Source: Chitinophaga barathri (GTDB lineage: Bacteria > Bacteroidota > Bacteroidia > Chitinophagales > Chitinophagaceae). From it: a DNA stretch of 64,000 bases. The stretch is taken from positions 372,001-436,000 of the forward strand of contig NZ_RMBX01000001.1 in NCBI RefSeq assembly GCF_003807585.1, in the 5' to 3' direction. Both the position numbers and the translations under genes were made by a program. The notes beneath the pieces are model-generated. The model searched no databases, had not been told where the DNA came from, and worked only from the letters and a program-made list of their open reading frames with translations. Within the stretch, counting starts at the first letter, position 1; every line of letters begins with the position of its first letter. Positions 1-64,000 of the stretch are shown piece by piece.

Positions 1-476
1 AAAGCGACGGATACCCAACCGGAGTATATACAAAATGGCCACCATTGAAAAACAAACTTTTTCAATGGGGCATTATGCAATTCCATGTTTGTATTCACAA
101 CCACTTTAAGAAGTGAGATCAGTAATACGATTATTAAACCCACAGACAACAGGATATTATGATAGAGCCAGGCAATTACCCAAAGACTATTAGCGACGCA
201 GGAGACAACAAACCACCAACCGATCTTCATGATGGTGTGTTCTTTTTCTTCGGTTTGCTTAAATAACGGCCCATAATAAAAGACAAATCCTAACATGCCT
301 AAATAGATAAGTCCCCAAATGGAAAATGCATATCCGGCAGGGGTAAAAAGATTTTGATACTCCGCAGATACCGAGGCCATGGTATTCCCATTGAATACTC
401 CTGTGTTGGACACATAATTCATCACAATGGTTATAACAAGAGCAAAACCGTTCAGAATTTGAAGTGTTTTTTTCAT
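1..476 (-). CDS. TspO/MBR-like tryptophan-rich membrane protein, 3' end cut by window
   Basis: I translated this frame by hand from the ATG at 476 down to base 1. It stays open for 158 codons and runs off the window start, so the C-terminus is missing. The protein begins MKKTLQILNGFALV, has several hydrophobic segments, and is rich in Trp (FSIWGLIYLG, IGWWFVV, NSLWVIAWLYH, FQWWPF), which fits the TspO/MBR (tryptophan-rich sensory protein) family. It starts 5 bases after the lycopene cyclase stop, so it is probably the last visible gene of the carotenoid operon. TspO relatives bind tetrapyrroles and, in some bacteria, affect pigment gene expression; a link to carotenoids here is inference from position. 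The family call is fairly good but not certain. Confidence 0.7.
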   Translation of the reverse strand, partial: MKKTLQILNGFALVITIVMNYVSNTGVFNGNTMASVSAEYQNLFTPAGYAFSIWGLIYLGMLGFVFYYGPLFKQTEEKEHTIMKIGWWFVVSCVANSLWVIAWLYHNILLSVGLIIVLLISLLKVVVNTNMELHNAPLKKFVFQWWPFCIYSGWVSVA

Positions 477-481
477 ATATA

Positions 482-1189
482 CTAAATTTGGAGATGACTA
501 TTGTTTACTTCTTCTCCCTTAAACAGCTTAAACAAATAAATTACCAGCAAAAACTGTACATATCCATAAGCAGCGTCTTCTATAGGAATTGTCAACATCC
601 GGATACCTAAAAACTTTTCAGGATTGTAATTGACAATGGGGGATTCCAAACCCGTGCCGGTGAGAACGCCATTTACAGGAAAAAACCCAAGCATGAGGAC
701 TAAGAAAGTAAAGGAAGCTCTGCCTATCCATTCTGCGCGTGCAATAAAATGAAGATAAATGAAAGTAACAATGACTGCTACTGCTGTAACAAGCGTGTAG
801 GTCTTTTCGTGGTGCAATAATGCTACTACAGAACAGATGATAACACTCACAAAAACAATGATGTTGTTAAAACCATCCGCCCAGTCCAACCTGAAAAACA
901 TATCCAGGCAATAAAAAGTGAATACGCAGGCGAAGGGAATGCAAATAAAAAATAACCATTCTTCTAATGGTATCCCGCCTATGATGACGCCAATTGTATA
1001 TTTTGTGTCAAACCACCATACTCCATGAGCAGTAAACCAGATATCCCAGGCGATAAATGGAATAGCCACAATGATTGCGGCTTTTAGAAAAGGGATGAAA
1101 AATCTATTGAACCGGATCCTTCTGTCAAAAGATGCAATAAAACAGATAATGACTGTCAGGAAAATAATTAGAAAGTAAGTGTATGACAT
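482..1189 (-). CDS. Lycopene cyclase, fused CrtYc-CrtYd (CarR) type
   Basis: A 235-residue integral membrane protein with six or seven predicted hydrophobic segments. It carries two copies of the lycopene cyclase domain: the first with PLEEWLFF near residue 75, the second with PIEDAAYGY near residue 200. Bacteria of this phylum often use this fused heterodimer-type cyclase, which turns lycopene into beta-carotene in the inner membrane. The ATG overlaps the last base of the upstream crtZ stop codon (TAATG), which suggests translational coupling. With crtI, crtB and crtZ beside it the role is well supported; whether it forms one or two beta rings cannot be told from sequence. Confidence 0.9.
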   Translation of the reverse strand: MSYTYFLIIFLTVIICFIASFDRRIRFNRFFIPFLKAAIIVAIPFIAWDIWFTAHGVWWFDTKYTIGVIIGGIPLEEWLFFICIPFACVFTFYCLDMFFRLDWADGFNNIIVFVSVIICSVVALLHHEKTYTLVTAVAVIVTFIYLHFIARAEWIGRASFTFLVLMLGFFPVNGVLTGTGLESPIVNYNPEKFLGIRMLTIPIEDAAYGYVQFLLVIYLFKLFKGEEVNNSHLQI

Positions 1190-1671
1190 TACCCCTGTTT
1201 AGCCTTAAAAAATATTTGGAAATATTTCCATGGCACATATAGAAACCCGAAACACTCTCCATCCGCTTTACCCAGATGTTTGTGATGCTGTTTATGTGCT
1301 CTCCGCAAGGCAAGAAAATATGGGTTTTTGCTTTGTGAAAGAAACTTTACTCGCTGATGAATAAATAAGTCATGTACCAAAAAATAAGCCATCCCATATA
1401 ACATAATGCCCAGGCCGATAAAAAAAAGGTAATTAAAGTTCCGTAAAGAACCAAAGTACATTAGTGCAATCGTTGGCAGGGCAAAAATCACAAAAAAGTA
1501 GTCGTTCTTTTCCAACAGCCCCTCATTGCTATGGTCATGATGATCTTTATGAAGCACCCATAAAAATCCATGCATAATGTATTTATGAATGAACCATGTG
1601 GCTCCTTCCATGGCGACAAAAACAAACAATGCAATTAAAGCATTCATAATTTCTACCGTTTTTTTGAACAA
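1189..1671 (-). CDS. crtZ: Beta-carotene hydroxylase
   Basis: A 160-residue membrane di-iron hydroxylase of the fatty acid hydroxylase superfamily. The four histidine clusters are visible: HKYIMH (about residue 29), HKDHHDH (about 41), HDLFIH (about 100) and RRAHKQHHKH (about 123). Known members add hydroxyl groups to the beta rings of beta-carotene to give zeaxanthin. It lies 22 bases after crtB and shares one base with the lycopene cyclase gene. Since no ketolase is in the window, zeaxanthin is the likely end product of the visible genes; this is inference. Confidence 0.92.
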   Translation of the reverse strand: MFKKTVEIMNALIALFVFVAMEGATWFIHKYIMHGFLWVLHKDHHDHSNEGLLEKNDYFFVIFALPTIALMYFGSLRNFNYLFFIGLGIMLYGMAYFLVHDLFIHQRVKFLSQSKNPYFLALRRAHKQHHKHLGKADGECFGFLYVPWKYFQIFFKAKQG

Positions 1672-1693
1672 GTCTTCTAATATAAGGAAATGA

Positions 1694-2533
1694 TCATCGT
1701 AAGCAAGCTGTTTTATATCTTACATAACTTTTAAGCGCCACAATCGCTTTTTCAGGATTGGGAACCCGAATCCTGTTATTCAATATCTCTTTGGAAGATT
1801 TCTTTTTTATCTTTTTAAACAGCGATAAATAATATCTGTAAGCCAGATAAACTCCAAACATTGAAGAATTAGGTAAGCGCTTTATGCCTATTAAAGCCTC
1901 TTTGAATTCCGTTTCAATTTCTTCCTCTATCTTGCATTTTACGCAATTATCAAACACGCCTATATTGATATTCGGGAAATAAGTGCGCCCTAATATTTGA
2001 TAATCGTCTTTCAGGTCCCGCAGAAAGTTAATTTTTTGAAATGCAGAGCCGAGTTTCATCGCATAAGGCTTTAGTTCTTCATATTGAGCTTTGTTATTCT
2101 CAGTAAATACCTGCAGACACATAAGACCCACTACTTCGGCAGATCCGAATATGTACTCTTTATACAACGCATCATTGTAATCTACCTGACCTAAATCCAA
2201 CTGCATACTATGCAAAAACTGGTCAATTAATGTTCTTTCAATCTGGTACCGGCACACCGTTTCCTGAAACGATTGCAGTATAGGATTTAATGAAATCCCT
2301 TCATCTATAGAATTTCCCGTTTCTATTTTAAGCCTGTTTAATAATTTTTCTTTATCGTATCCCTGGAAGCTATCAACGATTTCATCAGCCAGCCGGACAT
2401 AACCGTATATGGCATAGATCGCTGGCCTGATAGATGCTTTTAACGCCAGAATGCCCAATGAGAAACTGGTGCTGTACTTTTCTGTAGTACGCTTACTTAC
2501 TTCATAAGAAAGTTCATCAAATAGTTTCTTCAT
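1694..2533 (-). CDS. crtB: Phytoene synthase
   Basis: A squalene/phytoene synthase family protein that condenses two geranylgeranyl diphosphates to phytoene, the first committed carotenoid step. With the start used here it has 279 residues. Both aspartate-rich motifs are present: DEIVD at residues 50-54 and DLKDD at 173-177, the latter inside the conserved FLRDLKDDYQ..GRTYFP block. An in-frame ATG at 2584 would add 17 residues that do not look like the family; I prefer 2533 because MKKLFDELS..TTEKYSTSFS matches the usual N-terminus. No GGPP synthase gene lies in the window, so the precursor must come from elsewhere. Confidence 0.92.
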   Translation of the reverse strand: MKKLFDELSYEVSKRTTEKYSTSFSLGILALKASIRPAIYAIYGYVRLADEIVDSFQGYDKEKLLNRLKIETGNSIDEGISLNPILQSFQETVCRYQIERTLIDQFLHSMQLDLGQVDYNDALYKEYIFGSAEVVGLMCLQVFTENNKAQYEELKPYAMKLGSAFQKINFLRDLKDDYQILGRTYFPNINIGVFDNCVKCKIEEEIETEFKEALIGIKRLPNSSMFGVYLAYRYYLSLFKKIKKKSSKEILNNRIRVPNPEKAIVALKSYVRYKTACLR

Positions 2534-2596
2534 AGCCCAACGTTTAGAATAGTGACATGCTTCATCATTAAATATTATTACCATATTTATTTAAGG

Positions 2597-2644
2597 GGCA
2601 GGGCCATTTCCTGAGCAATAAATTTTATTTTAAACGGCCCTGCC
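2597..2644 (-). terminator. Inverted repeat between the FAS1 gene and crtB, possible attenuator
   Basis: Perfect 9-base arms GGCAGGGCC (2597-2605) and GGCCCTGCC (2636-2644) enclose a 30-base AT-rich loop. On the plus strand the second arm is followed by six T, but no plus-strand gene ends here. On the transcribed minus strand the 3' arm is followed by CCTTAAATAAAT, a poor U-tract. It may be a partial terminator or an RNA-processing stem that separates expression of the FAS1 gene from crtB. Confidence 0.4.
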
Positions 2645-2687
2645 TTTTTTCACTCACGGTTTTTCATAGAATTCATTAACTGAATAA

Positions 2688-3632
2688 TTATGGAAGAAGG
2701 ACTTTATCTATAACGTGAACTACACCATTCGTAGCCATAATGTTAACAGCGGTAATGTTGCTGGGGCTTGTGTTGCTATTTCCCTTTACGGTGGCATTGC
2801 TACCAAGGCCAACAATAATACTGCCCCCATTTGCGGTTGTCAAACTTTGTCCATTGGAAAGATCGGATGAAAACGTTCTTGCGGCTACTACGTGATAGGT
2901 GAGTATCGAAGCCAAAGTGTTTGGATTCGCCGCCTGAATAGAAGCTACGGTAGGAAAACCCGCATCAATGAAAGCCTGGTTTGTTGGCGCAAATACTGTC
3001 AGAGGGCCGGCAGATGTAAGAACCGCCGCAACATTCGCACTTCCTTGGCTTGCCCGTATTACAGCAGCTACCAGGTAAGTTAAATTACTATTGGCTTGTG
3101 CTACTTCAACTAAATTTCCGGCAGGTGGCATAAGCAGATGTTCAATGGAATGGATCACTCCATTGCTTGCCCCTATGTCTGCGGCTGTTACTTTCCAGCC
3201 ATTCACAAAAACCCCTTTGGCATTTTTGGTTACATACACCGTTCCACCCCCGGCCGTCGTTACCGCAGCATTAGGGCCTGCTGGCACATTTGCGGCCATA
3301 ACTTTTGAACCAAGTGTGTGATACAACAAAATAGCCTTAAGCTGGTCAGCGGAAAGGCCGGCAATGACGCTGCTGGTAATACCCGATGAAGCAAAGGCAT
3401 CATCATCCGGCGCAAACACCGTAAATGGGCCTGTACCACTAAGCGTAGTTGCCAGATCTGCTTTAACGACAGCACTTTTTAAAAGTGAGAAATTGGGATT
3501 GGAGGAAACGACGTCCGTAATCGTTTTTGGCGAATCATTGTCCTTATCTTTTTCACAGGAAGTAAAAGACAGTAACATTGACAAGATAGAAAAGGTTCCA
3601 ATACCAGCTTTTGACACGAATCGACTTTTCAT
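2688..3632 (-). CDS. Fasciclin (FAS1) two-domain lipoprotein
   Basis: A 314-residue protein with a lipoprotein signal (LLSFTSC, Cys about residue 26) and two tandem FAS1 domains, roughly residues 38-168 and 172-314. Each shows the FAS1 hallmarks: TGPFTVFAPDDDAF and AGPLTVFAPTNQAF at the H1 box and NGVIHSIEHLLMP and NGVVHVIDKVLLP at the H2 box. FAS1 domains mediate adhesion or, in some animals and plants, bind hydrophobic ligands including carotenoids. It is placed between crtI (16 bases away) and crtB, within the pigment operon. A carotenoid-binding or delivery role is plausible but is inference. Confidence 0.9.
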   Translation of the reverse strand: MKSRFVSKAGIGTFSILSMLLSFTSCEKDKDNDSPKTITDVVSSNPNFSLLKSAVVKADLATTLSGTGPFTVFAPDDDAFASSGITSSVIAGLSADQLKAILLYHTLGSKVMAANVPAGPNAAVTTAGGGTVYVTKNAKGVFVNGWKVTAADIGASNGVIHSIEHLLMPPAGNLVEVAQANSNLTYLVAAVIRASQGSANVAAVLTSAGPLTVFAPTNQAFIDAGFPTVASIQAANPNTLASILTYHVVAARTFSSDLSNGQSLTTANGGSIIVGLGSNATVKGNSNTSPSNITAVNIMATNGVVHVIDKVLLP

Positions 3633-3648
3633 ATTTTTAGTTTTTATT

Positions 3649-5151
3649 TTAATGATTGTCTATAACGTGCTTTTGTGTTTTTTGAAGAAGACGGATCACT
3701 TCATCCGCGGCAATTTTCCCCGAAATTATGGACGGCGGAACACCAGGGCCCGGCACGGTTAATTGGCCGGTATAAAACAGGTTACTCACTTTTTTATTCC
3801 TGATTTTAGGCTTTAATATGGCTGTTTGACTTAAGGTGTTCGCAAGCCCGTATGCATTGCCGCCATAGGCATTGTAATCCGAAACAAAGTCACTTGCACA
3901 ATAACTTTTTTTAAATTCTATTTTTGACTTTAGGTTACTAATCCCTGTTTGTTTTTCTATTCTCGACAGCATCTCATTTAAATACTTCTCCCTGATCTGC
4001 TCATTATCCGCTATTCCAATTGCCAAAGGCATTAAAAGAAAAAGGTTCTCACAATTTTCCGGGGCAACGCCTGCATCGGTTTTAGATGGGCAGCAGCAAT
4101 AAAAAAGTGGTTTTTCCGGCCATTTTTTATCGCGATAAATACTATCGATATGTTCATCGAGATCATATTCAAAAAAAAGTGTATGATGTTTAAGGTTAGG
4201 TATCTTTTCTTTGATCCCTAGAAAATAAATCAGGCAGGAAGGAGCAAAAGTTTTCTGAAGCCAGTAATTTTCAGAATAGTTTCTGTATTCCTGATCAAGA
4301 AGTGTTTCTGTATGATGGTAATCTGAGGAAGCAACCACCGTATCAAACTTATAACATTTGCTATTGATGATTAGTGAACTTACTCTTCCATTCTCAACGT
4401 TTATTCTTTCTACGGTGTGATTGAAGTGGAAAGTGGCTCCTTCCCTGCTGGCTAACTTGTGCATAGCAAGAATCAATTGATGGAATCCGCCCATAGGATA
4501 ATGTGTCCCCAGGGCATAACCACCATAATTCATCAGACTATAAAGTGCTGGTATATTTTTAGGTGAAGCGCCAAGAAATATAACCGGAAATTCCATCATC
4601 GTTTTCAATTTAGGATTGGAAAAATATCTCGCTACATAAGTCCTAAAATTGGTTAATAAATCAAGGCTTAAAGCACTTTTCGCAATTTTAGGTGATAAAA
4701 ACTCTACCCAGGAATTGCAAGGTTTGTTCACATACTCCCTCATACCAACTTCATACTTGAATTTCGCCGACTTCATAAATTTTTCTAATTGTCCTCCTGC
4801 GCCTTTCTCAATTTCTTCAAACAAGATTTTCATATCATCAAGTTTCTCCGGAACAGAAATTTTTCCATCGGCAAAAATCATTTCAAACTGTGGATTTAGG
4901 GACACCAGTTCAAAAAAATCAGAAGTCCGATAGCCAAAATCAGAAAAGAAACTTTCAATAATATCCGGCATCCAATACCAGCTTGGCCCCATATCAAAAA
5001 CGTAGCCTTCTTTCGTGCAAAATTGTCTTGCCCTTCCACCAGGGTGGTGATGTTTTTCGAAAACATGCACTTCATACCCTTTACGTGCAAGATACCCTGC
5101 AGACGATAGCCCCGAAAACCCGGCGCCTATGATGGCAACATTTTTCTTCAT
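3649..5151 (-). CDS. crtI: Phytoene desaturase
   Basis: A 500-residue FAD-dependent carotenoid desaturase. The N-terminus has the dinucleotide-binding fold VAIIGAGFSGLSSAGYLA followed by VHVFEKHHHPGGRA, and the C-terminus has the CrtI signature region NLFYTGQLTVPGPGVPPSIISGK. Known members take phytoene through stepwise dehydrogenation to lycopene at the membrane. The start codon overlaps the stop of the upstream MarR-type gene by four bases (ATGA). Length and motifs are normal, so the gene looks intact. Confidence 0.94.
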   Translation of the reverse strand: MKKNVAIIGAGFSGLSSAGYLARKGYEVHVFEKHHHPGGRARQFCTKEGYVFDMGPSWYWMPDIIESFFSDFGYRTSDFFELVSLNPQFEMIFADGKISVPEKLDDMKILFEEIEKGAGGQLEKFMKSAKFKYEVGMREYVNKPCNSWVEFLSPKIAKSALSLDLLTNFRTYVARYFSNPKLKTMMEFPVIFLGASPKNIPALYSLMNYGGYALGTHYPMGGFHQLILAMHKLASREGATFHFNHTVERINVENGRVSSLIINSKCYKFDTVVASSDYHHTETLLDQEYRNYSENYWLQKTFAPSCLIYFLGIKEKIPNLKHHTLFFEYDLDEHIDSIYRDKKWPEKPLFYCCCPSKTDAGVAPENCENLFLLMPLAIGIADNEQIREKYLNEMLSRIEKQTGISNLKSKIEFKKSYCASDFVSDYNAYGGNAYGLANTLSQTAILKPKIRNKKVSNLFYTGQLTVPGPGVPPSIISGKIAADEVIRLLQKTQKHVIDNH

Positions 5152-5813
5152 TTTTGCATACTATTTAAAACTTCACCTAGCAGGTTTTCAGTATCGATAT
5201 TTTTATCATAAATTGGCTGGTGAAAATCATTCAGTTTATTTAGTAATCTTATGAGTTCCAATTTTTCACCAGCCGTTAAATCACCACAAACAATATTAGT
5301 TGCCTGGCGCACTTTTATTAATAATCTATCTAACACTCCCAGGCCGAGAGGAGTAATGTTGATCACTTTACTCCTTTTATCAATTTCCGAAGTTGTCTGC
5401 TTTACCCAACCCTTGGCAATTAAACGGTTAATAATTTGCATTCCGGCCGGTTTCTCATGAACATTCTTTTTTATCAAATCTATTTTCGTCATGTTCTTAC
5501 TGAACTTCAAAACAATTAAATAGATCACGTCGTCTTGGCTGGAAAATTCTGAGCCGTGCATTGCTGATTTAAAATAATTTTTGCCGAAACGATTCATATG
5601 GACAATGTGACTGGCTATAACGCTTTCAGGACTCCTTCCTGTCATTTTGCCTTCCCAGTCAGGCTGAAATGATTGTATATGCTCTTCTTTATAGGAATCA
5701 ACAATCCATTTTTTAAAATCTTCCACGTCATTTTTATGTAAACTCCTATTAAGATTTGCGTGATCGTATTGATTAATTAAATCGAGGATATCCTTAATAA
5801 AGTTATAGTCCAT
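5148..5813 (-). CDS. MarR-family transcriptional regulator of the carotenoid operon
   Basis: A 221-residue protein with a winged helix-turn-helix in the MarR manner: FSKNMTKIDLIKKNVHEKPAGMQIINRLIAKGWVKQ, then a wing containing DKRSKVINITPLG. The ORF opens at a TTG at 5822, but the ATG at 5813 (MDYNFIKDIL) is the more likely start. It is the first gene of the carotenoid operon and overlaps crtI by four bases. MarR proteins usually repress their own operon and respond to small ligands or oxidants, so autoregulation of pigment synthesis is likely but inferred. The N-terminal 85 residues are longer than in a minimal MarR protein. Confidence 0.82.
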   Translation of the reverse strand: MDYNFIKDILDLINQYDHANLNRSLHKNDVEDFKKWIVDSYKEEHIQSFQPDWEGKMTGRSPESVIASHIVHMNRFGKNYFKSAMHGSEFSSQDDVIYLIVLKFSKNMTKIDLIKKNVHEKPAGMQIINRLIAKGWVKQTTSEIDKRSKVINITPLGLGVLDRLLIKVRQATNIVCGDLTAGEKLELIRLLNKLNDFHQPIYDKNIDTENLLGEVLNSMQK

Positions 5814-5827
5814 AAATAACAATTAGA

Positions 5828-5843
5828 ATACTAATATACTAAA
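5828..5843. promoter_or_regulatory. Tandem 8-base repeat upstream of the MarR gene, possible operator
   Basis: Two head-to-tail copies, ATACTAAT and ATACTAAA, sit 15 bases upstream of the MarR-type ATG within an AT-rich stretch. The position would suit autoregulation. The composition is low-complexity, so chance is not excluded. Confidence 0.25.
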
Positions 5844-5937
5844 ATATTGCAATTTCCGTCATAATTTTCATAATTGGACAATATATAGTACAATTATATA
5901 CTTTTATGAAGGTCAACCCACTGAATTTCATGATTTT

Positions 5938-8900
5938 CTACTTTGAAGCATTGCGCAGCCTTCTTACAAATTCCGATGGAGAACTCCCATATTCTTTCTT
6001 AAACATCCTGGAAAAATAAGAACTGCTCTGTAGCCCGATCCTGTCGGCAACTTCCCCAAGTGTTACATCCTCATGTGTCATAATGTAAATGGCCCGCTTT
6101 AAACGGATGGTTTTGACAAACTCTCCAACGGACTGACCTGAAATTCCTTTAATCTTTTGATAAAGTTTTGTGCGGCTGATGTTCATGCGTACGCACAGAA
6201 AATCTACCTCCAGGTCGGGATTCTGGATATTGTCTTCTATGATTTGCAGTAATGTGTTCATGAAGTCTTTATCCTTCTGTGAGTGTACCAGTTCTGTAGC
6301 TTCTATGAGATGATCTTTGGTATATCGCCGCTTCAGTTTGCCGGTTCGGTCAAAAATGTTATTGATGGTTAGCAGCAGCAAAGACGTGCTCAGTGGTTTG
6401 GCGAAGTAGTAGTCTGCACCAGACTCCAGGCCTTCTAGCTTAGTGTCCAAACCGTCCTTGGCAGAAAGGATTACGAAGGGGATATGACTGGTTTCAAAAG
6501 TTTGCTTGATGTATTTACATAATTCGATACCATTCACGCCAGGCATCATTACATCGCTTACGATCAGGTCAGGATTAAGTTCTGCTGCTATTATGATTGC
6601 ACTGCTGCCGTCGCCGGCCTCATGTACGTGATAATAGGGTTCCAGCGATTCACGCAGGAAGGTGCGCAGCTCCAGGTTGTCTTCCACCAGTAAAATGTGC
6701 TTGGATTTCCTGATGGTTACATTGGGCATCGGCGTTAAATTAAGAGGTGCAGCTATCTCATTGTCCAATTGCTCCAGCTGCGAACCTTTTTGAATACCAG
6801 GCACAATGATCTCACCGGCGCTGTAGTTTTCTTTTCCCCAGGGAAGCGCTACCAGGAACTCTGTGCCTTTATTGCGCTCACTGAATACTGCGATCTCACC
6901 TTTGTGCAAATGCGTCAGGCTCTTTACCAGCGCAAGCCCTACTCCTGATCCCAGGTGATGATTGCTCACGCGGAAGTAGCGGTCAAAGATGTCAGGGAGG
7001 GAAGCTTCCGTAATGCCAATACCGGTATCCGTTACCAAAAAATAAATATATTGGCTGGCCTTTAGTTCATGCGGCAGTTGCAGACCTGCATTAAATGATG
7101 GTTTGAACAGCTCTTTTTCCAGGAAGTACTGAAGGGTTACCTGTCCGCCATTGTCGGTATATTTGAAAGCGTTGTTTAATAGATTCAGGAGGATCTTTTC
7201 CAGCACCTGTGCATCAAAATAATTCACTGATGTACCGCTGCCTGTTTTATCAATGACATCAAAGCGAATATTTTTTCCTTCTGCCAGCGCCGCGAATTCT
7301 TCATATAAGCTCTGGCAAAATTCACTTACCGACATTGGCTGCACCTGGAGGCGAATGGCCCCATCAGCCACTTTTTTGAAATTCATCAGCTCACTTACCA
7401 GGCTGATGAGTCGCTTTACATTACGCAGCATCAGCTGATAGGCATGGGCACGCGTTGGTTGTTCATCTTCGGAAACGAGGCGTTCCAGTGGTCCGCGGAT
7501 CAGGGTTAGCGGGGTACGGAAGTCATGGGATATATTTGTGAATAGCTGCAATTGCTGCTGGTACAGTTGTTCACGCTGCTGATGTATGGCTTCGCGCTGG
7601 CGTTCGGCTGCGGCGCGCAGGGCTAGTTCATTTTTCAACCGGTACCAGCGGGCCTGGTAAACATAAATGCCCAGCAAAGCGCCAATGAAGAATAAGATAT
7701 AAAAGAGCTTCGCCGCCGTGGATTTCCACCAGGGGGGAATCACGGTTATCATTATACTCGCCTGCCGCCCGCTCCAAACGCCATCATTATTAGATGCCTC
7801 TACCAGAAAAGTGTAGTCCTTAAATTCCAGATTGCTGTAGGCGGCGCCTGCACTTTTGCCATCCGTGTATTGCCAGGTGTCATCATGGCCTTTCAGCATA
7901 TACCGAAACCGGCATTTCAGTGGATTGGCGTAATGCATGGCGCTAAAGGAGATCACGAAATTATTCTGCAAGTGGTTGAGACGCACGGCTGCATCAGCGG
8001 TGATATAACGGGTAGAGTCTTCAGGTTCGTTATTTACGGAAAGCCGCGTGATCTGCGGAGCGGCGACGACAGGGTTGGAGGTGATATCTGCGGGCCGGAA
8101 ATAGCTCAAACCATTAATCCCCCCAAAAAACAATACCCCTTCTGCACCGCGGCAGGAGGAGTTCACTTTAAAACTGTTGCCCTGCAGCCCGTCATTTTTA
8201 TCATACCGAACTACTGCGCCGGTGCGGGGATCAAAGCGCTGCAGACCGTTACCCGCCAGCCATATATACCCCTGATCATCTATTTCCAATCCCTCTACAT
8301 CTTTAAAGATGCCTTCGGTGAAAGCGGTGATCGTGAAAGAATCGTCCGGGCGCAGGATCATGCGGTTCAGCCCCCCGCCAATGGTACCTATCCAGTAAGT
8401 ACTATCGTTCTGCTTCGCAATCGGATAAATGTAGTTAGAGCTCAGGGAGTTAGGTTTACCGGTAGCCTGATAGCTCAGGCTTTTCAGGATATTACCTTCC
8501 TTATCCACGATCAGCCTTTTGAGACCGTGGGTACTGGCGGCCATCAGCTGAGGATTCACGGAATCCGCGTGTATAAAATAGCTTTCCCCATACCGTTTAA
8601 CCTGGTATGTTCCAGCAGCGTCCTTATAGATTACACCAAAATTATGCGTGTGGTCACCAAACCAAATGTTACCAAAGCAGTCTTTTACCAGGACATCTAC
8701 CACATGATTGGGAAAATTTTCCGATCCCGGCGGGCGCCAAAGCTGCTGCCGATCAGGACGCATGACCACAATGCCCTGAATGCCACCTATCCACAGGTTA
8801 CGTTCATTGTCTGTAGCCAGCGCGGTGATGGTATTACCCGGAAGGCGTACAGCGCTGTTGTAGTTATTATATACCTGTACCACCTGTTGCTTTTCAAGGT

Positions 8901-10164
8901 CATAATGATTAAGGCCATTATCGTTCGTCCCTACCCAAAGATCTCTTCCATTTTCATCCAGGATGGCCCGCACATAACTGCCGGAAAGAGAATGCGGTTC
9001 TTGCGGAAGATGTTGCAGGGTATAAAACTTCTTTTCATAAAGGTCTGCATAGTGTACTCCATTGCCAAAACTACCCGTCCAAAGGCACTGCGACCGGTCA
9101 ATGAAAAGCGTCCGCAGCCCGCTTAGGTTAATATATTTAACCGGACTCCCGTTATTGATCTCCTGGATGAAATCCAGGTCTTTGCTTAGTTTTACAAGGC
9201 GCTGGTTTGCATTTACCCAGTAATCGCCATCCGTTTCCTGGACCACGGCGGTTACCTCTGCACTGAGGATCATGGTTTTGGCAACGGCCCAATGTTCATT
9301 CAGGGGCAGGGTCAGGTAAAGATTTTTTGCTGAACCCAGCAGCACGTGCTCCGATTGATCTACAAACACCCTGTTAAATTGCTTTTCGGGGCAGCCGTCC
9401 ACATTTACCCGCACCACCGTGCCGTTCGCTTGCAACACCCAAAGACCTTCCGTAGTAGCCATGAATAGCCGGCCGTCCTGGCTCATGTCAATATCATTGA
9501 TACTTATGCCGGGAGGCAGTGGCAGTTTTTTTTCTGCCAATCTTCTTCCTTTCGCCACATAACATCGCAGACGGCCGCTTCCTGCCAGGGCATAAAACAC
9601 CTCCGGAGAGTGAACCACCAGCTTTACGGGGTCCAACATTTGCGACGCCCGTTCCAGGGTATAATCTATATACCCTTCCGTATGGGTATCAAAACGCTGG
9701 AAACCGGCTTCTGTACCCAACCATAAAAAACCGGTACTGTCCACCCCCATGCAGAGTACCCGGTTGCGGTAGGCATTTCCCAGGGGCATGTTACCATTAT
9801 AATACCGCCGGATGTGGTACCCGTCGAACCGGTTGATGCCAAACAGGGTAGACACCCAGATATATCCCTGTTTATCCTGCACAATATCCGTTGCATCGGT
9901 GTGGGAAAGCCCCTCGTCTACGGTCAGTGCATTAAAATGATAAGGGTAAGATTGCGCCAGCATCCGGCCCCCGGCTACCAACAGCAGCAACATTATCAGC
10001 AGGCCTGCTTTGAATGAAAGTGTTTGCAGAAGTAAAAACAGTTTATAAAAAGGAATAATCAACTTCTTTACGAATCTACGGATTAAACCCGTCCTCCACA
10101 AGCCTGTAGCCGCCAGCATGGCTCCGGCTGTACGATAGTGGCAAAAAAATGTATGATACGGCAT
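5938..10164 (-). CDS. Hybrid two-component system sensor/regulator (HTCS) of locus 1
   Basis: A 1408-residue one-protein signalling system. In order: a long N-terminus with a hydrophobic segment near residues 52-68, a periplasmic region of two-component propeller repeats (about 75-740, with repeats such as GYIWVSTLFGINRFDG and LWVGTNDNGLNHYD), a Y_Y_Y domain (about 750-810), one membrane span (about 815-836), HisKA with the phospho-acceptor in SHDFRTPLT (His about 881), HATPase with DTGIGI and GSGVGLAL, a receiver with SDVMMPG (Asp about 1203), and a C-terminal AraC-type helix-turn-helix (about 1300-1405). Known HTCS proteins bind an oligosaccharide in the periplasm and activate the adjacent sus-like operon. 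It is divergent from SusC of locus 1. The true start may be a later Met than the ATG at 10164. Confidence 0.93.
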   Translation of the reverse strand: MPYHTFFCHYRTAGAMLAATGLWRTGLIRRFVKKLIIPFYKLFLLLQTLSFKAGLLIMLLLLVAGGRMLAQSYPYHFNALTVDEGLSHTDATDIVQDKQGYIWVSTLFGINRFDGYHIRRYYNGNMPLGNAYRNRVLCMGVDSTGFLWLGTEAGFQRFDTHTEGYIDYTLERASQMLDPVKLVVHSPEVFYALAGSGRLRCYVAKGRRLAEKKLPLPPGISINDIDMSQDGRLFMATTEGLWVLQANGTVVRVNVDGCPEKQFNRVFVDQSEHVLLGSAKNLYLTLPLNEHWAVAKTMILSAEVTAVVQETDGDYWVNANQRLVKLSKDLDFIQEINNGSPVKYINLSGLRTLFIDRSQCLWTGSFGNGVHYADLYEKKFYTLQHLPQEPHSLSGSYVRAILDENGRDLWVGTNDNGLNHYDLEKQQVVQVYNNYNSAVRLPGNTITALATDNERNLWIGGIQGIVVMRPDRQQLWRPPGSENFPNHVVDVLVKDCFGNIWFGDHTHNFGVIYKDAAGTYQVKRYGESYFIHADSVNPQLMAASTHGLKRLIVDKEGNILKSLSYQATGKPNSLSSNYIYPIAKQNDSTYWIGTIGGGLNRMILRPDDSFTITAFTEGIFKDVEGLEIDDQGYIWLAGNGLQRFDPRTGAVVRYDKNDGLQGNSFKVNSSCRGAEGVLFFGGINGLSYFRPADITSNPVVAAPQITRLSVNNEPEDSTRYITADAAVRLNHLQNNFVISFSAMHYANPLKCRFRYMLKGHDDTWQYTDGKSAGAAYSNLEFKDYTFLVEASNNDGVWSGRQASIMITVIPPWWKSTAAKLFYILFFIGALLGIYVYQARWYRLKNELALRAAAERQREAIHQQREQLYQQQLQLFTNISHDFRTPLTLIRGPLERLVSEDEQPTRAHAYQLMLRNVKRLISLVSELMNFKKVADGAIRLQVQPMSVSEFCQSLYEEFAALAEGKNIRFDVIDKTGSGTSVNYFDAQVLEKILLNLLNNAFKYTDNGGQVTLQYFLEKELFKPSFNAGLQLPHELKASQYIYFLVTDTGIGITEASLPDIFDRYFRVSNHHLGSGVGLALVKSLTHLHKGEIAVFSERNKGTEFLVALPWGKENYSAGEIIVPGIQKGSQLEQLDNEIAAPLNLTPMPNVTIRKSKHILLVEDNLELRTFLRESLEPYYHVHEAGDGSSAIIIAAELNPDLIVSDVMMPGVNGIELCKYIKQTFETSHIPFVILSAKDGLDTKLEGLESGADYYFAKPLSTSLLLLTINNIFDRTGKLKRRYTKDHLIEATELVHSQKDKDFMNTLLQIIEDNIQNPDLEVDFLCVRMNISRTKLYQKIKGISGQSVGEFVKTIRLKRAIYIMTHEDVTLGEVADRIGLQSSSYFSRMFKKEYGSSPSEFVRRLRNASK

Positions 10165-10318
10165 GCCATATCACCCGCAACCGGCAAAAAACAGGTACAT
10201 AGGGGCTGATTAAATGCATGTAAGGACAAACCTCACGGCACAGCTTTTCCCAACTTTGTAAAAGAAGAACACCACGATATCCCTTCAGTTCTAATCGCTA
10301 CGTAAAAAACATCCACGC
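10165..10318. promoter_or_regulatory. Divergent intergenic region between HTCS and SusC of locus 1
   Basis: This 154-base gap must hold the promoters of both the HTCS gene and the susC-led operon. I see CAACTTTG near 10251-10258, one mismatch from TAnnTTTG, but no well-placed TTG upstream, so no promoter is called. No clear repeat that could be the HTCS binding site was found by eye. Confidence 0.35.
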
Positions 10319-13300
10319 ATGAAACGAACATTTACGGGTCGCAACGCCTTTATCCAACGGTGGCTTTCCGCCATCGGCTTTCTCCTTATTTTCCTAATAC
10401 CGTTACAGTTGCTTGCCGCCGACCATACCATCACCGGCCAGGTGACCGACGCCGACAACGGGCAGCCGGTGCCCAATGTGTCCATTTTGATTAAGGGCAC
10501 CCAAAAGGGCACCCAAACAGACCAAACCGGCCACTTCTCCCTCTCAGTGCCGGATACTGCCACGCTGGTTGTTTCTTTCATAGGGTATGAACGCCAGGAA
10601 ATACCCATAGCGGGCAAAGCTGTCCTTAATATACAATTGCGGGTAGATGCCAGGGTGCTGAGCGATGTGGTGGTAATGGGTTATGGTACGCAAAAGCGCA
10701 CCTCGCTGACAGCCGCGGTGGCCACGCTGAACACGGCGGATGTTGCCAATAAGCCAGTGGTAAACCTAACCAATGGCGTGGTGGGCCGCGTGTCCGGCCT
10801 TATCGCTACCCAGGGTTCCGGCGAGCCGGGCTTCGACGGGTCTAACATACAGATTCGCGGTGTGGGTTCCATCGGCAGCACCGCCCCCTTGCTTATTGTT
10901 GATGGGGTACCGCGCGATTTCAGCCGGTTAGACCCCAACTCTATAGCAACGTTTACCGTCCTGAAGGATGCCGCCGCCGTAGCGCCCTACGGGGTAGCAG
11001 GAGCCAATGGTGTAATTGTTGTTACTACCAAAGCCGGTAAGGCCGGCAAGCCAACCCTGACCTATAATGGTTATTACGGCTTTCAAAACCCTACGCGGGT
11101 GCCACAGTTCGTTAACTCATACCAATATGCCCTGCTGCGTAATGAGGCCAATGCCAACGACGGCCAGCCCGCTGCGTACAGCGAGGAATCCATTCTGAAA
11201 TTCAGGGATCATTCCGATCCGGATGGCCACCCTAACGGCCATCCGCTCAATGATATCATTAAACCAAACCGCCCCATCACTTACCACAGCCTATCGATGA
11301 GCGGCGGTAACAACGACTACCAATACTTTGCATCGGTCGGCTATCAACGCCAGGAAGGAATGTGGGGCACTACCTATCTGAATAAATATATGGCTAACCT
11401 AAGCATTACCGCGAACGTGACCAAGTCCACGAAAGTAAGCGTGTCCGCCAACGGCTATGTTGAAGACCAGCATTTCCCGGCCATCGGAGCAGGCAGTATC
11501 CTGGACCAGGCCATGCGCCAGGCTCCCACCACACCTGTTTATTATAGCAACGGCCTGTGGTCGGGCTATATCGGGCAATCGCTCATCGGCGAGATTTACC
11601 ACAGCGGTTATCATCTCAACGAAAACAGCGCCCTTATGACCCAGCTGGCCATTGAACAGCAGTTGCCCGTAAAAGGGTTGAGCATAAAAGGAGTGGTGAG
11701 CTATGACAATGGCCCCGATCCGATCTTCGGTAACAGGACCTCCTTTCAGCGCGAGTACCGCACTCCCATCCCGTTCTGGAATGTAGACACCACCAAACGT
11801 CCATATGAATATGTAAAAGGAATACAGGGCAATTCAAAAGCCCAATTCTACGAAGACTTTTCAATGAACAAGGCACTCACCTATCAGGGGATGCTGAATT
11901 ATAGTGGTCAATTTGGTAAAAGTAACGTGACCGGACTGGCGGTTGTTGAAAACCGTGTGGTCAAATACCAGACATTCCGTGCCCAGCGTATCAATTACAA
12001 TCTGAACATCGACGAGCTCAACTTCGGCGGTCCGGCAGCTTCCGATGCCACCAACTCCGGCCTGTCCAGCGGTCAGCGCCAGCTGGGTTACGTTTACCGG
12101 ATAGGCTACAGTTATGATAATAAATACCTCTTTGAGGCAGCCGGCCGTTATGATGGCAGCTACCTATTTGCACCGGGAAACCGTTTTGGTTTCTTCCCTG
12201 CCTTCTCAGCAGGCTGGCGCCTTTCCGAAGAGGCCTTCATGAAAGATCTCACCTGGATCGACAACCTGAAGATCCGTGGTTCCTGGGGCCAGTCCGGCGC
12301 TTATCCCAGCTCAGGCGGCAGCATTCAGACTTACCAATACCTAAGCCCTTACAATGTAACAGGCAACTCTGCGGTTATTGGCGGCAGCGCTACCCAGGGC
12401 ATCAACGAAGCCCTGCAGGGCAATCCCGATATTACCTGGGAGCGGGCAAAGAAAACCAATGTTGGTTTTGAAGCAACGTTTTGGAGAGGGCTGCTGGGTA
12501 TCGAAGCAGATTATTTCAGCGAAAAAAGATCCAATATGCTCGTGAGCATCGGTAACGCCCTGCCTGCAGAGTATGGCATCGGCACGGGCCTGATCAATGC
12601 GGGGGTTATGCAGAACAGAGGAGTGGATTTTACGGTAAGCAGCAGCAAAACTTTCTCCAATGGCCTGCGACTTGATGTAAAGGGTACTTTCACCTTTGCA
12701 CGCAACAAGCTGCTGACTGTTTACGAAAACGATGCTACTTATAAAAATCCGAACCGCCGGCAAACCGGCCGCCCCAACGGTACCCAATTTGGGTTGCGGG
12801 CTATTGGCTACTTTCAGCAGGGCGATTTTGATGCGGACGGCAGCCTGAAAGACGGCATACCCGTACCCACTTTCGGAACCGTCAAACCAGGCGATATCCG
12901 TTACGAAGATCTACTCGGCCCCGAGGGGAAGCCAGATGGCAGGATCGACGCCAATGACATTGCCCGTATTGGATATTCCAACACGCCTGAAATCATTTAT
13001 GGCCTGGAACCCCACCTGTCTTACATGGGATTTGACCTGGACCTTTTATTCCAGGGTTCAGGCAACAGTTCCCTGTATGTGAGCCAGTACTTTGTATGGC
13101 CTTTCCAGTCATCCGGTTCCGCTACCGTACTTGCATACGAAGACCATTGGACGCCCACCAACACCGATGCATTGTATCCGAGGATCACCGGGGCGCCTAC
13201 CGCCAACAATACCCAGCAATCTTCCTGGTGGATGCGCAACACTTCCTACCTGCGCCTCCGCAGCGCGGAGCTGGGATACAGCTTCTCCTCCCGTACACTG

Positions 13301-13459
13301 AGGAATAGCATCCGCGGGCTACGCGTGTATGTATCAGGTCAGAACCTTTTTACCTGGACGCCGCGGATCAGGGAAATACTGGACCCGGAGAATAACAGCA
13401 GCAATATGAGCTACTTCCAGCAGCGGATCATCACCTTTGGTATTAATGCCACCTTCTAA
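10319..13459 (+). CDS. SusC-like TonB-dependent outer-membrane transporter, locus 1
   Basis: A 1046-residue SusC/RagA family protein. After a signal peptide it has a carboxypeptidase-D-like domain (about residues 35-110, ITGQVTDADNGQPVPNVSI), a TonB-dependent plug with the SusC signature (VVVMGYGTQKRTSLTAAV, IQIRGVGSIGSTAPLLIVDGVPRD, FTVLKDAAAVAPYGVAGANGV), and a beta-barrel to the C-terminus ending ITFGINATF. Members import oligosaccharides across the outer membrane with a SusD lid. It is followed 11 bases later by susD. The GH76 gene downstream points to alpha-mannan oligosaccharides as cargo. Confidence 0.95.
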   Translation: MKRTFTGRNAFIQRWLSAIGFLLIFLIPLQLLAADHTITGQVTDADNGQPVPNVSILIKGTQKGTQTDQTGHFSLSVPDTATLVVSFIGYERQEIPIAGKAVLNIQLRVDARVLSDVVVMGYGTQKRTSLTAAVATLNTADVANKPVVNLTNGVVGRVSGLIATQGSGEPGFDGSNIQIRGVGSIGSTAPLLIVDGVPRDFSRLDPNSIATFTVLKDAAAVAPYGVAGANGVIVVTTKAGKAGKPTLTYNGYYGFQNPTRVPQFVNSYQYALLRNEANANDGQPAAYSEESILKFRDHSDPDGHPNGHPLNDIIKPNRPITYHSLSMSGGNNDYQYFASVGYQRQEGMWGTTYLNKYMANLSITANVTKSTKVSVSANGYVEDQHFPAIGAGSILDQAMRQAPTTPVYYSNGLWSGYIGQSLIGEIYHSGYHLNENSALMTQLAIEQQLPVKGLSIKGVVSYDNGPDPIFGNRTSFQREYRTPIPFWNVDTTKRPYEYVKGIQGNSKAQFYEDFSMNKALTYQGMLNYSGQFGKSNVTGLAVVENRVVKYQTFRAQRINYNLNIDELNFGGPAASDATNSGLSSGQRQLGYVYRIGYSYDNKYLFEAAGRYDGSYLFAPGNRFGFFPAFSAGWRLSEEAFMKDLTWIDNLKIRGSWGQSGAYPSSGGSIQTYQYLSPYNVTGNSAVIGGSATQGINEALQGNPDITWERAKKTNVGFEATFWRGLLGIEADYFSEKRSNMLVSIGNALPAEYGIGTGLINAGVMQNRGVDFTVSSSKTFSNGLRLDVKGTFTFARNKLLTVYENDATYKNPNRRQTGRPNGTQFGLRAIGYFQQGDFDADGSLKDGIPVPTFGTVKPGDIRYEDLLGPEGKPDGRIDANDIARIGYSNTPEIIYGLEPHLSYMGFDLDLLFQGSGNSSLYVSQYFVWPFQSSGSATVLAYEDHWTPTNTDALYPRITGAPTANNTQQSSWWMRNTSYLRLRSAELGYSFSSRTLRNSIRGLRVYVSGQNLFTWTPRIREILDPENNSSNMSYFQQRIITFGINATF

Positions 13460-13470
13460 AGCAATGCAAG

Positions 13471-15150
13471 ATGAAAACAAAATACAGAACATACGCACAT
13501 AATCTCATACTGGCAGTACTCCTGGTGAGCGCAGGCGCTTGTAAAAGAGACGGCTTCCTGAACGTAGACCCAAAGGGATCGCTCACCGATGAAAGCACTT
13601 TTGCCAGTGAAACGAATGCCGACCTTTTTATAAATGACGTTTACAACCAGATGCCGGATATGAATAATGAATCCCAGATACTGGACCAATGGACAGATAA
13701 CAGCTGCGTGGGCGCCACCTGGATGACAGGCCAATCGCTTATACGTTCCAATGCTTTGAATCCTTCCAATGCTCCGAATGGCCCGGGTGGTATGTTCAGT
13801 TGGTCCGACAATTACAGCCGAATCCGCAAGTGCAATGTATTCCTGCAGCAAGCGGCAAAGTACCAGTCCAACTTCTCAGACGAATGGTATAAGCAACGCG
13901 TTGCAGAGGTGAAATTCCTTCGTGCGCTGTTCTATTCCTTCCTCTATCAGAATTACGGGGGCGTGCCGTTGATCTCCGTGCCATTGAACAACCAGGCTAT
14001 GGGCGACAGCATTTTCATAAGCCGTTCCAGCCTCGATCAAACCCTGGCTTTCATAGAAGCAGATTGTGATGCCGCCGCAGCCGACCTGCCCACCATAGCT
14101 ACTGCCAGCGGCCGTGCGACCAAAGGCGCTGCCCTTACGCTGAAAGCCGCGGTGCAGTTATTTGCTGCCAGTCCGCTGGTGAATACAACCAACGATGCCG
14201 CCAAGTGGGCCAAGGCGGCCGCTTCAAGCGAAGCAGTAATGGATCTGGATGTATACGATCTGTTCTCTGATTACAATGGGCAATTCCTCGCAGTTAATAA
14301 CTGGAACGTGGAAACCATTTTCGCCAAAGGATATGCTGCGCCCAGCAAAGGTCATCGCAGGGAAGGCATGCAGGGACCTGTAATTGTCAGAGGCGTGCAA
14401 CAAGCCTGGGGAAATTTTCAACCTACACAGAACCTGGTAGACGATTACCTGATGAATAATGGCAAACACATCACGGACCCTGCTTCCGGCTATGACCCAC
14501 AGCACCCTTATGTAAACCGGGAGCCGCGCTTCTATGCCTCCATTGTTTATGACGGATCTACCTGGCAGGGCGATATATTCCAGTCACGCACAGGTGGCAA
14601 TAACCAGATAGACCTGGGTTCTTCCAGCGACATCAGCAACACCGGCTATAACGGCAGGAAAACACTGGATGAATCTATCCTTGGCCAGACCAGCCTCGGT
14701 ATTAACCCGGGAACATCCAATTATATTTTCTACCGCTATGCGGAAGTGTTGCTCAATTACGCCGAAGCGCAAAACGAAGCCGTGGGACCGGATGCGGGTG
14801 TGTACGCTGCCGTCAATAAGGTGCGCGACCGTGCAGGTATTCCCGGCCTGCCGGCCGGGTTGGGCCAAACTGAAATGCGCGTGATCATCCGCCGCGAGCG
14901 CAGAATAGAGTTGGCCTTTGAAGACAAGCGCTGGTACGATATCCGCCGCTGGGACATTACTACAAAAGGCGAAGCAGTGCTTACCCAGCCGCAATATGGG
15001 ATGAGGATAACGCCCGGAGCTGGGGGAAACCTTTCCTACACAAAAGTGCCGGTTTTCAATAGCACGTTTTCCCACCACATGAACTGGCTACCCATTCCTC
15101 AGAGCGCCATCGAACAGAACAAACGGCTAACACCTAATCCAGGATATTAA
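13471..15150 (+). CDS. SusD-like glycan-binding lipoprotein, locus 1
   Basis: A 559-residue RagB/SusD family protein with a lipobox (LLVSAGAC) and the family's N-terminal feature FLNVDPKGSLTDESTF, TPR-like helices around FLRALFYSFLYQNYGGVPLI, and the C-terminal block IRRERRIELAFEDKRWYDIRRW. SusD proteins sit on the cell surface and hand glycans to the SusC partner. It lies between susC and the GH76 gene, all on one strand with short gaps, so co-transcription is likely. Confidence 0.94.
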   Translation: MKTKYRTYAHNLILAVLLVSAGACKRDGFLNVDPKGSLTDESTFASETNADLFINDVYNQMPDMNNESQILDQWTDNSCVGATWMTGQSLIRSNALNPSNAPNGPGGMFSWSDNYSRIRKCNVFLQQAAKYQSNFSDEWYKQRVAEVKFLRALFYSFLYQNYGGVPLISVPLNNQAMGDSIFISRSSLDQTLAFIEADCDAAAADLPTIATASGRATKGAALTLKAAVQLFAASPLVNTTNDAAKWAKAAASSEAVMDLDVYDLFSDYNGQFLAVNNWNVETIFAKGYAAPSKGHRREGMQGPVIVRGVQQAWGNFQPTQNLVDDYLMNNGKHITDPASGYDPQHPYVNREPRFYASIVYDGSTWQGDIFQSRTGGNNQIDLGSSSDISNTGYNGRKTLDESILGQTSLGINPGTSNYIFYRYAEVLLNYAEAQNEAVGPDAGVYAAVNKVRDRAGIPGLPAGLGQTEMRVIIRRERRIELAFEDKRWYDIRRWDITTKGEAVLTQPQYGMRITPGAGGNLSYTKVPVFNSTFSHHMNWLPIPQSAIEQNKRLTPNPGY

Positions 15151-15188
15151 AAACCCTTATAGAATAATTTAAACCCAAATTCCATACT

Positions 15189-16736
15189 ATGAGCACATTA
15201 AACAAAAAAACAACAACCTGGATCCTCGGATTTGTTGGAATTTTTATTATGCTATCCGCATGTAAAAAGCCCGCTGAATTATACAAAGCCGAGCTTCTGG
15301 CCGGGAATATGGCCCCGATGGCCGTAAATCCAATAAACCCCGTGGCAAACGCGGACGCTGCCTACGAAGGTTTTCTGCAGGCATTCCTGGTTAGATCTGG
15401 CGGCCAGACCTACCTTGTAGACGGGATCAACAAGCGGGACAAAGCCTATTTCTGGGGTCAGGCATTTATGATCACCGGGCTGATCGACGCCTACGAGCGA
15501 AACCCGACAAATGCCCGCAGGCAATTGATCACAGATCTGATAACCTCCTTCCTGACTCAGGAAACACAGGACTGGTCCTGGAACTCCTGGACCGATGATA
15601 TTGCATGGGCCTGCATTGCGATGATCCGCGCCTATAATGTGACCGGGAATGCAACCTACCGAACCGTTGCGGCCAACAACTGGAATTTCGCATTTAACCG
15701 GGGCTGGGACAATGTGGTAGGTGGAGGGCTCTGGGAAAATATGGACAAGCATACCAAAGCTTCGCTTGCCAATAATCCCATGATCATTAGTGGTATTTTT
15801 CTCTATGAAACGACGGGGGACGTCAACTATCTCAATAAGTGCAAACAAATTTATGCCTGGTTTAGAAGCAGCGGTATTTACAATACCAGCACAGGTGTCG
15901 TAAATGAAGCCATCGTAAATGATGGATCGATACAATATTCCGACAACTCTTACAATGCGGGTTCTTTTATCAACGCAGCTGCGTCATTATTTAAGCACAC
16001 ACAGGATGCACAATATCTAAACGACGCGATCCGCACAGCAGACCACGTTGTGGAAAAATGGGGCATAATGAACCAGGAAGCCGATGCTTGTGTACGCGGC
16101 ATTGCCAAACTTGCCAGGGAAAACAATCTGGGGAGCCGATATAATCCATGGCTTGTTCGCCAATGTATCGCTGCCTGGAACAACAGGCGTACAGATTACA
16201 ATATCTCGAACAACGACTGGCGTAATCCGACCCCAGCCGGCGAACAATTTGGCATGAACTGTATCAGCATGGTAACGGTTCTGAATGTTACCCCGGAACA
16301 GGAGATAGTTTCGGTCCCCACAGGAACCTACCGGCTGAACGCGCGTCACAATGGGTTAAGCCTGGATGCCGTCGCAGGCGGCACGGCTAACAACACCGCG
16401 CTGAACGCGTGGGGATATAACGGCGGCAGCAACCAGCGCTGGACGCTTGTGAGCCTCGGCGGTGGTTTCTACAGGTTACAGGGTGTAGGCAGCGGCCGGT
16501 CAATTAACGTTGCTGGAAATAGCGGTGATAACAATGCTGCCGTTATCCTGTGGGACTACAACGGTGGAGGCAATTCCAAATTTTACTTTTCTTCGCCCTC
16601 CCCCGGTTATTACAGCATGATATTCGTAAATTCCGGGAAAGCAGTAGATGTTGCTGGTACAGGCCAGGGGGCGGGTATCCTGCAATGGAAACCAACAGGC
16701 GACACTAATCAGCAGTGGCAGTTCGTCGCTCCGTGA
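15189..16736 (+). CDS. GH76-type alpha-1,6-mannanase lipoprotein with ricin-type lectin domain
   Basis: A 515-residue lipoprotein (IMLSAC, Cys 25). Residues about 50-370 form a GH76-like (alpha/alpha)6 domain; the paired catalytic aspartates are seen in WTDDIAW at 136-137, with GGGLWENMD and NEAIVNDG further on. Residues about 380-515 form a beta-trefoil ricin-type carbohydrate-binding domain with QRW and QQW repeats. GH76 enzymes of this phylum cut the alpha-1,6 backbone of fungal-type mannan. The lipid anchor and the position right after SusD suggest a surface endo-enzyme feeding the SusC/D pair. The lectin domain's ligand is not known. Confidence 0.9.
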   Translation: MSTLNKKTTTWILGFVGIFIMLSACKKPAELYKAELLAGNMAPMAVNPINPVANADAAYEGFLQAFLVRSGGQTYLVDGINKRDKAYFWGQAFMITGLIDAYERNPTNARRQLITDLITSFLTQETQDWSWNSWTDDIAWACIAMIRAYNVTGNATYRTVAANNWNFAFNRGWDNVVGGGLWENMDKHTKASLANNPMIISGIFLYETTGDVNYLNKCKQIYAWFRSSGIYNTSTGVVNEAIVNDGSIQYSDNSYNAGSFINAAASLFKHTQDAQYLNDAIRTADHVVEKWGIMNQEADACVRGIAKLARENNLGSRYNPWLVRQCIAAWNNRRTDYNISNNDWRNPTPAGEQFGMNCISMVTVLNVTPEQEIVSVPTGTYRLNARHNGLSLDAVAGGTANNTALNAWGYNGGSNQRWTLVSLGGGFYRLQGVGSGRSINVAGNSGDNNAAVILWDYNGGGNSKFYFSSPSPGYYSMIFVNSGKAVDVAGTGQGAGILQWKPTGDTNQQWQFVAP

Positions 16737-16798
16737 AATCGGTCCAGTTCAACCGATAAGATGTTTGGGCACCCGCCACAGTAGATGCTATCTGAATG

Positions 16799-16826
16799 GC
16801 GGGAGAAAATTCTCCCGCTATTTTTT
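16799..16826 (+). terminator. Intrinsic terminator after the GH76 gene
   Basis: GCGGGAGAA and TTCTCCCGC pair as a hairpin (16799-16818) and are followed by TATTTTTT. It lies 63 bases after the GH76 stop and 59 bases before the GH43 start, so the GH43 gene probably has its own promoter or depends on read-through. Confidence 0.8.
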
Positions 16827-16884
16827 ATATATTCCTGAGATAATGATACCGGCGTTGAAACGCAATTACAACAAATAAAGCAAA

Positions 16885-18435
16885 ATGAATTTTAAAGGCT
16901 CTTTTTTTTCCTGCATTTTCTTTTCGATTTCTTTTACCTGTTATGGCCAGAATACCGCAAAGCACAAAAGTTCAGTTGACAACCAATATTGCGCTGACCT
17001 GCAAAACGGATACTTTTTAAATCCCATACTCAAAGGCAACTATGCCGATCCGTCAGTTGTCCGGGACGGCGATGACTACTACATGACCCATTCGTCTTTT
17101 GATAACGTTCCCGGTTTATTGATATGGCATTCGAAGGACCTGGTGAATTGGCAGCCGATCGCCAACGCGCTGACAGAACATGTAGGCGGCGTCTGGGCTC
17201 CGGACATTATCAAGCATAAAGGGCTGTTCTATATTTATTTTCCTGCAAACGGTACCAACTGGGTGGTAACGGCCAGTAATCCTGCCGGCCCGTGGAGCAA
17301 GCCAAAAGATATCAAGATCGGCGGTATAGATCCGGGCCATGTGGTTGCCCAGGATGGCAAGCGATATCTTAATATAGCCGGTGGGAATATAGTGCCACTG
17401 ACTGATGACGGTCTCAGCGCAAACGGCCCGATGAAAAAGATCTATGAGGGATGGACATATCCGAAGGATTGGCACGTGGAATGTTTCTGCCTGGAATCTC
17501 CAAAGCTTACTTATTTTAATAATTATTACTACATGACGGTAGCCGAAGGCGGCACTGCCGGCCCGCCGACAAGTCACATGGTAGTATCCGCACGCTCTAA
17601 AACCCCATTCGGCCCATGGGAAAACAGCCCCTTCAACCCTATAGTACAGAGTTCAGGCCGGAGCAGCAAATGGGCGTCTACAGGTCACGGAACGCTGGTG
17701 GATGCTCCGGACGGCAGCTGGTGGATCATTTTCCATGGTTTTGAAAGGGAAAATAGGACCCTCGGTCGGCAGACGCTATTGCTGCCCATTACCTGGACAA
17801 AGGACGGTTGGTTCAAAGTGCCTGGCAATGCCGACCCAGCAGCGCCATTAAAAAAGCCGGCCGGCAAGGCGGTGTTACATGGAATTAAACTCTCCGACGA
17901 TTTTTCCGGCAATAATCTTGGCCCTCAATGGAATATCATTAACAATGCAAACAAGGAAAATTTCATTGTTGGCGATGGTGCGCTAACCATAAAAGGAATC
18001 GGAAATTCGATAAAAAATACCCAGCCGCTGACCCTTATGCCCTCGAATAATTCCTACGAGCTTACCGTGAATGTAAGTTCCGGTACGAATGATGCAAAAG
18101 GTGGCCTGATACTCTACTACAACTCCCAGTATTACGCGGGATTGGAATTTGCCAATAATCGCATCTACCGTTTGCATAACAATGGCGAACGTAATGAAGT
18201 AGCAAACGCAATCAACCAGGATCATGTCTACTTACGGCTCAAAAATGACCACAATGATCTGCTCTATTACTATAGCCTGGATGGCGAGTCATGGAAAAGG
18301 ATTGACTTTGTAGCTGAAATATCGGGTTATCACCACAATGTTTTATCCGGATGGGGATATCTTAAGCCGGCTATTTTCGCTACAGGCAATGGTGAGGTGA
18401 AGTTTAGGCGCTTCAAATACACTGGGCTCAATTAA
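16885..18435 (+). CDS. GH43 glycosidase with C-terminal beta-sandwich
   Basis: A 516-residue secreted protein. Residues about 45-325 form the five-bladed GH43 propeller: catalytic base Asp55 in NYADPSVV, pKa-modulating Asp149 in GGIDPGH, and acid Glu204 in CLESPKL. Residues about 340-516 form a GH43_C2-like beta-sandwich (KLSDDFSGNNLGPQWNI onward). This architecture is common in beta-xylosidases and alpha-L-arabinofuranosidases. A GH76 plus GH43 pairing suggests a mannan with pentose or other side groups, but the specificity cannot be read from sequence. A terminator separates it from the GH76 gene. Confidence 0.9.
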   Translation: MNFKGSFFSCIFFSISFTCYGQNTAKHKSSVDNQYCADLQNGYFLNPILKGNYADPSVVRDGDDYYMTHSSFDNVPGLLIWHSKDLVNWQPIANALTEHVGGVWAPDIIKHKGLFYIYFPANGTNWVVTASNPAGPWSKPKDIKIGGIDPGHVVAQDGKRYLNIAGGNIVPLTDDGLSANGPMKKIYEGWTYPKDWHVECFCLESPKLTYFNNYYYMTVAEGGTAGPPTSHMVVSARSKTPFGPWENSPFNPIVQSSGRSSKWASTGHGTLVDAPDGSWWIIFHGFERENRTLGRQTLLLPITWTKDGWFKVPGNADPAAPLKKPAGKAVLHGIKLSDDFSGNNLGPQWNIINNANKENFIVGDGALTIKGIGNSIKNTQPLTLMPSNNSYELTVNVSSGTNDAKGGLILYYNSQYYAGLEFANNRIYRLHNNGERNEVANAINQDHVYLRLKNDHNDLLYYYSLDGESWKRIDFVAEISGYHHNVLSGWGYLKPAIFATGNGEVKFRRFKYTGLN

Positions 18436-18788
18436 TCAATATCAGTTACTTATTCAAAATAAAGCAAGGCTGTGCCTGCAAAAGTACATTTTTTTCAGGC
18501 CGCTGGTGCACTCACCAGGTGCAAATATCGGGAAGGGTACAAAAGCCTGCTCATCGTTTTGCCCACTACCGGACAACTATGCTTTAATTTGGAAGCAGCG
18601 TACCCGGGCCATGCCAGTTGAAATCCACATTCTTCACCCCCGATAGAATATACAGCATGCAGTAATAGGTGAATCAGTCTTGACGTTGATAGAAGATAGT
18701 AGGCAAAAGAATGAAGGACGGTCAAAAAGGAAAAAGTATTTGGACACTTCCTAAAAATGATCCGATTCAACCTGCATTTCCCGACTCG
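18436..18788. other. Intergenic stretch without a recognisable gene
   Basis: This 353-base gap separates the convergent GH43 and SufR-like genes. It holds only a small hairpin (CTGGTG/CACCAG at 18503-18518) and a run of seven T at 18489-18495 just upstream of it, which is the wrong order for a plus-strand terminator. No conserved reading frame or RNA was recognised. Confidence 0.5.
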
Positions 18789-19424
18789 TCAAAACGGCTT
18801 TTCCGAGATACGGTAAGCACATCTTCTGGCGCCGTAAACGATGTGGTCGAGCCTTTGAATATAAACCCCCTGGCCAAGAACGGTTTGAAAAGTGAGCAGT
18901 TCGGATCTGCAAAAATTCTGGCAGGCTGTGGCCGCGGCACATATAGGACAATGGTTCTCGATAAGCAGGAAACCGTCTCCTTCCTTTTCATATTCAGCCA
19001 TATATCCTTCGTTATCTCTTATCCTGGCCAAACAGGCAACCTTACTTTCAAGATCAGTAGCACCTTCCATTTCTTTCGAATATTTTTCAATACCTTCCTT
19101 GGTATTGGCTTCGATCACTGCATCCAGGGCCTGCTCACCTAGTGTCTCTCGTATCTTTTCTATTATTTTTAAGGTCAGATCTGCGTGCTTGTCTGAAAAT
19201 CGTGCATGGCCTGCGCTGGTAAGTGACCATATCTGCTGTGGTCTACCCCTGCCTTTGGATTCTGTAATGGCATTCACAAGTCCTTCATTAGACAGCTTTA
19301 ACAGCTGAAAACGCGCTCCTTCCGTGGTTATTTTCAACGCTTCTGCTATTAAGGCAAGCGGTTGCGGCCCCTTTGTTTTTAAAAACCACACCGTTTTATC
19401 CGTCTCAGCAATGTTATTTTTCAT
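18789..19424 (-). CDS. SufR/ArsR-like regulator with C-terminal cysteine cluster
   Basis: A 211-residue regulator. The N-terminal third is a winged helix (LALIAEALKITTEGARFQLLKLSNEGLV, wing with GRGRPQQIWSLT). The C-terminus has Cys159, 162, 168, 172 and 202 in HCPICAAATACQNFC and RRCAYRI, the pattern of SufR-like/DeoR-like regulators thought to hold an iron-sulfur cluster. The ORF opens at a TTG at 19433; the ATG at 19424 is preferred. It is divergent from an RND efflux operon and a perfect palindrome lies directly in front of its start codon. It probably represses its own gene and the efflux operon and senses redox, iron or metal state; the signal is inferred. Confidence 0.8.
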   Translation of the reverse strand: MKNNIAETDKTVWFLKTKGPQPLALIAEALKITTEGARFQLLKLSNEGLVNAITESKGRGRPQQIWSLTSAGHARFSDKHADLTLKIIEKIRETLGEQALDAVIEANTKEGIEKYSKEMEGATDLESKVACLARIRDNEGYMAEYEKEGDGFLLIENHCPICAAATACQNFCRSELLTFQTVLGQGVYIQRLDHIVYGARRCAYRISEKPF

Positions 19425-19443
19425 AATAAACAAAGTGTTTATT
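19425..19443. promoter_or_regulatory. Palindromic operator between the SufR-like gene and the RND operon
   Basis: Perfect 8-base arms AATAAACA and TGTTTATT with a 3-base centre (AAG). It abuts the regulator's ATG at 19424 on one side and touches the -33 element of the efflux promoter on the other, so a bound dimer could block both transcripts. Confidence 0.7.
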
Positions 19444-19472
19444 TGGTTTAATAGTTAAAGTTATTATTTTTG
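19442..19472 (+). promoter_or_regulatory. Bacteroidota-type promoter of the RND efflux operon
   Basis: TTTG at 19442-19445 and TATTTTTG (exact TAnnTTTG) at 19465-19472 are separated by 19 bases, the spacing known for the main sigma factor of this phylum. It lies about 90 bases upstream of the membrane fusion protein start. The palindrome at 19425-19443 overlaps its upstream edge. Confidence 0.7.
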
Positions 19473-19562
19473 TACTGAAATTCAAAATACAGATAATACT
19501 TCTTATACAACTCCTCTCCGGTCTTGCTGCCCGTTCAATAACCTGACTTTAAATTTTGATAT

Positions 19563-20711
19563 ATGCTTTTACTTATTTCGCGATTTCAAACATTGATTAT
19601 TACTACGGCAACCTTGCTGACAATATTTTCCTGCGGTAACGGGAATGAACAGGACCAGAATAGTGCGGAACAACCACAGGACTACCCGGTAATGACCTTA
19701 AAATCGCAAACCGCAAATGTACATTCCGACTATCCGGCTTCCTTGCAGGGAGTTAAGAATATAGAGATAAGGCCGAAAGTGGAAGGATTTATAGAACAAA
19801 TTTTTATCGATGAAGGTGCTGCCGTAAAAAAAGGGCAATTGTTATTTAAAATACATGCGCCACAATATGAGCAGGAAATGCGAACAGCGGGCGCATCTAT
19901 AAAAAGCGCCGAAGCTGAAGTAGGTTCCGCAAAAATGCAGGTGCGCAAAGTAGCGCCCCTCGTTGAAGAGGAAATAATAAGTGAATACGAACTTGAGGCC
20001 GCAAATTTCTCTTTGCAAAATAAGGAAGCCATGCTGGCCCAGGCAAAAGCAAGTCTTGCCAACGCTCGTTCAAACCTTGGGTACACGACCATCCGCAGCC
20101 CAGTGGACGGTGTTGCCGGCGGCATCCCTTTTAAAACCGGGAGCCTAGTTAGTAGCGCTTCTTTAGAACCGCTGACAACTATCTCCGAGATCAGCGAAAT
20201 ATATGCATATTTTTCATTTAATGAAAAGCAGTTTCTTGATTTTTCCACATCATTTACTGGAAAAAATATCGCCGAAAAATTAAAACATTTACCGCCTGTT
20301 TCGCTTATTCTGTCCAACAGTACGGAATACGAAGAGAAAGGACGGATTACGACGGTCAACGGGCTGATTAACCCGGAAACGGGATCTGTCAATTTCAGGG
20401 CAACTTTTCCAAATTCATCCGGGCTCATAAGAAGCGGCGGCAGCGCAATAGTGCGCATACACCGGCAACTGCCGGATGCGATACAGGTTCCGCAAAAAGC
20501 CACATATGAAATGCAGGGAAAAAGGTTCGTGTATGTAGTAGACGCTTCCGGCACCGCAAAAAGCACGAAAATATCCATCCTGGATATTCCTTCCGGGGAT
20601 TCTTTTATAGTGCTCGACGGTGTTAAAGCCGGTGATATCATTATTTCGGAAGGGGTTGGGAGTTTGAAAGACGGAATGAAAATAAAATCGCCCACCTTAT
20701 CAAATAAATAA
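19563..20711 (+). CDS. RND efflux periplasmic adaptor (membrane fusion) lipoprotein
   Basis: A 382-residue adaptor with lipobox LLTIFSC, a biotinyl-lipoyl-like segment (VEGFIEQIFIDEGAAVKKGQLLFKI, about residues 75-100), a coiled-coil hairpin rich in Ala, Lys and Glu (about 105-170), then TTIRSPVDGVAGGIPFKTGSLV and a C-terminal beta-barrel and membrane-proximal domain. It links the inner-membrane RND pump to the outer-membrane channel. Its stop codon shares one base with the pump gene's ATG (TAATG). Confidence 0.93.
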   Translation: MLLLISRFQTLIITTATLLTIFSCGNGNEQDQNSAEQPQDYPVMTLKSQTANVHSDYPASLQGVKNIEIRPKVEGFIEQIFIDEGAAVKKGQLLFKIHAPQYEQEMRTAGASIKSAEAEVGSAKMQVRKVAPLVEEEIISEYELEAANFSLQNKEAMLAQAKASLANARSNLGYTTIRSPVDGVAGGIPFKTGSLVSSASLEPLTTISEISEIYAYFSFNEKQFLDFSTSFTGKNIAEKLKHLPPVSLILSNSTEYEEKGRITTVNGLINPETGSVNFRATFPNSSGLIRSGGSAIVRIHRQLPDAIQVPQKATYEMQGKRFVYVVDASGTAKSTKISILDIPSGDSFIVLDGVKAGDIIISEGVGSLKDGMKIKSPTLSNK

Positions 20712-23700
20712 TGATGTTAAAAAAATTCATAGAAAACCCTGTATTATCTACAGTTATATCGGTTATCATAGTAATACTGGGCTTGTTGGGCTTATTCTCT
20801 CTTCCCATTACCCAATATCCTGACATTGCCCCGCCTACCGTGGAAGTAACGGCTTCTTACCAGGGGGCGAATGCCGATGCGGTGATGAAGAGCGTGATCA
20901 TACCGCTCGAAGAACAGATCAATGGCGTGCAGCATATGACCTATATGACCTCGAAGGCGAGCAATGACGGAACGGCAGTCATCACCATTATTTTCAAACA
21001 GGATGCCGACCCGGACATGGCCGCGGTGAATGTACAGAACAGGGTCAACAAGGCGATCAGCCTGTTGCCTGCGGAAGTAGTGAAGGCTGGCATCACTACA
21101 ACGAAAAGATTAAGCAGCGAAATATTCAGTTTTCTTTTATTCAGCGAAGGCGGAAAGTTTGATCAGAAATTCCTGGAGAATTATTTAAGGATAAATGTAG
21201 TGCCGCAGCTAAAGCGCATCAACGGCGTAGGGGACGCACTTTTATACAGCGGACAGGAATACAGCATGCGCATCTGGCTGAAACCTGATGCGATGGCAGC
21301 TTACAAATTAATACCCGGAGATATTATCGAGGCTTTAGCAGAACAGAATATTGAGGCCGCTCCGGGTAAAATAGGCGAAAACAGCCGGCAGTCCTTCCAG
21401 TATACCTTAAAGTATACCGGACGTTTGGAAAATGCCGGACAGTTTGCTGATATTATCCTCCGCTCAGCCGGAAATGGCCAGGTATTACGCCTGAAAGACG
21501 TTGCCGATGTGGAACTCGGCGCATTTTCCTACACCAGTACCACTACGGCGCAGGGCTGGCCCGCTCCTTATGTTTCCATTAATCAGTCTGCCGGATCAAA
21601 CGCTCACGAGATCATTAATCAATGTGAAAAAATATTGGACGATGCCTCTAAAAGTTTACCGGAAGGAGTGAAATTCACTGTTTACACCAATGCAAATGAT
21701 TTTTTGAATGCTTCTCTCGACAAACTGATGCACACCATTATCGAAGCCTTTGTACTGGTATTTATCGTGGTATTTATTTTCCTGCAGGATTTCAGATCTA
21801 CGTTGATACCCGCCATTGCTGTTCCCGTGTCGCTTATCGGCACATTTTTCTTTCTTAAACTTTTTGGGTTCACCATCAATCTGCTCACCCTGTTTGCCCT
21901 TGTGTTGTCGATAGGCATCGTGGTAGATGATGCCATTGTGGTGGTGGAAGCCGTGCATGCCAAAATAGACCAGGGTTCACGCTCCGCTAAAAAGGCTACG
22001 ATTGACGCTATGCGCGAGATCAGTACGGCCATCATATCCATTACTTTAGTGATGGCGGCTGTATTTGTGCCGGTAACATTTATTACAGGCTCGGTGGGCG
22101 CTTTTTATAAACAGTTCGGCCTTACGCTGGCCGTGGCTATTTTTATTTCAGCCATCAATGCTTTAACGCTCAGCCCTGCCTTATGCGCCATTTTTTTAAA
22201 GCCGCACGATAATTTAAATACCGGCGGCAAAGGATGGTTAAAGCGCTTTCACCGCGGGTTCAATACGGCTTTTACCGCGTTAACAGATCGATACGCCGGT
22301 GCCGTTAAGTTCTTAATAAGCAAGAAATGGATAGCGCTGGCAGGAATGGTTGTTTTTGGCCTTCTGTTCTGGATAATGGCAACCACCACGCAAACAGGCT
22401 TTGTGCCAAACGAAGACAGCGGTTCCATTTATGGAAATATTATCCTTCCCCCTGCAGCATCCCTGGAGCGCACTGAATTGATCGGGCGAAAGGTAGACAG
22501 TATCGCAAGGGCAATGCCCGAAGTGGAACTTTCATCCGTCGTTTCAGGCATGGACCTGATCAGTGGAACTGGCGGATCATATGGCGCAGTGTTCATAAAA
22601 CTCAAACACTGGCGCGAGCGTACCCAAAAGGGCCAGGATGTCAACAGCGTGGTAGAACGACTATTTGAACAAACTGCGAGCATCAAAGAGGCCAATATTA
22701 TATTTTTTGCCGCCCCCACCCTTCAAGGTTTCGGGAATAACAACGGTTTTGAATTTCAGCTTCAGGACAAGACGGGTGGCGATTACGGATCATTCGAAGC
22801 AGTTATCGTAAAGTTCATGGAAACACTGCAAAAAAGACCCGAGATCATGTATGCCACCACGCCCTATAATACCAATTTTCCAAGATACGAAGTAAGTATA
22901 AACATTGCCAAGGCGAAAGAAGCCGGCGTTCCGGTGAATACCATACTGCAAACATTGCAGGGGTATTTTGGAGGAATTTACGCCTCCGATTTTAACCAAT
23001 TTGGCAAACAGTATAAAGTGATGATACAGGCGGATGCCATATACAGAAGCACTACAGCAGATATTGACAAGATATTCGTACGAAATAACAATGGCGCGAT
23101 GGCGCCCATATCCGGGTTCATCGCTCTGAAAAAAACATATGGACCCGAATTCATCAACCGGTTCAACCTATATAATTCCGCATTCGTGAACGGCGCTCCG
23201 AATAGTGGTTACAGTTCAGGCGATGCGATAAAGGCAATACAGGAAGTGGCAGAAAAAACATTACCTAAAGGTTACGGGTACGAATTTTCGGGTTTAACCC
23301 GCGAAGAGATACTGAGTGGCGGGCAAACGGCGCTTATTTTCATTTTATCTATCGTGTTCATTTATTTTTTACTGAGTGCGCAATATAAAAGCTATATCGT
23401 ACCTTTTTCCGTACTGCTTTCTCTTCCTGTAGGATTGGCAGGCGCATTCATTTTCGCAAGGATATTCGGCATAGACAATAATATCTTCCTGCAGATCAGT
23501 CTTATCATGCTTATCGGCCTGCTAGCAAAAAATGCCATCCTTATCGTCGAATTTGCATTGATGCACCGCAGGAACGGCGAAGACCTCGTGCGCGCTGCCA
23601 TCAACGGCGCAACTGCAAGGTTAAGACCGATCCTGATGACCTCCTTTGCTTTTATATTCGGATTACTGCCGCTCATGCTCTCTAGCGGCGCAGGTGCTTT

Positions 23701-23866
23701 AAGCAATCGTTCCATAGGAACGGCGGCCGTGGGAGGAATGCTTATAGGAACCGTGTTCGGCATATTGATCATACCTGTATTATTTATTGTATTCCAGTCA
23801 CTGCAGGAAAGGATTTCAGGCACTCCGGCCCAAATACGCGCTGCTTTCGAAGAGCCCGGCGTGTAA
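20711..23866 (+). CDS. RND multidrug efflux pump, HAE1 (AcrB-like) family
   Basis: A 1051-residue inner-membrane proton antiporter of normal length for the family. It shows the N-terminal span, PITQYPDIAPPTVEV, periplasmic porter loops, and the paired aspartates of the proton relay in GIVVDDAIVVVEAVH in TM4 (about residue 405). The second half repeats the layout, with LIGLLAKNAILIVEFA near residue 945. Members export hydrophobic or amphiphilic compounds with an adaptor and an outer-membrane channel, both encoded next to it. Substrates are unknown; the cysteine-cluster regulator suggests induction by redox-active or iron-disturbing compounds. Confidence 0.95.
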   Translation: MMLKKFIENPVLSTVISVIIVILGLLGLFSLPITQYPDIAPPTVEVTASYQGANADAVMKSVIIPLEEQINGVQHMTYMTSKASNDGTAVITIIFKQDADPDMAAVNVQNRVNKAISLLPAEVVKAGITTTKRLSSEIFSFLLFSEGGKFDQKFLENYLRINVVPQLKRINGVGDALLYSGQEYSMRIWLKPDAMAAYKLIPGDIIEALAEQNIEAAPGKIGENSRQSFQYTLKYTGRLENAGQFADIILRSAGNGQVLRLKDVADVELGAFSYTSTTTAQGWPAPYVSINQSAGSNAHEIINQCEKILDDASKSLPEGVKFTVYTNANDFLNASLDKLMHTIIEAFVLVFIVVFIFLQDFRSTLIPAIAVPVSLIGTFFFLKLFGFTINLLTLFALVLSIGIVVDDAIVVVEAVHAKIDQGSRSAKKATIDAMREISTAIISITLVMAAVFVPVTFITGSVGAFYKQFGLTLAVAIFISAINALTLSPALCAIFLKPHDNLNTGGKGWLKRFHRGFNTAFTALTDRYAGAVKFLISKKWIALAGMVVFGLLFWIMATTTQTGFVPNEDSGSIYGNIILPPAASLERTELIGRKVDSIARAMPEVELSSVVSGMDLISGTGGSYGAVFIKLKHWRERTQKGQDVNSVVERLFEQTASIKEANIIFFAAPTLQGFGNNNGFEFQLQDKTGGDYGSFEAVIVKFMETLQKRPEIMYATTPYNTNFPRYEVSINIAKAKEAGVPVNTILQTLQGYFGGIYASDFNQFGKQYKVMIQADAIYRSTTADIDKIFVRNNNGAMAPISGFIALKKTYGPEFINRFNLYNSAFVNGAPNSGYSSGDAIKAIQEVAEKTLPKGYGYEFSGLTREEILSGGQTALIFILSIVFIYFLLSAQYKSYIVPFSVLLSLPVGLAGAFIFARIFGIDNNIFLQISLIMLIGLLAKNAILIVEFALMHRRNGEDLVRAAINGATARLRPILMTSFAFIFGLLPLMLSSGAGALSNRSIGTAAVGGMLIGTVFGILIIPVLFIVFQSLQERISGTPAQIRAAFEEPGV

Positions 23867-23885
23867 TCACTTTTAAAAGAACATC

Positions 23886-25271
23886 ATGAAAAAAATATAT
23901 CAATGGGCGGCTTTTCTGGCAATGATCTTAACGGTTTCCTGCCAGGTAGCCAAAACGTACCAACGGCCCATTACGGATACAAATGAATTATACCGCGATA
24001 GCGTGCCGGAAGACAGTATAAGCATTGCCGGTATACCGTGGCATTCTTTTTTCGCAGATACCTTGCTTCAGAAATTAATAACAAAAGGACTGGTACGGAA
24101 CCTGGATATGAAAATAGCCGTTACCAGAATCGATGCTGCGAGAGCAACTTTTGAACAGAGCAGGTCGGCTTTTTTGCCAGGTATCAATTTAAATGCAGGC
24201 ATAACCCAGTCGAAGCTGTCCTTCCCGCAGGGCTTCGGCATCATTTCATCGTCCACTCAATACGACCTGGGGATCAGTGCGGGTTGGGAAGCCGATATAT
24301 GGGGCAAACTAAAGAGCTCAAAACGTGCCGCGTTTGCCACACTATTAAAAAATGACGCAGCTGCAAGGGCTGTAAAGACCCGTCTTGTCGCAGATATTGC
24401 AGCAAACTATTACAGGCTCCTTGCCCTTGACGCGCAATTGATAATTCTGGAAAGAACAGTTTCGAACAGAAAGGAGGATGTGGAAACCGTTAAAATATTA
24501 AAAAATTCCAATGTAGTGAACGGGGCTGCCGTTGTGCAAAGCGAGGCTGGTGTATATGAAGCTGAAATTGTCATCCCGGGAATTAAAAAATTGATTCGGG
24601 AAACGGAGAACGTATTAAATGTTTTGCTGGCCAATCATCCCGGAGAAATTAAAAGAAGTACCATTGCTTCCAGGCAAACCGATGTCGATATGAAAACGGG
24701 CATTCCGTTACAACTTCTCCAAAACAGGCCAGACGTCATGGAAGCGGAGTACGCTTTTCGGGAATTCTTCGAAAATACCAATATTGCACGTGCTTACTTT
24801 TACCCGTCACTTACTATTACTGCCGCGGGAGGTTTTTCCAGTTTTAAACCCAGCGATTGGTTCACACCCGCAGGATTGTTCGCAAACATAGCGGGCGGAC
24901 TTGTACAGCCCGTTTTTAATAAAGGCATCAATAAATCCAGGCTGGCAGTTGCTCATGCAAACCAGCAGGAAGCGTTGCTTGGTTTTCAAAAAATATTGTT
25001 CGTTGCCGGGCAAGAAGTTTCCGATGCTTTATATTCTTATCAAACCGCAGTTGAGCAGCAGGTAATCCGCACCAAACAAATAACTTCCCTGGAAAAATCA
25101 GTCGATTTTACTGAAAAATTGCTACGGTACAGTTCCGCTACCAATTATACGGACGTGCTTACATCGGAACAAAATTTGCTGACCGCGCAGATCCAGGGAG
25201 TCAATGACATGCTGCTGCAATGGCAGTCCGTCATCAGCCTTTACCGCGCTTTGGGAGGAGGTTGGAAGTAG
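23886..25271 (+). CDS. Outer-membrane efflux lipoprotein, NodT/TolC type
   Basis: A 461-residue lipoprotein (LTVSC) with two outer-membrane efflux protein repeats. Typical features are YQRP near the N-terminus, SAGWEADIWGKLKSSKRAA (about residue 140) and the second-repeat start PLQLLQNRPDVMEAEYAFREF (about 276). It completes the tripartite pump, begins 19 bases after the pump gene and ends before a strong terminator. Confidence 0.93.
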   Translation: MKKIYQWAAFLAMILTVSCQVAKTYQRPITDTNELYRDSVPEDSISIAGIPWHSFFADTLLQKLITKGLVRNLDMKIAVTRIDAARATFEQSRSAFLPGINLNAGITQSKLSFPQGFGIISSSTQYDLGISAGWEADIWGKLKSSKRAAFATLLKNDAAARAVKTRLVADIAANYYRLLALDAQLIILERTVSNRKEDVETVKILKNSNVVNGAAVVQSEAGVYEAEIVIPGIKKLIRETENVLNVLLANHPGEIKRSTIASRQTDVDMKTGIPLQLLQNRPDVMEAEYAFREFFENTNIARAYFYPSLTITAAGGFSSFKPSDWFTPAGLFANIAGGLVQPVFNKGINKSRLAVAHANQQEALLGFQKILFVAGQEVSDALYSYQTAVEQQVIRTKQITSLEKSVDFTEKLLRYSSATNYTDVLTSEQNLLTAQIQGVNDMLLQWQSVISLYRALGGGWK

Positions 25272-25390
25272 TCAATACAAATATCATGCATGCGTTTTCA
25301 GACCTTGCACAAACCTGCTCAAGCCTGCGGACAATAGGATTATCATCATCATAAGTCCGGAAAGCCAGCAAAAGAATTCCGCTTATTGAA

Positions 25391-25416
25391 AAAGTCCCGG
25401 TAAAAACCGGGACTTT
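25391..25416. terminator. Bidirectional intrinsic terminator between convergent genes
   Basis: Perfect 11-base arms (AAAGTCCCGGT and its complement) with an AAAA loop. Short A and T runs at the ends allow use in both directions, as expected between the convergent efflux-channel and GH36-type genes. Confidence 0.85.
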
Positions 25417-25434
25417 ATACACACAGGAATATAA

Positions 25435-25450
25435 ACTGGCAGTTGCCAGT
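25435..25450. repeat. Short inverted repeat containing a 12-base motif shared with 43470-43481
   Basis: ACTGGCA and TGCCAGT flank GT. The 12-base string GGCAGTTGCCAG (25438-25449) occurs again at 43470-43481, also in a convergent intergenic region. Function is unknown. Confidence 0.3.
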
Positions 25451-25468
25451 GATTTTAGGCGATGACCG

Positions 25469-27715
25469 TTACAGCACTTTTTCGATCGCCAATACCTTTG
25501 CTGTATAGACCGTAGGGATGAATATTTTAATTCCTTCGTCCATCAACCTTGCTCCGCTATAGATCCCTGTTACTTTACCTTCTTCATGTGAATAAATTCT
25601 ATATTTCGCGTTCCTTTCCACACACGGCACTTTAAACGTTCGCGTTTGATCCGCGGAATTGTTCCTGTAAAAGAACAGGATGCCCCCGCCTTTTTTTGTA
25701 TTGATGCGATAACAACCGTCCCAGTTGCTGTCCGTAGGCCGGTCGAAAATATCGTAGAGCTGCCTGTATTGCGAGAATTGGTATTTCCTTTCCATTTCCC
25801 TGAACCAGCTATTCCACTTTCCGTAAAATGCTTTTGCTTCTTTGGTCAGCTTCCTCGGATCCCCCACCATCAAAGCAGATGCGGAAGCCATGGAAAAATA
25901 TACATACCGGTAGTTGGGGAAATCCATAAACTGGTTGCCGATCAGCAGCGTATTGGCAGGTACTACTCTGGACCTGTCGTAGTTCATCTGCCGGATAGAA
26001 ATGGGCCCTGCGGGCGGCGGAAAATCGAAATTGGTAAGCCAGTCATAATCTGCATGCTGCACCAGCGCATAATCTATCGAATTATACCTCCCCCATACTT
26101 CAAAAGTGCAATCCAGCAGAAGATCGGGAAATTCAGCATGCAGCTCATCCATCAGTTGCAAATCCCGTTCGTAGAGCACCCACAACGAGCTTTCCCTGTC
26201 CTTATACAGTTTCGAAGGATTCGATTCATAGTCGCCCCACCTGTCGAGATCATGTACATAGGCTGAGTGCGCCACGGAAAGATCAAGCTTAATATAGGAA
26301 ACGCCCCACTCGTTTACATATTTCCTGATCGTTTCCTTCATATGGTCATAATATGGTGAGCCTAGCGACATGGTGCGCATGCCGCTGTTCCAGTTATCGC
26401 CATCTTCTTCATAATTATCGTCGTGAAGGTTGGCGGGCCGTCCATGCTTATCCTTGATCAGCCATTGGGGATGTTGTTGGGCCACTTCACTTTTGGCGTG
26501 TACGCCTGAAATTGTAAACCAGACCCCTACCCGCATGTTTTTTTGACGGATGTAGTCACAAACCGGTTTCATCCCCTGCGGGAATTTGGAGGAATCCGCA
26601 TTAAAGTCACCACTTCTCTTGTACCAGCCGGCATCGATAATAAACAGGTCTGTTTCCGTACCTGCAAGACTATCCACGCATTCTTTCAGCAATTTCTCAT
26701 TGATGTTGGCAAAAAAGGGCTGCCAGGTATTGTACATGAAAAAAGGCGCTTTTTTTTGCTGAAAAAGTTTAACTCCCAGTTTTTCCCGTATGAAATCCTG
26801 GTAGGATTCTTCAAAAAAATCCTGCCATTTAGGCGTTTGCAGGGTATACATAAAAGTTTGCGGACTGGCGAAAGTGTCTGCCGGCGCCAACCATTTTTTA
26901 AAGGGATAAGGGTCCGTTATGAGCGATAAACCCAAAGAAACAGTACCAGGCGCCGAATAAATCTCGGTCCTTTTCAGCACGCTGGGGCTTTCGTTCCCTA
27001 ACAGTACGCCCTGCCTGACATTGGGGTTATACAACAATACAGCGGCATCGTTGTAATCGCCTTTGTATGGCACCCGTGTGAGATTGGTGCCAAAATTCGC
27101 ATATACCTCGTTCATGTAAGTGTTCGCCACTTCCAGCTGGAGCCGTTCGATGTCCAGGTTTGTCAGCGGTATTTCCCGGGATGAAGTATTGACGAGTTTT
27201 ATCCGTTTCCTGACAAGGGGGATATGATCGTAAATGATGTAAGTGAGGATAACGTCCAGTTTCGCACCCGGGCAATACAGCTGCACGGTCAACGTTTGCT
27301 CGTCATTACTGCGAATGCTTGAATGTCTTTTGTAGATGCAATCCTTGCCGGTTATGCGCTGATCACCTGCCATGCATAAAAATTCCTCAGTGTCCTTTTT
27401 CACATAGTTCTCACCACTGCTTTTATTGACAAAAGCAATCGTGCAAAATCCCTCCTTCGCCGGGTTGAACCGGAAGGTCCTGCGCACGAGCCCGTTTTCG
27501 ATAGAAAACGTATCAGCGGTAGCGACCGCTTCTTCTTTTTGCGTGATAAAAACGGATGGGGTAACACTTTTCCTTTTAGGAACGGTGTCGGTTTTCCACG
27601 GAAAAGAAGCGGTAGGAAGCTCATGCGGTTCTGGCATGGAATCACCTGCATAAAGCACCTGATGGAATATCGTATATGCTAAAAAAAAAAAAAAGTGCCT
27701 GAAGAATCGTAACAT
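25469..27715 (-). CDS. GH36-type (clan GH-D) glycosidase, probable alpha-galactosidase
   Basis: A 748-residue secreted enzyme. After a signal peptide and an N-terminal beta-sandwich (about 65-300) comes a TIM barrel (about 320-640) with LFIIDAGWY, RVGVWFTISGVHA, the likely nucleophile Asp478 in YIKLDLS, and a likely acid/base Asp near 556 in the HADYDW segment, then a C-terminal beta-domain. This fits GH36 and relatives, which act on alpha-galactosides and related sugars; the segment between nucleophile and acid differs from textbook GH36, so specificity is open. It is the last gene of locus 2. The signal-peptide codons contain a run of 14 T on the coding strand. Confidence 0.8.
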   Translation of the reverse strand: MLRFFRHFFFFLAYTIFHQVLYAGDSMPEPHELPTASFPWKTDTVPKRKSVTPSVFITQKEEAVATADTFSIENGLVRRTFRFNPAKEGFCTIAFVNKSSGENYVKKDTEEFLCMAGDQRITGKDCIYKRHSSIRSNDEQTLTVQLYCPGAKLDVILTYIIYDHIPLVRKRIKLVNTSSREIPLTNLDIERLQLEVANTYMNEVYANFGTNLTRVPYKGDYNDAAVLLYNPNVRQGVLLGNESPSVLKRTEIYSAPGTVSLGLSLITDPYPFKKWLAPADTFASPQTFMYTLQTPKWQDFFEESYQDFIREKLGVKLFQQKKAPFFMYNTWQPFFANINEKLLKECVDSLAGTETDLFIIDAGWYKRSGDFNADSSKFPQGMKPVCDYIRQKNMRVGVWFTISGVHAKSEVAQQHPQWLIKDKHGRPANLHDDNYEEDGDNWNSGMRTMSLGSPYYDHMKETIRKYVNEWGVSYIKLDLSVAHSAYVHDLDRWGDYESNPSKLYKDRESSLWVLYERDLQLMDELHAEFPDLLLDCTFEVWGRYNSIDYALVQHADYDWLTNFDFPPPAGPISIRQMNYDRSRVVPANTLLIGNQFMDFPNYRYVYFSMASASALMVGDPRKLTKEAKAFYGKWNSWFREMERKYQFSQYRQLYDIFDRPTDSNWDGCYRINTKKGGGILFFYRNNSADQTRTFKVPCVERNAKYRIYSHEEGKVTGIYSGARLMDEGIKIFIPTVYTAKVLAIEKVL
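27681..27694. repeat. Homopolymer tract of 14 A/T pairs in the GH36-type signal peptide
   Basis: On the coding strand this is T14, giving Phe-Phe-Phe-Phe-Leu at residues 8-12. A gain or loss of one base would shift the frame before the mature protein. Confidence 0.85.
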
Positions 27716-27767
27716 AATTTGACTTTAACTGCCTGTTAACTGATCTTTATTCGCCTTCCTTAGCTTT

Positions 27768-28796
27768 TTAATCCGCGTTAAACTCAAAGGCACCGATATC
27801 CGGTTTCCGTGAGGGTTTGAACGCAACACCGCAGTAATCGGAACGAACGACATCACTTTTGAAAAGCCGCCTTATATCGAGACCTGCGTCGATCAACGGT
27901 GAGCCTTTCTTTATAAGGTACCCGCTTATACATAATGATTCACGGGTATACCCTGTTGATGGGAAGCCACCGTTGCCTGTCAGCTGCGGGTCTGCGAACA
28001 TGCCGGTCTCCCTGCCTTTCAACATTTCATGCCCGCTGTTTTTCCGCCACTGATCAAAACTAAGACAGCCGCCCGCACGAAAGTTGCCAGCGGGTGACCA
28101 GTAAGCATTGTTGATAAAACGTATATGCCTCGAAGGATCGTCTTGCCAGTAACCGCTTATCAGTATACCGTAAAACTCGTTTTCAAAGGTTTCGCAATTT
28201 TCGATCAGAACGTCGTTGAAACCGCTTTTGCTTTTATCTACAGCCGTCCCTCCTACGAAAATGCCCTGCCCGGAAGGGTTCTGCATTCCAACAATTTCAC
28301 CTTTCAGTTTTTTGATATCCCTTCCAAAACCGCTCGCCGAAATATTTTTTATCCTTACATAGCTCAACCGGCGGTCGCCCGGCAGTGAATTGACGACGGC
28401 AATGCCGCTGCCATCGTTGGTATCGCTACCATCTCCCTTCACCACCAGGTTTTCCACCGATATGCCTTCTGTGTTCATCGCCAGCAAAGCCGTTCCCAAT
28501 CCGGCATATATAGTGGCCCTGCCTTCTCCATAGGAAGCTATTCTTACAGGATTAGCCCCTGTTCCCGCATCAGTTTCATCCAGCAATATGTTGCCATCGA
28601 ATATTTCTCCCCCTTTGAAAAGAAGCTGATCACCTGGCTTAAGCATAAGCTGGTTGGTCCTTCCGATGGTCCTGAATGGCTGTTGAATTGTCCCGGGGTT
28701 TTCATCATGACCATTTTTCGAGACATGATAAATGCGCTGCGCGGGGAGCTCCAACGCAATATGGACGAAGATGATCAAGCATACTGCTAGCCGCAT
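27768..28796 (-). CDS. Right-handed parallel beta-helix protein, apparently shortened
   Basis: A 342-residue secreted protein with a signal peptide, then YHVSKNGHDENPGTIQQPFRTIGRTNQL, the usual start of pectate-lyase-like beta-helix proteins in such loci, and beta-helix rungs to about residue 215 (IENCETFENEFYGILISG). It then passes within a few residues (YWQDDPSRHIRFINNAYW) to what is normally the C-terminal end (SFDQWRKNSGHEM, PLIDAGLDIRR, KPDIGAFEF). Related proteins as I know them are roughly 450-550 residues, so about 100-200 residues of middle rungs seem to be missing in frame. It may be inactive. It sits between GH2 and GH36-type genes. Confidence 0.75.
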   Translation of the reverse strand: MRLAVCLIIFVHIALELPAQRIYHVSKNGHDENPGTIQQPFRTIGRTNQLMLKPGDQLLFKGGEIFDGNILLDETDAGTGANPVRIASYGEGRATIYAGLGTALLAMNTEGISVENLVVKGDGSDTNDGSGIAVVNSLPGDRRLSYVRIKNISASGFGRDIKKLKGEIVGMQNPSGQGIFVGGTAVDKSKSGFNDVLIENCETFENEFYGILISGYWQDDPSRHIRFINNAYWSPAGNFRAGGCLSFDQWRKNSGHEMLKGRETGMFADPQLTGNGGFPSTGYTRESLCISGYLIKKGSPLIDAGLDIRRLFKSDVVRSDYCGVAFKPSRKPDIGAFEFNAD

Positions 28797-28809
28797 ACAT
28801 AAAGTTTAA

Positions 28810-31044
28810 TTACAATTTATCATCCGTAACCTTCGGGGTATAGTAATTGTATTGTTTCATATCTCCCACCCTGATGTAGCGCCTGCTGCTTTTCTTTTCC
28901 TTCGCTCCTTCTTCCGCAAAAAAAGTTTGAAGCAGGTATCCATCGGCGGCATCGGGCAATTTCAGAGAATAAGCCATCCCGATCCTGTCGGATGCCGGAA
29001 GCTCGATGGCGCGTTCCTCCTTCAATACGTGCTCCCCTTTTGAATTTATCAGCACTATTTCAAGTGTTCCCCTTGCACTTTTATTATCATCATTCACGCC
29101 TGTCAATGTCAGGTTCAACTGGCTTCCTGGCTTGTGGGCCGGCATTTCGGATACATACCGTTCATCGGTAAGGTTGATGAATACATTTTTTACGGTGAAC
29201 GCGTCTTTGAAGGCAAATAATGCGGGAGCGGGCCGCAGGTCTTTTATATCTCCCACGAACCAATCTCCCGTGTACCCAAAATTGTTAGTCAGGTGACAAA
29301 ATGCAAGCACGCCGGCAACACTCCTGTTGCTGCGCAGCCATTCCGTTTCCAGCTGCAGCCAGTACGCCTGTAAAAACCATCGTTCCGCCGCGGTAGCATT
29401 TTTACCAAGATATTTATCATACACCTCCACAGTCAGCTTGCTGGGCGTTCCGTCGCGCCATAGCCATATCCAGCCATATTCATTGACGAGCTGCGCCGCT
29501 GAAGACCCTTCCATATCCTTCACGATCCCTGGCTTGTAATCCAGGTCGCCCAGCGGATAAAACAACCTCCCCGGCTCTTTAAAATCACTAACGCCCTGGT
29601 ACGGATGAGGTTCATCCATATCATCGTTGTGCATCGACGTTGCGGTCATAAAACCGGCATCCCAGATGCGTGTGGGATCCAGCTTTTTTAATTCGGGAAT
29701 TAGCACATTGCCGATAAAATCATCCCAGTTTTCATTGATGCCGTCCCAGATGGCGATACTGGGATGCGAGCCGTCTGACCATACCCAGTCCGTGTATTCT
29801 TTTCTTATCTGTTCATTCCAGCCGTGGTTCTGCCAGTAAAACCATTCGTTCTGGAACAGCAGGCCATATTCGTCAGCCAGGTCGTACCAGAAATCAGGCA
29901 CAATGCCTACGCAGATGCGCATCGCGTTCCAATCCAGCTTCTTGGGTATGTCGATCAGCATTTTCTTTACCCATTCCCGGTCCCATGCCAGATTACGGCA
30001 ATCCGGATCTTCAAAGAACCTTTGCAAGGTAATATTGGAGCCGCGCAGGTAATATTTATCTCCGTTGAGATAGAAGAATTTCCCTTTCCTTTCAAAATCC
30101 CGCATCCCAAAATTCTTCTGAAGGACATCGGAAGTCTTTCCTTTATAATCCACAGAAATTTCGGCCGTGTACAGAAAAGGGTCTTCTGGCGACCATGCAT
30201 GGACGTCGTTCATCGGAATGACAGCATCCAGTTCATTTTGGCGGTCCCTGACGGATATATGCGGTTGACTAAATTCAGCTACCAGCCTATTCGATTTTTT
30301 TTCACGAATCTTTATATTCAGTAAAAGGGAATCCCTGGTGCTTTCTCCGAAATAAATCTGGGCAGGGTTTAGGTTCCACAATTTGACTTTTACATGCGCC
30401 TTTTTTTGATCAAGATCGGGCAAAACAAGCACCCTGTTCACACGGAGCTTGTTGGTGAAGGTCAGCGATACATCATCCCAGATGCCGGGAAGGTAGTGTT
30501 CCTTTTCTTTGTCCGTACTGCCCGCCGCGGCACTGGGCAACCAATAGCGGTCACCTGTTTTGATGATGATTTCGTTTTCCTGGCCGAATTTCAGGGCTCG
30601 TGACACTGCCACTTCCACAGGCGTATAACATTCCATGAATGACCCGAGATCTATGCCATTCACGAACACCTGTGTGACGTACTGGCTTTTTTTGATGCTC
30701 AGCACACCTTCCATTGACGCTAAATCCTTTGAAACAAATACCTTTTTCCTGTACCAGCTGTACCGTGGCGTATAGTCGATGTTGTAAACGCCATGCTGTT
30801 TTTTGGCGTCTACTTTTTGCAGTCTCTTAAAAAACTTGTCGTATTCCTCGATCCGGGGCGTCGCAAGATGTACAAGGCCGGGGACAGGTATTTTCCGGCT
30901 AAAGACAGCGGGCGCCCATGCAGTTACAGTCTGTTCGAAATCCCATGTGCCGTTAAGATTCATTATCACGCGCGGAGGAGCCGCCTGGGCGGTGTGTGTT
31001 GTAAAAAAAAGGCACAACGCAAAGCATAGTCTTTTCAATCGCAT
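28810..31044 (-). CDS. GH2-family glycosidase
   Basis: A 744-residue secreted enzyme with the GH2 plan: signal peptide (to about 21), sugar-binding jelly roll (about 25-195), immunoglobulin-like domain (about 200-315), TIM barrel (about 320-600) and a C-terminal domain. The acid/base is probably Glu438 in GINENW and the nucleophile Glu522 in VNEYGW. GH2 includes beta-galactosidases, beta-mannosidases and beta-glucuronidases; I cannot choose between them. It follows GH30 on the same strand. Confidence 0.85.
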   Translation of the reverse strand: MRLKRLCFALCLFFTTHTAQAAPPRVIMNLNGTWDFEQTVTAWAPAVFSRKIPVPGLVHLATPRIEEYDKFFKRLQKVDAKKQHGVYNIDYTPRYSWYRKKVFVSKDLASMEGVLSIKKSQYVTQVFVNGIDLGSFMECYTPVEVAVSRALKFGQENEIIIKTGDRYWLPSAAAGSTDKEKEHYLPGIWDDVSLTFTNKLRVNRVLVLPDLDQKKAHVKVKLWNLNPAQIYFGESTRDSLLLNIKIREKKSNRLVAEFSQPHISVRDRQNELDAVIPMNDVHAWSPEDPFLYTAEISVDYKGKTSDVLQKNFGMRDFERKGKFFYLNGDKYYLRGSNITLQRFFEDPDCRNLAWDREWVKKMLIDIPKKLDWNAMRICVGIVPDFWYDLADEYGLLFQNEWFYWQNHGWNEQIRKEYTDWVWSDGSHPSIAIWDGINENWDDFIGNVLIPELKKLDPTRIWDAGFMTATSMHNDDMDEPHPYQGVSDFKEPGRLFYPLGDLDYKPGIVKDMEGSSAAQLVNEYGWIWLWRDGTPSKLTVEVYDKYLGKNATAAERWFLQAYWLQLETEWLRSNRSVAGVLAFCHLTNNFGYTGDWFVGDIKDLRPAPALFAFKDAFTVKNVFINLTDERYVSEMPAHKPGSQLNLTLTGVNDDNKSARGTLEIVLINSKGEHVLKEERAIELPASDRIGMAYSLKLPDAADGYLLQTFFAEEGAKEKKSSRRYIRVGDMKQYNYYTPKVTDDKL

Positions 31045-31074
31045 ATGTAGGTTTACTTTTTTTTTAATTCTGCA

Positions 31075-32544
31075 TTAGTTCCACGTCAATGTTGCCACAT
31101 CTCCCTGTCTCAGCTTATATACCACATTCCCGCCATTCCAGGCTATCCTGAATGTCGCGTCGGTTTTGCCGTTGTTGATAACCAATATTACCTTGGATCC
31201 GTCAGGGTTGATAAATGCCACATTTTCGATGGAATCATGCCGTGAACTGGAAGCGATCCTTTTGGCCCCGGAAGCGACAAATTTGCTGGCATGCGCCAGC
31301 GCATAATATTCGGGCATCCGGGTAATATTCCCGGAAGGATCTATCATCATCAGTCCATAACATGCTGCACAGTTCTGATCTTCCGGTCTTTTAGATTTTT
31401 GCAGCATATTTCCTTTATCCAATACAAGGTTCCAGAGGCATACCCCTTTTGACCAGTTGCGGACGCTGCCGATGATCACACGGGAAACGAATTCTTTCAT
31501 CGATTCTCTAAAACCGCCGATCCATTCGCCGCCCGAGCCTTCGGTAAACCAGATGTCCATGCCGGGGTATTTGTCGTGCACGAAAGACTGAAGCTCGGGG
31601 GAGCCGCCATAGTTATGAAAACCGGTACCATCGATATATTTCCGTGCGATCGAATCTTCCAGCAGCTCGAGCGGGTATTTAAACCCCTTGTCGCCAGCAG
31701 AATATAGTCCCCAGTTATGATCGAAAATAATAAGTTTGGTGCTGATACCCGCATCCGCGAATGCAGGCCCGATGTTATTTTTTATAAAATCCGCCTGTTC
31801 CCTTGCAGTCATGATCATCCCGGGATACGTTTCAGGCCCGAATTCCGGTTCGTTCTGAATGGTGACCGCGTACAGCGGAATCCCTTCCTTTTCATATGCC
31901 TGCACATATTTTACAAAATACCTGGCATAGGTATCATAATAACGGGGAAGCAGGAAAGAACCGCCTGTTCCTCGCATGGAGCCGGTATTCTTCATCCATC
32001 CGGGCGCGCTGCAGGGTGAACCGAATATCTTTAGCTCACTGTTCTTCAACCTCGCCGTCTTTAGCATCGGGATCACGTCCGCCTGGTCTTTCCGGATCGA
32101 AAAATGAACCAGGCCGGTATCTGTTTTCCCCGTGGGCAGATCGTCATAACTGTAGTCACCACCGATCTCGTATCCCGATGCGCCGATCATTTGCCGGACA
32201 AAACTCAAACGCATGCCTTCGCTGCCAAAGAGTTCCGTCATCACTGAATCGCGCCTGGCAGGATTTAGGTAACGGTTCAGCACATAAGCCGCTGTACCTG
32301 TCATTGCCGCGCCGAAACCATCCATTTCCTGGTAAGTGATCCGCTCATCGACATATACGATCTCGTGCGTTTTCATGTCGCCGGAATCTTTTTCGAAAAA
32401 CAAATCGGGTTGCTTTGCCAATAGTTTACCGCCATCAGCCGTTGTTAACCATACATCCAATTTTGTTTTGTCTTTTTCCTCCTGTGCATGTGCCATCATC
32501 GTCGCCAGCAAATGTGGCAAAAGAAGCCAAAATAATTTCTTCAT
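31075..32544 (-). CDS. GH30-family glycosidase
   Basis: A 489-residue secreted protein. Visible family features are MDGFGAAMTG near residue 74, FGSPCSAPGWMK (about 174), the acid/base Glu232 in TIQNEPEF, and the nucleophile Glu335 in IWFTEGSGG, with a C-terminal beta-domain. Known GH30 activities include beta-1,6-glucanase, glucosylceramidase-like beta-glucosidase and beta-xylosidase. The gene follows susD in locus 2 and is followed by GH2. Confidence 0.9.
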   Translation of the reverse strand: MKKLFWLLLPHLLATMMAHAQEEKDKTKLDVWLTTADGGKLLAKQPDLFFEKDSGDMKTHEIVYVDERITYQEMDGFGAAMTGTAAYVLNRYLNPARRDSVMTELFGSEGMRLSFVRQMIGASGYEIGGDYSYDDLPTGKTDTGLVHFSIRKDQADVIPMLKTARLKNSELKIFGSPCSAPGWMKNTGSMRGTGGSFLLPRYYDTYARYFVKYVQAYEKEGIPLYAVTIQNEPEFGPETYPGMIMTAREQADFIKNNIGPAFADAGISTKLIIFDHNWGLYSAGDKGFKYPLELLEDSIARKYIDGTGFHNYGGSPELQSFVHDKYPGMDIWFTEGSGGEWIGGFRESMKEFVSRVIIGSVRNWSKGVCLWNLVLDKGNMLQKSKRPEDQNCAACYGLMMIDPSGNITRMPEYYALAHASKFVASGAKRIASSSRHDSIENVAFINPDGSKVILVINNGKTDATFRIAWNGGNVVYKLRQGDVATLTWN

Positions 32545-32593
32545 AAAATCAATTCCGTGGTGTGTGCCTTATATGATCAAAATGATTTGCTGC

Positions 32594-34072
32594 TTAATAA
32601 CCGGTGTTCTGAGACAAGTTCTTATCCAGGTCCCTCTCGGCCTGTGGTACAGGAAATAATAAATCACTGGCTACTGCGCCATAATTCAGATTATTCCCTG
32701 AAGGACCCTTTAAACTATTCATAACGCTGAGCGTGTAAGGCACGCCGGCCCGAAGCAGGTCCATCCACCGCTGTCCTTCAAACGCAAGCTCCAACCTTCT
32801 TTCCAATAAAATTGCTTCGGCCATTGCAGCCTGACCTGAAGCCGAAGTCGGCAGCAGGTTCACACGCCCCCTGATGGCGTTGACCAATGGAGCCGCATCA
32901 GCCGGTCGCCCCAGTTTGTTCAGCGCTTCCGCTTTCAGCAAAATGATATCTGCCAGACGGATCAGGATCGTATTGTAATCGCCATTCCATCCACCGCCGC
33001 CTGTCATGCGCCATTTATACGAAAACGGTACTGGTTGCGTCGCGGCTGTATAAGGGGGAGGGGTGGTATTGGTCGTCTGCGTATTTTCAAAAAATACGGA
33101 GGAATGCAGGCGAACGCTATCTCCTGAACTGCGGAACAGGTTTACCAGGTCGTTTGACGGACTGCAGAACTTGGCCCAGGTATCTCCCGTGAGAGAGTAA
33201 GGCAGGTAAAGATTGATGGTCCACATACCAAAACCGGTAGAAGTACTGCTATGCTGCACTTCAAAAATGGATTCGATACTGTTCTTGTGTTTGTTGTCCC
33301 AAAGGAATTCGAAATCGCTGAGCAGGTCATAACCGCCAGTCCCGGAGCCACCGAATTTAGGCGGTAAAATGCTATTGCAAGCCGCAAGGCAGGCATCATA
33401 CTTTCCTTGCTGGGCATAGGCTTTCGCCAGTAAAGCCTGCGCTGCTCCTTTGGTCACCCTGCCGGCCGCTGCCGCTCTAACGGGCAACACGGCTCCCGCT
33501 TCCTGCAGGTCCTTTTCCACCTGCCCGTACACTTCCGCAACAGGATCGCGGGAAGGGTACAGCTCAGCGTTTTCAGCCGTAAGCACCAAAGGAACTTCGC
33601 CATATAGTATTACCAGGTTAAAATAATGAAGCGCGCGTAAGAATTTTGCCTCACCCAGTATTTGTTCCTTCCTTTCGGAAGACAATGCCGGGTCATTTAT
33701 GCGTGGAACATTATCCAGCACAGAATTCGCGCTGGCGACGCAACGGTACAGGTACGACCAGTCGCGCGAAATGTTCCCGTTCGTAGGAGCCAGGTTCAGG
33801 TTGTCCACGGCCTGAACGTCACCGCTGTTCCCGCCTGCATAACAGTTGTCCGACCGCACGTCGCCATTGATCTCAAAATCCCACAGGTAGTACTCGCTGT
33901 TTCCGAAGGAATAGGCGCCGGCCAAACCTGCTTCCGCATCAGATGCGGTTTTATAGAAGGTGTCGGTTGTTAAAGCCGACACAGGTGTTTTTTCCAGGAA
34001 GTCCTTTCCGCAAGAGATAAGGAAAGCTGTCAATGCAGCAAAAAAGACCGAAGGAATATATTTGTTTTTCAT
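32594..34072 (-). CDS. SusD-like glycan-binding lipoprotein, locus 2
   Basis: A 492-residue RagB/SusD protein with lipobox FLISC, KDFLEKTPVSALTTDTFYKT at the start, LGEAKFLRALHYFNLVILYGEVPLV in the TPR part and LLERRLELAFEGQRWMDLLRAG near the end. It lies 25 bases downstream of its SusC partner and 49 bases before GH30. Confidence 0.94.
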   Translation of the reverse strand: MKNKYIPSVFFAALTAFLISCGKDFLEKTPVSALTTDTFYKTASDAEAGLAGAYSFGNSEYYLWDFEINGDVRSDNCYAGGNSGDVQAVDNLNLAPTNGNISRDWSYLYRCVASANSVLDNVPRINDPALSSERKEQILGEAKFLRALHYFNLVILYGEVPLVLTAENAELYPSRDPVAEVYGQVEKDLQEAGAVLPVRAAAAGRVTKGAAQALLAKAYAQQGKYDACLAACNSILPPKFGGSGTGGYDLLSDFEFLWDNKHKNSIESIFEVQHSSTSTGFGMWTINLYLPYSLTGDTWAKFCSPSNDLVNLFRSSGDSVRLHSSVFFENTQTTNTTPPPYTAATQPVPFSYKWRMTGGGGWNGDYNTILIRLADIILLKAEALNKLGRPADAAPLVNAIRGRVNLLPTSASGQAAMAEAILLERRLELAFEGQRWMDLLRAGVPYTLSVMNSLKGPSGNNLNYGAVASDLLFPVPQAERDLDKNLSQNTGY

Positions 34073-34097
34073 TGTTTGCTATTTTATTCAGTAAATG

Positions 34098-37000
34098 CTA
34101 GAGCTGGATGTTGATGCCAAACGTGTAGGATTTAGATTGCGGATAAGTTCCATAATCGATCCCAACGGCCTGTGAACTGGTACCGAAAGCATTTATTTCG
34201 GGATAATAACCGGAATAGTTCGTGATGGTCAGAAGATTGGTCGCGGTTACATACAGCCGCACGTTTTCAAAACCAATGTTTTGCAAACTCTTCAGTTTAA
34301 GGGAATAGCTTAGCGTAGCGCTTCGTATCCTCGCAAAAGAACCGTCTTCGATAAACCTTGAAGAGATCAAGGTGTTCCCATTGGGATCGCCATATGCGGC
34401 CATCGGGATATCAGTTACATCTCCCGGCTTCTTCCATCTTCTCAAAGCGTCCGCCGTTGCGTTCCCTACGGTACTCATGCCCTCAGTCTCTATTCTCGTG
34501 GCATTGAATATCTTGTTGCCGGTAACGCCGTCTACCAGGATGTTCAGCGAAAAATTTTTGTATGAAAAGTCATTTGAAAAACCGATGGTAAAAGTAGGCA
34601 GCCCAGTTCCAAGAGAAGTACGATCGGTATCGGAACTAACATGACGACCATCAGCATAACCACCTTTGCCCAGCCTGCGGTAATTGATGTTGCCGGTTTG
34701 CGGGTTTACGCCTTCGGCTACGTAGCCCCAGAAAGTTCCCAGCGGCAGACCGTTTTTTATGATCGCCGGGTAGAATGGATTACCGTTGCCGCCGAAAGCG
34801 ATTCCGCCTGTATAATAAACGGTTCCCGAATCGAGGCCACTGATCCTGTTTTTATTATATGAGACGTTCAGCGTGCTGTTCCAGTTGAAATCCTTCCCGT
34901 TGGCCACAGCTCCGTTAATGGACAGGTCAACTCCTGAGTTCAACACAACGCCCGGCAGGTTCACGAATGTAAAAGGAGTGCCCGTTGCGGAAGGCGTTGT
35001 GGAAGGGAGGTTTTTCTGAAAGATCAGATTGGTCGTTTGTTTACGATAGTAATCCGCAGAAATCGTCAGCCTGCTGTTCAATATGCTGACGTCAAGCCCC
35101 GCATTGATACCTTTCCCAGATTCCCATTTCAGATCAGGATTGCCAATAGGGTTTGTTGGAACATAACCCGATACGACCCGGCCTCCCAGGAGCGCCGACC
35201 CGGGAGCGAGCGTATTTACTGAAGGATAATTCACCGGCGGCAAATTGCCGGTAGCCCCATATCCCGCCCTGATCTTCAGATCCTGGATGAAGGTAAGCGA
35301 TTGAAAGAACGGTTCGTTTGAAACGCGCCAGCCGACGGACACCGCGGGAAAATAGCCGTACATGTTGTTGGAACCGAACCTGGAAGCACCGTCCCTGCGA
35401 AGCGATGCTGTAAGCAGGTATTTATCATCATAAGTGTAAGCGACCCTCGCAAAATAAGAAGCAGTGGCGTACTCCGCTTTGTTGCCGTTTAGCAGGTAGT
35501 TGCTGGAAGCTGCGTTCAGTGTGGGAATATATCCCGTAGCAAACCCTTTGCCCTCGGCATAATTATACCTGTATTTCTCGCTGAGAGCCGTGGTGCCGAT
35601 CACTGCATTGATGGTTTGCTTATTGAATGACTTCGTGTAAGTCAAAGTATTTTCCCAGGTATACCGGAAAACTTCCTGCGCGGTATTGCTGCCAAAACCG
35701 CCATTGCTCATATCTCCCACTGTAGCGGTCGGACTGACGAAATAATCATTGGTCGAGTTTTCAAGCGATGCGCCGAACTGCGTGCGGAAAGTAAGATCAA
35801 ATGGCAGCTTGATCTCTGCATGCAAATCACCCAGCAAATTATTAAAAACGGTTTTGTTGGAAGCCGCGTAAATATCTTTCACTGCTGTGAAGGACCCATC
35901 AAGGCCTGTTCCATAAAAGGTCGTTCCGGGCGTATAGATCGGGATAAACGGATTGATGTTCAGCGCCGCCATCACTGCCCCGCCATGCTGCTGGGAATTA
36001 TTCAACCCCGCGATGATGTTGCCGTTGGACCGGTTATACGATAAATGCGTGCCTACTTCCAGCCATTTGTTCATCGTTTGTTTGAGATTGAGCTTGGCAA
36101 AGTAACGTTTCCGGTCAGAGTTGCGGATGATCCCTTGCTGGTCCACATACCCTACTCCCAGGTAATATTGGCTCTTTTCCGATCCCCCGGAAAAGCCCGC
36201 GCTTAAACCGGTTTGCAAAGCATCCCGGTAAATAAGGTCTTGCCAGTTGTTATTTACACTGTTCACGGCCGAGTCCGAGATATTAAAGCTGCTGCCAACA
36301 TTCGCATATGCTTCTTTTAGCATTTGTGCTGACTGTGGCCCGTCAAGCACAGGAATCTTCTTAGTGATCTGCTGGACGCCAGTATAAAAATTAAGCTCCG
36401 TCCTGGGTTTGCCAACAGCTCCTTTTTTTGTAGTAATCAGCACCACACCATTGATAGCGCCCGCGGCACCATAAATGCCCGCGGCAGACGCATCTTTCAG
36501 GACACTGATCGACTCAATTGAATTAGGATCAATGCTTTTGGTGTTCGGTGCAATAACACCATCTATGACATATAACGGTTCGCTGCCATTCGGTGACGAT
36601 ATCCCTCTGACACGGACGGAGAAATCTCCACCGGGTTCCCCCGATGGTTGAGTCACCTGTACGCCGGCTGCTTTGCCCTGCAGTATTTCAGCCGTATTGG
36701 TGATGGGGCGCGAAGAAACGTCCTTGACGCTTACGGTCGAGATGGCGGAAGTGATGTCTTTTTTCCGCAGCGAACCATACCCGATCACTACAACATTTTC
36801 GAGACTGGCCACTTTCGGATGCAGTACCACTACCAAATAATCATCGTTGCGGACTATCTGGCTGAAAGGTTCCATCCCTACATAAGTAAAGTTCAGCGTA
36901 CCTCCCCTGGGAACGTTTATCGAAAAAGTTCCCGAAACATCCGTAACAGCCGATGCGGAATTGTCTTTAACACTGATGGAAACACCCGGCAACGTGTCTC

Positions 37001-37169
37001 CTGAGCTGCTCCTTACAATACCTTTTACTTTTATGGCCTGACCTTGCGCAGACGCTCCGCAAAGGCTTGCAATAATCATAAAAAAGAGGAGCGCAATGTT
37101 TGTCCGGAAGACTAAAATCTTCCTGAAACATAACCTGAACCGGGATTTGAACGGTAAATTCTTGATCAT
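34098..37169 (-). CDS. SusC-like TonB-dependent outer-membrane transporter, locus 2
   Basis: A 1023-residue SusC/RagA protein. The signal anchor ends near ASAQ; then comes the carboxypeptidase-D-like domain (IKVKGIVRSSSGDTLPGVSI), the SusC signature (VVVIGYGSLRKKDITSAIS), plug motifs (VRVRGISSPNGSEPLYVIDGV, ISVLKDASAAGIYGAAGAINGVV) and a barrel ending YTFGINIQL. It leads the locus 2 operon and is divergent from a GntR-type regulator 175 bases away. Locus 2 has no HTCS or anti-sigma gene in the window, so the GntR protein is the obvious candidate regulator. Confidence 0.95.
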   Translation of the reverse strand: MIKNLPFKSRFRLCFRKILVFRTNIALLFFMIIASLCGASAQGQAIKVKGIVRSSSGDTLPGVSISVKDNSASAVTDVSGTFSINVPRGGTLNFTYVGMEPFSQIVRNDDYLVVVLHPKVASLENVVVIGYGSLRKKDITSAISTVSVKDVSSRPITNTAEILQGKAAGVQVTQPSGEPGGDFSVRVRGISSPNGSEPLYVIDGVIAPNTKSIDPNSIESISVLKDASAAGIYGAAGAINGVVLITTKKGAVGKPRTELNFYTGVQQITKKIPVLDGPQSAQMLKEAYANVGSSFNISDSAVNSVNNNWQDLIYRDALQTGLSAGFSGGSEKSQYYLGVGYVDQQGIIRNSDRKRYFAKLNLKQTMNKWLEVGTHLSYNRSNGNIIAGLNNSQQHGGAVMAALNINPFIPIYTPGTTFYGTGLDGSFTAVKDIYAASNKTVFNNLLGDLHAEIKLPFDLTFRTQFGASLENSTNDYFVSPTATVGDMSNGGFGSNTAQEVFRYTWENTLTYTKSFNKQTINAVIGTTALSEKYRYNYAEGKGFATGYIPTLNAASSNYLLNGNKAEYATASYFARVAYTYDDKYLLTASLRRDGASRFGSNNMYGYFPAVSVGWRVSNEPFFQSLTFIQDLKIRAGYGATGNLPPVNYPSVNTLAPGSALLGGRVVSGYVPTNPIGNPDLKWESGKGINAGLDVSILNSRLTISADYYRKQTTNLIFQKNLPSTTPSATGTPFTFVNLPGVVLNSGVDLSINGAVANGKDFNWNSTLNVSYNKNRISGLDSGTVYYTGGIAFGGNGNPFYPAIIKNGLPLGTFWGYVAEGVNPQTGNINYRRLGKGGYADGRHVSSDTDRTSLGTGLPTFTIGFSNDFSYKNFSLNILVDGVTGNKIFNATRIETEGMSTVGNATADALRRWKKPGDVTDIPMAAYGDPNGNTLISSRFIEDGSFARIRSATLSYSLKLKSLQNIGFENVRLYVTATNLLTITNYSGYYPEINAFGTSSQAVGIDYGTYPQSKSYTFGINIQL

Positions 37170-37252
37170 AACGTGATAGATAATGGTGGATAAACGTGGT
37201 TAAATGTAAATGGATTCTCACTTCACAATACTAAAGTAAAAAATCTTTTTCA

Positions 37253-37272
37253 ATACTGGTATATACTGGTAC
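37253..37272. promoter_or_regulatory. Tandem 10-base repeat, likely operator between SusC and the GntR gene
   Basis: ATACTGGTAT is followed directly by ATACTGGTAC, so the two copies are one helical turn apart. The block falls in the -33 region of a plus-strand promoter with -7 at 37281-37288, and also about where the -33 of a minus-strand promoter with TACTTTAG (37231-37238) would be. It is therefore placed to control both the locus 2 operon and the hexose cassette. Confidence 0.55.
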
Positions 37273-37280
37273 ATTTTTTT

Positions 37281-37288
37281 TATTTTTG
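37281..37288 (+). promoter_or_regulatory. -7 element of the GntR/hexose cassette promoter
   Basis: TATTTTTG matches TAnnTTTG exactly and lies 56 bases before the GntR-type ATG. No clean TTG is found 19-21 bases upstream; the tandem operator repeat occupies that place. Confidence 0.5.
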
Positions 37289-37344
37289 TCTTGCGGAAGG
37301 GTGCTTTAAATCTTTTTTTACCTTGCACCAAATGAATTAACTGT

Positions 37345-38346
37345 ATGGAACTGATCACAATAGATAATACGGTAGCGTTACCGATTTACAAGCAAATCAT
37401 AAAGTCTGTTCATGAGGGCATCCAGAACGGCTCATTAAAACATGGCGACCTTCTTCCGTCGGTAAACCAGATAGCGGCGAAATTCTCTCTGGCGAGAGGC
37501 TCGGTGTTTACAGCATACAATGAACTGCGGGCTTCGGGCATCATTGATTCGATTCCGGGGAAAGGCTACTTCGTGGCCAGCACGCAGGTGAAACAGGTAC
37601 AAAACATTTTTCTGCTGTTCAGCACGTTTACGCCATATAAAGAAGTACTGTACAATGCATTTTTAAATAAGTTGGATGGAACCTGCAATGTGGACATCTA
37701 TTTCCATCACCACAATATTAAAATATTTGATACAATCATACGGGAACAGGCATCCTATTACAATACATTCGTCGTTATGCCTGAAGTGCATGAAAAAACT
37801 GCTGAGATACTTTCGCAGCTGGATCCTAAACGGACTTACCTGCTGGATGTTGGGCTAAAAGAATATGGAAAACAATTTCCCGGTATATGCCAGAATTTTG
37901 AAAAAGATATCTTTAGTATCTGCACGGAAAACATCGAACTGCTTAAAAAATACAAGCGCCTCGTCCTCGTATTTCCTCCAGGTACCAAATCAAATGGCAT
38001 AGTTACAGGGTTTAAGAAATTTACCCGCAAAAACGATATAGACGCCGCTGTAGTTGACTCCGTAAAACAATGCGAAGCAAAAAAAGGTGATTGTTATGTC
38101 GTGATCGACGATAACGACCTGGTGCATATCATCAAAAAAAGCAACAGCAACAAATTAAAACTGGGTCAGGACATCGGCGTTATCTCCTACAACGAAACTG
38201 AGCTGAAAAGTATCATCGCCGAGGGCATTACTACGATCACAACGGATTTCGAGCATATGGGGAGTCGTATGGCAGAAATGATCCTGAACAATGAAACCGT
38301 TATGGAGGAGAACCCGTTCCTGATCATAAAACGAAAATCCGTTTAA
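37345..38346 (+). CDS. GntR-type regulator with periplasmic-binding-protein-like sensor domain
   Basis: A 333-residue regulator. Residues about 10-75 are a GntR winged helix (PIYKQIIKSVHEGIQNGSLKHGDLLPSVNQIA, then SLARGSVFTAYNELRASGIIDSIPGKGYFV). Residues about 85-333 resemble a LacI/PBP-like sugar-binding fold with GVISYNETELKSIIAEGITTITTDFEHMG near the C-terminus. In this phylum such proteins respond to a sugar or sugar phosphate. It starts an operon of hexose genes and is divergent from SusC of locus 2, with a tandem repeat between them, so it probably controls both. Confidence 0.88.
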   Translation: MELITIDNTVALPIYKQIIKSVHEGIQNGSLKHGDLLPSVNQIAAKFSLARGSVFTAYNELRASGIIDSIPGKGYFVASTQVKQVQNIFLLFSTFTPYKEVLYNAFLNKLDGTCNVDIYFHHHNIKIFDTIIREQASYYNTFVVMPEVHEKTAEILSQLDPKRTYLLDVGLKEYGKQFPGICQNFEKDIFSICTENIELLKKYKRLVLVFPPGTKSNGIVTGFKKFTRKNDIDAAVVDSVKQCEAKKGDCYVVIDDNDLVHIIKKSNSNKLKLGQDIGVISYNETELKSIIAEGITTITTDFEHMGSRMAEMILNNETVMEENPFLIIKRKSV

Positions 38347-38360
38347 AAGCAAATATTAAA

Positions 38361-38906
38361 ATGATACATCAACCACCTGTACACTTCCTGGGAAAAACGC
38401 TGACAGGCCAGCCTGTTCAAAAACAGGTAAGAAAGCTGAAAGACCTGGATAATATATTTCTGGATCAGGCCGCATTCTCAGCGGCGGACATGAACAGAGT
38501 CGTCTACGAGGTGTTTTCATATCTTCCTGTTGATGAAGGCACTGAAGGGGGACTATTCTTCGGCATGACCCACCTGTATCCTGGCACTGTCGGACAGGAA
38601 TTTTATATGACAAAAGGACATTTTCATACGATCGAAAACCGCGCGGAGTATTACTGGTGCGTAGAAGGCGAAGGCATGCTGCTGATGATGGACAAGCACC
38701 GCAATACCTGGGCTGAACAAATGCAGCCCGGCAGCCTGCACTATATCGACGGCTATACCGCGCATCGCGTTGCCAATACAGGTGGAGGTATTCTATCCTT
38801 TGGCGCCTGCTGGCCTTCGGATGCCGGTCATGACTATGCAACTATCGTTAAAAACGGTTTTTCCAGAAGACTGCTTTCCGTTGAGGGAAAGCCCGCGCTC
38901 GTTTAA
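38361..38906 (+). CDS. Cupin-type glucose-6-phosphate isomerase
   Basis: A 181-residue single-domain cupin of the archaeal-type phosphoglucose isomerase family. Metal ligands are expected at His87 and His89 in TKGHFH, Glu96 (RAEYYW) and His135 (GYTAHR). Such enzymes interconvert glucose-6-phosphate and fructose-6-phosphate using a bound metal and are unrelated to the usual PGI. It is 14 bases after the GntR gene and 15 before the ROK kinase. A normal PGI gene probably exists elsewhere, so this one may serve the cassette only; that is inference. Confidence 0.82.
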   Translation: MIHQPPVHFLGKTLTGQPVQKQVRKLKDLDNIFLDQAAFSAADMNRVVYEVFSYLPVDEGTEGGLFFGMTHLYPGTVGQEFYMTKGHFHTIENRAEYYWCVEGEGMLLMMDKHRNTWAEQMQPGSLHYIDGYTAHRVANTGGGILSFGACWPSDAGHDYATIVKNGFSRRLLSVEGKPALV

Positions 38907-38921
38907 TTCCCACGCTACGTT

Positions 38922-39866
38922 ATGAAAAAAAATATAATCGGCATCGACCTTGGCGGTACTATGGTAAAAATAGGCCTGGTACGCAACAGGGAAATAATCG
39001 GTGAAAAAAAAATCGAAGCGCGGTCAGAAAATGGCCTTGCGCCCCTCCTACCCGCCCTGGAAGAGCAGATCAACGATCTGATGCTAGAAAACGGGGTGAA
39101 CAGTGCTGACCTTACCGGAATCGGCCTTGCATTTCCTGGCCTCGTCAACTGCCATTCCCAAAAAGTCCTTTCCACCAATAAAAAATATGATGATGCCTGC
39201 GGAATAGACCTGAATGAATGGGTACGTCAAAAATGGAAAACCTCATTCTTTCTCGACAACGACGCCAGGATGGCTGCCGTTGGTGAATGGAAATCCGGCA
39301 TCGGTCAGGGAACAGACAACCTCGTGGCGATCACGCTGGGAACCGGCATTGGAGCCGCAGCTATTATGGAAGGCAGGCTGCTCCGTGGAAAACATTACCA
39401 GGCGGGTGTTTTAGGCGGCCATATTTCTCTTAACTATAAAGGCCAAACATGCACCTGCGGCAACACCGGGTGTGCCGAAGCGGAGATCTCCAGCTGGAAT
39501 ATCGGCGACAAAATCACCGGCGATCAGCGATTTTCAGAAAGTCTGCTTGCCGGCGCAGGGCGGCTTGATTTCGAAACATTATTCGGAGCAGCCCTGCATA
39601 ACGACGGACTGGCGATCGCGATAAGAGAAGAATGCCTCCAGATATGGTCAGTCGCAATCATCAACCTGATACATGCGTACGATCCGGATATGGTCGTAAT
39701 GAGCGGCGGCATCATGAACAGCAAGGCCATCATTATTCCCGCCATCCAAAAAATCGTCGACGCCCGTGCATGGTGCCCATGGGGGAAAGTTTCAGTGAAA
39801 GCATCAACGCTTATTGACAAAGCGGCGATCCTGGGAGTAACTTATTGTCTCGAACATCAACTATAA
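38922..39866 (+). CDS. ROK-family sugar kinase
   Basis: A 314-residue kinase. It has the ATP-binding motif IGIDLGGTMVKIG (residues 6-18), catalytic Asp114 in LDNDARMA, TLGTGIGAA (about 138), and the ROK zinc site with His167 and Cys177, Cys179 and Cys184 in CTCGNTGC. No DNA-binding domain is present, so it is a kinase rather than a ROK repressor. With mannose-6-phosphate isomerase next to it, mannose or glucose is the probable substrate. Confidence 0.88.
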   Translation: MKKNIIGIDLGGTMVKIGLVRNREIIGEKKIEARSENGLAPLLPALEEQINDLMLENGVNSADLTGIGLAFPGLVNCHSQKVLSTNKKYDDACGIDLNEWVRQKWKTSFFLDNDARMAAVGEWKSGIGQGTDNLVAITLGTGIGAAAIMEGRLLRGKHYQAGVLGGHISLNYKGQTCTCGNTGCAEAEISSWNIGDKITGDQRFSESLLAGAGRLDFETLFGAALHNDGLAIAIREECLQIWSVAIINLIHAYDPDMVVMSGGIMNSKAIIIPAIQKIVDARAWCPWGKVSVKASTLIDKAAILGVTYCLEHQL

Positions 39867-39869
39867 ATA

Positions 39870-41639
39870 ATGAATAAATATTTACTGGAAACGCCGAACT
39901 ACGAAAAAAGTCCGGTGATAGAAACAGGCTCTAAAGGCGTGTCTTTCCGCGGCTGGAAGGCTATCGGGGAAAAACTTATCAACAGTTTGACAGGCCTACA
40001 AAAAGAACGGCTGGTTATTGCCGTGGAGTGTTATCACGGTGTTTTGGATAAGGAAGTATTGCCTGCTCTTCAGGAAATTCTTCCCGGCCAATATTTTCTC
40101 ACTTCGAATTATTTAAAGACCGAACAGGAAATCGATGAAATAGTATACCCGGATGTAACGGACGATGAAGTATTCGGGTTTGTTTCAAGGCTTACCATTG
40201 ATGATTTTTTTGATGCGGCAAAAGTAACCGGGACAAAAAATGAAATAAGCGGCACGACCGGAATATCTATAGTGTACGGATGCGGAGCTTCTTTGATAGC
40301 GGAGCAACCGGACATGATCATCTACATCGATATGGCGCGATGGGAGATCCAGCAGCGCCTGCGAGGCGGAAAGGTGAACAATATCGGGTCTTCCAAATCA
40401 GGGATGAAAGCATCCTTGCAGTACAAAAGGGCCTTTTATGTGGATTGGCGGGTATGTGACGCGGTTAAGAAAAAAATAATGCCCAGAGCAGATTTTATAC
40501 TCGACACACACCAGGTGGAATTACCCAAAATGGTGACCGGAGATGCCTTCCGCAAAGCACTTGCACTGGCGGCCCAACAGCCTTTCCGGGTAGTGCCTTT
40601 TTTTGACCCGGGTGTCTGGGGCGGACAATGGATGAAGGAATATTGCGACCTTGATCGCAGCGCTGTTAATTATGCATGGTGTTTTGATTGTGTACCTGAA
40701 GAAAACAGTCTTCTCTTTCGCTTCGATGACATCGTATTTGAAACACCAGCTATCAACGTGGTATACTTCCAGCCGCGCCTCCTCCTCGGACCCGTGGTGC
40801 AGGCGCGGTTTGGCGATGAATTCCCCATCCGGTTCGACTTTCTCGACACCATGGATGGTGGAAACCTCAGCCTCCAGGTCCATCCAACCACCGACTATGC
40901 CAGGGAAAATTTCGGTATCTGTTACACCCAGGATGAAAGTTATTACCTGCTTGATGCGGGCGAAGATGCCTGCGTATACCTTGGGCTGAAGGAAGATGCC
41001 AATGTGGATGAAATGTTCCGGGAACTGGAAACCGCGCAAAGCGATGGCAGCACCTTTGACGCAGAGAACTACGTGGAGAAATGGAAAGCAAAAAAACACG
41101 ACCATGTGCTGATACCGGCCGGCACGATCCATTGCTCAGGTAAAAACAGCATGGTGCTTGAGATCAGCGCAACACCGTTCAATTTTACTTTCAAACTATG
41201 GGACTGGGGCCGCCTCGGACTTGATGGAAAACCACGCCCTATCAACATCAGGCACGGTAAAGAGGTGATAGACAGAAGCCGCACCACAAACAACGTAAAA
41301 ACCGAATTAATCAATTCTATCAGCATTGTAGCTGAAGGGGAAGGCTGGAAAGAAGAAAAGACTGGTCTTCATGAATGCGAGTTCATTGAGTCCAGGCGCC
41401 ACTGGTTCACTAAAAAAGTACAGCATTCCACCAACGGCGGCGTACAGGTGCTGAACCTGGTGGAAGGACGGGAAGCGATCGTGGAAAGCCCGGAAAATGC
41501 CTTTGCTCCCTTTGTGGTCCACTACGCGGAAACATTCATCATCCCCGCGTCGGTAAAAGATTATACCATACGGCCTCATGGGGAAAGTGAAGGCAAACTT
41601 TGCGCAACCATCAAAGCGTTCGTACGCACGAATCCATAA
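39870..41639 (+). CDS. Long class I mannose-6-phosphate isomerase with N-terminal kinase-like domain
   Basis: A 589-residue protein. Residues about 240-589 are a class I PMI: FFDPGVWGGQWM near 244, zinc ligands Gln336 and His338 in SLQVHP, Glu356 in DESYYLL, and His421 in GTIHCSG. It converts mannose-6-phosphate to fructose-6-phosphate. Residues about 1-235 look like a nucleoside-kinase-type fold (RLVIAVECYHGVLDKEVLPAL, then IDDFFD, then YIDMARWEIQQRLRGG), but the place of the P-loop reads VECYHGVLDKE without GxxGxGK[ST], so ATP use is doubtful. It starts 3 bases after the ROK gene. Confidence 0.85.
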   Translation: MNKYLLETPNYEKSPVIETGSKGVSFRGWKAIGEKLINSLTGLQKERLVIAVECYHGVLDKEVLPALQEILPGQYFLTSNYLKTEQEIDEIVYPDVTDDEVFGFVSRLTIDDFFDAAKVTGTKNEISGTTGISIVYGCGASLIAEQPDMIIYIDMARWEIQQRLRGGKVNNIGSSKSGMKASLQYKRAFYVDWRVCDAVKKKIMPRADFILDTHQVELPKMVTGDAFRKALALAAQQPFRVVPFFDPGVWGGQWMKEYCDLDRSAVNYAWCFDCVPEENSLLFRFDDIVFETPAINVVYFQPRLLLGPVVQARFGDEFPIRFDFLDTMDGGNLSLQVHPTTDYARENFGICYTQDESYYLLDAGEDACVYLGLKEDANVDEMFRELETAQSDGSTFDAENYVEKWKAKKHDHVLIPAGTIHCSGKNSMVLEISATPFNFTFKLWDWGRLGLDGKPRPINIRHGKEVIDRSRTTNNVKTELINSISIVAEGEGWKEEKTGLHECEFIESRRHWFTKKVQHSTNGGVQVLNLVEGREAIVESPENAFAPFVVHYAETFIIPASVKDYTIRPHGESEGKLCATIKAFVRTNP

Positions 41640-41651
41640 AAAACTCTGAAC

Positions 41652-42038
41652 ATGAGCAATAACTATGTAACTAAACCCATACCTGAAAACAAACCGGCGG
41701 TACAAGTTGTCCACCGCCCATGGGGTTCTTTTAAACAGTTTGCCAATAACGAAGATTGCACAGTAAGCCTGATGACGGTCCTTCCCGGCCAGCGGTTAAG
41801 CCTCCAGTCCCATACAGGCAGGGCGGAGCTATGGATCGTGATCGATGACGGCGCCAGGGTGCAGGTGGGCGATCAGATCAGCGATCACCACGCAGGAGAT
41901 GAGATATGGATCAGGGCAAATGAACGACACCGTTTAAGCTGTACAGGTAATGCCCCTGTACGGGTGCTTGAAGTTGCATTCGGGAACTGGCAACAGGAGG
42001 ATATTTCACGCTTCAGCGATGATTACAAGCGGGGCTGA
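41652..42038 (+). CDS. Stand-alone cupin, mannose-6-phosphate isomerase type II domain
   Basis: A 128-residue protein matching the C-terminal cupin of bifunctional mannose-1-phosphate guanylyltransferase/PMI enzymes: HRPWGSFKQF, PGQRLSLQSHTGRAELWIVIDDGARV, and AGDEIWIRANERHRL. The metal-site residues His and Glu in SHTGRAE and His in RHRL are kept. No nucleotidyltransferase part is present. It gives the cassette a second possible mannose-6-phosphate isomerase of a different fold from the preceding gene, or it could be a sugar-phosphate sensor; the first is more likely. Confidence 0.82.
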   Translation: MSNNYVTKPIPENKPAVQVVHRPWGSFKQFANNEDCTVSLMTVLPGQRLSLQSHTGRAELWIVIDDGARVQVGDQISDHHAGDEIWIRANERHRLSCTGNAPVRVLEVAFGNWQQEDISRFSDDYKRG

Positions 42039-42065
42039 GCCAGACTTTTATTCTAAATTCCACAC

Positions 42066-43448
42066 ATGACAAAGGCAACAGTAACATCAAACACAACGGG
42101 TATTTCCCTTATTGCCGCTATCGGCGGATTGCTTTTCGGTTTTGATACCGCAGTTATTTCCGGTGCATTAGGCCTGGTCAAGCTACAATTCCCACTTACC
42201 GTCGCTATGGAAGGATGGCTGGTCAGCAGCGGCTTACTCGGCTGCATCATGGGTGTTTTCCTCACGGGATCAGTCAGCGACCGCATCGGGCGCAAAAAAG
42301 TATTGATACTGTCAGGATGGACGTTCCTACTATCAGCTTTAGGATGTGCTTTCGCTTCCTCCTTGTCGATCTTCATTTTGGCAAGATTTATTGGTGGGGT
42401 AGGTGTAGGAATGGCCTCTGTCATCTCTCCCATGTACATTGCCGAGTTTGCGCCAGCATCGAAAAGAGGACAGATGATCGCATATTACCAGCTTGCCATC
42501 ACGCTGGGCATCCTGCTGGCCTACTTTTCAAATGCGCTGCTACTGAAGCTAACCCAGGCAACCTTTGACGCTCCCACCCTTCAGTGGTTTTTTCAGGCAG
42601 AGGCATGGCGGCCCATGTTTCTCGTTATGGCCATTCCTTCCATCCTGTACATACAGTACCTGGCAGGCATTCCTGAAAGTCCACGGTGGCTGATATCCTT
42701 GGGTAAAACGGCAGAAGCAGCAACTATTCTTCACCGCATCAGGGAGCCACAGTCAGCAGAAAAAGAGCTGCAGGGAATAACATCTGCTGCTTCCGCCAAA
42801 CCAGGTCAACGCCTGACACTCAAAAGCAAAACAATCAGGTTGCCATTACTAATAGGCATCCTGCTGGCGGTTTTTCAGCAATTCAGCGGGATTAATGCCA
42901 TTATCTATTATGGGCCCAGTATTTTCGAAGCGGCCGGCATGGGAAAGGGTGATGCATTGATATTTCAGACGATCATCGGTGCCATCAATGTCATCTTCAC
43001 CTTTGTAGCAATCAAAAAAGCAGATAAGCTGGGCCGCAAGTTCCTTCTGGTGGCGGGCCTTACGGGAATGATCGTATCTCTGGTGTGTTGTGGCCTGCTG
43101 TTTTATTCAGGGAACACCGGCAATGCCCTTCTGCTGCTGGCCATCATTTTGTTTATCGCCTGTTTTGCCATGTCCGTTGGCCCTATCACATGGATCCTGA
43201 TCAATGAGATTTTTCCTACTGAAGTAAGGGTTAAAGCAGTCGCTGTTTGCACATTTGCGCTATGGGCAGCAGTTTGGATGGTAGGGCAATTCTTTCCATG
43301 GCTACTACAAAATACAGGCCCAGCCAATACTTTCTGGCTTTTCGCCTTTTTCTGCCTGCTAAACCTGATTTTTTGCTACCGGGCCGTACGTGAAACAAAG
43401 AATAAAACACTGGAAGAAGTAGAACAAATTTTTATATCTGCACATTGA
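42066..43448 (+). CDS. MFS sugar porter (sugar:proton symporter)
   Basis: A 460-residue, 12-span inner-membrane transporter of the sugar porter family. The signature motifs are present: GGLLFGFDTAVISGAL in TM1, DRIGRKKVL in loop 2-3, RFIGGVGVGMASVISPMYIAEFAPASKRG, PESPRWL after TM6, QQFSGINAIIYYGPSIFEAAG in TM7, and a second GRK motif. It is the last gene of the hexose cassette and likely brings in the sugar that the ROK kinase phosphorylates. Mannose or glucose is favoured by context only. Confidence 0.92.
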   Translation: MTKATVTSNTTGISLIAAIGGLLFGFDTAVISGALGLVKLQFPLTVAMEGWLVSSGLLGCIMGVFLTGSVSDRIGRKKVLILSGWTFLLSALGCAFASSLSIFILARFIGGVGVGMASVISPMYIAEFAPASKRGQMIAYYQLAITLGILLAYFSNALLLKLTQATFDAPTLQWFFQAEAWRPMFLVMAIPSILYIQYLAGIPESPRWLISLGKTAEAATILHRIREPQSAEKELQGITSAASAKPGQRLTLKSKTIRLPLLIGILLAVFQQFSGINAIIYYGPSIFEAAGMGKGDALIFQTIIGAINVIFTFVAIKKADKLGRKFLLVAGLTGMIVSLVCCGLLFYSGNTGNALLLLAIILFIACFAMSVGPITWILINEIFPTEVRVKAVAVCTFALWAAVWMVGQFFPWLLQNTGPANTFWLFAFFCLLNLIFCYRAVRETKNKTLEEVEQIFISAH

Positions 43449-43477
43449 CATCCGGTTAGTGGCAGTACCGGCAGTTG

Positions 43478-43505
43478 CCAGGTGACGACAGCTGTTGTCA
43501 CCTGG
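43478..43505. terminator. Near-perfect palindrome at a convergent gene junction
   Basis: A 28-base inverted repeat from CCAGGTGAC to GTCACCTGG with only one non-Watson-Crick pair position per arm. It overlaps the last codons of the minus-strand gene ending at 43498 and lies 30 bases after the sugar porter stop. No U-run follows, so termination is plausible but not certain. Confidence 0.45.
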
Positions 43506-46365
43506 TTAGTCTTACGGTTTCTGATTTCACTTTTAAGCCAGTGTGGGTTACTCCCTCGATCCTGAATTCAAAATAGGGATCTGCCGGTGATACCGGAATT
43601 GTAAATTCATAGGGGTAATCACGGTCGTCTACCGTTTCCCAGTTATTTCCTTGCTTATAGTACAAACTTGCTTCTTTCAGCATTTTTTTGTCAGCCTGAA
43701 GCCAAATGTAGGCGCTGTTAAAGCTTTTACCCCAACTAAACAGCATTCCCGTTACTTCTCCAAAAGCTGATTTTGTAATTTTGAAGCTCTGATCAGATAA
43801 CGGCTTGTTCCGGCCATCATTAATTTTATCCTGAAACTGCGGAATTACTTTTAACCCCTCTATGGATATTGCTGTAATACCCCCGCCACTGATATCCAGC
43901 TCCAGGCTCCCGCCTTTTAAAGCAATAGCTTTGTCCGGCCGGTTATCTTTCCAGACATTGACTTTGTAGTCGACATGACAGTTATAAGACACCACCCCTG
44001 GGTTCAGCGCTATTTTCGTTCTGGATGCGCGGTTTGACTGATTGAGAAAAGCAATGTAAAGATTATTGTTACCGTAGCCAGAAACATAATTTATCTGGGG
44101 ATCAGCAATGTCAATCATTTTTTGAGGCATCCAAAGCTTTACATTTTCGTCGCCATAAAACTTTCCGGGGCGGTCTCCGTAGACCTTGCTTTGTAGGTAA
44201 GCGTATCCTTGCGCATTTTGAGACGGAAAATCAATCTTACCGGCAGATTTATAGATAGCATCCGTGACCAGGTAATCCATCAAAAGGGCTATATGCGGCC
44301 ATACATGGTTGTAAAAAACATCTGTATAGGTAATTTCCTGGAAACCCCTGAGCGGAAAATCCGGGCGGGAATATATACTTACGTATTCAGTATTCATCGT
44401 ATATCCGGGGTAGTTTGCATACCTGCCTACAACAGCGGATCGGGCAATATTCTTAAAAAAGGCATCCCCGGTGTAATGTGCAAGTCTTAGCATATACGCC
44501 GCATAGTGCGTGAGGAATACCGCCGGGTTAACATGAAAAGTATTGGTTGCTTCCGGCGTAAGCCCGATCTGCGACACCTGCCAGGCAGGAATAGCTTGTT
44601 CGGCAGCGATCATAGGCACTCTGGATATTTTATTCCTTTGATTCCCGCCAATGGTTGCCGTATCTCCCTTGTGAACTATAATATTTCCTACAGGTATTGC
44701 TGGTTGCAGCCAAACGTACTCTGAATAGGTTTTAGCGCCCTCTACTGCGGCATTTAAATACTTCAAATCCCTCGTTTCCTCGTAGATCTCCAGCAAATCC
44801 ATCCATTTTGGGGCAAAATCTGTCCAGAACTGCCCTCCACCGCCGCCAGCAATACGGGCATCTTTAAAATTATTCTGCGTGCTCAATACTCTTTGATCAA
44901 TGTATTCATTTGCCCCGCCGACCGCTTTGTCAAAATATTTTTTCTCTGACGTCATCCGGTACAAAGCCAGTGAGCTTTGCCAGCTGGCACTGTCACTCGC
45001 CATTCTGAGGTTAAGCGCTCTTCTTTTGCCAAACAAGGTCTCAGCATAATATTTAAACACCGTATTCCTGTTTCCTGAAAGGCTGTATAAGGTTGCCAAC
45101 TCCGAGACCTCGGCAGTCGGGCCTTTCAAACTATGAGAAGCATGCTGGCCTTTTGCATCCGGATCAAAGCCAAATAAGTACTTCTCCCTGGACATCAGGT
45201 ACTCAATCATAGGCAACGTACGCCTTGTGAAAATGTCCTGGTTATCAGTTATGAGGGCAATAGAGAAAGGATGAAGAGAGGAAACCAGTTTTACAGCACC
45301 TTTCACGTCATTGATATAGTTGAAGGCCTTATATTCAGGCATCCAGCCGCTGTAATAATCATTGAGCGCAAAATCAATAAAGTTTTCAATGGTTTTGTTT
45401 AAGGAAAGAGCCACATTTTCCCTGTAATCCTTGAATTTATATATATTCTCCGCAATGTAGCGGTAAGATGCATGGCAATCTCCTTTGAGCGTCAATAACC
45501 TGAAACTGAAAGAGAAAGCGGTATTCTTTTCCAGGTTTGAAGCCGGAAGGCCCAAAACCGGCGCAAATATCATCGGTTGAGCGTTCCCTTTGTCATTTCT
45601 TAAAAGTACACCAAACCTGGAATTTTTAAATGTTGGCAACCGGAAAGGCACTTCAGATGGATCGGCCACCAGGCTCGTGGTAACGCCGGCTGCTTTAACG
45701 GTTACCGCCGGCAACGGACATGCGTATTCCATGGATAAAAACGACCTGGAGGGAAAGCGTCTTTCCTGCCATATAAGTGGCTGCCATAGCTCTTCCACAC
45801 CCGCCTGCTGAACCTCCGGAACACCGGTATAACCTACAGAATAGGAGGCTGCTATTTTAGGAATAAATGTAAAGGTAACAAGCGGCTCACCATTTTGCTC
45901 CAGTGTGATTTCCGCAGATAAGGTAAAACGATCATTTTCCGGGAAAATCCATCCTATTTTTCGGTTTGAAAAGTTAACCTCCGAGGCAAAAATTGCCATC
46001 TTTTCCCCTGCGCTGAAAAAATCGTAGCTACTCTGGGAATCGCTGTCCGAAGTCTTCCAGGAAGGCAAAACATAGTTAAGTTCCTTATAGTTACCCTGAG
46101 AAATCTTTATTGGAGAATCACTATATATTACTGTAAAATGGGGATTAAACAACTGTTTTACCCGGTGCTTTTTTGAAAAAATTTCTAATGTACCGTTATT
46201 ATAAACCTTTAACTGGTAGAGGTTATTTTCTAAAGTTCCCTTTAGCTTATTGTCGACGACCTGCCGGGCGGTAGCGGGAGCAACTGAATCTGCAAGCCTA
46301 CGCTCATTTGCTGTGATGGAGTTTAAAACAGAAAATGCTGCCAGGATTAGAACAATATATTTCAC
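43498..46365 (-). CDS. Large secreted protein of unrecognised family, paralog A
   Basis: With the GTG at 46365 as start (KYIVLILAAFSVLNSITA is then a clean signal peptide) it has 955 residues; the longer frame from a TTG at 46434 would overlap the upstream gene. I do not recognise the family. Visible parts: an N-terminal beta-rich region (about 30-320), a middle helical region (about 330-650) with repeated blocks like DYYSGWMPEYKAFNYINDV and MIEYLMSREKYLFGFD that suggest an (alpha/alpha) toroid, a beta-rich region, and a C-terminal immunoglobulin-like domain. It is clearly paralogous to the gene at 61461-64000 (shared GVLLRN..GNAQPMIFAP, NKTIENFIDFALND, YRENV). Its place next to GH105 and PL8 suggests a glycan-active enzyme; this is inference. 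Confidence 0.7.
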   Translation of the reverse strand: MKYIVLILAAFSVLNSITANERRLADSVAPATARQVVDNKLKGTLENNLYQLKVYNNGTLEIFSKKHRVKQLFNPHFTVIYSDSPIKISQGNYKELNYVLPSWKTSDSDSQSSYDFFSAGEKMAIFASEVNFSNRKIGWIFPENDRFTLSAEITLEQNGEPLVTFTFIPKIAASYSVGYTGVPEVQQAGVEELWQPLIWQERRFPSRSFLSMEYACPLPAVTVKAAGVTTSLVADPSEVPFRLPTFKNSRFGVLLRNDKGNAQPMIFAPVLGLPASNLEKNTAFSFSFRLLTLKGDCHASYRYIAENIYKFKDYRENVALSLNKTIENFIDFALNDYYSGWMPEYKAFNYINDVKGAVKLVSSLHPFSIALITDNQDIFTRRTLPMIEYLMSREKYLFGFDPDAKGQHASHSLKGPTAEVSELATLYSLSGNRNTVFKYYAETLFGKRRALNLRMASDSASWQSSLALYRMTSEKKYFDKAVGGANEYIDQRVLSTQNNFKDARIAGGGGGQFWTDFAPKWMDLLEIYEETRDLKYLNAAVEGAKTYSEYVWLQPAIPVGNIIVHKGDTATIGGNQRNKISRVPMIAAEQAIPAWQVSQIGLTPEATNTFHVNPAVFLTHYAAYMLRLAHYTGDAFFKNIARSAVVGRYANYPGYTMNTEYVSIYSRPDFPLRGFQEITYTDVFYNHVWPHIALLMDYLVTDAIYKSAGKIDFPSQNAQGYAYLQSKVYGDRPGKFYGDENVKLWMPQKMIDIADPQINYVSGYGNNNLYIAFLNQSNRASRTKIALNPGVVSYNCHVDYKVNVWKDNRPDKAIALKGGSLELDISGGGITAISIEGLKVIPQFQDKINDGRNKPLSDQSFKITKSAFGEVTGMLFSWGKSFNSAYIWLQADKKMLKEASLYYKQGNNWETVDDRDYPYEFTIPVSPADPYFEFRIEGVTHTGLKVKSETVRLTR

Positions 46366-46396
46366 GTTTTTTGTTTGATTAAAAATGAATTTTATT

Positions 46397-48235
46397 CTAT
46401 TTTTTAAGCATTCTTTCCATTTCGATCCCTGCAAAGATCAGCGGAAATAATCCATGGGTATCATTATCCATCACCGGCCGGTTGTAATAAAATTTCAAAT
46501 CCATACTCACATTGGTTCCCACAACGGTACCATGCACTGTCCCGTCTTTCTCAATGGCAGTTTGTAAAGCCTTCCATCCCTTCATGGCGCTGGTTTTGTA
46601 TTTAGCCCCTTTAAGCCATTTGTTGTTCACCCCTCTTGCCAGGGCCATGGTAAAGATGGCAGTTCCGGAGGTTTCATCCTTCGATTCAGTTTTATCGAGA
46701 ACATTCCGCCAAAAGCCGGTTTCAGGATTCTGAAGCTTCACCAATGCATCAATATGTGATCTATAAATAAGCATTATCTTCTGATACAGCGGGTGATGCT
46801 TTGGCAGGCGCAGCAGCACCTCCGCTGCAGCCCATAAGCCCCATCCGTTAGCCCGGGACCAGTGTGGATAACGGTTCTCCGGCCTGGTACTGCTATAGGT
46901 GTGACGGTATAAATTAATTCCCGTATCAAAAAGATGTTTATTGAATGAAATAACCTGACTGGCAGCATCGTTGTAGAGCCTTTCCCTCTCGCTTTTATCC
47001 GAGGAAAGTTCAGCAGAAAAAAGCAAGAACGGAATGCCCATAAACATATCATCCACCCAAACAGAAAGTTCCACGGGCTCCTTACGGGCAAAAGTTCCAT
47101 CCTGAAGCCTTACCTGCCCTTTTTTTGCATAGGCTATTATCGGGCTGACAAATGAAGTATATTCCTCCCGCTCATCAAACTTTCCTTCGCGCACCAACCG
47201 CGAGATAAAAGGAAGTGCCGGCGCTGTGGTATAATCCAGCATTGGACGGTCTATCATCGTATTAAATGCAGACTTCACACCATGCAGTTTTTTTACCTGG
47301 TGTTCTATCAAGGGCCTGTTATCTATCATAAAATTCATCCATTGCCTGGAGAAGCGAGCATATTTCAGTTGTTTGGTCTCATCTGAAAGTGCCTGCATCG
47401 CCCACATAAAACCCCCAACATGATAATTCCAGTTATAAAATTCACCATTATTTATTACGTCAGCGAAGATCTCCATTTTCGGAACGGTCCAGGTGAGAAT
47501 TTCATCAGCACTTTTATAAAATTCACCGGGTTTAAATTGTGTTTCTATTTCCTGTACTATTGCGGGAAATCTGCCAAGGATCAGCCAGTTGCTGCCTTTT
47601 ATATCCGGGGCTAATTTTTCCAGGGAGAAATAGATATTTTTCGCTGATGCCGATGGCTCTTTCATACCGGCAGATTGCAGGTAAAATACCCAGTCTCCTT
47701 TTCCTTTCGTTTCAGCCTGGATAAAAATCTCATTTGTTCCTTTTTGCAGCCGCGAATTGAATTTATTTTTTAGCGTATACGTTTTTTCATTGTAAACGAC
47801 TTCGACTGTACCATCAGCTGCCTGGTCATAAGCCACTTCCCCATTTATCCATATCTTAACATGGTCATTATGACTGATCTCAAAAGTAACCTCCTGGGTA
47901 TCACCACTTATTATTGAGCTCGCTGCATAGGCAACCCCAGGTGCATTTTTCCCAAAATTGTTGCTAAAATCAACGATCTCGGTTTCTTTATATTTGGCAG
48001 GCATGGTATACCTGAACTCAAAGCGGGTTTCTTTGATCGCCTTCTCTGCGATAGTCCTGACAACCTCAATAGGACTGGAATTATTTGACTGATCTATCTG
48101 CCCATACGCCCTGACATTCCAGGAAAAAATACCAAGTATTACGAAAAAGCCAAGTACCAGGTTGAAATACAGCGGTCTACGGCAACTCGCCAGCTTATTG
48201 CTGGAGGTGCTGAGGTTTATACTAAAAATTTGCAT
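46397..48235 (-). CDS. GH105/GH88-type unsaturated uronyl hydrolase with N-terminal beta-domain
   Basis: A 612-residue secreted protein. Residues about 55-195 form an extra beta-sandwich with FEISHNDHVKIWINGEVAYD. Residues about 225-612 are an (alpha/alpha)6 barrel of the GH88/GH105 kind: MLDYTTAPALPF (Asp334), WVDDMFMGIPFLL (Asp395/Asp396), HWSRANGWGLWAAAEVLLRLP, and SGTAIFTMALARG. Known members hydrate and release the 4,5-unsaturated uronic acid left at the non-reducing end by polysaccharide lyases. The adjoining PL8-type lyase is the natural supplier of that substrate. Both genes lie on one strand with a 27-base gap. Confidence 0.87.
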   Translation of the reverse strand: MQIFSINLSTSSNKLASCRRPLYFNLVLGFFVILGIFSWNVRAYGQIDQSNNSSPIEVVRTIAEKAIKETRFEFRYTMPAKYKETEIVDFSNNFGKNAPGVAYAASSIISGDTQEVTFEISHNDHVKIWINGEVAYDQAADGTVEVVYNEKTYTLKNKFNSRLQKGTNEIFIQAETKGKGDWVFYLQSAGMKEPSASAKNIYFSLEKLAPDIKGSNWLILGRFPAIVQEIETQFKPGEFYKSADEILTWTVPKMEIFADVINNGEFYNWNYHVGGFMWAMQALSDETKQLKYARFSRQWMNFMIDNRPLIEHQVKKLHGVKSAFNTMIDRPMLDYTTAPALPFISRLVREGKFDEREEYTSFVSPIIAYAKKGQVRLQDGTFARKEPVELSVWVDDMFMGIPFLLFSAELSSDKSERERLYNDAASQVISFNKHLFDTGINLYRHTYSSTRPENRYPHWSRANGWGLWAAAEVLLRLPKHHPLYQKIMLIYRSHIDALVKLQNPETGFWRNVLDKTESKDETSGTAIFTMALARGVNNKWLKGAKYKTSAMKGWKALQTAIEKDGTVHGTVVGTNVSMDLKFYYNRPVMDNDTHGLFPLIFAGIEMERMLKK

Positions 48236-48262
48236 AGGTTATCTTTGAGAATATTTTTAATC

Positions 48263-50611
48263 TTAATTTTCAATTGAAAAAACCGCACCAATTGATGCAC
48301 CGGCAGCGTCTTTAACATCCACAGCAATCTTCAGCGTTGGGCTCAGTTGTTGTACCCTGACCCTGGAATCCGCGGTGAGTATATTTTTTGCCGCCACATC
48401 AAACTCCAGCAATATTACATCCCTGTTGGAATGGGTGGGATCACAGACCGATATCTCAAGTTGTCCCGGAAGTCTTTTCAACATAAGTGCGGCTTTATGG
48501 TGACTGGTGACGATGCCTACTTTTTGGGCCGCATCTGCCCAAAAGTTTATCCCGGTAAGCCCTGTCTTTTTCTCTCTTACAGCCTGGGCAAATTTTGAAT
48601 TTTCAATAATTTCTATATCCGGATTCTTCGCATAGCGGCCCAGCTGCGCGGTGCTTTTTCCTGGCAACAGGACATAAGAATAACTATGATCTCCAGGTTC
48701 CGGATCATGACTGAACCAGAGTGTGAGGTATTCGCGCTTAACGGAATCCGGTCTTCCCGGTTTCAAATCGTTCCAGGAACCTGACCTCGACTCCCTTTTC
48801 GCATGTACGTTCTGCCGCTCCGGGAAAAAATATCCAATATCGGAATTCGGAACCGGCCCCTTCAGGTGCATCCATCCCGGATTTTTGAATATCTGTTTCC
48901 AATCCCCCGAATTAGATATCGAACGCCCATCAACATATAATGGTTGAATGCCTGATTTGGTTAATTTCCTGTTTTCTACAATTGTTTCTAAAGAATCACT
49001 TCCAGGGCCGCTGATGTCCGTGCCCAGCGCCACGATCTCGTCATCAAACATGAACCAGGATTTTTTAGCCCTGAGCATTAACGTGGTATCATCAATCTGC
49101 ATACCTGTGACTCCGTATAACCCGGACAACTTCGCTCCCCCAACCCAGTTTGCTCCAAGGGTATAGGAGCCTTCCCCCGGCTGCTTAAGTTTCCTGACTA
49201 CCGTAATTCCCGGAAGCCGGTATGCATCCACAGTAGGCCAAAAGTCTTCGCTGTACTGGGACAGGTCATTATTATACAGGTAAGTCATTCCATAGCCGGT
49301 ATACCAGGCCTTCAGATTTTCCTTGCTTTTTTTATGCAGTTCGTAGTTCCAGATGCGGTCAGAATACATGCTGATGCCCAAGGCATACCCCGGCCTGCGG
49401 TGCACTACCCTGTCCATATTCGCAAATTGCCAGTTCCCCAAAAGTTCGGGCTTTTCTTTGATCTGGTCATTCTCCATTAAATCCTTTGTGAGTTTTAATG
49501 AATACAGCGAAAGCCCATCATAAAAATTATGGTAAAAGTCACTTTTAATCCATTGCCTGATCATCCGCTTATAATTCAGGGCATCCGCCGGTGGAGCAAA
49601 CTGAGCCGCAAACAACAAACTTTCTATGGCTTCCGCCCCGGCAGCGTGGTCCTGCAATTGCTCGCGGGCAATTTCCCTTGCCCTGACCATATCCATCATA
49701 GCACCTTTGTAAATTACAGGCTCAAAAGAATAATATATCCAACGGTAAAAATTGGCCTGCCTGGGGTCTTTCACGTCCCAGGTGGAACCTTTTACCAGGT
49801 ATAAATAATAGCTGATGTTCTTCAGCAGGGACTTCCCATAACCGCCGGTATAAGCAAAACGGCCATGCTGCACAAAAGAGCCGTCGGTGTAAAAACCGTC
49901 ATTAGTCTTTACATACTCAAACACCGGGCTAAGCTGGTCCCGGGCATGAACCATCTCTGCGGTATCTTTGGCAATTACGCCGCGTAAGCCAATTACCTGG
50001 CAACGCCAAACCCGGTTAGCTCCCACATACTTATAGGCTTCAAAATACTGAACACCTTTGCCGTCAACATTGGGCGAATACCATCTGCTGGCTCGTATAA
50101 AATTATTAACCTGCTCCTTTGTAAGATGATCATACAATAAAACCAGGATATCGTTTATTATCAGGGGTGAACCAATTTCAAAATGCCACCAGTTAAAAAA
50201 AGGATAAATACGCTCGTTGTACCGGTTTTCATACATCCAGTTAAAAGCGCTGATGGCATCCTTTAACATAGCCTTGTTGCCATAAAACGCAGAACCCTGA
50301 ACGGAATAGGCCAGCGCCATATTCTTTATTTTCAAAAACTGGCGATCCAGGTTGGAACTTCTAAAAGGATCCGCATTTTCCTTCCATAAAAAACAGCGAT
50401 CCCCTGATTTATCCAACGCTGCCCAGTCGGCTTTGGCCTGAGCTGCAATTTTATCTATTAACGATTTCGCAACCGGATCTTTCAGGTCTACCTGCGTTCC
50501 GCCGATTAAATAGTTACACCATTTTAACCGTAAATCATCAAATTCATCAGCTTTTGCCGTACTAAAACAAAGGCAGATCATCAAAGAGGCCGCAAGGACT
50601 ATTTTTCCCAT
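48263..50611 (-). CDS. PL8-family polysaccharide lyase
   Basis: A 782-residue secreted lyase (signal peptide to about residue 21). The N-terminal (alpha/alpha) toroid carries FNWWHFEIGSP (139-149), Asn199 in VGANRVWR, His249 and Tyr258 in DGSFVQHGRFAYTGGYGK, and Arg312 in MVRAREIARE; the spacing Asn-50-His-9-Tyr-54-Arg equals that of chondroitin AC lyase as I know it. The C-terminal half is the usual beta-sandwich (WFSHDPEPGDHSYSYVLLPG). Members cleave hyaluronan, chondroitin or xanthan beside a uronic acid by beta-elimination. The presence of GH78 nearby argues against glycosaminoglycans and for a rhamnose-bearing polysaccharide, but that is inference. Confidence 0.9.
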   Translation of the reverse strand: MGKIVLAASLMICLCFSTAKADEFDDLRLKWCNYLIGGTQVDLKDPVAKSLIDKIAAQAKADWAALDKSGDRCFLWKENADPFRSSNLDRQFLKIKNMALAYSVQGSAFYGNKAMLKDAISAFNWMYENRYNERIYPFFNWWHFEIGSPLIINDILVLLYDHLTKEQVNNFIRASRWYSPNVDGKGVQYFEAYKYVGANRVWRCQVIGLRGVIAKDTAEMVHARDQLSPVFEYVKTNDGFYTDGSFVQHGRFAYTGGYGKSLLKNISYYLYLVKGSTWDVKDPRQANFYRWIYYSFEPVIYKGAMMDMVRAREIAREQLQDHAAGAEAIESLLFAAQFAPPADALNYKRMIRQWIKSDFYHNFYDGLSLYSLKLTKDLMENDQIKEKPELLGNWQFANMDRVVHRRPGYALGISMYSDRIWNYELHKKSKENLKAWYTGYGMTYLYNNDLSQYSEDFWPTVDAYRLPGITVVRKLKQPGEGSYTLGANWVGGAKLSGLYGVTGMQIDDTTLMLRAKKSWFMFDDEIVALGTDISGPGSDSLETIVENRKLTKSGIQPLYVDGRSISNSGDWKQIFKNPGWMHLKGPVPNSDIGYFFPERQNVHAKRESRSGSWNDLKPGRPDSVKREYLTLWFSHDPEPGDHSYSYVLLPGKSTAQLGRYAKNPDIEIIENSKFAQAVREKKTGLTGINFWADAAQKVGIVTSHHKAALMLKRLPGQLEISVCDPTHSNRDVILLEFDVAAKNILTADSRVRVQQLSPTLKIAVDVKDAAGASIGAVFSIEN

Positions 50612-50640
50612 ACATAATTATATTGATGGCAACCTGAAAG

Positions 50641-51477
50641 TTATTTGGCGTACTTTTTATTTTGTTCGATACTGATATCTGTTTCTTTAGTAAGAAAATC
50701 ACCTTCACCAAGCCCTTTTTTCCCAACTTTCAGGATCATGTCATCTTCTACAAGGTCAATAGGAGTAATACATGAAATAGTTTTTTCCAAAAAAGGTTTA
50801 TTGGTCAGTAAGTTGTATGCGGATATAATGGACCACCGGGGATGATCGGATAAATTTGCGGCAGAGGAATGCAGCAGGTTACAATGAAAAAACAAGGCGT
50901 CTCCTGCTTCAAGCTCACAATGTATCAATTCATGTCGCTCCATGGCAAGTTCTACCCTTTTAAGATCAGCACCCACCTGCTCCCCGGACGTTCCATGTTC
51001 AATACGATCCATTTTGTGACTGCCTTTGAGCACCTGGAGGCAACCGTTTTCCGCGTTGGCTTTCGTCAATGCGATCATAACACTTATCAGTTGCGGGTAC
51101 AAAAAACCATTGCGGTACCAATAACCGTAATCCTGATGCCAGTCCCAGGCCCCGCCTACTTTTGGCTCCTTTTGCATAACCTTCGAATGGAAGTGACCTA
51201 CTTCACCACCCAGCAGTTGTCCGGCCGACTGGGCCATTCTTTTACTTCTGGACAGCATGCCAAAGCTATCGTCGCCCGGCGTGAACCACAAGGCCAGTTT
51301 GGATTTCATGCCATTTCCATCTACCATATCGTAAGAATTTTCCTTCAGTGACTTGTCTTCAATGGCAGTTTCATACAATATCACCGCCTCATCCTCAGAC
51401 AGGAATTTTTTTACAATAAGGTATCCGTCTGCGTGGTATTGTTCCACCTGCTCCTTTGTTAAATGATACTTTTCCAT
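50641..51477 (-). CDS. Phytanoyl-CoA dioxygenase-like Fe(II)/2-oxoglutarate enzyme
   Basis: A 278-residue protein without a signal peptide, so cytosolic. The iron site is seen as His114 and Asp116 in WDWHQDYGYW with distal His203 in LLHSSAANLSDHPRW, and Arg214 is placed to bind 2-oxoglutarate. The family hydroxylates or demethylates small molecules. It sits between a secreted lyase and a sugar-isomerase-like gene, which suggests it acts on an imported sugar or sugar derivative, perhaps removing an O-methyl group; that is a guess from context. The family call is solid, the substrate is unknown. Confidence 0.85.
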   Translation of the reverse strand: MEKYHLTKEQVEQYHADGYLIVKKFLSEDEAVILYETAIEDKSLKENSYDMVDGNGMKSKLALWFTPGDDSFGMLSRSKRMAQSAGQLLGGEVGHFHSKVMQKEPKVGGAWDWHQDYGYWYRNGFLYPQLISVMIALTKANAENGCLQVLKGSHKMDRIEHGTSGEQVGADLKRVELAMERHELIHCELEAGDALFFHCNLLHSSAANLSDHPRWSIISAYNLLTNKPFLEKTISCITPIDLVEDDMILKVGKKGLGEGDFLTKETDISIEQNKKYAK

Positions 51478-51503
51478 AGTAGTATTTTATTTATTAATAA
51501 TAT

Positions 51504-52322
51504 TTATCTATATCTCTCCTTTAGCAAATTCATCATGAATACGTTGATATCCCATTGATTTACCAGTGGTTGCCTGCTGAATGGCAATAAGGTCAGATAA
51601 GGGGGAGCGCCAAATTCCGGTGTAATAGTAAACTGCGCTCTTCCATTTTTACGGTGCTTTTCGATTACCCTGTCCCACCATTTAAGATGAATATCTACCT
51701 CCTTTCTCCATTCGGGGGCGCGGGGATCGGTGATCTGCGGCCCCTGCGTGAACCCGATCCTGGCATGCAGGTGTTCCGTATTTTGTATTGCCAGATCAAT
51801 GGCTTCCTGCTGATCCTGCAGAAAACTTTCCGCTACAGCACACCAATGAGAAATATCCAGGGTAAGTTTTATGTGTGGATATTTCTTCAGGTACTTCTTT
51901 GTGATGTGCGCAGCAAAACTCCATTTGCCGCGATGCGTTTCGTGAAATATCGCTATACCCGCTTCTTTACTTACCTGTTCAGCTATATTAATCAGCTGTA
52001 TATTCTCTGATTCAGTGAAAAAATCCTTGCCCGTCTGCGTATTGATAAATAATGGATTGAACCCGGCCAGGTGACGTAAATGTTTTTTAAACAGTCCCTG
52101 ATGCAGATCGAAATTGCTTTCCGTGGTCTGCCAATGCTGGGCAATAAAAAAAAGTTCATGTTTGTTCAATAAGCGCGATACTTCTTCTTTTTCAGCGTTA
52201 GACATGTCCGGCTCCAAACTCATTTCGACCCCATGATAACCAGCGGCCTTTACCTGGCTGAAAAAGGTATCATAGGAAAGGTGTTCAGACCCCCATCGCG
52301 GGCAAAAAAACTTTAAAACCAT
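51504..52322 (-). CDS. Sugar-phosphate isomerase/epimerase-like TIM barrel
   Basis: A 272-residue cytosolic protein of the AP endonuclease 2-like (xylose isomerase-like) superfamily. Metal-ligand candidates are the Glu in HETHRGKW, Asp in LTLDISHW, His in HARIGFTQG and Glu in TPEFGAPPY. The frame extends to 52370, but ATG at 52322 (MVLKFFCPRWG) is preferred because it avoids a 38-base overlap and begins at the first barrel strand. Members isomerise or epimerise sugars, or dehydrate inositol derivatives. It is 26 bases upstream of the dioxygenase gene and just after the FAD oxidoreductase. Confidence 0.85.
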   Translation of the reverse strand: MVLKFFCPRWGSEHLSYDTFFSQVKAAGYHGVEMSLEPDMSNAEKEEVSRLLNKHELFFIAQHWQTTESNFDLHQGLFKKHLRHLAGFNPLFINTQTGKDFFTESENIQLINIAEQVSKEAGIAIFHETHRGKWSFAAHITKKYLKKYPHIKLTLDISHWCAVAESFLQDQQEAIDLAIQNTEHLHARIGFTQGPQITDPRAPEWRKEVDIHLKWWDRVIEKHRKNGRAQFTITPEFGAPPYLTLLPFSRQPLVNQWDINVFMMNLLKERYR

Positions 52323-52332
52323 AATCCAATAA

Positions 52333-54609
52333 TTAACTGATGACAACTTCAAAAATACTGGCCTGTACATTTTCAGAAGGGTGATATGCCCTGATGACCA
52401 GTTTAGCTGTAGACAATGGGGTTTTGAAGCTGATTTTATTGATCGTCTGATGATTATCCTTCACTTCATGTACTACCCTCCCCTGATCATCACAAATGTT
52501 GTAATGATTGACACAATAGGGCATTACCGCTTCCGGATGACCCATTAAGGAAGATTCCATCGGATGGTCGTAGTCGGTGTCAAATGCGATAATGATCTCG
52601 CTGATTGTTTGGATGGAACTCCATTCTATCGTTAATTTCGGATGTTGATCATGTTTTGCCGCTACCCAGGCATTCGGGCTTATAGTGGGCCTGAATATGC
52701 CATTGTTGACATTGTTCGCTGAAAACAATTCCAGGGCACGCTCCATTGTAAGACCAAAATTCTGTCCCTGTGGCCTTCTGTTTGGGCACCAAAACTCAAA
52801 CTCCTCCACGCCTATATCTTCCGGCGGTGACTGTTTCCCGTAATTTGACACAGCCCTGTTGACTTTGTTAAAAACAGTCAGTATGCCCGGTACAAGCTGG
52901 CTACTGCTTTTTACGGATACATTTGCGTTCTTCATCAGGCAAAGGAAAACACACCGGTGCTGATCCACCTCGTAACTAAAATCAAGCAACAGCGGCTGCT
53001 CGCCCTCCAGGAGGTTGATGGTCCGCTTTTCAATGAGGGTGTCTGGCGTGTGGTTACCGGGATTGCTGCTCACCCTCAATTCAACGTCCAGCGTGGTGGC
53101 TTCTTTCGCATTCACCATGAATGTTACCGACGGAAGTTTGCCCGGAGCGGCCGGTAACATCTGACCGGAAGAGAATACCAGGTCAATCCATGGCCCATCA
53201 AAAGGTAACTCCCGAAGGATCAATTCACTCGACGCGGAAATTTTCGCATGATTCACCAGGTTATCACTATCGGAAAACCTGAGGCCCGGGATATGATGAC
53301 CTGTTTTTAACAGCGTTTGCTGCAACAAACGGATGTTCTGCGTGCTGGTCAGATCGGACTGCGACCAGTTATGTTTGACAGCCAGTGCCGCAGCCATCCC
53401 CACGGCCTGACCACCATGTGCGCCGGTGCCCATTACCCTGGTTGAGCCGAAGGCCACATGTGACGCACTAATGATTCTGCCGGCAAAGAATAGATTTGGT
53501 ATATTTTTACTATAATAACATCTGAAGGGTATCTGGTATATGCCTTTAGAATGCCACTGGTTACATCCCGGTTTCTCACTGAATATGCCGTCCGCAGGAT
53601 GCAGGTCAATTGACCAGCCCCCAAAGGCAACAGCATCGTCAAACGTACGCTGTTCTATGATATCCTGCTGCCGGAGGATATATTCTCCTTCGAACCTGCG
53701 GCTTTCACGTTTACCAGGGATATTCCCGACCCATTCCAGGGTAAGGTTTCCGGCTTCAGGGAAACTGCCTGAGTTCTTAATGTAGTTCCACACACCATAT
53801 ACGACCTTCCATAGCTCCCATTTGATGACTTCCGTTTGGTGAACGGTATCCAAACGGCCACCATACTCGATCCACCAAAGTTTGCAGCCGGAGTCGTCGG
53901 CTTTAAAAGATTTATACCGGGGAATTTCTGTGATGTCGCTCAGGGCATAAGAGGGCGGAACAAACTTAACAGGGCGGCCCGTATCCTTGCTGTAAAAATA
54001 AATAGTATGACCCAGCAGCTCGCCGTAATCCTTTGTGGGAGCGAATTTCTCGCCGAATTCAGCTTCTGCTTCCGCGCCCATCCTGAATGCAGCGCCGGAC
54101 AGGAAAGCCAGGATACCGTCTCCCGAGGCATCGCAAAACCAGGATGAGCGGACGATGTATGTGGTAGAGTTCTGGCTGCAGAAACCTTTTACCTCCCGTA
54201 TCCTGTCACCATCGTGCTTGGACACTTCATATACGGAGGTATTCAAAAGCAGCCTGATATTCGGCTCACTGACCACTTTTTCCAGGATAATAGTGTCAAG
54301 CAATACGGTGTTGCCTTCGGGGTTCCGGAAAGTGTTTTCCACCAGTATTTCATCAATGACTCCTCCTTCCCGCGCCCAGCGATTGTTATTTCCCATGTGC
54401 GAAGTTGCCCCTAACACCCAAAGCCTTACCTCGCTGGATGCGTTTCCGCCTAAAACCGGCCGGTCCTGTATCAGTATTACGCTTATGCCGGCTCTTGCCG
54501 CCGTAATCGCGGCACATGTTCCGGATAATCCGCCGCCGACTATGACAAAATCAGCACTGAGTACTTCTTCTTTTGTGTGGCGTTCCTTAATAAAAGTTTC
54601 CTTTATCAT
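52333..54609 (-). CDS. FAD-dependent oxidoreductase with C-terminal F5/8-like domain
   Basis: A 758-residue protein without a signal peptide. Residues about 18-450 form an FAD_oxidored-type flavoprotein: SADFVIVGGGLSGTCAAITAARAG, GGNASSEVRLWVLGA, WFCDASGDGILAFLSGA, and GRIISASHVAFGSTRVMGTGAHGGQAVGMAAALA. Residues about 470-600 and 610-758 are beta-rich; the last resembles a discoidin (F5/8) fold (LTIEWSSIQTISEIIIAFDTDYDHP, then KLVIRAYHP). Such proteins are common in glycan loci but few have known substrates. A cytosolic flavoprotein next to a 2-oxoglutarate dioxygenase and a sugar isomerase suggests an oxidative branch of sugar catabolism. Confidence 0.85.
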   Translation of the reverse strand: MIKETFIKERHTKEEVLSADFVIVGGGLSGTCAAITAARAGISVILIQDRPVLGGNASSEVRLWVLGATSHMGNNNRWAREGGVIDEILVENTFRNPEGNTVLLDTIILEKVVSEPNIRLLLNTSVYEVSKHDGDRIREVKGFCSQNSTTYIVRSSWFCDASGDGILAFLSGAAFRMGAEAEAEFGEKFAPTKDYGELLGHTIYFYSKDTGRPVKFVPPSYALSDITEIPRYKSFKADDSGCKLWWIEYGGRLDTVHQTEVIKWELWKVVYGVWNYIKNSGSFPEAGNLTLEWVGNIPGKRESRRFEGEYILRQQDIIEQRTFDDAVAFGGWSIDLHPADGIFSEKPGCNQWHSKGIYQIPFRCYYSKNIPNLFFAGRIISASHVAFGSTRVMGTGAHGGQAVGMAAALAVKHNWSQSDLTSTQNIRLLQQTLLKTGHHIPGLRFSDSDNLVNHAKISASSELILRELPFDGPWIDLVFSSGQMLPAAPGKLPSVTFMVNAKEATTLDVELRVSSNPGNHTPDTLIEKRTINLLEGEQPLLLDFSYEVDQHRCVFLCLMKNANVSVKSSSQLVPGILTVFNKVNRAVSNYGKQSPPEDIGVEEFEFWCPNRRPQGQNFGLTMERALELFSANNVNNGIFRPTISPNAWVAAKHDQHPKLTIEWSSIQTISEIIIAFDTDYDHPMESSLMGHPEAVMPYCVNHYNICDDQGRVVHEVKDNHQTINKISFKTPLSTAKLVIRAYHPSENVQASIFEVVIS

Positions 54610-54680
54610 ATTAGTTGTTCTTCAGTATAATCTGTTTCAGAACTATGTTTATTTTTATTGTATGTTCAATTGAGTCCGTA

Positions 54681-57419
54681 TTATATTCCCGAAATCACAA
54701 AATCATATTTTCCTGATCCAATGTCCCATACGGTGTGTCTTTCACGGGTTTCTACAAGCCGGATTATTTCTTTTCCTTTAGTAGCTTTACCACTCGACCA
54801 GATAGCAGCAACTCCTTCACTTATGGAAGACGCTTTAGAGGAAGGAATATAAATCCGGGCGGTTGTATTGGAGGGAATAGTTACCTCAATGGTCAGTCTG
54901 TTTCCGGAAATCCTGGTCCAGGTACACATTACCGGTCCACTCATCGTTTCTATTGAGCAGGACGCATAATTCAGGCCCTCTATTATGCCCGGCATGATCT
55001 TTATTTTCCGGTATCCCGGTTCCAATGCAGAAATTCCTCCCAACGCCTTTATCATCCATACACCCAGGTATGAGCCTAGCCAACCGTGATTCCTGGATGT
55101 ATTCCTAATATTCCACTGCTCCCAACTGGTGCTGGCCCCGTTTTCCACCCAAAATCCCCAGCTCGGAAACGTTTTCCGGGAAGCGATTTTGTAAGCAAGT
55201 TCAGTTTTATCAAACATCCACAAAACATTCATCAGATTATACGTGGTTGCTCCTCCGGTAGTGACATGGAAGTCCCTGTCAATGATGCTTTTTTCCAGTG
55301 CATTTAATACCACGGAACGCTTTTCACCAGGCACCAGACCGAAATGAAGCGCCACCGCATTTGCTCCTTGCGAGTTATTGTCATAAGTATCATCATGGAA
55401 AAAATTAGCATTAATTCCACCTTTGATCTTTGCTGATAACGACAAATACATTTTTCTTTCCTGCTCTCTATCAAGTACCCCAGTGATCTTTTCCATCACC
55501 TTCACCATCTGATAAAAATAGGCCGTACTTAAAAACGCAGGATCAGGTTTATCCAAACCAATGTGATCGCCCCATTTATTGCTTCTAATGATGTATTCAG
55601 CATCTGCTAAGGATTTGTAATAGCCAATCAGCCGTTCCAAAGTGGGATAAATCTCCTCCAGCGCCTGTTTGTCCCCGTAGGCCAGGTAAATGTCATAGGC
55701 ACCTAAAATCACTTCCGATACCCAAACCGGATCGGTACCATTCCAGCCATAATGAATTTTCCCAGGGACTTTATCTGCAATACGGCCGTTTGAATCTTGC
55801 GCCGCCATCATGTCATCTTTCCATTTCAGGAAAAACTTCCCCATATCGAAACTCTGACTTAACGGTTCCTGGCTCCATTGGCCCAGCCACGGTACTTTTT
55901 CGCGGCTTGGGCAATCAGTATAGACACTATGTGTATTAGTTCTCAAACTTCAGATGTTATTGTTATATAACCGGTTCAGCAACGAATCAGAACAGCTAAA
56001 GCTTCCAGTCTTTCGCAAGTCCGTATGCACGACGCAACCTTTAATTGTACTTATATCCGGAACACCGGGATAACCGATCAGTGTTACCCACTGAAATCCA
56101 TGATAGGTAAAACGCGGCTGAAACGTTTCCATTCCTTCGCCTTTCAGCATATAGGTGTCTTCCTGATTAAAATCCATTAACCGGTCCTTACTGTCAGAAT
56201 ATTGAACTTTGATTATTTTCCCCCTGGGGCCTTTTACCTTAATACTTGCCCAGCCCGAAAAATTCTGGCCCATATTGTACCGGTAGATGCTGTCAGATAT
56301 TTTAATCAGCTGAACAGGTTCAATTGTCTCCACAATTCGTATGGGCTCAAGTTGCGCATTGATATTAAGGTCCAGCTGCTTTACCTTCACACCGTTCCAA
56401 TTCCGTTCATTGAATCCCGGTTTATCCCATCCGGGTAGTTCTTTAGTGGCATCATATAACTCTTTGGAAATACCCCAGTTGATGACCGATTTAAATGGTG
56501 CATCAAGTGTTCCTTTCCAGCTTTCATTACTTAAAAGCAGGTATTTTTCCCCATCCGTATATTCAACTTCCAACTCCAACCTGAAGCCATCTTTGCAGTT
56601 CATTAACCGCCCGTTGGAAAGCATGACGCCAATAGCATTCGAGCCCTCACGAAGCAGGCCCTTAACATCGTATGTTACAGACAGCACCCGTTGGCTGCAA
56701 TCCGTAAAACCCGGGTCAAGCACATGATCTCCAACCTTTCTTCCATTTATCCGCAATTCGTAATAACCCAGGTTCGCAACAAATACTCGCGCTCTTTTTA
56801 TTTCCTTGTCGGCGACCTGGAATTCCTTTCGCAATAATTTACCTTCCACTAAATTCAGCCAGGTATTTCCACTCCAGTTCTTTTTATCATACAACGGATG
56901 TACAGATGAATCCTTGTAATTAACAGTGGCGGGGTCAAAAAACGGCCTAATTAAGTGATCTTCGATGTAAATCCATTTTGCTTTCCAATCCTTTGCTGTC
57001 AGCAATCCGGTTTCAAAAGTCGCCATGCTGCTATAAGGACTCACATTCCCATCTTTATCTTTTAAGCGGACTTTCCAATAATAAGTGCTTTTACCTTCTA
57101 TTGGCTTACCCTTATATTGCACTCCAAATGACTGGCCGGAAGGCACCCAGCCCGTACTCCATATATCTCCGCGGTCACTGTTTAATTTTTCTATACTCGA
57201 TGAAACCAGTATTTCATAAGCAGTCTGTCTTTCAGCCCTATCATCGTCACGCATCAGCCAACTAAAGACTGGATTTTGATTCGTGATCCCCAAGGGTTCT
57301 TCAGCATAGTCTGTTCGCAAAAAATAAGGTGCTGCGGGGCCCGCCGCCAAAAGCGACAGACCCGTACACAGTAGCTGTACCAGCAGAAAAATCTTTAAAA
57401 CAACAGGATTAAAAGACAT
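54681..57419 (-). pseudogene. GH78 alpha-L-rhamnosidase interrupted by an in-frame TGA
   Basis: Two open frames, 57419-55950 and 55946-54681, lie in the same reading frame and are split by a single TGA at 55952-55950. Read through, the product is about 912 codons: signal peptide, Bac_rhamnosid N-terminal and concanavalin-like domains (about 30-480), the (alpha/alpha)6 catalytic domain with the PTDCPxRxE-like motif as YTDCPSREKVPWLGQ, and the C-terminal domain. The break lies just before that motif, at NNNI-stop-SLRTNTHSVYTDCP; GH78 proteins usually have Trp there, so TGG to TGA is the likely change. The downstream part can only restart at a TTG and would lack a signal peptide. Either a real nonsense mutation or a base-call error. 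Confidence 0.88.
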
Positions 57420-57422
57420 AAA

Positions 57423-59135
57423 TTATCGTAGTTCTGGTTTTGGCGCAGCCAATTGCGGTTTAATTTTTCTTGAAGCATAAAAAGGAATAATAGCAAGCAA
57501 CAAAACTCCACCTGCAATGCAGATCACCATGATAGTCCCTGAACTTGTAAATACGCTTAGTATAAATAACAAAAGTGCCGTAAACGCCAGTGCAAATGCG
57601 ATCACCTGCAATCCAAACTTATTTTGTTTCTGAATTTCAAATGCTTCTTCGACATTTGCCTCAACAAAGTCCCTTCTGCGATTGGCTTTTATCGTTTCAT
57701 AATCCAGGTATCGCTGGCTAACTATATCTCTGCTATAGGCCCATAATTCATATATCAAAAGCATTGCAAAGGGAAGACCTACGCCTAGCGCCATTTCTTC
57801 TCCACGGGTAAGTTTCAGGATATCCAGGAGCGGCAGGATGATCTTAAATACCAGGTTCACACACAAACTGATACCCGCTATATATAAGGTAGCTGTTCCG
57901 CTAAGTCTTTTGGAAAACAATGCCCAGATCGGTGGAGCCAACAATGGCCCGCCAGTTATGGCTCCCACGCTAAGCACCACTTCAACCATACCGCCGATAA
58001 ATGGTACCAGCAATGCAATAATGATCATACCCAGGCCAAATAACCAGGAGGAATTACGGGCAACCGTCATTAGTTTACGGTCAGTGGCAAGGGGATTGAT
58101 TCTTCCCTTATAAATATCGTTGGTGAAAATGGCGGAGACCACATTAAGCGTGGTGTTGGCGGAAGCAGAGGTTGAAAAATACATGCCCGTCAACATCAGC
58201 CCCATTAAGCCAGGAGGCAATACCAGCTTACACATCTGGAGATAAGCGCTTTCCGTTTCCAGGCCCGTAAGCCCGGGATTGATGGTCTTGTAGATCATCG
58301 GCGGGAGCATCCAAAGCACGGGGCTGATAAGATACAGCCCTGCAAACAGGAAGGCCACCTTACTGGCGGACTTCTGACTGTCCACACTGGTGTACCGCTG
58401 CACAAATGTCCAGTTGCCGCCGATGTAGAAGATGTGATACACCGCAAACGCCAAAATGAAGCCAAGGGTATATTCCCCATTGAGGATATCAAAGAAACCA
58501 TCAGGAGCCTTTGCCTGAAAATTTGCCATTCCACCGGCTGCGTCAAACGCAAGCGGAACAATGATCAACACAGCGGCGGAAAGAATAACAAACTGCAAAA
58601 TATCTGTGACCATTACCGCCCAAAGCCCTCCTACCGCTGTATACGCGATCATGAACACACCCAGCACGATCGTACAGGGTACCAATGGATAACCAAGTGA
58701 AGAACTCACCAGCACTGCGACCGGGTAAAGTACCGAACCCTTAATGAATAAGGAAACCAGCATGAAAACATATATGAAGCTCTTCTGCACATTTTCACCT
58801 AAACGTTCTTTGATAAACTCGGCCGCGGTAAGCGCACCGGTAGCCCGCCATTTAGGCGCCAGGTAAAAACCGGTGACCAGGCCCCCAATACACATGGTCC
58901 ACTGGATAGTAACCGCCACCCAGCCATATTTATAAGCAATCGATCCCCAGGCCACGAATGTACCGGCAGAAAAGAAACTCATAAACAGTGACAGCCCGCC
59001 AATAAACCATGGAACAGCCTCACCGCCTGCAAAAAAAGATTTCATATTCCGCCCAGTACGCGCGAATAGCAACCCGATGCACATCACAAAGGCGGAAAAA
59101 ACAAAAATCACTGTAGTATCGATGGTTGAATTCAT
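57423..59135 (-). CDS. Sodium:solute symporter (SSS family)
   Basis: A 570-residue inner-membrane carrier with about 13-14 spans. Family features include FFAGGEAVPWFIGGLSLFMSFFSAGTFVAWGSIAYKYGW, GVFMIAYTAVGGLWAVMVTDILQF and NWTFVQRYTSVDSQKSASK. A long cytosolic segment (about 460-510) is near the C-terminus. It is tightly coupled to its neighbours: 3 bases before the GH78 gene and a 4-base overlap with the upstream GH43-like gene. It is the only inner-membrane importer in this cluster and probably takes up the released sugar, rhamnose or an uronate derivative; that is inference. Confidence 0.92.
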   Translation of the reverse strand: MNSTIDTTVIFVFSAFVMCIGLLFARTGRNMKSFFAGGEAVPWFIGGLSLFMSFFSAGTFVAWGSIAYKYGWVAVTIQWTMCIGGLVTGFYLAPKWRATGALTAAEFIKERLGENVQKSFIYVFMLVSLFIKGSVLYPVAVLVSSSLGYPLVPCTIVLGVFMIAYTAVGGLWAVMVTDILQFVILSAAVLIIVPLAFDAAGGMANFQAKAPDGFFDILNGEYTLGFILAFAVYHIFYIGGNWTFVQRYTSVDSQKSASKVAFLFAGLYLISPVLWMLPPMIYKTINPGLTGLETESAYLQMCKLVLPPGLMGLMLTGMYFSTSASANTTLNVVSAIFTNDIYKGRINPLATDRKLMTVARNSSWLFGLGMIIIALLVPFIGGMVEVVLSVGAITGGPLLAPPIWALFSKRLSGTATLYIAGISLCVNLVFKIILPLLDILKLTRGEEMALGVGLPFAMLLIYELWAYSRDIVSQRYLDYETIKANRRRDFVEANVEEAFEIQKQNKFGLQVIAFALAFTALLLFILSVFTSSGTIMVICIAGGVLLLAIIPFYASRKIKPQLAAPKPELR

Positions 59136-60238
59136 TTGTTCTGATTAACATTTTTTAGTGGAATCGCCACGTTGCAGGTAACACTATCACTCCTTTTTAT
59201 GGCCACAAACAGTACCGCGGGCCGCCCTTTATCCAACCAAAGTTGCGGGCGTTCCAGCCGCCGGACCTTTTCCCTGGCTCCGCCCTCCCATTCCAGGGTC
59301 AATCCGGATACCAGCGGGTGGGAAGTGAGGCGCCAACTGAAACCATCTTCCGATGTAAAAAGCGCAAGGGAGGTTCCGGCTTTGGTAAAATCCCCTTTCA
59401 TGTCTTTTACGATGGCAAAGTAGCGCCCGTCCTGCCTCCATATAAACGGATCTTCAGCGGCGAACCGGGATCCCGGATAGTCAAATATTGTCCCGGGGCG
59501 TTTCAAAAAAGGGCCTGTTGGAGAATCGGAAATCGCTGCTCCATGGCTCACCTTTCCGCCACGAGGCATTTCCCCCGCCGAAACGCCTTTATAAACGATC
59601 AGATATTTCCCATCGGCCCTTTGGGTTACTGAAGGATTACTGGTCATCAGGTGATCCCAGGAATCCGCCGTGGTATCAACAACAGGTTTGTCAAATCTTT
59701 TCCAGGGACCATCCAGGCTTTTCGCAACCGCAACACCAATGCGCTGGTGGTTCCGGTGGTCCCAGAAGGTACCATCTCCATAGTTCCCCATGTAATAGAG
59801 ATAATATTTATTCCCAAATTTTAAAACCGTCGGGTTGTGGGTTACATCGGCATCCCAGTATTTTTTATGCCTTTTTGCCAGCACTACATTTTTAAATGTA
59901 TACGGACCCAGCGGCTGTTCTGCCGTCGCATGAGCGATTTCGCTATCGGTAGCCCAGCCGTTGAACCCTTTGGATTTCGGCCACCTGCTGTAGAAAAGGT
60001 GGCAAACCCCATCCGCGGTCCTGATCATACTGCCGCACCATACATAATAACCGTTTTCCTGGAACATAGATTTTTGCTGAACAGGGAGCAGTAATGTTGA
60101 AAAATCCGGTTCCCGGACCGCCTGGCTCTGAGCGGTTGAATACGTTGCCAGTAGAAAAAGACATACCGGCAGGCACCAACCTGGAAAAAAGGACCGCCTC
60201 ACCTGCTTAACCCTCCTACAACAAACTGGTCGCCACAT
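59132..60238 (-). CDS. GH43/GH117-like five-bladed propeller protein, secreted
   Basis: A 368-residue protein with signal peptide (PVCLFLLATYSTAQSQA). The rest has the repeat pattern of a five-bladed glycosidase propeller: GYYVWCGSMIRTADGVCHLFYSRWP, DADVTHNPTVLKFGNKYYLYYMGN, SNPSVTQRADGKYLIVYKG, AAEDPFIWRQDGRYFAIVKD, and LERPQLWLDKGRPAVLFVA. The Asp in DADVTHNP, Asp in AEDPFIW and Glu in LERPQL are catalytic candidates by analogy with GH43 and GH117. I cannot assign the family firmly. The start is uncertain: the ATG at 60238 overlaps the upstream gene by 40 bases, and a GTG at 60202 is possible. Confidence 0.72.
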   Translation of the reverse strand: MWRPVCCRRVKQVRRSFFPGWCLPVCLFLLATYSTAQSQAVREPDFSTLLLPVQQKSMFQENGYYVWCGSMIRTADGVCHLFYSRWPKSKGFNGWATDSEIAHATAEQPLGPYTFKNVVLAKRHKKYWDADVTHNPTVLKFGNKYYLYYMGNYGDGTFWDHRNHQRIGVAVAKSLDGPWKRFDKPVVDTTADSWDHLMTSNPSVTQRADGKYLIVYKGVSAGEMPRGGKVSHGAAISDSPTGPFLKRPGTIFDYPGSRFAAEDPFIWRQDGRYFAIVKDMKGDFTKAGTSLALFTSEDGFSWRLTSHPLVSGLTLEWEGGAREKVRRLERPQLWLDKGRPAVLFVAIKRSDSVTCNVAIPLKNVNQNK

Positions 60239-61434
60239 GAAACAACCTGTCCGTCCTTAAAATCGACTTCGACCGCAAACCGGCTGTGAGTGTACTTTCC
60301 ATTAGCACCCTTCAGATATCCGGTGATCTTTTTTTCCATTACATCGATGATTTCTCCCGTTTCTATATACAGGTATCTGCCATCAAGGCTTCCCATGATC
60401 CATCCGGGCTGCCCGTAGATTGCCTTAGGGCCATATAAAAAATTACCCTGCTTATCTTTTTCATTTCCCTGGTTCGTTTTTATAAACTGCTTCCAGGCAG
60501 GTGCCTTTAATGGCAGCCCGCTAACATCAAATACGTGTAAACCATAACTCTTCTGATCGACTACCCAAACTTCCTTCTCCTGGTTAGCCATGGCAATTCC
60601 GTGGCAAAATGTTGCATTCCTGACATCCGCCGGCAAGGCGTACGGCTCGGGCACATTCGCCGTAAACAATATTTTACCAGTGGCGACGTCTCCCACATTA
60701 AACCCTATTAATTTATTGACATTGATGAATGCCAAAGTGGCTTTCCCGTTAATGGTAAAAGGCCTTACCGTACCAAAACACGGCCCGATCCTGCGGATGG
60801 TCTTCGCCGTTCTGGCATCCACTACATGAAGCCAGTTGTGATCCATTTTGGTTCCAAAAGCTGACATGAAAACTTTTGTATTGTCGGGGCTGCAGATGGT
60901 ATTGTGCGTCCGGGGTGCAACATGAACACGCGAGTCGACTTTTTCCTGGCCGGTTTTGGCGTCAATTACGTAAAAGTAGTCGGTGGGCGTATCTTCTCCC
61001 GAGGGCATAAAAATCGTAGCCCCGTCGGGAGTGATCGTGCCGCGGTCCACGGCGGACGCATATTTTTTATGCCAAAGTACCTTATTGCTCAAAAGATCCA
61101 TGCAAAGTATGTACCCGGTTTCACCACCTTTCATTGTACCATAATGGGAAATGTACAGTCTATGTGTTTTTGCGTTGGCGAATATTCCCCGGATGTTCAT
61201 TACAGACGCAGGAAGCGGGATAACCTTAACTAATTTGTGGTTATTATTAATGTCATGAACTTCCAGGGAAGGTTTAAGCTCCCGGAAACCATCCCTGTCT
61301 TTAGGAGAACGGCCAACGTACAAATATTTTTGCATGTCCTCTTTTTGCGCAAGAGCTTCGTTCACCGGTATAAAAAACGCCAACGCTACGACAAACTTTT
61401 TCAGGACATTTGAGCAATCGTGCAGATAATTCAT
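60199..61434 (-). CDS. Secreted YncE-like beta-propeller protein
   Basis: A 411-residue protein with signal peptide (KKFVVALAFFIPVNEALA). The remainder has repeats of the YVTN/YncE kind: HRLYISHYGTMKGGETGYILCMDLLSNKVLWHKKY, GATIFMPSGEDTPTDYFYVIDAKTGQEKVDSR, KVFMSAFGTKMDHNWLHVVDARTAKTI, and KEVWVVDQKSYGLHVFDVSG. I see no catalytic motif I can name. Seven-bladed propellers also occur in several polysaccharide lyase families, so an enzymatic role is possible. It lies between paralog B and the GH43-like gene on the same strand. Confidence 0.72.
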   Translation of the reverse strand: MNYLHDCSNVLKKFVVALAFFIPVNEALAQKEDMQKYLYVGRSPKDRDGFRELKPSLEVHDINNNHKLVKVIPLPASVMNIRGIFANAKTHRLYISHYGTMKGGETGYILCMDLLSNKVLWHKKYASAVDRGTITPDGATIFMPSGEDTPTDYFYVIDAKTGQEKVDSRVHVAPRTHNTICSPDNTKVFMSAFGTKMDHNWLHVVDARTAKTIRRIGPCFGTVRPFTINGKATLAFINVNKLIGFNVGDVATGKILFTANVPEPYALPADVRNATFCHGIAMANQEKEVWVVDQKSYGLHVFDVSGLPLKAPAWKQFIKTNQGNEKDKQGNFLYGPKAIYGQPGWIMGSLDGRYLYIETGEIIDVMEKKITGYLKGANGKYTHSRFAVEVDFKDGQVVSCGDQFVVGGLSR

Positions 61435-61460
61435 TATTGCTTAATATTTTTTATTTACTA

Positions 61461-64000
61461 CTATTTCAAAATCGTTCTTTTCGCTTTCATCACCTCTCCC
61501 TTAGAATTGGCCGCTTCCACCCAGAATTCCAATTCCCGTTCATTTTGATGCAGCGGAATGGTGAATTCAAAGGGATAGCTGCTGTCTACCGCCTTCAACC
61601 ATTTTTCAGAACCAGCTACGCGATAATGCATTGTTGCGCTGCTTACCTGCTCACCGGATGCATTCAGCCAGGTATGTGCGGTATTGATTGTACCGAGTGA
61701 GTAAATAGCGGCGCTTATCATTCCAAATGGTGACTCCGTTTTGTTATAACTCAATTCTGATAATTCCTGAACCGTTTTGCTGTAAGCCTTTTGCTGAAAC
61801 TGCGTGGCAACGTGAATGTCATCTATCGCGAAGGCTGTTATTCCTTTCGCCGCAACACTGAACCTTAACGTGCCGTCATGTACTTTCACAGTAGGTGAGG
61901 CGGCATTTTCTTCCCAAACGCGGGCATTATTCTCATGCTTAAACGGGATCAGGTCCGGGTTTAAATGAACTTTGGCACTTACTGCCTGGTCGCTCTGGTT
62001 GAGGAATGCAACGTAGAATTTTCCATTACCATAACCGGTCACATAATTCAACTGTTCGTTATCAATTGTTAAAACCTGTTTGGGCATCCATAAATAAACC
62101 TTCTGATCGCCATAAAAGCTCCCGGGCTTGTCTCCATATACCTTGCTCTTCAAATAAGCATAGCCAGGAGAAAACTGTCCGGGAAAACTAACGTTCCCTT
62201 TTGACAGTACAAATGCATCAGAAACCAGGTAGTCGAAAAGCAGTGCAATTTGCGGCCATACATGGTTGTAGTATACCTGGTTATAGGAGATCTGGTTATA
62301 TGCACGCAGGGGATAATCGGCGCGGGCGTACACTGTGTTAAAAATTCCGTCGATGTCATACCCGGGATAATTGGAATACCTGCCTACCACGGCGGAACGG
62401 CCAACTGAACGAAAAAATTCATCTTTGGAATAATAGGCCAGCCTTAATAAATGTGCGGCATAATGTGTCAGGAAAATAGCAGGATTGGATCCGTACGTAT
62501 TGCTCGCCTCCGGGGTAAGCCCTATTTGCGATACACGCCAGGCCGGCACCAATTGTTCCGGCGCCGCCATTTTCGCCATTCCGTCACGCTCGGCTTCGTG
62601 GCTCAGGTTTTCAACGATCCCACCTTTATTGATTGTAATGTCCTTGTTAGGAATTAAAGGATAGAACCAGATATACTGCATATAAAGTTTAGCTCCTTTA
62701 ATAGACGCTTCCAGGTATTTTGGTTCTTTAGTTTCTTCATACAGATCCAGCAGTTCTATCCACCAGGGAGCAAAATCTGTCCAGAACTGTGCAGCCTGTT
62801 CCACCCCGCTGAAATCCTCGGCTTTTTTATCGACCCTGGTCTTTATATATTCATCGGCTCTTTTTTTTGCTTTTTCCAGTACAGCTTTATCGCCGTTCAT
62901 GCGATACAATGCCAGTAAGTTTGGCCAGGTGTCTCCCCTGCTGGTAGTATTCAGGTTCAGGCTGCGGCTCACCCGGCTCAGGCTGTCCGCATAGTACCTG
63001 AACACCGGGCTTCCCTGCTGGTAGAATGACTGCAGCGCAGCAAGTTCTGCGACTTCCATGGAAGGACCGGCCATTTTGCTGGAAGCGTTCTGCCTGGTGA
63101 CGTCTTTGTTCAGCGCAAAAAGGTACTTTTCCCGTGACATTAAAAACTCAATAATGGGAAGGCCCCTGTTCCGATAAATGCTTTCATTGTCAGTAATAAG
63201 AGCCACCGAAAGAGGATGAAGTCCTGAAACGACTTTCACCGTCTGCGCCACGTCGGTAGAATAATCGAACCCCCGGAGATCTGCATTCCAGCCACTGTAA
63301 ACATCATTCATCGCAAAATCGATCGTATTTTCGATGGTTTGATTAAGGTTGTTGTACACGTTTTCCCGGTAATCCTTAAAGCCAAACATCTTTTGCGCAA
63401 CATAACGGAAAGAATTCGGCTGGTTTCCTTTAAACATTAATACTCTGAACTTAAATGAAAACGGCTTGCCTCCTTCCAGTTTCGAAGCTTTTGTTCCAAA
63501 CAGTGGCGCAAAGATCATGGGCTGAGCTTTACCTGACTGGTTCCGTACGAGCACGCCAAATTTGAGATTGCCCTGTCCGGCTGAAGGAAGTTCGTAAGGA
63601 ATATCACCAGGTTCTGCCACAACACCAACGGTTAAACCATCTTTTTCAACCATGGTGGCGGGCAGGCTGCACATATTTTCAGGAGAAAGAAAAGACAGCT
63701 GAGGAAAGCGCTTTTCCTGCCAGACGTGAGGTTGCCAGATGGCATCGGCATCTTTTGCAGCCGTTTCGGGCATCCCGGCATAACCAATGGTATACCAGGC
63801 AGATTCAGCAGGGGTAAATGTATATTCAATTGCCGGCTCATTCGTCCCTTCCTTAAAAGACATGGATGCCTCGAGTTTATACTCAGGGTTGTACGGGAAA
63901 GTCCATTTTACCCGGTCTGCTTCAATTTCCGCAGCAACTGCTTTCACTATTACCGGTTTGGCTGCTTTAAAAAAATCAGCTGTTCTTTCCTCGCTTCCCG
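61461..64000 (-). CDS. Large secreted protein of unrecognised family, paralog B, 5' end beyond window
   Basis: The frame is open from its stop at 61461 to the window end; the codons from 63948 to 63998 read GSEERTADFFKAAKPVIV, which aligns with SDSQSSYDFFSAGEKMAIF of paralog A, so the start lies outside. It matches paralog A over its whole visible length, with blocks such as WQEKRFPQLSFLSPE, GVLVRNQSGKAQPMIFAPLFG, YRENVYNNLNQTIENTIDFAMNDVYSGW, and SREKYLFALNKD, and the same C-terminal immunoglobulin-like end. Domain order is the same: beta-rich, helical, beta-rich. Two copies in one cluster suggest two related steps on the same glycan. No family name is claimed. Confidence 0.75.
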   Translation of the reverse strand, partial: GSEERTADFFKAAKPVIVKAVAAEIEADRVKWTFPYNPEYKLEASMSFKEGTNEPAIEYTFTPAESAWYTIGYAGMPETAAKDADAIWQPHVWQEKRFPQLSFLSPENMCSLPATMVEKDGLTVGVVAEPGDIPYELPSAGQGNLKFGVLVRNQSGKAQPMIFAPLFGTKASKLEGGKPFSFKFRVLMFKGNQPNSFRYVAQKMFGFKDYRENVYNNLNQTIENTIDFAMNDVYSGWNADLRGFDYSTDVAQTVKVVSGLHPLSVALITDNESIYRNRGLPIIEFLMSREKYLFALNKDVTRQNASSKMAGPSMEVAELAALQSFYQQGSPVFRYYADSLSRVSRSLNLNTTSRGDTWPNLLALYRMNGDKAVLEKAKKRADEYIKTRVDKKAEDFSGVEQAAQFWTDFAPWWIELLDLYEETKEPKYLEASIKGAKLYMQYIWFYPLIPNKDITINKGGIVENLSHEAERDGMAKMAAPEQLVPAWRVSQIGLTPEASNTYGSNPAIFLTHYAAHLLRLAYYSKDEFFRSVGRSAVVGRYSNYPGYDIDGIFNTVYARADYPLRAYNQISYNQVYYNHVWPQIALLFDYLVSDAFVLSKGNVSFPGQFSPGYAYLKSKVYGDKPGSFYGDQKVYLWMPKQVLTIDNEQLNYVTGYGNGKFYVAFLNQSDQAVSAKVHLNPDLIPFKHENNARVWEENAASPTVKVHDGTLRFSVAAKGITAFAIDDIHVATQFQQKAYSKTVQELSELSYNKTESPFGMISAAIYSLGTINTAHTWLNASGEQVSSATMHYRVAGSEKWLKAVDSSYPFEFTIPLHQNERELEFWVEAANSKGEVMKAKRTILK

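Follow-up and report, generated by a model that had tools for sequence, protein, structure and literature searches.

Two paralogous large proteins with a predicted toroid fold bracket a glycan operon of Chitinophaga barathri and belong to a broad family linked to an FAD oxidoreductase gene

The window analyzed here is a stretch of 64,000 nucleotides from the Chitinophaga barathri genome, which comprises 6.86 Mb in 28 contigs. A same-strand glycan cluster opened and closed by two related large proteins had been proposed at its end, and this arrangement held: both proteins are encoded by large minus-strand ORFs, with B first, A last, and all genes called between them on the minus strand (Table 1). 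From B to A, the order is B, a 411-aa protein, a weak GH43-like protein, an SSS symporter, GH78 (in two pieces), an FAD oxidoreductase, a TIM barrel protein, a PhyH oxygenase, PL8, GH88/GH105 and A. Since these genes share one strand and are separated by gaps of at most 71 bp or overlap by at most 40 bp (38 bp between A and the GH105 gene), the run looks like a single operon with B and A as its first and last genes. Pfam confirmed the PL8, GH105, GH78 and weak GH43 genes named as companions, but an in-frame stop divides the GH78 gene into two pieces in one frame (55950-57419 and 54681-55946) that carry the N-terminal and catalytic domains, and this stop is a mutation or a sequence error. The PhyH oxygenase, the TIM barrel protein and the FAD oxidoreductase (50641-54609) may represent oxidative metabolism inside the glycan operon.

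A and the windowed part of B are identical at 383 of 844 residues (45%, E 0), and full-length B (942 aa; L002:462-3290, partly beyond the window) shares 44% identity with A over 895 residues, so the pair is homologous by direct computation. B begins with a hydrophobic leader and A carries a hydrophobic stretch behind its uncertain start, both as judged by eye; A and B are apparently exported proteins.

Past the window end, a divergent LacI gene (named by eye) starts 189 bp upstream of B and is followed, in order, by a heparinase II/III-type lyase, a second PF12831 FAD oxidoreductase and a 380-aa protein without a Pfam family. Farther on, a protein whose C-terminal match to GH79 is sub-threshold precedes SusD- and SusC-like genes (named by eye). 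A separate nearby glycan cluster (window 25469-37169) holds melibiase-like, GH2, GH30 and TonB-receptor genes.

Table 1. Features of the A-to-B gene run and of protein A (window coordinates).
Feature	Coordinates	Strand	Basis and remarks
Paralog A, 978 aa	43498..46434	-	ORF and 45% identity to B; TTG start (uncertain); last gene of the apparent operon
A, C-terminal beta-sandwich region (residues 736-978)	43501..44229	-	Model
A, (alpha/alpha) toroid (residues ~320-735)	44230..45477	-	Model; 35 of the 54 columns invariant in alignment A3 fall here
A, residues 617-720 with Glu628, Arg650, Arg671, Tyr678, Asn709, His710, Asp720	44275..44586	-	Conservation; candidate active site
A, N-terminal beta-sandwich (residues ~60-319)	45478..46257	-	Secondary structure of the model; limits set by us
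GH88/GH105-type unsaturated uronyl hydrolase (PF07470)	46397..48235	-	Pfam, 209 bits
PL8-type polysaccharide lyase	48263..50611	-	Three PL8 domains; Pfam E 5.1e-82
PhyH-type oxygenase	50641..51477	-	Pfam E 8.1e-38
Xylose-isomerase-like TIM barrel protein	51504..52370	-	24.3 bits, below the Pfam cut-off of 31.1
FAD-dependent oxidoreductase (PF12831)	52333..54609	-	Pfam E 1e-93; relatives are the family's usual partner
GH78 alpha-L-rhamnosidase gene, split by in-frame stop	54681..57419	-	ORFs and Pfam
Sodium/solute symporter (SSS)	57423..59135	-	NCBIfam TIGR00813, 163 bits, below the cut-off of 184
Weak GH43-like protein	59132..60238	-	Pfam, 45.1 bits against a cut-off of 32.2
411-aa protein	60199..61434	-	No Pfam family; a beta-propeller is a guess made from the sequence
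Paralog B	61461..64000 (continues past window end)	-	845 aa within the window; first gene of the apparent operon

The original prediction could place neither protein in a family, and the searches agree for Pfam and NCBIfam, where neither had a match above a curated cut-off. Against Pfam, A gave a single match far under the cut-off (E 0.11) and B none; neither matched NCBIfam at E up to 1, and phmmer with A returned one chance-level match in the PDB (E 1.7). Ten proteins (full B, three paralogs from the same genome and six others) gave nothing above the Pfam cut-offs save one borderline C-terminal match to PF08533 in the 847-aa paralog (21.3 bits against 21), and this paralog also showed a weak C5-epimerase match (E 0.0018, below cut-off). 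Among 17 members spanning the subclasses (alignment A2), one had a chance-level NCBIfam match. No relative of A was found in plasmid records, and in the literature on toroid lyases, PL27, PL33, PL43-46, BT0263, PF12831 and glycan-locus FAD enzymes nothing recognizable as describing the family was found. The claim of an unrecognized family thus stands, on sequence searches, against the libraries used, Pfam and NCBIfam.

Membership in individual families was also assessed. The GH88/GH105 model PF07470 was absent in A and B and scored 19.1 and 23.1 bits against a cut-off of 26.6 in two 850-class members; the GH127 model PF07944 peaked at 24.4 bits in the 847-aa paralog, short of its cut-off of 24.9, and gave nothing in A or B. 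Single-sequence comparison by hhalign with the window PL8 yielded a probability of 0.1%, and common ancestry with PL8 and GH105 was set aside, as comparisons with single sequences gave no sign of it. DUF5695 (PF18951), whose members are likewise about 900 aa long, lack a known function and occur in the same bacterial family (3 of 60 genomes), was rejected as the family: there was no Pfam hit, and hhalign detected no relation between A3 and one DUF5695 sequence (0.6%). It was also rejected as a possible PL27 relative, one DUF5695 protein showing no PL27 match in the PDB. Profiles of 58 members (alignment A3, which includes the windowed B) and of the 17 A2 members found no PL27 chain among PDB sequences at E up to 10, the presence of such chains in the searched file resting on the database description. 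Because the profiles miss PL27, A and B are, judged by sequence, not members of that family. The strongest profile hits, weak in themselves, were GH76 mannanases (E 0.0056 and 0.0092, respectively), followed by still weaker hits to GH88/GH105 enzymes; heparinase II/III-type lyases were absent from these PDB matches.

The notion of two paralogs captured a real pair but undercounted, since the genome encodes five members. Three more, of 847, 1108 and 941 aa, lie about 70 kb away (C11:337884-348085) and carry export leaders as judged by eye. They belong to a second glycan cluster, which likewise encodes a PL8, a LacI, SusC/D and an SSS symporter, as well as a GDSL esterase and an FAD oxidoreductase. 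In this sister cluster (C11:325886-350368; L036, L037), the PL8 protein has a CBM96 and a Por secretion tail.

The breadth of the family was demonstrated computationally. Counting the present genome, 15 of the 147 from Chitinophagaceae have members (E up to 0.001). The 941-aa paralog was matched at E <=1e-30 in 2 of 395 genomes of the phylum, this one and another of the same bacterial family, among the matches listed and with no more than two candidates scored in each genome. A pattern-limited scan of genome contigs returned 167 matching stretches encoding relatives, from which 78 loci were kept. They represent seven phylum-level groups (Acidobacteriota, Bacteroidota, Verrucomicrobiota, Planctomycetota, Kiritimatiellota, Hydrogenedentes and Pseudomonadota). 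Many of these loci are lone contigs from metagenome-assembled genomes, and the phyla with one locus hinge on correct binning. Identity to A is 20-21% in the 847-aa subclass and 20-25% across the other subclasses overall, and profile comparison established that two subclasses are homologous (hhalign 100%, E 3.5e-52). A quick tree places A next to an Acidobacteriota protein (support 97), and B next to a tandem pair of a Sphingobacteriaceae genome (support 100). Because these partners differ, the pair does not have the look of a recent local duplication.

The AlphaFold2 model of A, built from 58 sequences, reached a pLDDT of 90.8 and a pTM of 0.90, making its fold a confident prediction. The predicted protein runs from an N-terminal beta-sandwich through an (alpha/alpha) toroid to C-terminal beta-sandwiches. 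The toroid anticipated for both proteins is thus predicted in A, to which B is 45% identical. A Foldseek search of the PDB with this model ranked first 5no8, the PL27 L-rhamnose-alpha-1,4-D-glucuronate lyase BACCELL_00875 (E 1.4e-7, TM 0.30/0.41). A model of a homolog from the 847-aa subclass (L116; 13 sequences, pLDDT 84.0, pTM 0.88) again placed PL27 first (5no8, E 8.4e-12; 5nok, E 2.5e-11; TM 0.29-0.34). PL27 is therefore the best PDB match by E-value for two subclass models, at weak TM-scores (0.29-0.41) and rmsd values of 12-15 A. According to PMC8377490, PL27 consists of an N-terminal beta-sandwich followed by an (alpha/alpha)6 barrel. The A model shows the same order of beta-sandwich and helical toroid and differs from PL27 in its additional C-terminal beta-sandwiches. 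For the second subclass, the unsaturated glucuronyl hydrolase 3wiw had a target-normalized TM of 0.58, above that of PL27, at a weaker E-value (1.6e-5). In a viral structure library, the top match was a GH95-domain protein of Pyramimonas orientalis virus (E 2e-7, TM 0.13).

Conservation points to a candidate active site on the toroid. In A3, Glu628, Arg671, Tyr678, Asn709, His710 and Asp720 are present in 58 of 58 sequences, Arg650 in 57 and Arg405 in 50. In A2, Glu628, Arg650, His710, Asp720 and Arg405 occur in all 17 sequences, Arg671 in 16, Tyr678 in 13 and Asn709 in 9 (His in 8). Tyr678 and Arg405 vary in some alignments; a separate 30-sequence alignment has them in 30 and 28 sequences, respectively. 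Given 13 of 17 in A2 and 30 of 30 there, the presence of Tyr678 in the 850-class depends on the alignment. Conserved acidic residues common to both proteins had been expected. A conserved polar set is indeed shared, but it reads Glu/Arg/Arg/Tyr/His/Asp and contains no plain acidic pair: Glu628 and Asp720 are the only acidic residues among those common to the subclasses, and Asp720 lies mid-helix. The 32 conserved polar residues of the toroid (15 in helices, 14 in loops, 3 in strands) resemble the toroid at large, and therefore their distribution gives no sign of a rim pocket. For comparison, the toroid lyase PL33 uses a catalytic Tyr and His, with Asn, according to PMC11848413.

PL8, GH105 and GH78 are not the usual partners of the family; the FAD oxidoreductase is. 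Genome comparison demonstrated this linkage: an FAD relative (E <=1e-100) occurs in all 15 family-bearing Chitinophagaceae genomes vs 4 of the 132 without the family (Fisher p 3e-17, kinship ignored and two draws of 147 genomes taken as identical). The nearest FAD-to-member distances in the 15 genomes are 58-4466 bp; the 58 bp of this genome belong to the second cluster, not to the window, where about 5.9 kb separate the FAD gene from A and about 6.9 kb separate it from B. An FAD relative with at least 45% identity was present in 26 of the 47 loci that have more than 4 kb on both sides, and in 34 of 78 overall. None was seen in the three Pseudomonadota loci, in the Hydrogenedentes and Kiritimatiellota loci, or in two of four Acidobacteriota loci, including that of A's nearest relative (L043). 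In a Sphingobacteriaceae locus (L045), SSS, FAD and PhyH homologs stand together with tandem relatives of B.

Because the FAD gene also occurs without the toroid family, in four genomes (in one on a 5.2 kb contig), the FAD enzyme probably serves a shared downstream step. The idea that it prepares the bond for A or B to cleave was dropped as a main reading: the window enzyme has no signal peptide or export leader by eye, and relatives are also found in toroid-free loci. Compared with solved structures, it has no close relative, and only its nucleotide-binding stretch matches, to flavocytochromes. In three toroid-free loci (L125, L126, L127), the FAD oxidoreductase lies near LacI-like genes. Proteins near it there resemble GH95 and GH29 in their motifs, as judged by eye; the two proteins tried from FAD loci without the toroid family had no NCBIfam hit.

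Of the 78 loci, 2 gave a homolog of the window GH105, 2 a homolog of either PL8 protein of the genome and none a homolog of the window GH78 (blastp, E <=1e-8), in a set where many loci are short and with single-sequence searches that miss distant relatives. By blastp, a Saccharicrinis locus (L107) is the only one of the 78 in which a member is joined by homologs of both GH105 and PL8. The proteins neighboring the family include GH97, GH2, GH43, GH106, GH95, GH31 and sulfatases, with GH88 absent, among the best 25 of 49 families in each of two sets (n=42 and n=59), and GH3 was also found among neighbors; GH106 rhamnosidases account for 1 of 42 and 5 of 59 proteins scanned. Three MFS transporters, one from a toroid-free FAD locus, score best with a D-galactonate transporter model, below cut-off. 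The case for the rhamnose- and uronate-bearing polymer of the original prediction is weak in view of the scarcity of GH105, PL8 and GH78, with some support from the GH106 neighbors and the heparinase II/III-type lyase. Its account of pairing, in which A and B may act on neighboring linkages, and of substrate is only partly supported. For the window operon in particular, an acidic polymer is the likely target, because PL8 and GH105 lie in the cluster and the heparinase-type lyase just beyond it.

We propose that A and B represent an unrecognized carbohydrate-active family whose members are most likely uronate-adjacent beta-elimination lyases, a reading to which we assign, for the whole family, a probability of roughly 45%; a hydrolase is a possibility of somewhat lower rank, and modification, binding or another role takes the rest. 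Beta-elimination is favored by the PL27-like domain order together with the conserved Arg, Tyr and His. The candidate Tyr-His pair also resembles that of the heparinase II/III-type toroid lyases (PL33 and kin), in which, per PMC11848413, the domain order is reversed, with the toroid preceding a beta-sheet domain. A lyase family is expected to travel with unsaturated uronyl hydrolases, and the scarcity of GH105 homologs outside the window cluster argues against beta-elimination and sets the family apart from PL27. This scarcity, and the many hydrolase neighbors (GH97, GH2, GH95, GH106), would fit an alternative in which the members are (alpha/alpha)-barrel glycoside hydrolases (or phosphorylases) with an inverting mechanism that use Glu628 as their general acid and target neutral or deoxy-sugar links. 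Enzymes of the GH94/GH65/GH116/GH15 type share the overall architecture of a beta-sandwich plus an (alpha/alpha) barrel: both fold searches list cellobiose phosphorylase and a GH65 glucosidase after PL27, to which the search with A adds glucodextranase and GH81, and that with the second subclass GH116 and a 1,2-alpha-L-fucosidase. Sub-threshold matches to GH127, GH88 and GH76 helices point the same way. However, PL27 outranks these enzymes by E-value in both searches, the sequence profiles miss the GH94/GH65/GH116/GH15-type enzymes, and Glu628 and the mid-helix Asp720 form no obvious acid pair.

Two further roles seem improbable. C5-epimerases or other modifiers of polysaccharide uronates, rather than depolymerases, would agree with the fold and residues that toroid lyases share with a human epimerase (PMC11848413) and with the weak epimerase match of the 847-aa paralog, but the setting of SusC/D, LacI and hydrolases looks catabolic, and we regard such a function as quite unlikely. 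Equally hard to credit are non-catalytic glycan-binding or scaffold proteins built on a degenerate toroid: a characterized relative was not found and the modeled C-terminal beta-sandwiches could bind glycans, yet Glu628, Arg650, His710 and Asp720 are kept throughout A2 despite the low identity of the other subclasses to A, and conservation is concentrated in the toroid.

Under the preferred lyase reading, A and B would act in the periplasm or at the cell surface and, like PL27, would cleave by beta-elimination at a link adjoining a uronic acid, with toroid residues Glu, Arg, Tyr and His as the putative active site. Within an acidic heteropolysaccharide, they may attack side chains or caps. The symporter would import the products, and the co-encoded FAD enzyme may handle the released sugar inside the cell.

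Taken together, we tentatively suggest a new polysaccharide lyase (or hydrolase) family with a PL27-like fold, spread over seven phylum-level groups, in which the released sugar would feed an undescribed flavin-dependent step encoded next door. A sizeable family without a name in the Pfam and NCBIfam libraries used now has a predicted fold, residues to mutate and a tie to one uncharacterized flavoenzyme. Finding one activity would annotate glycan clusters across many bacteria.
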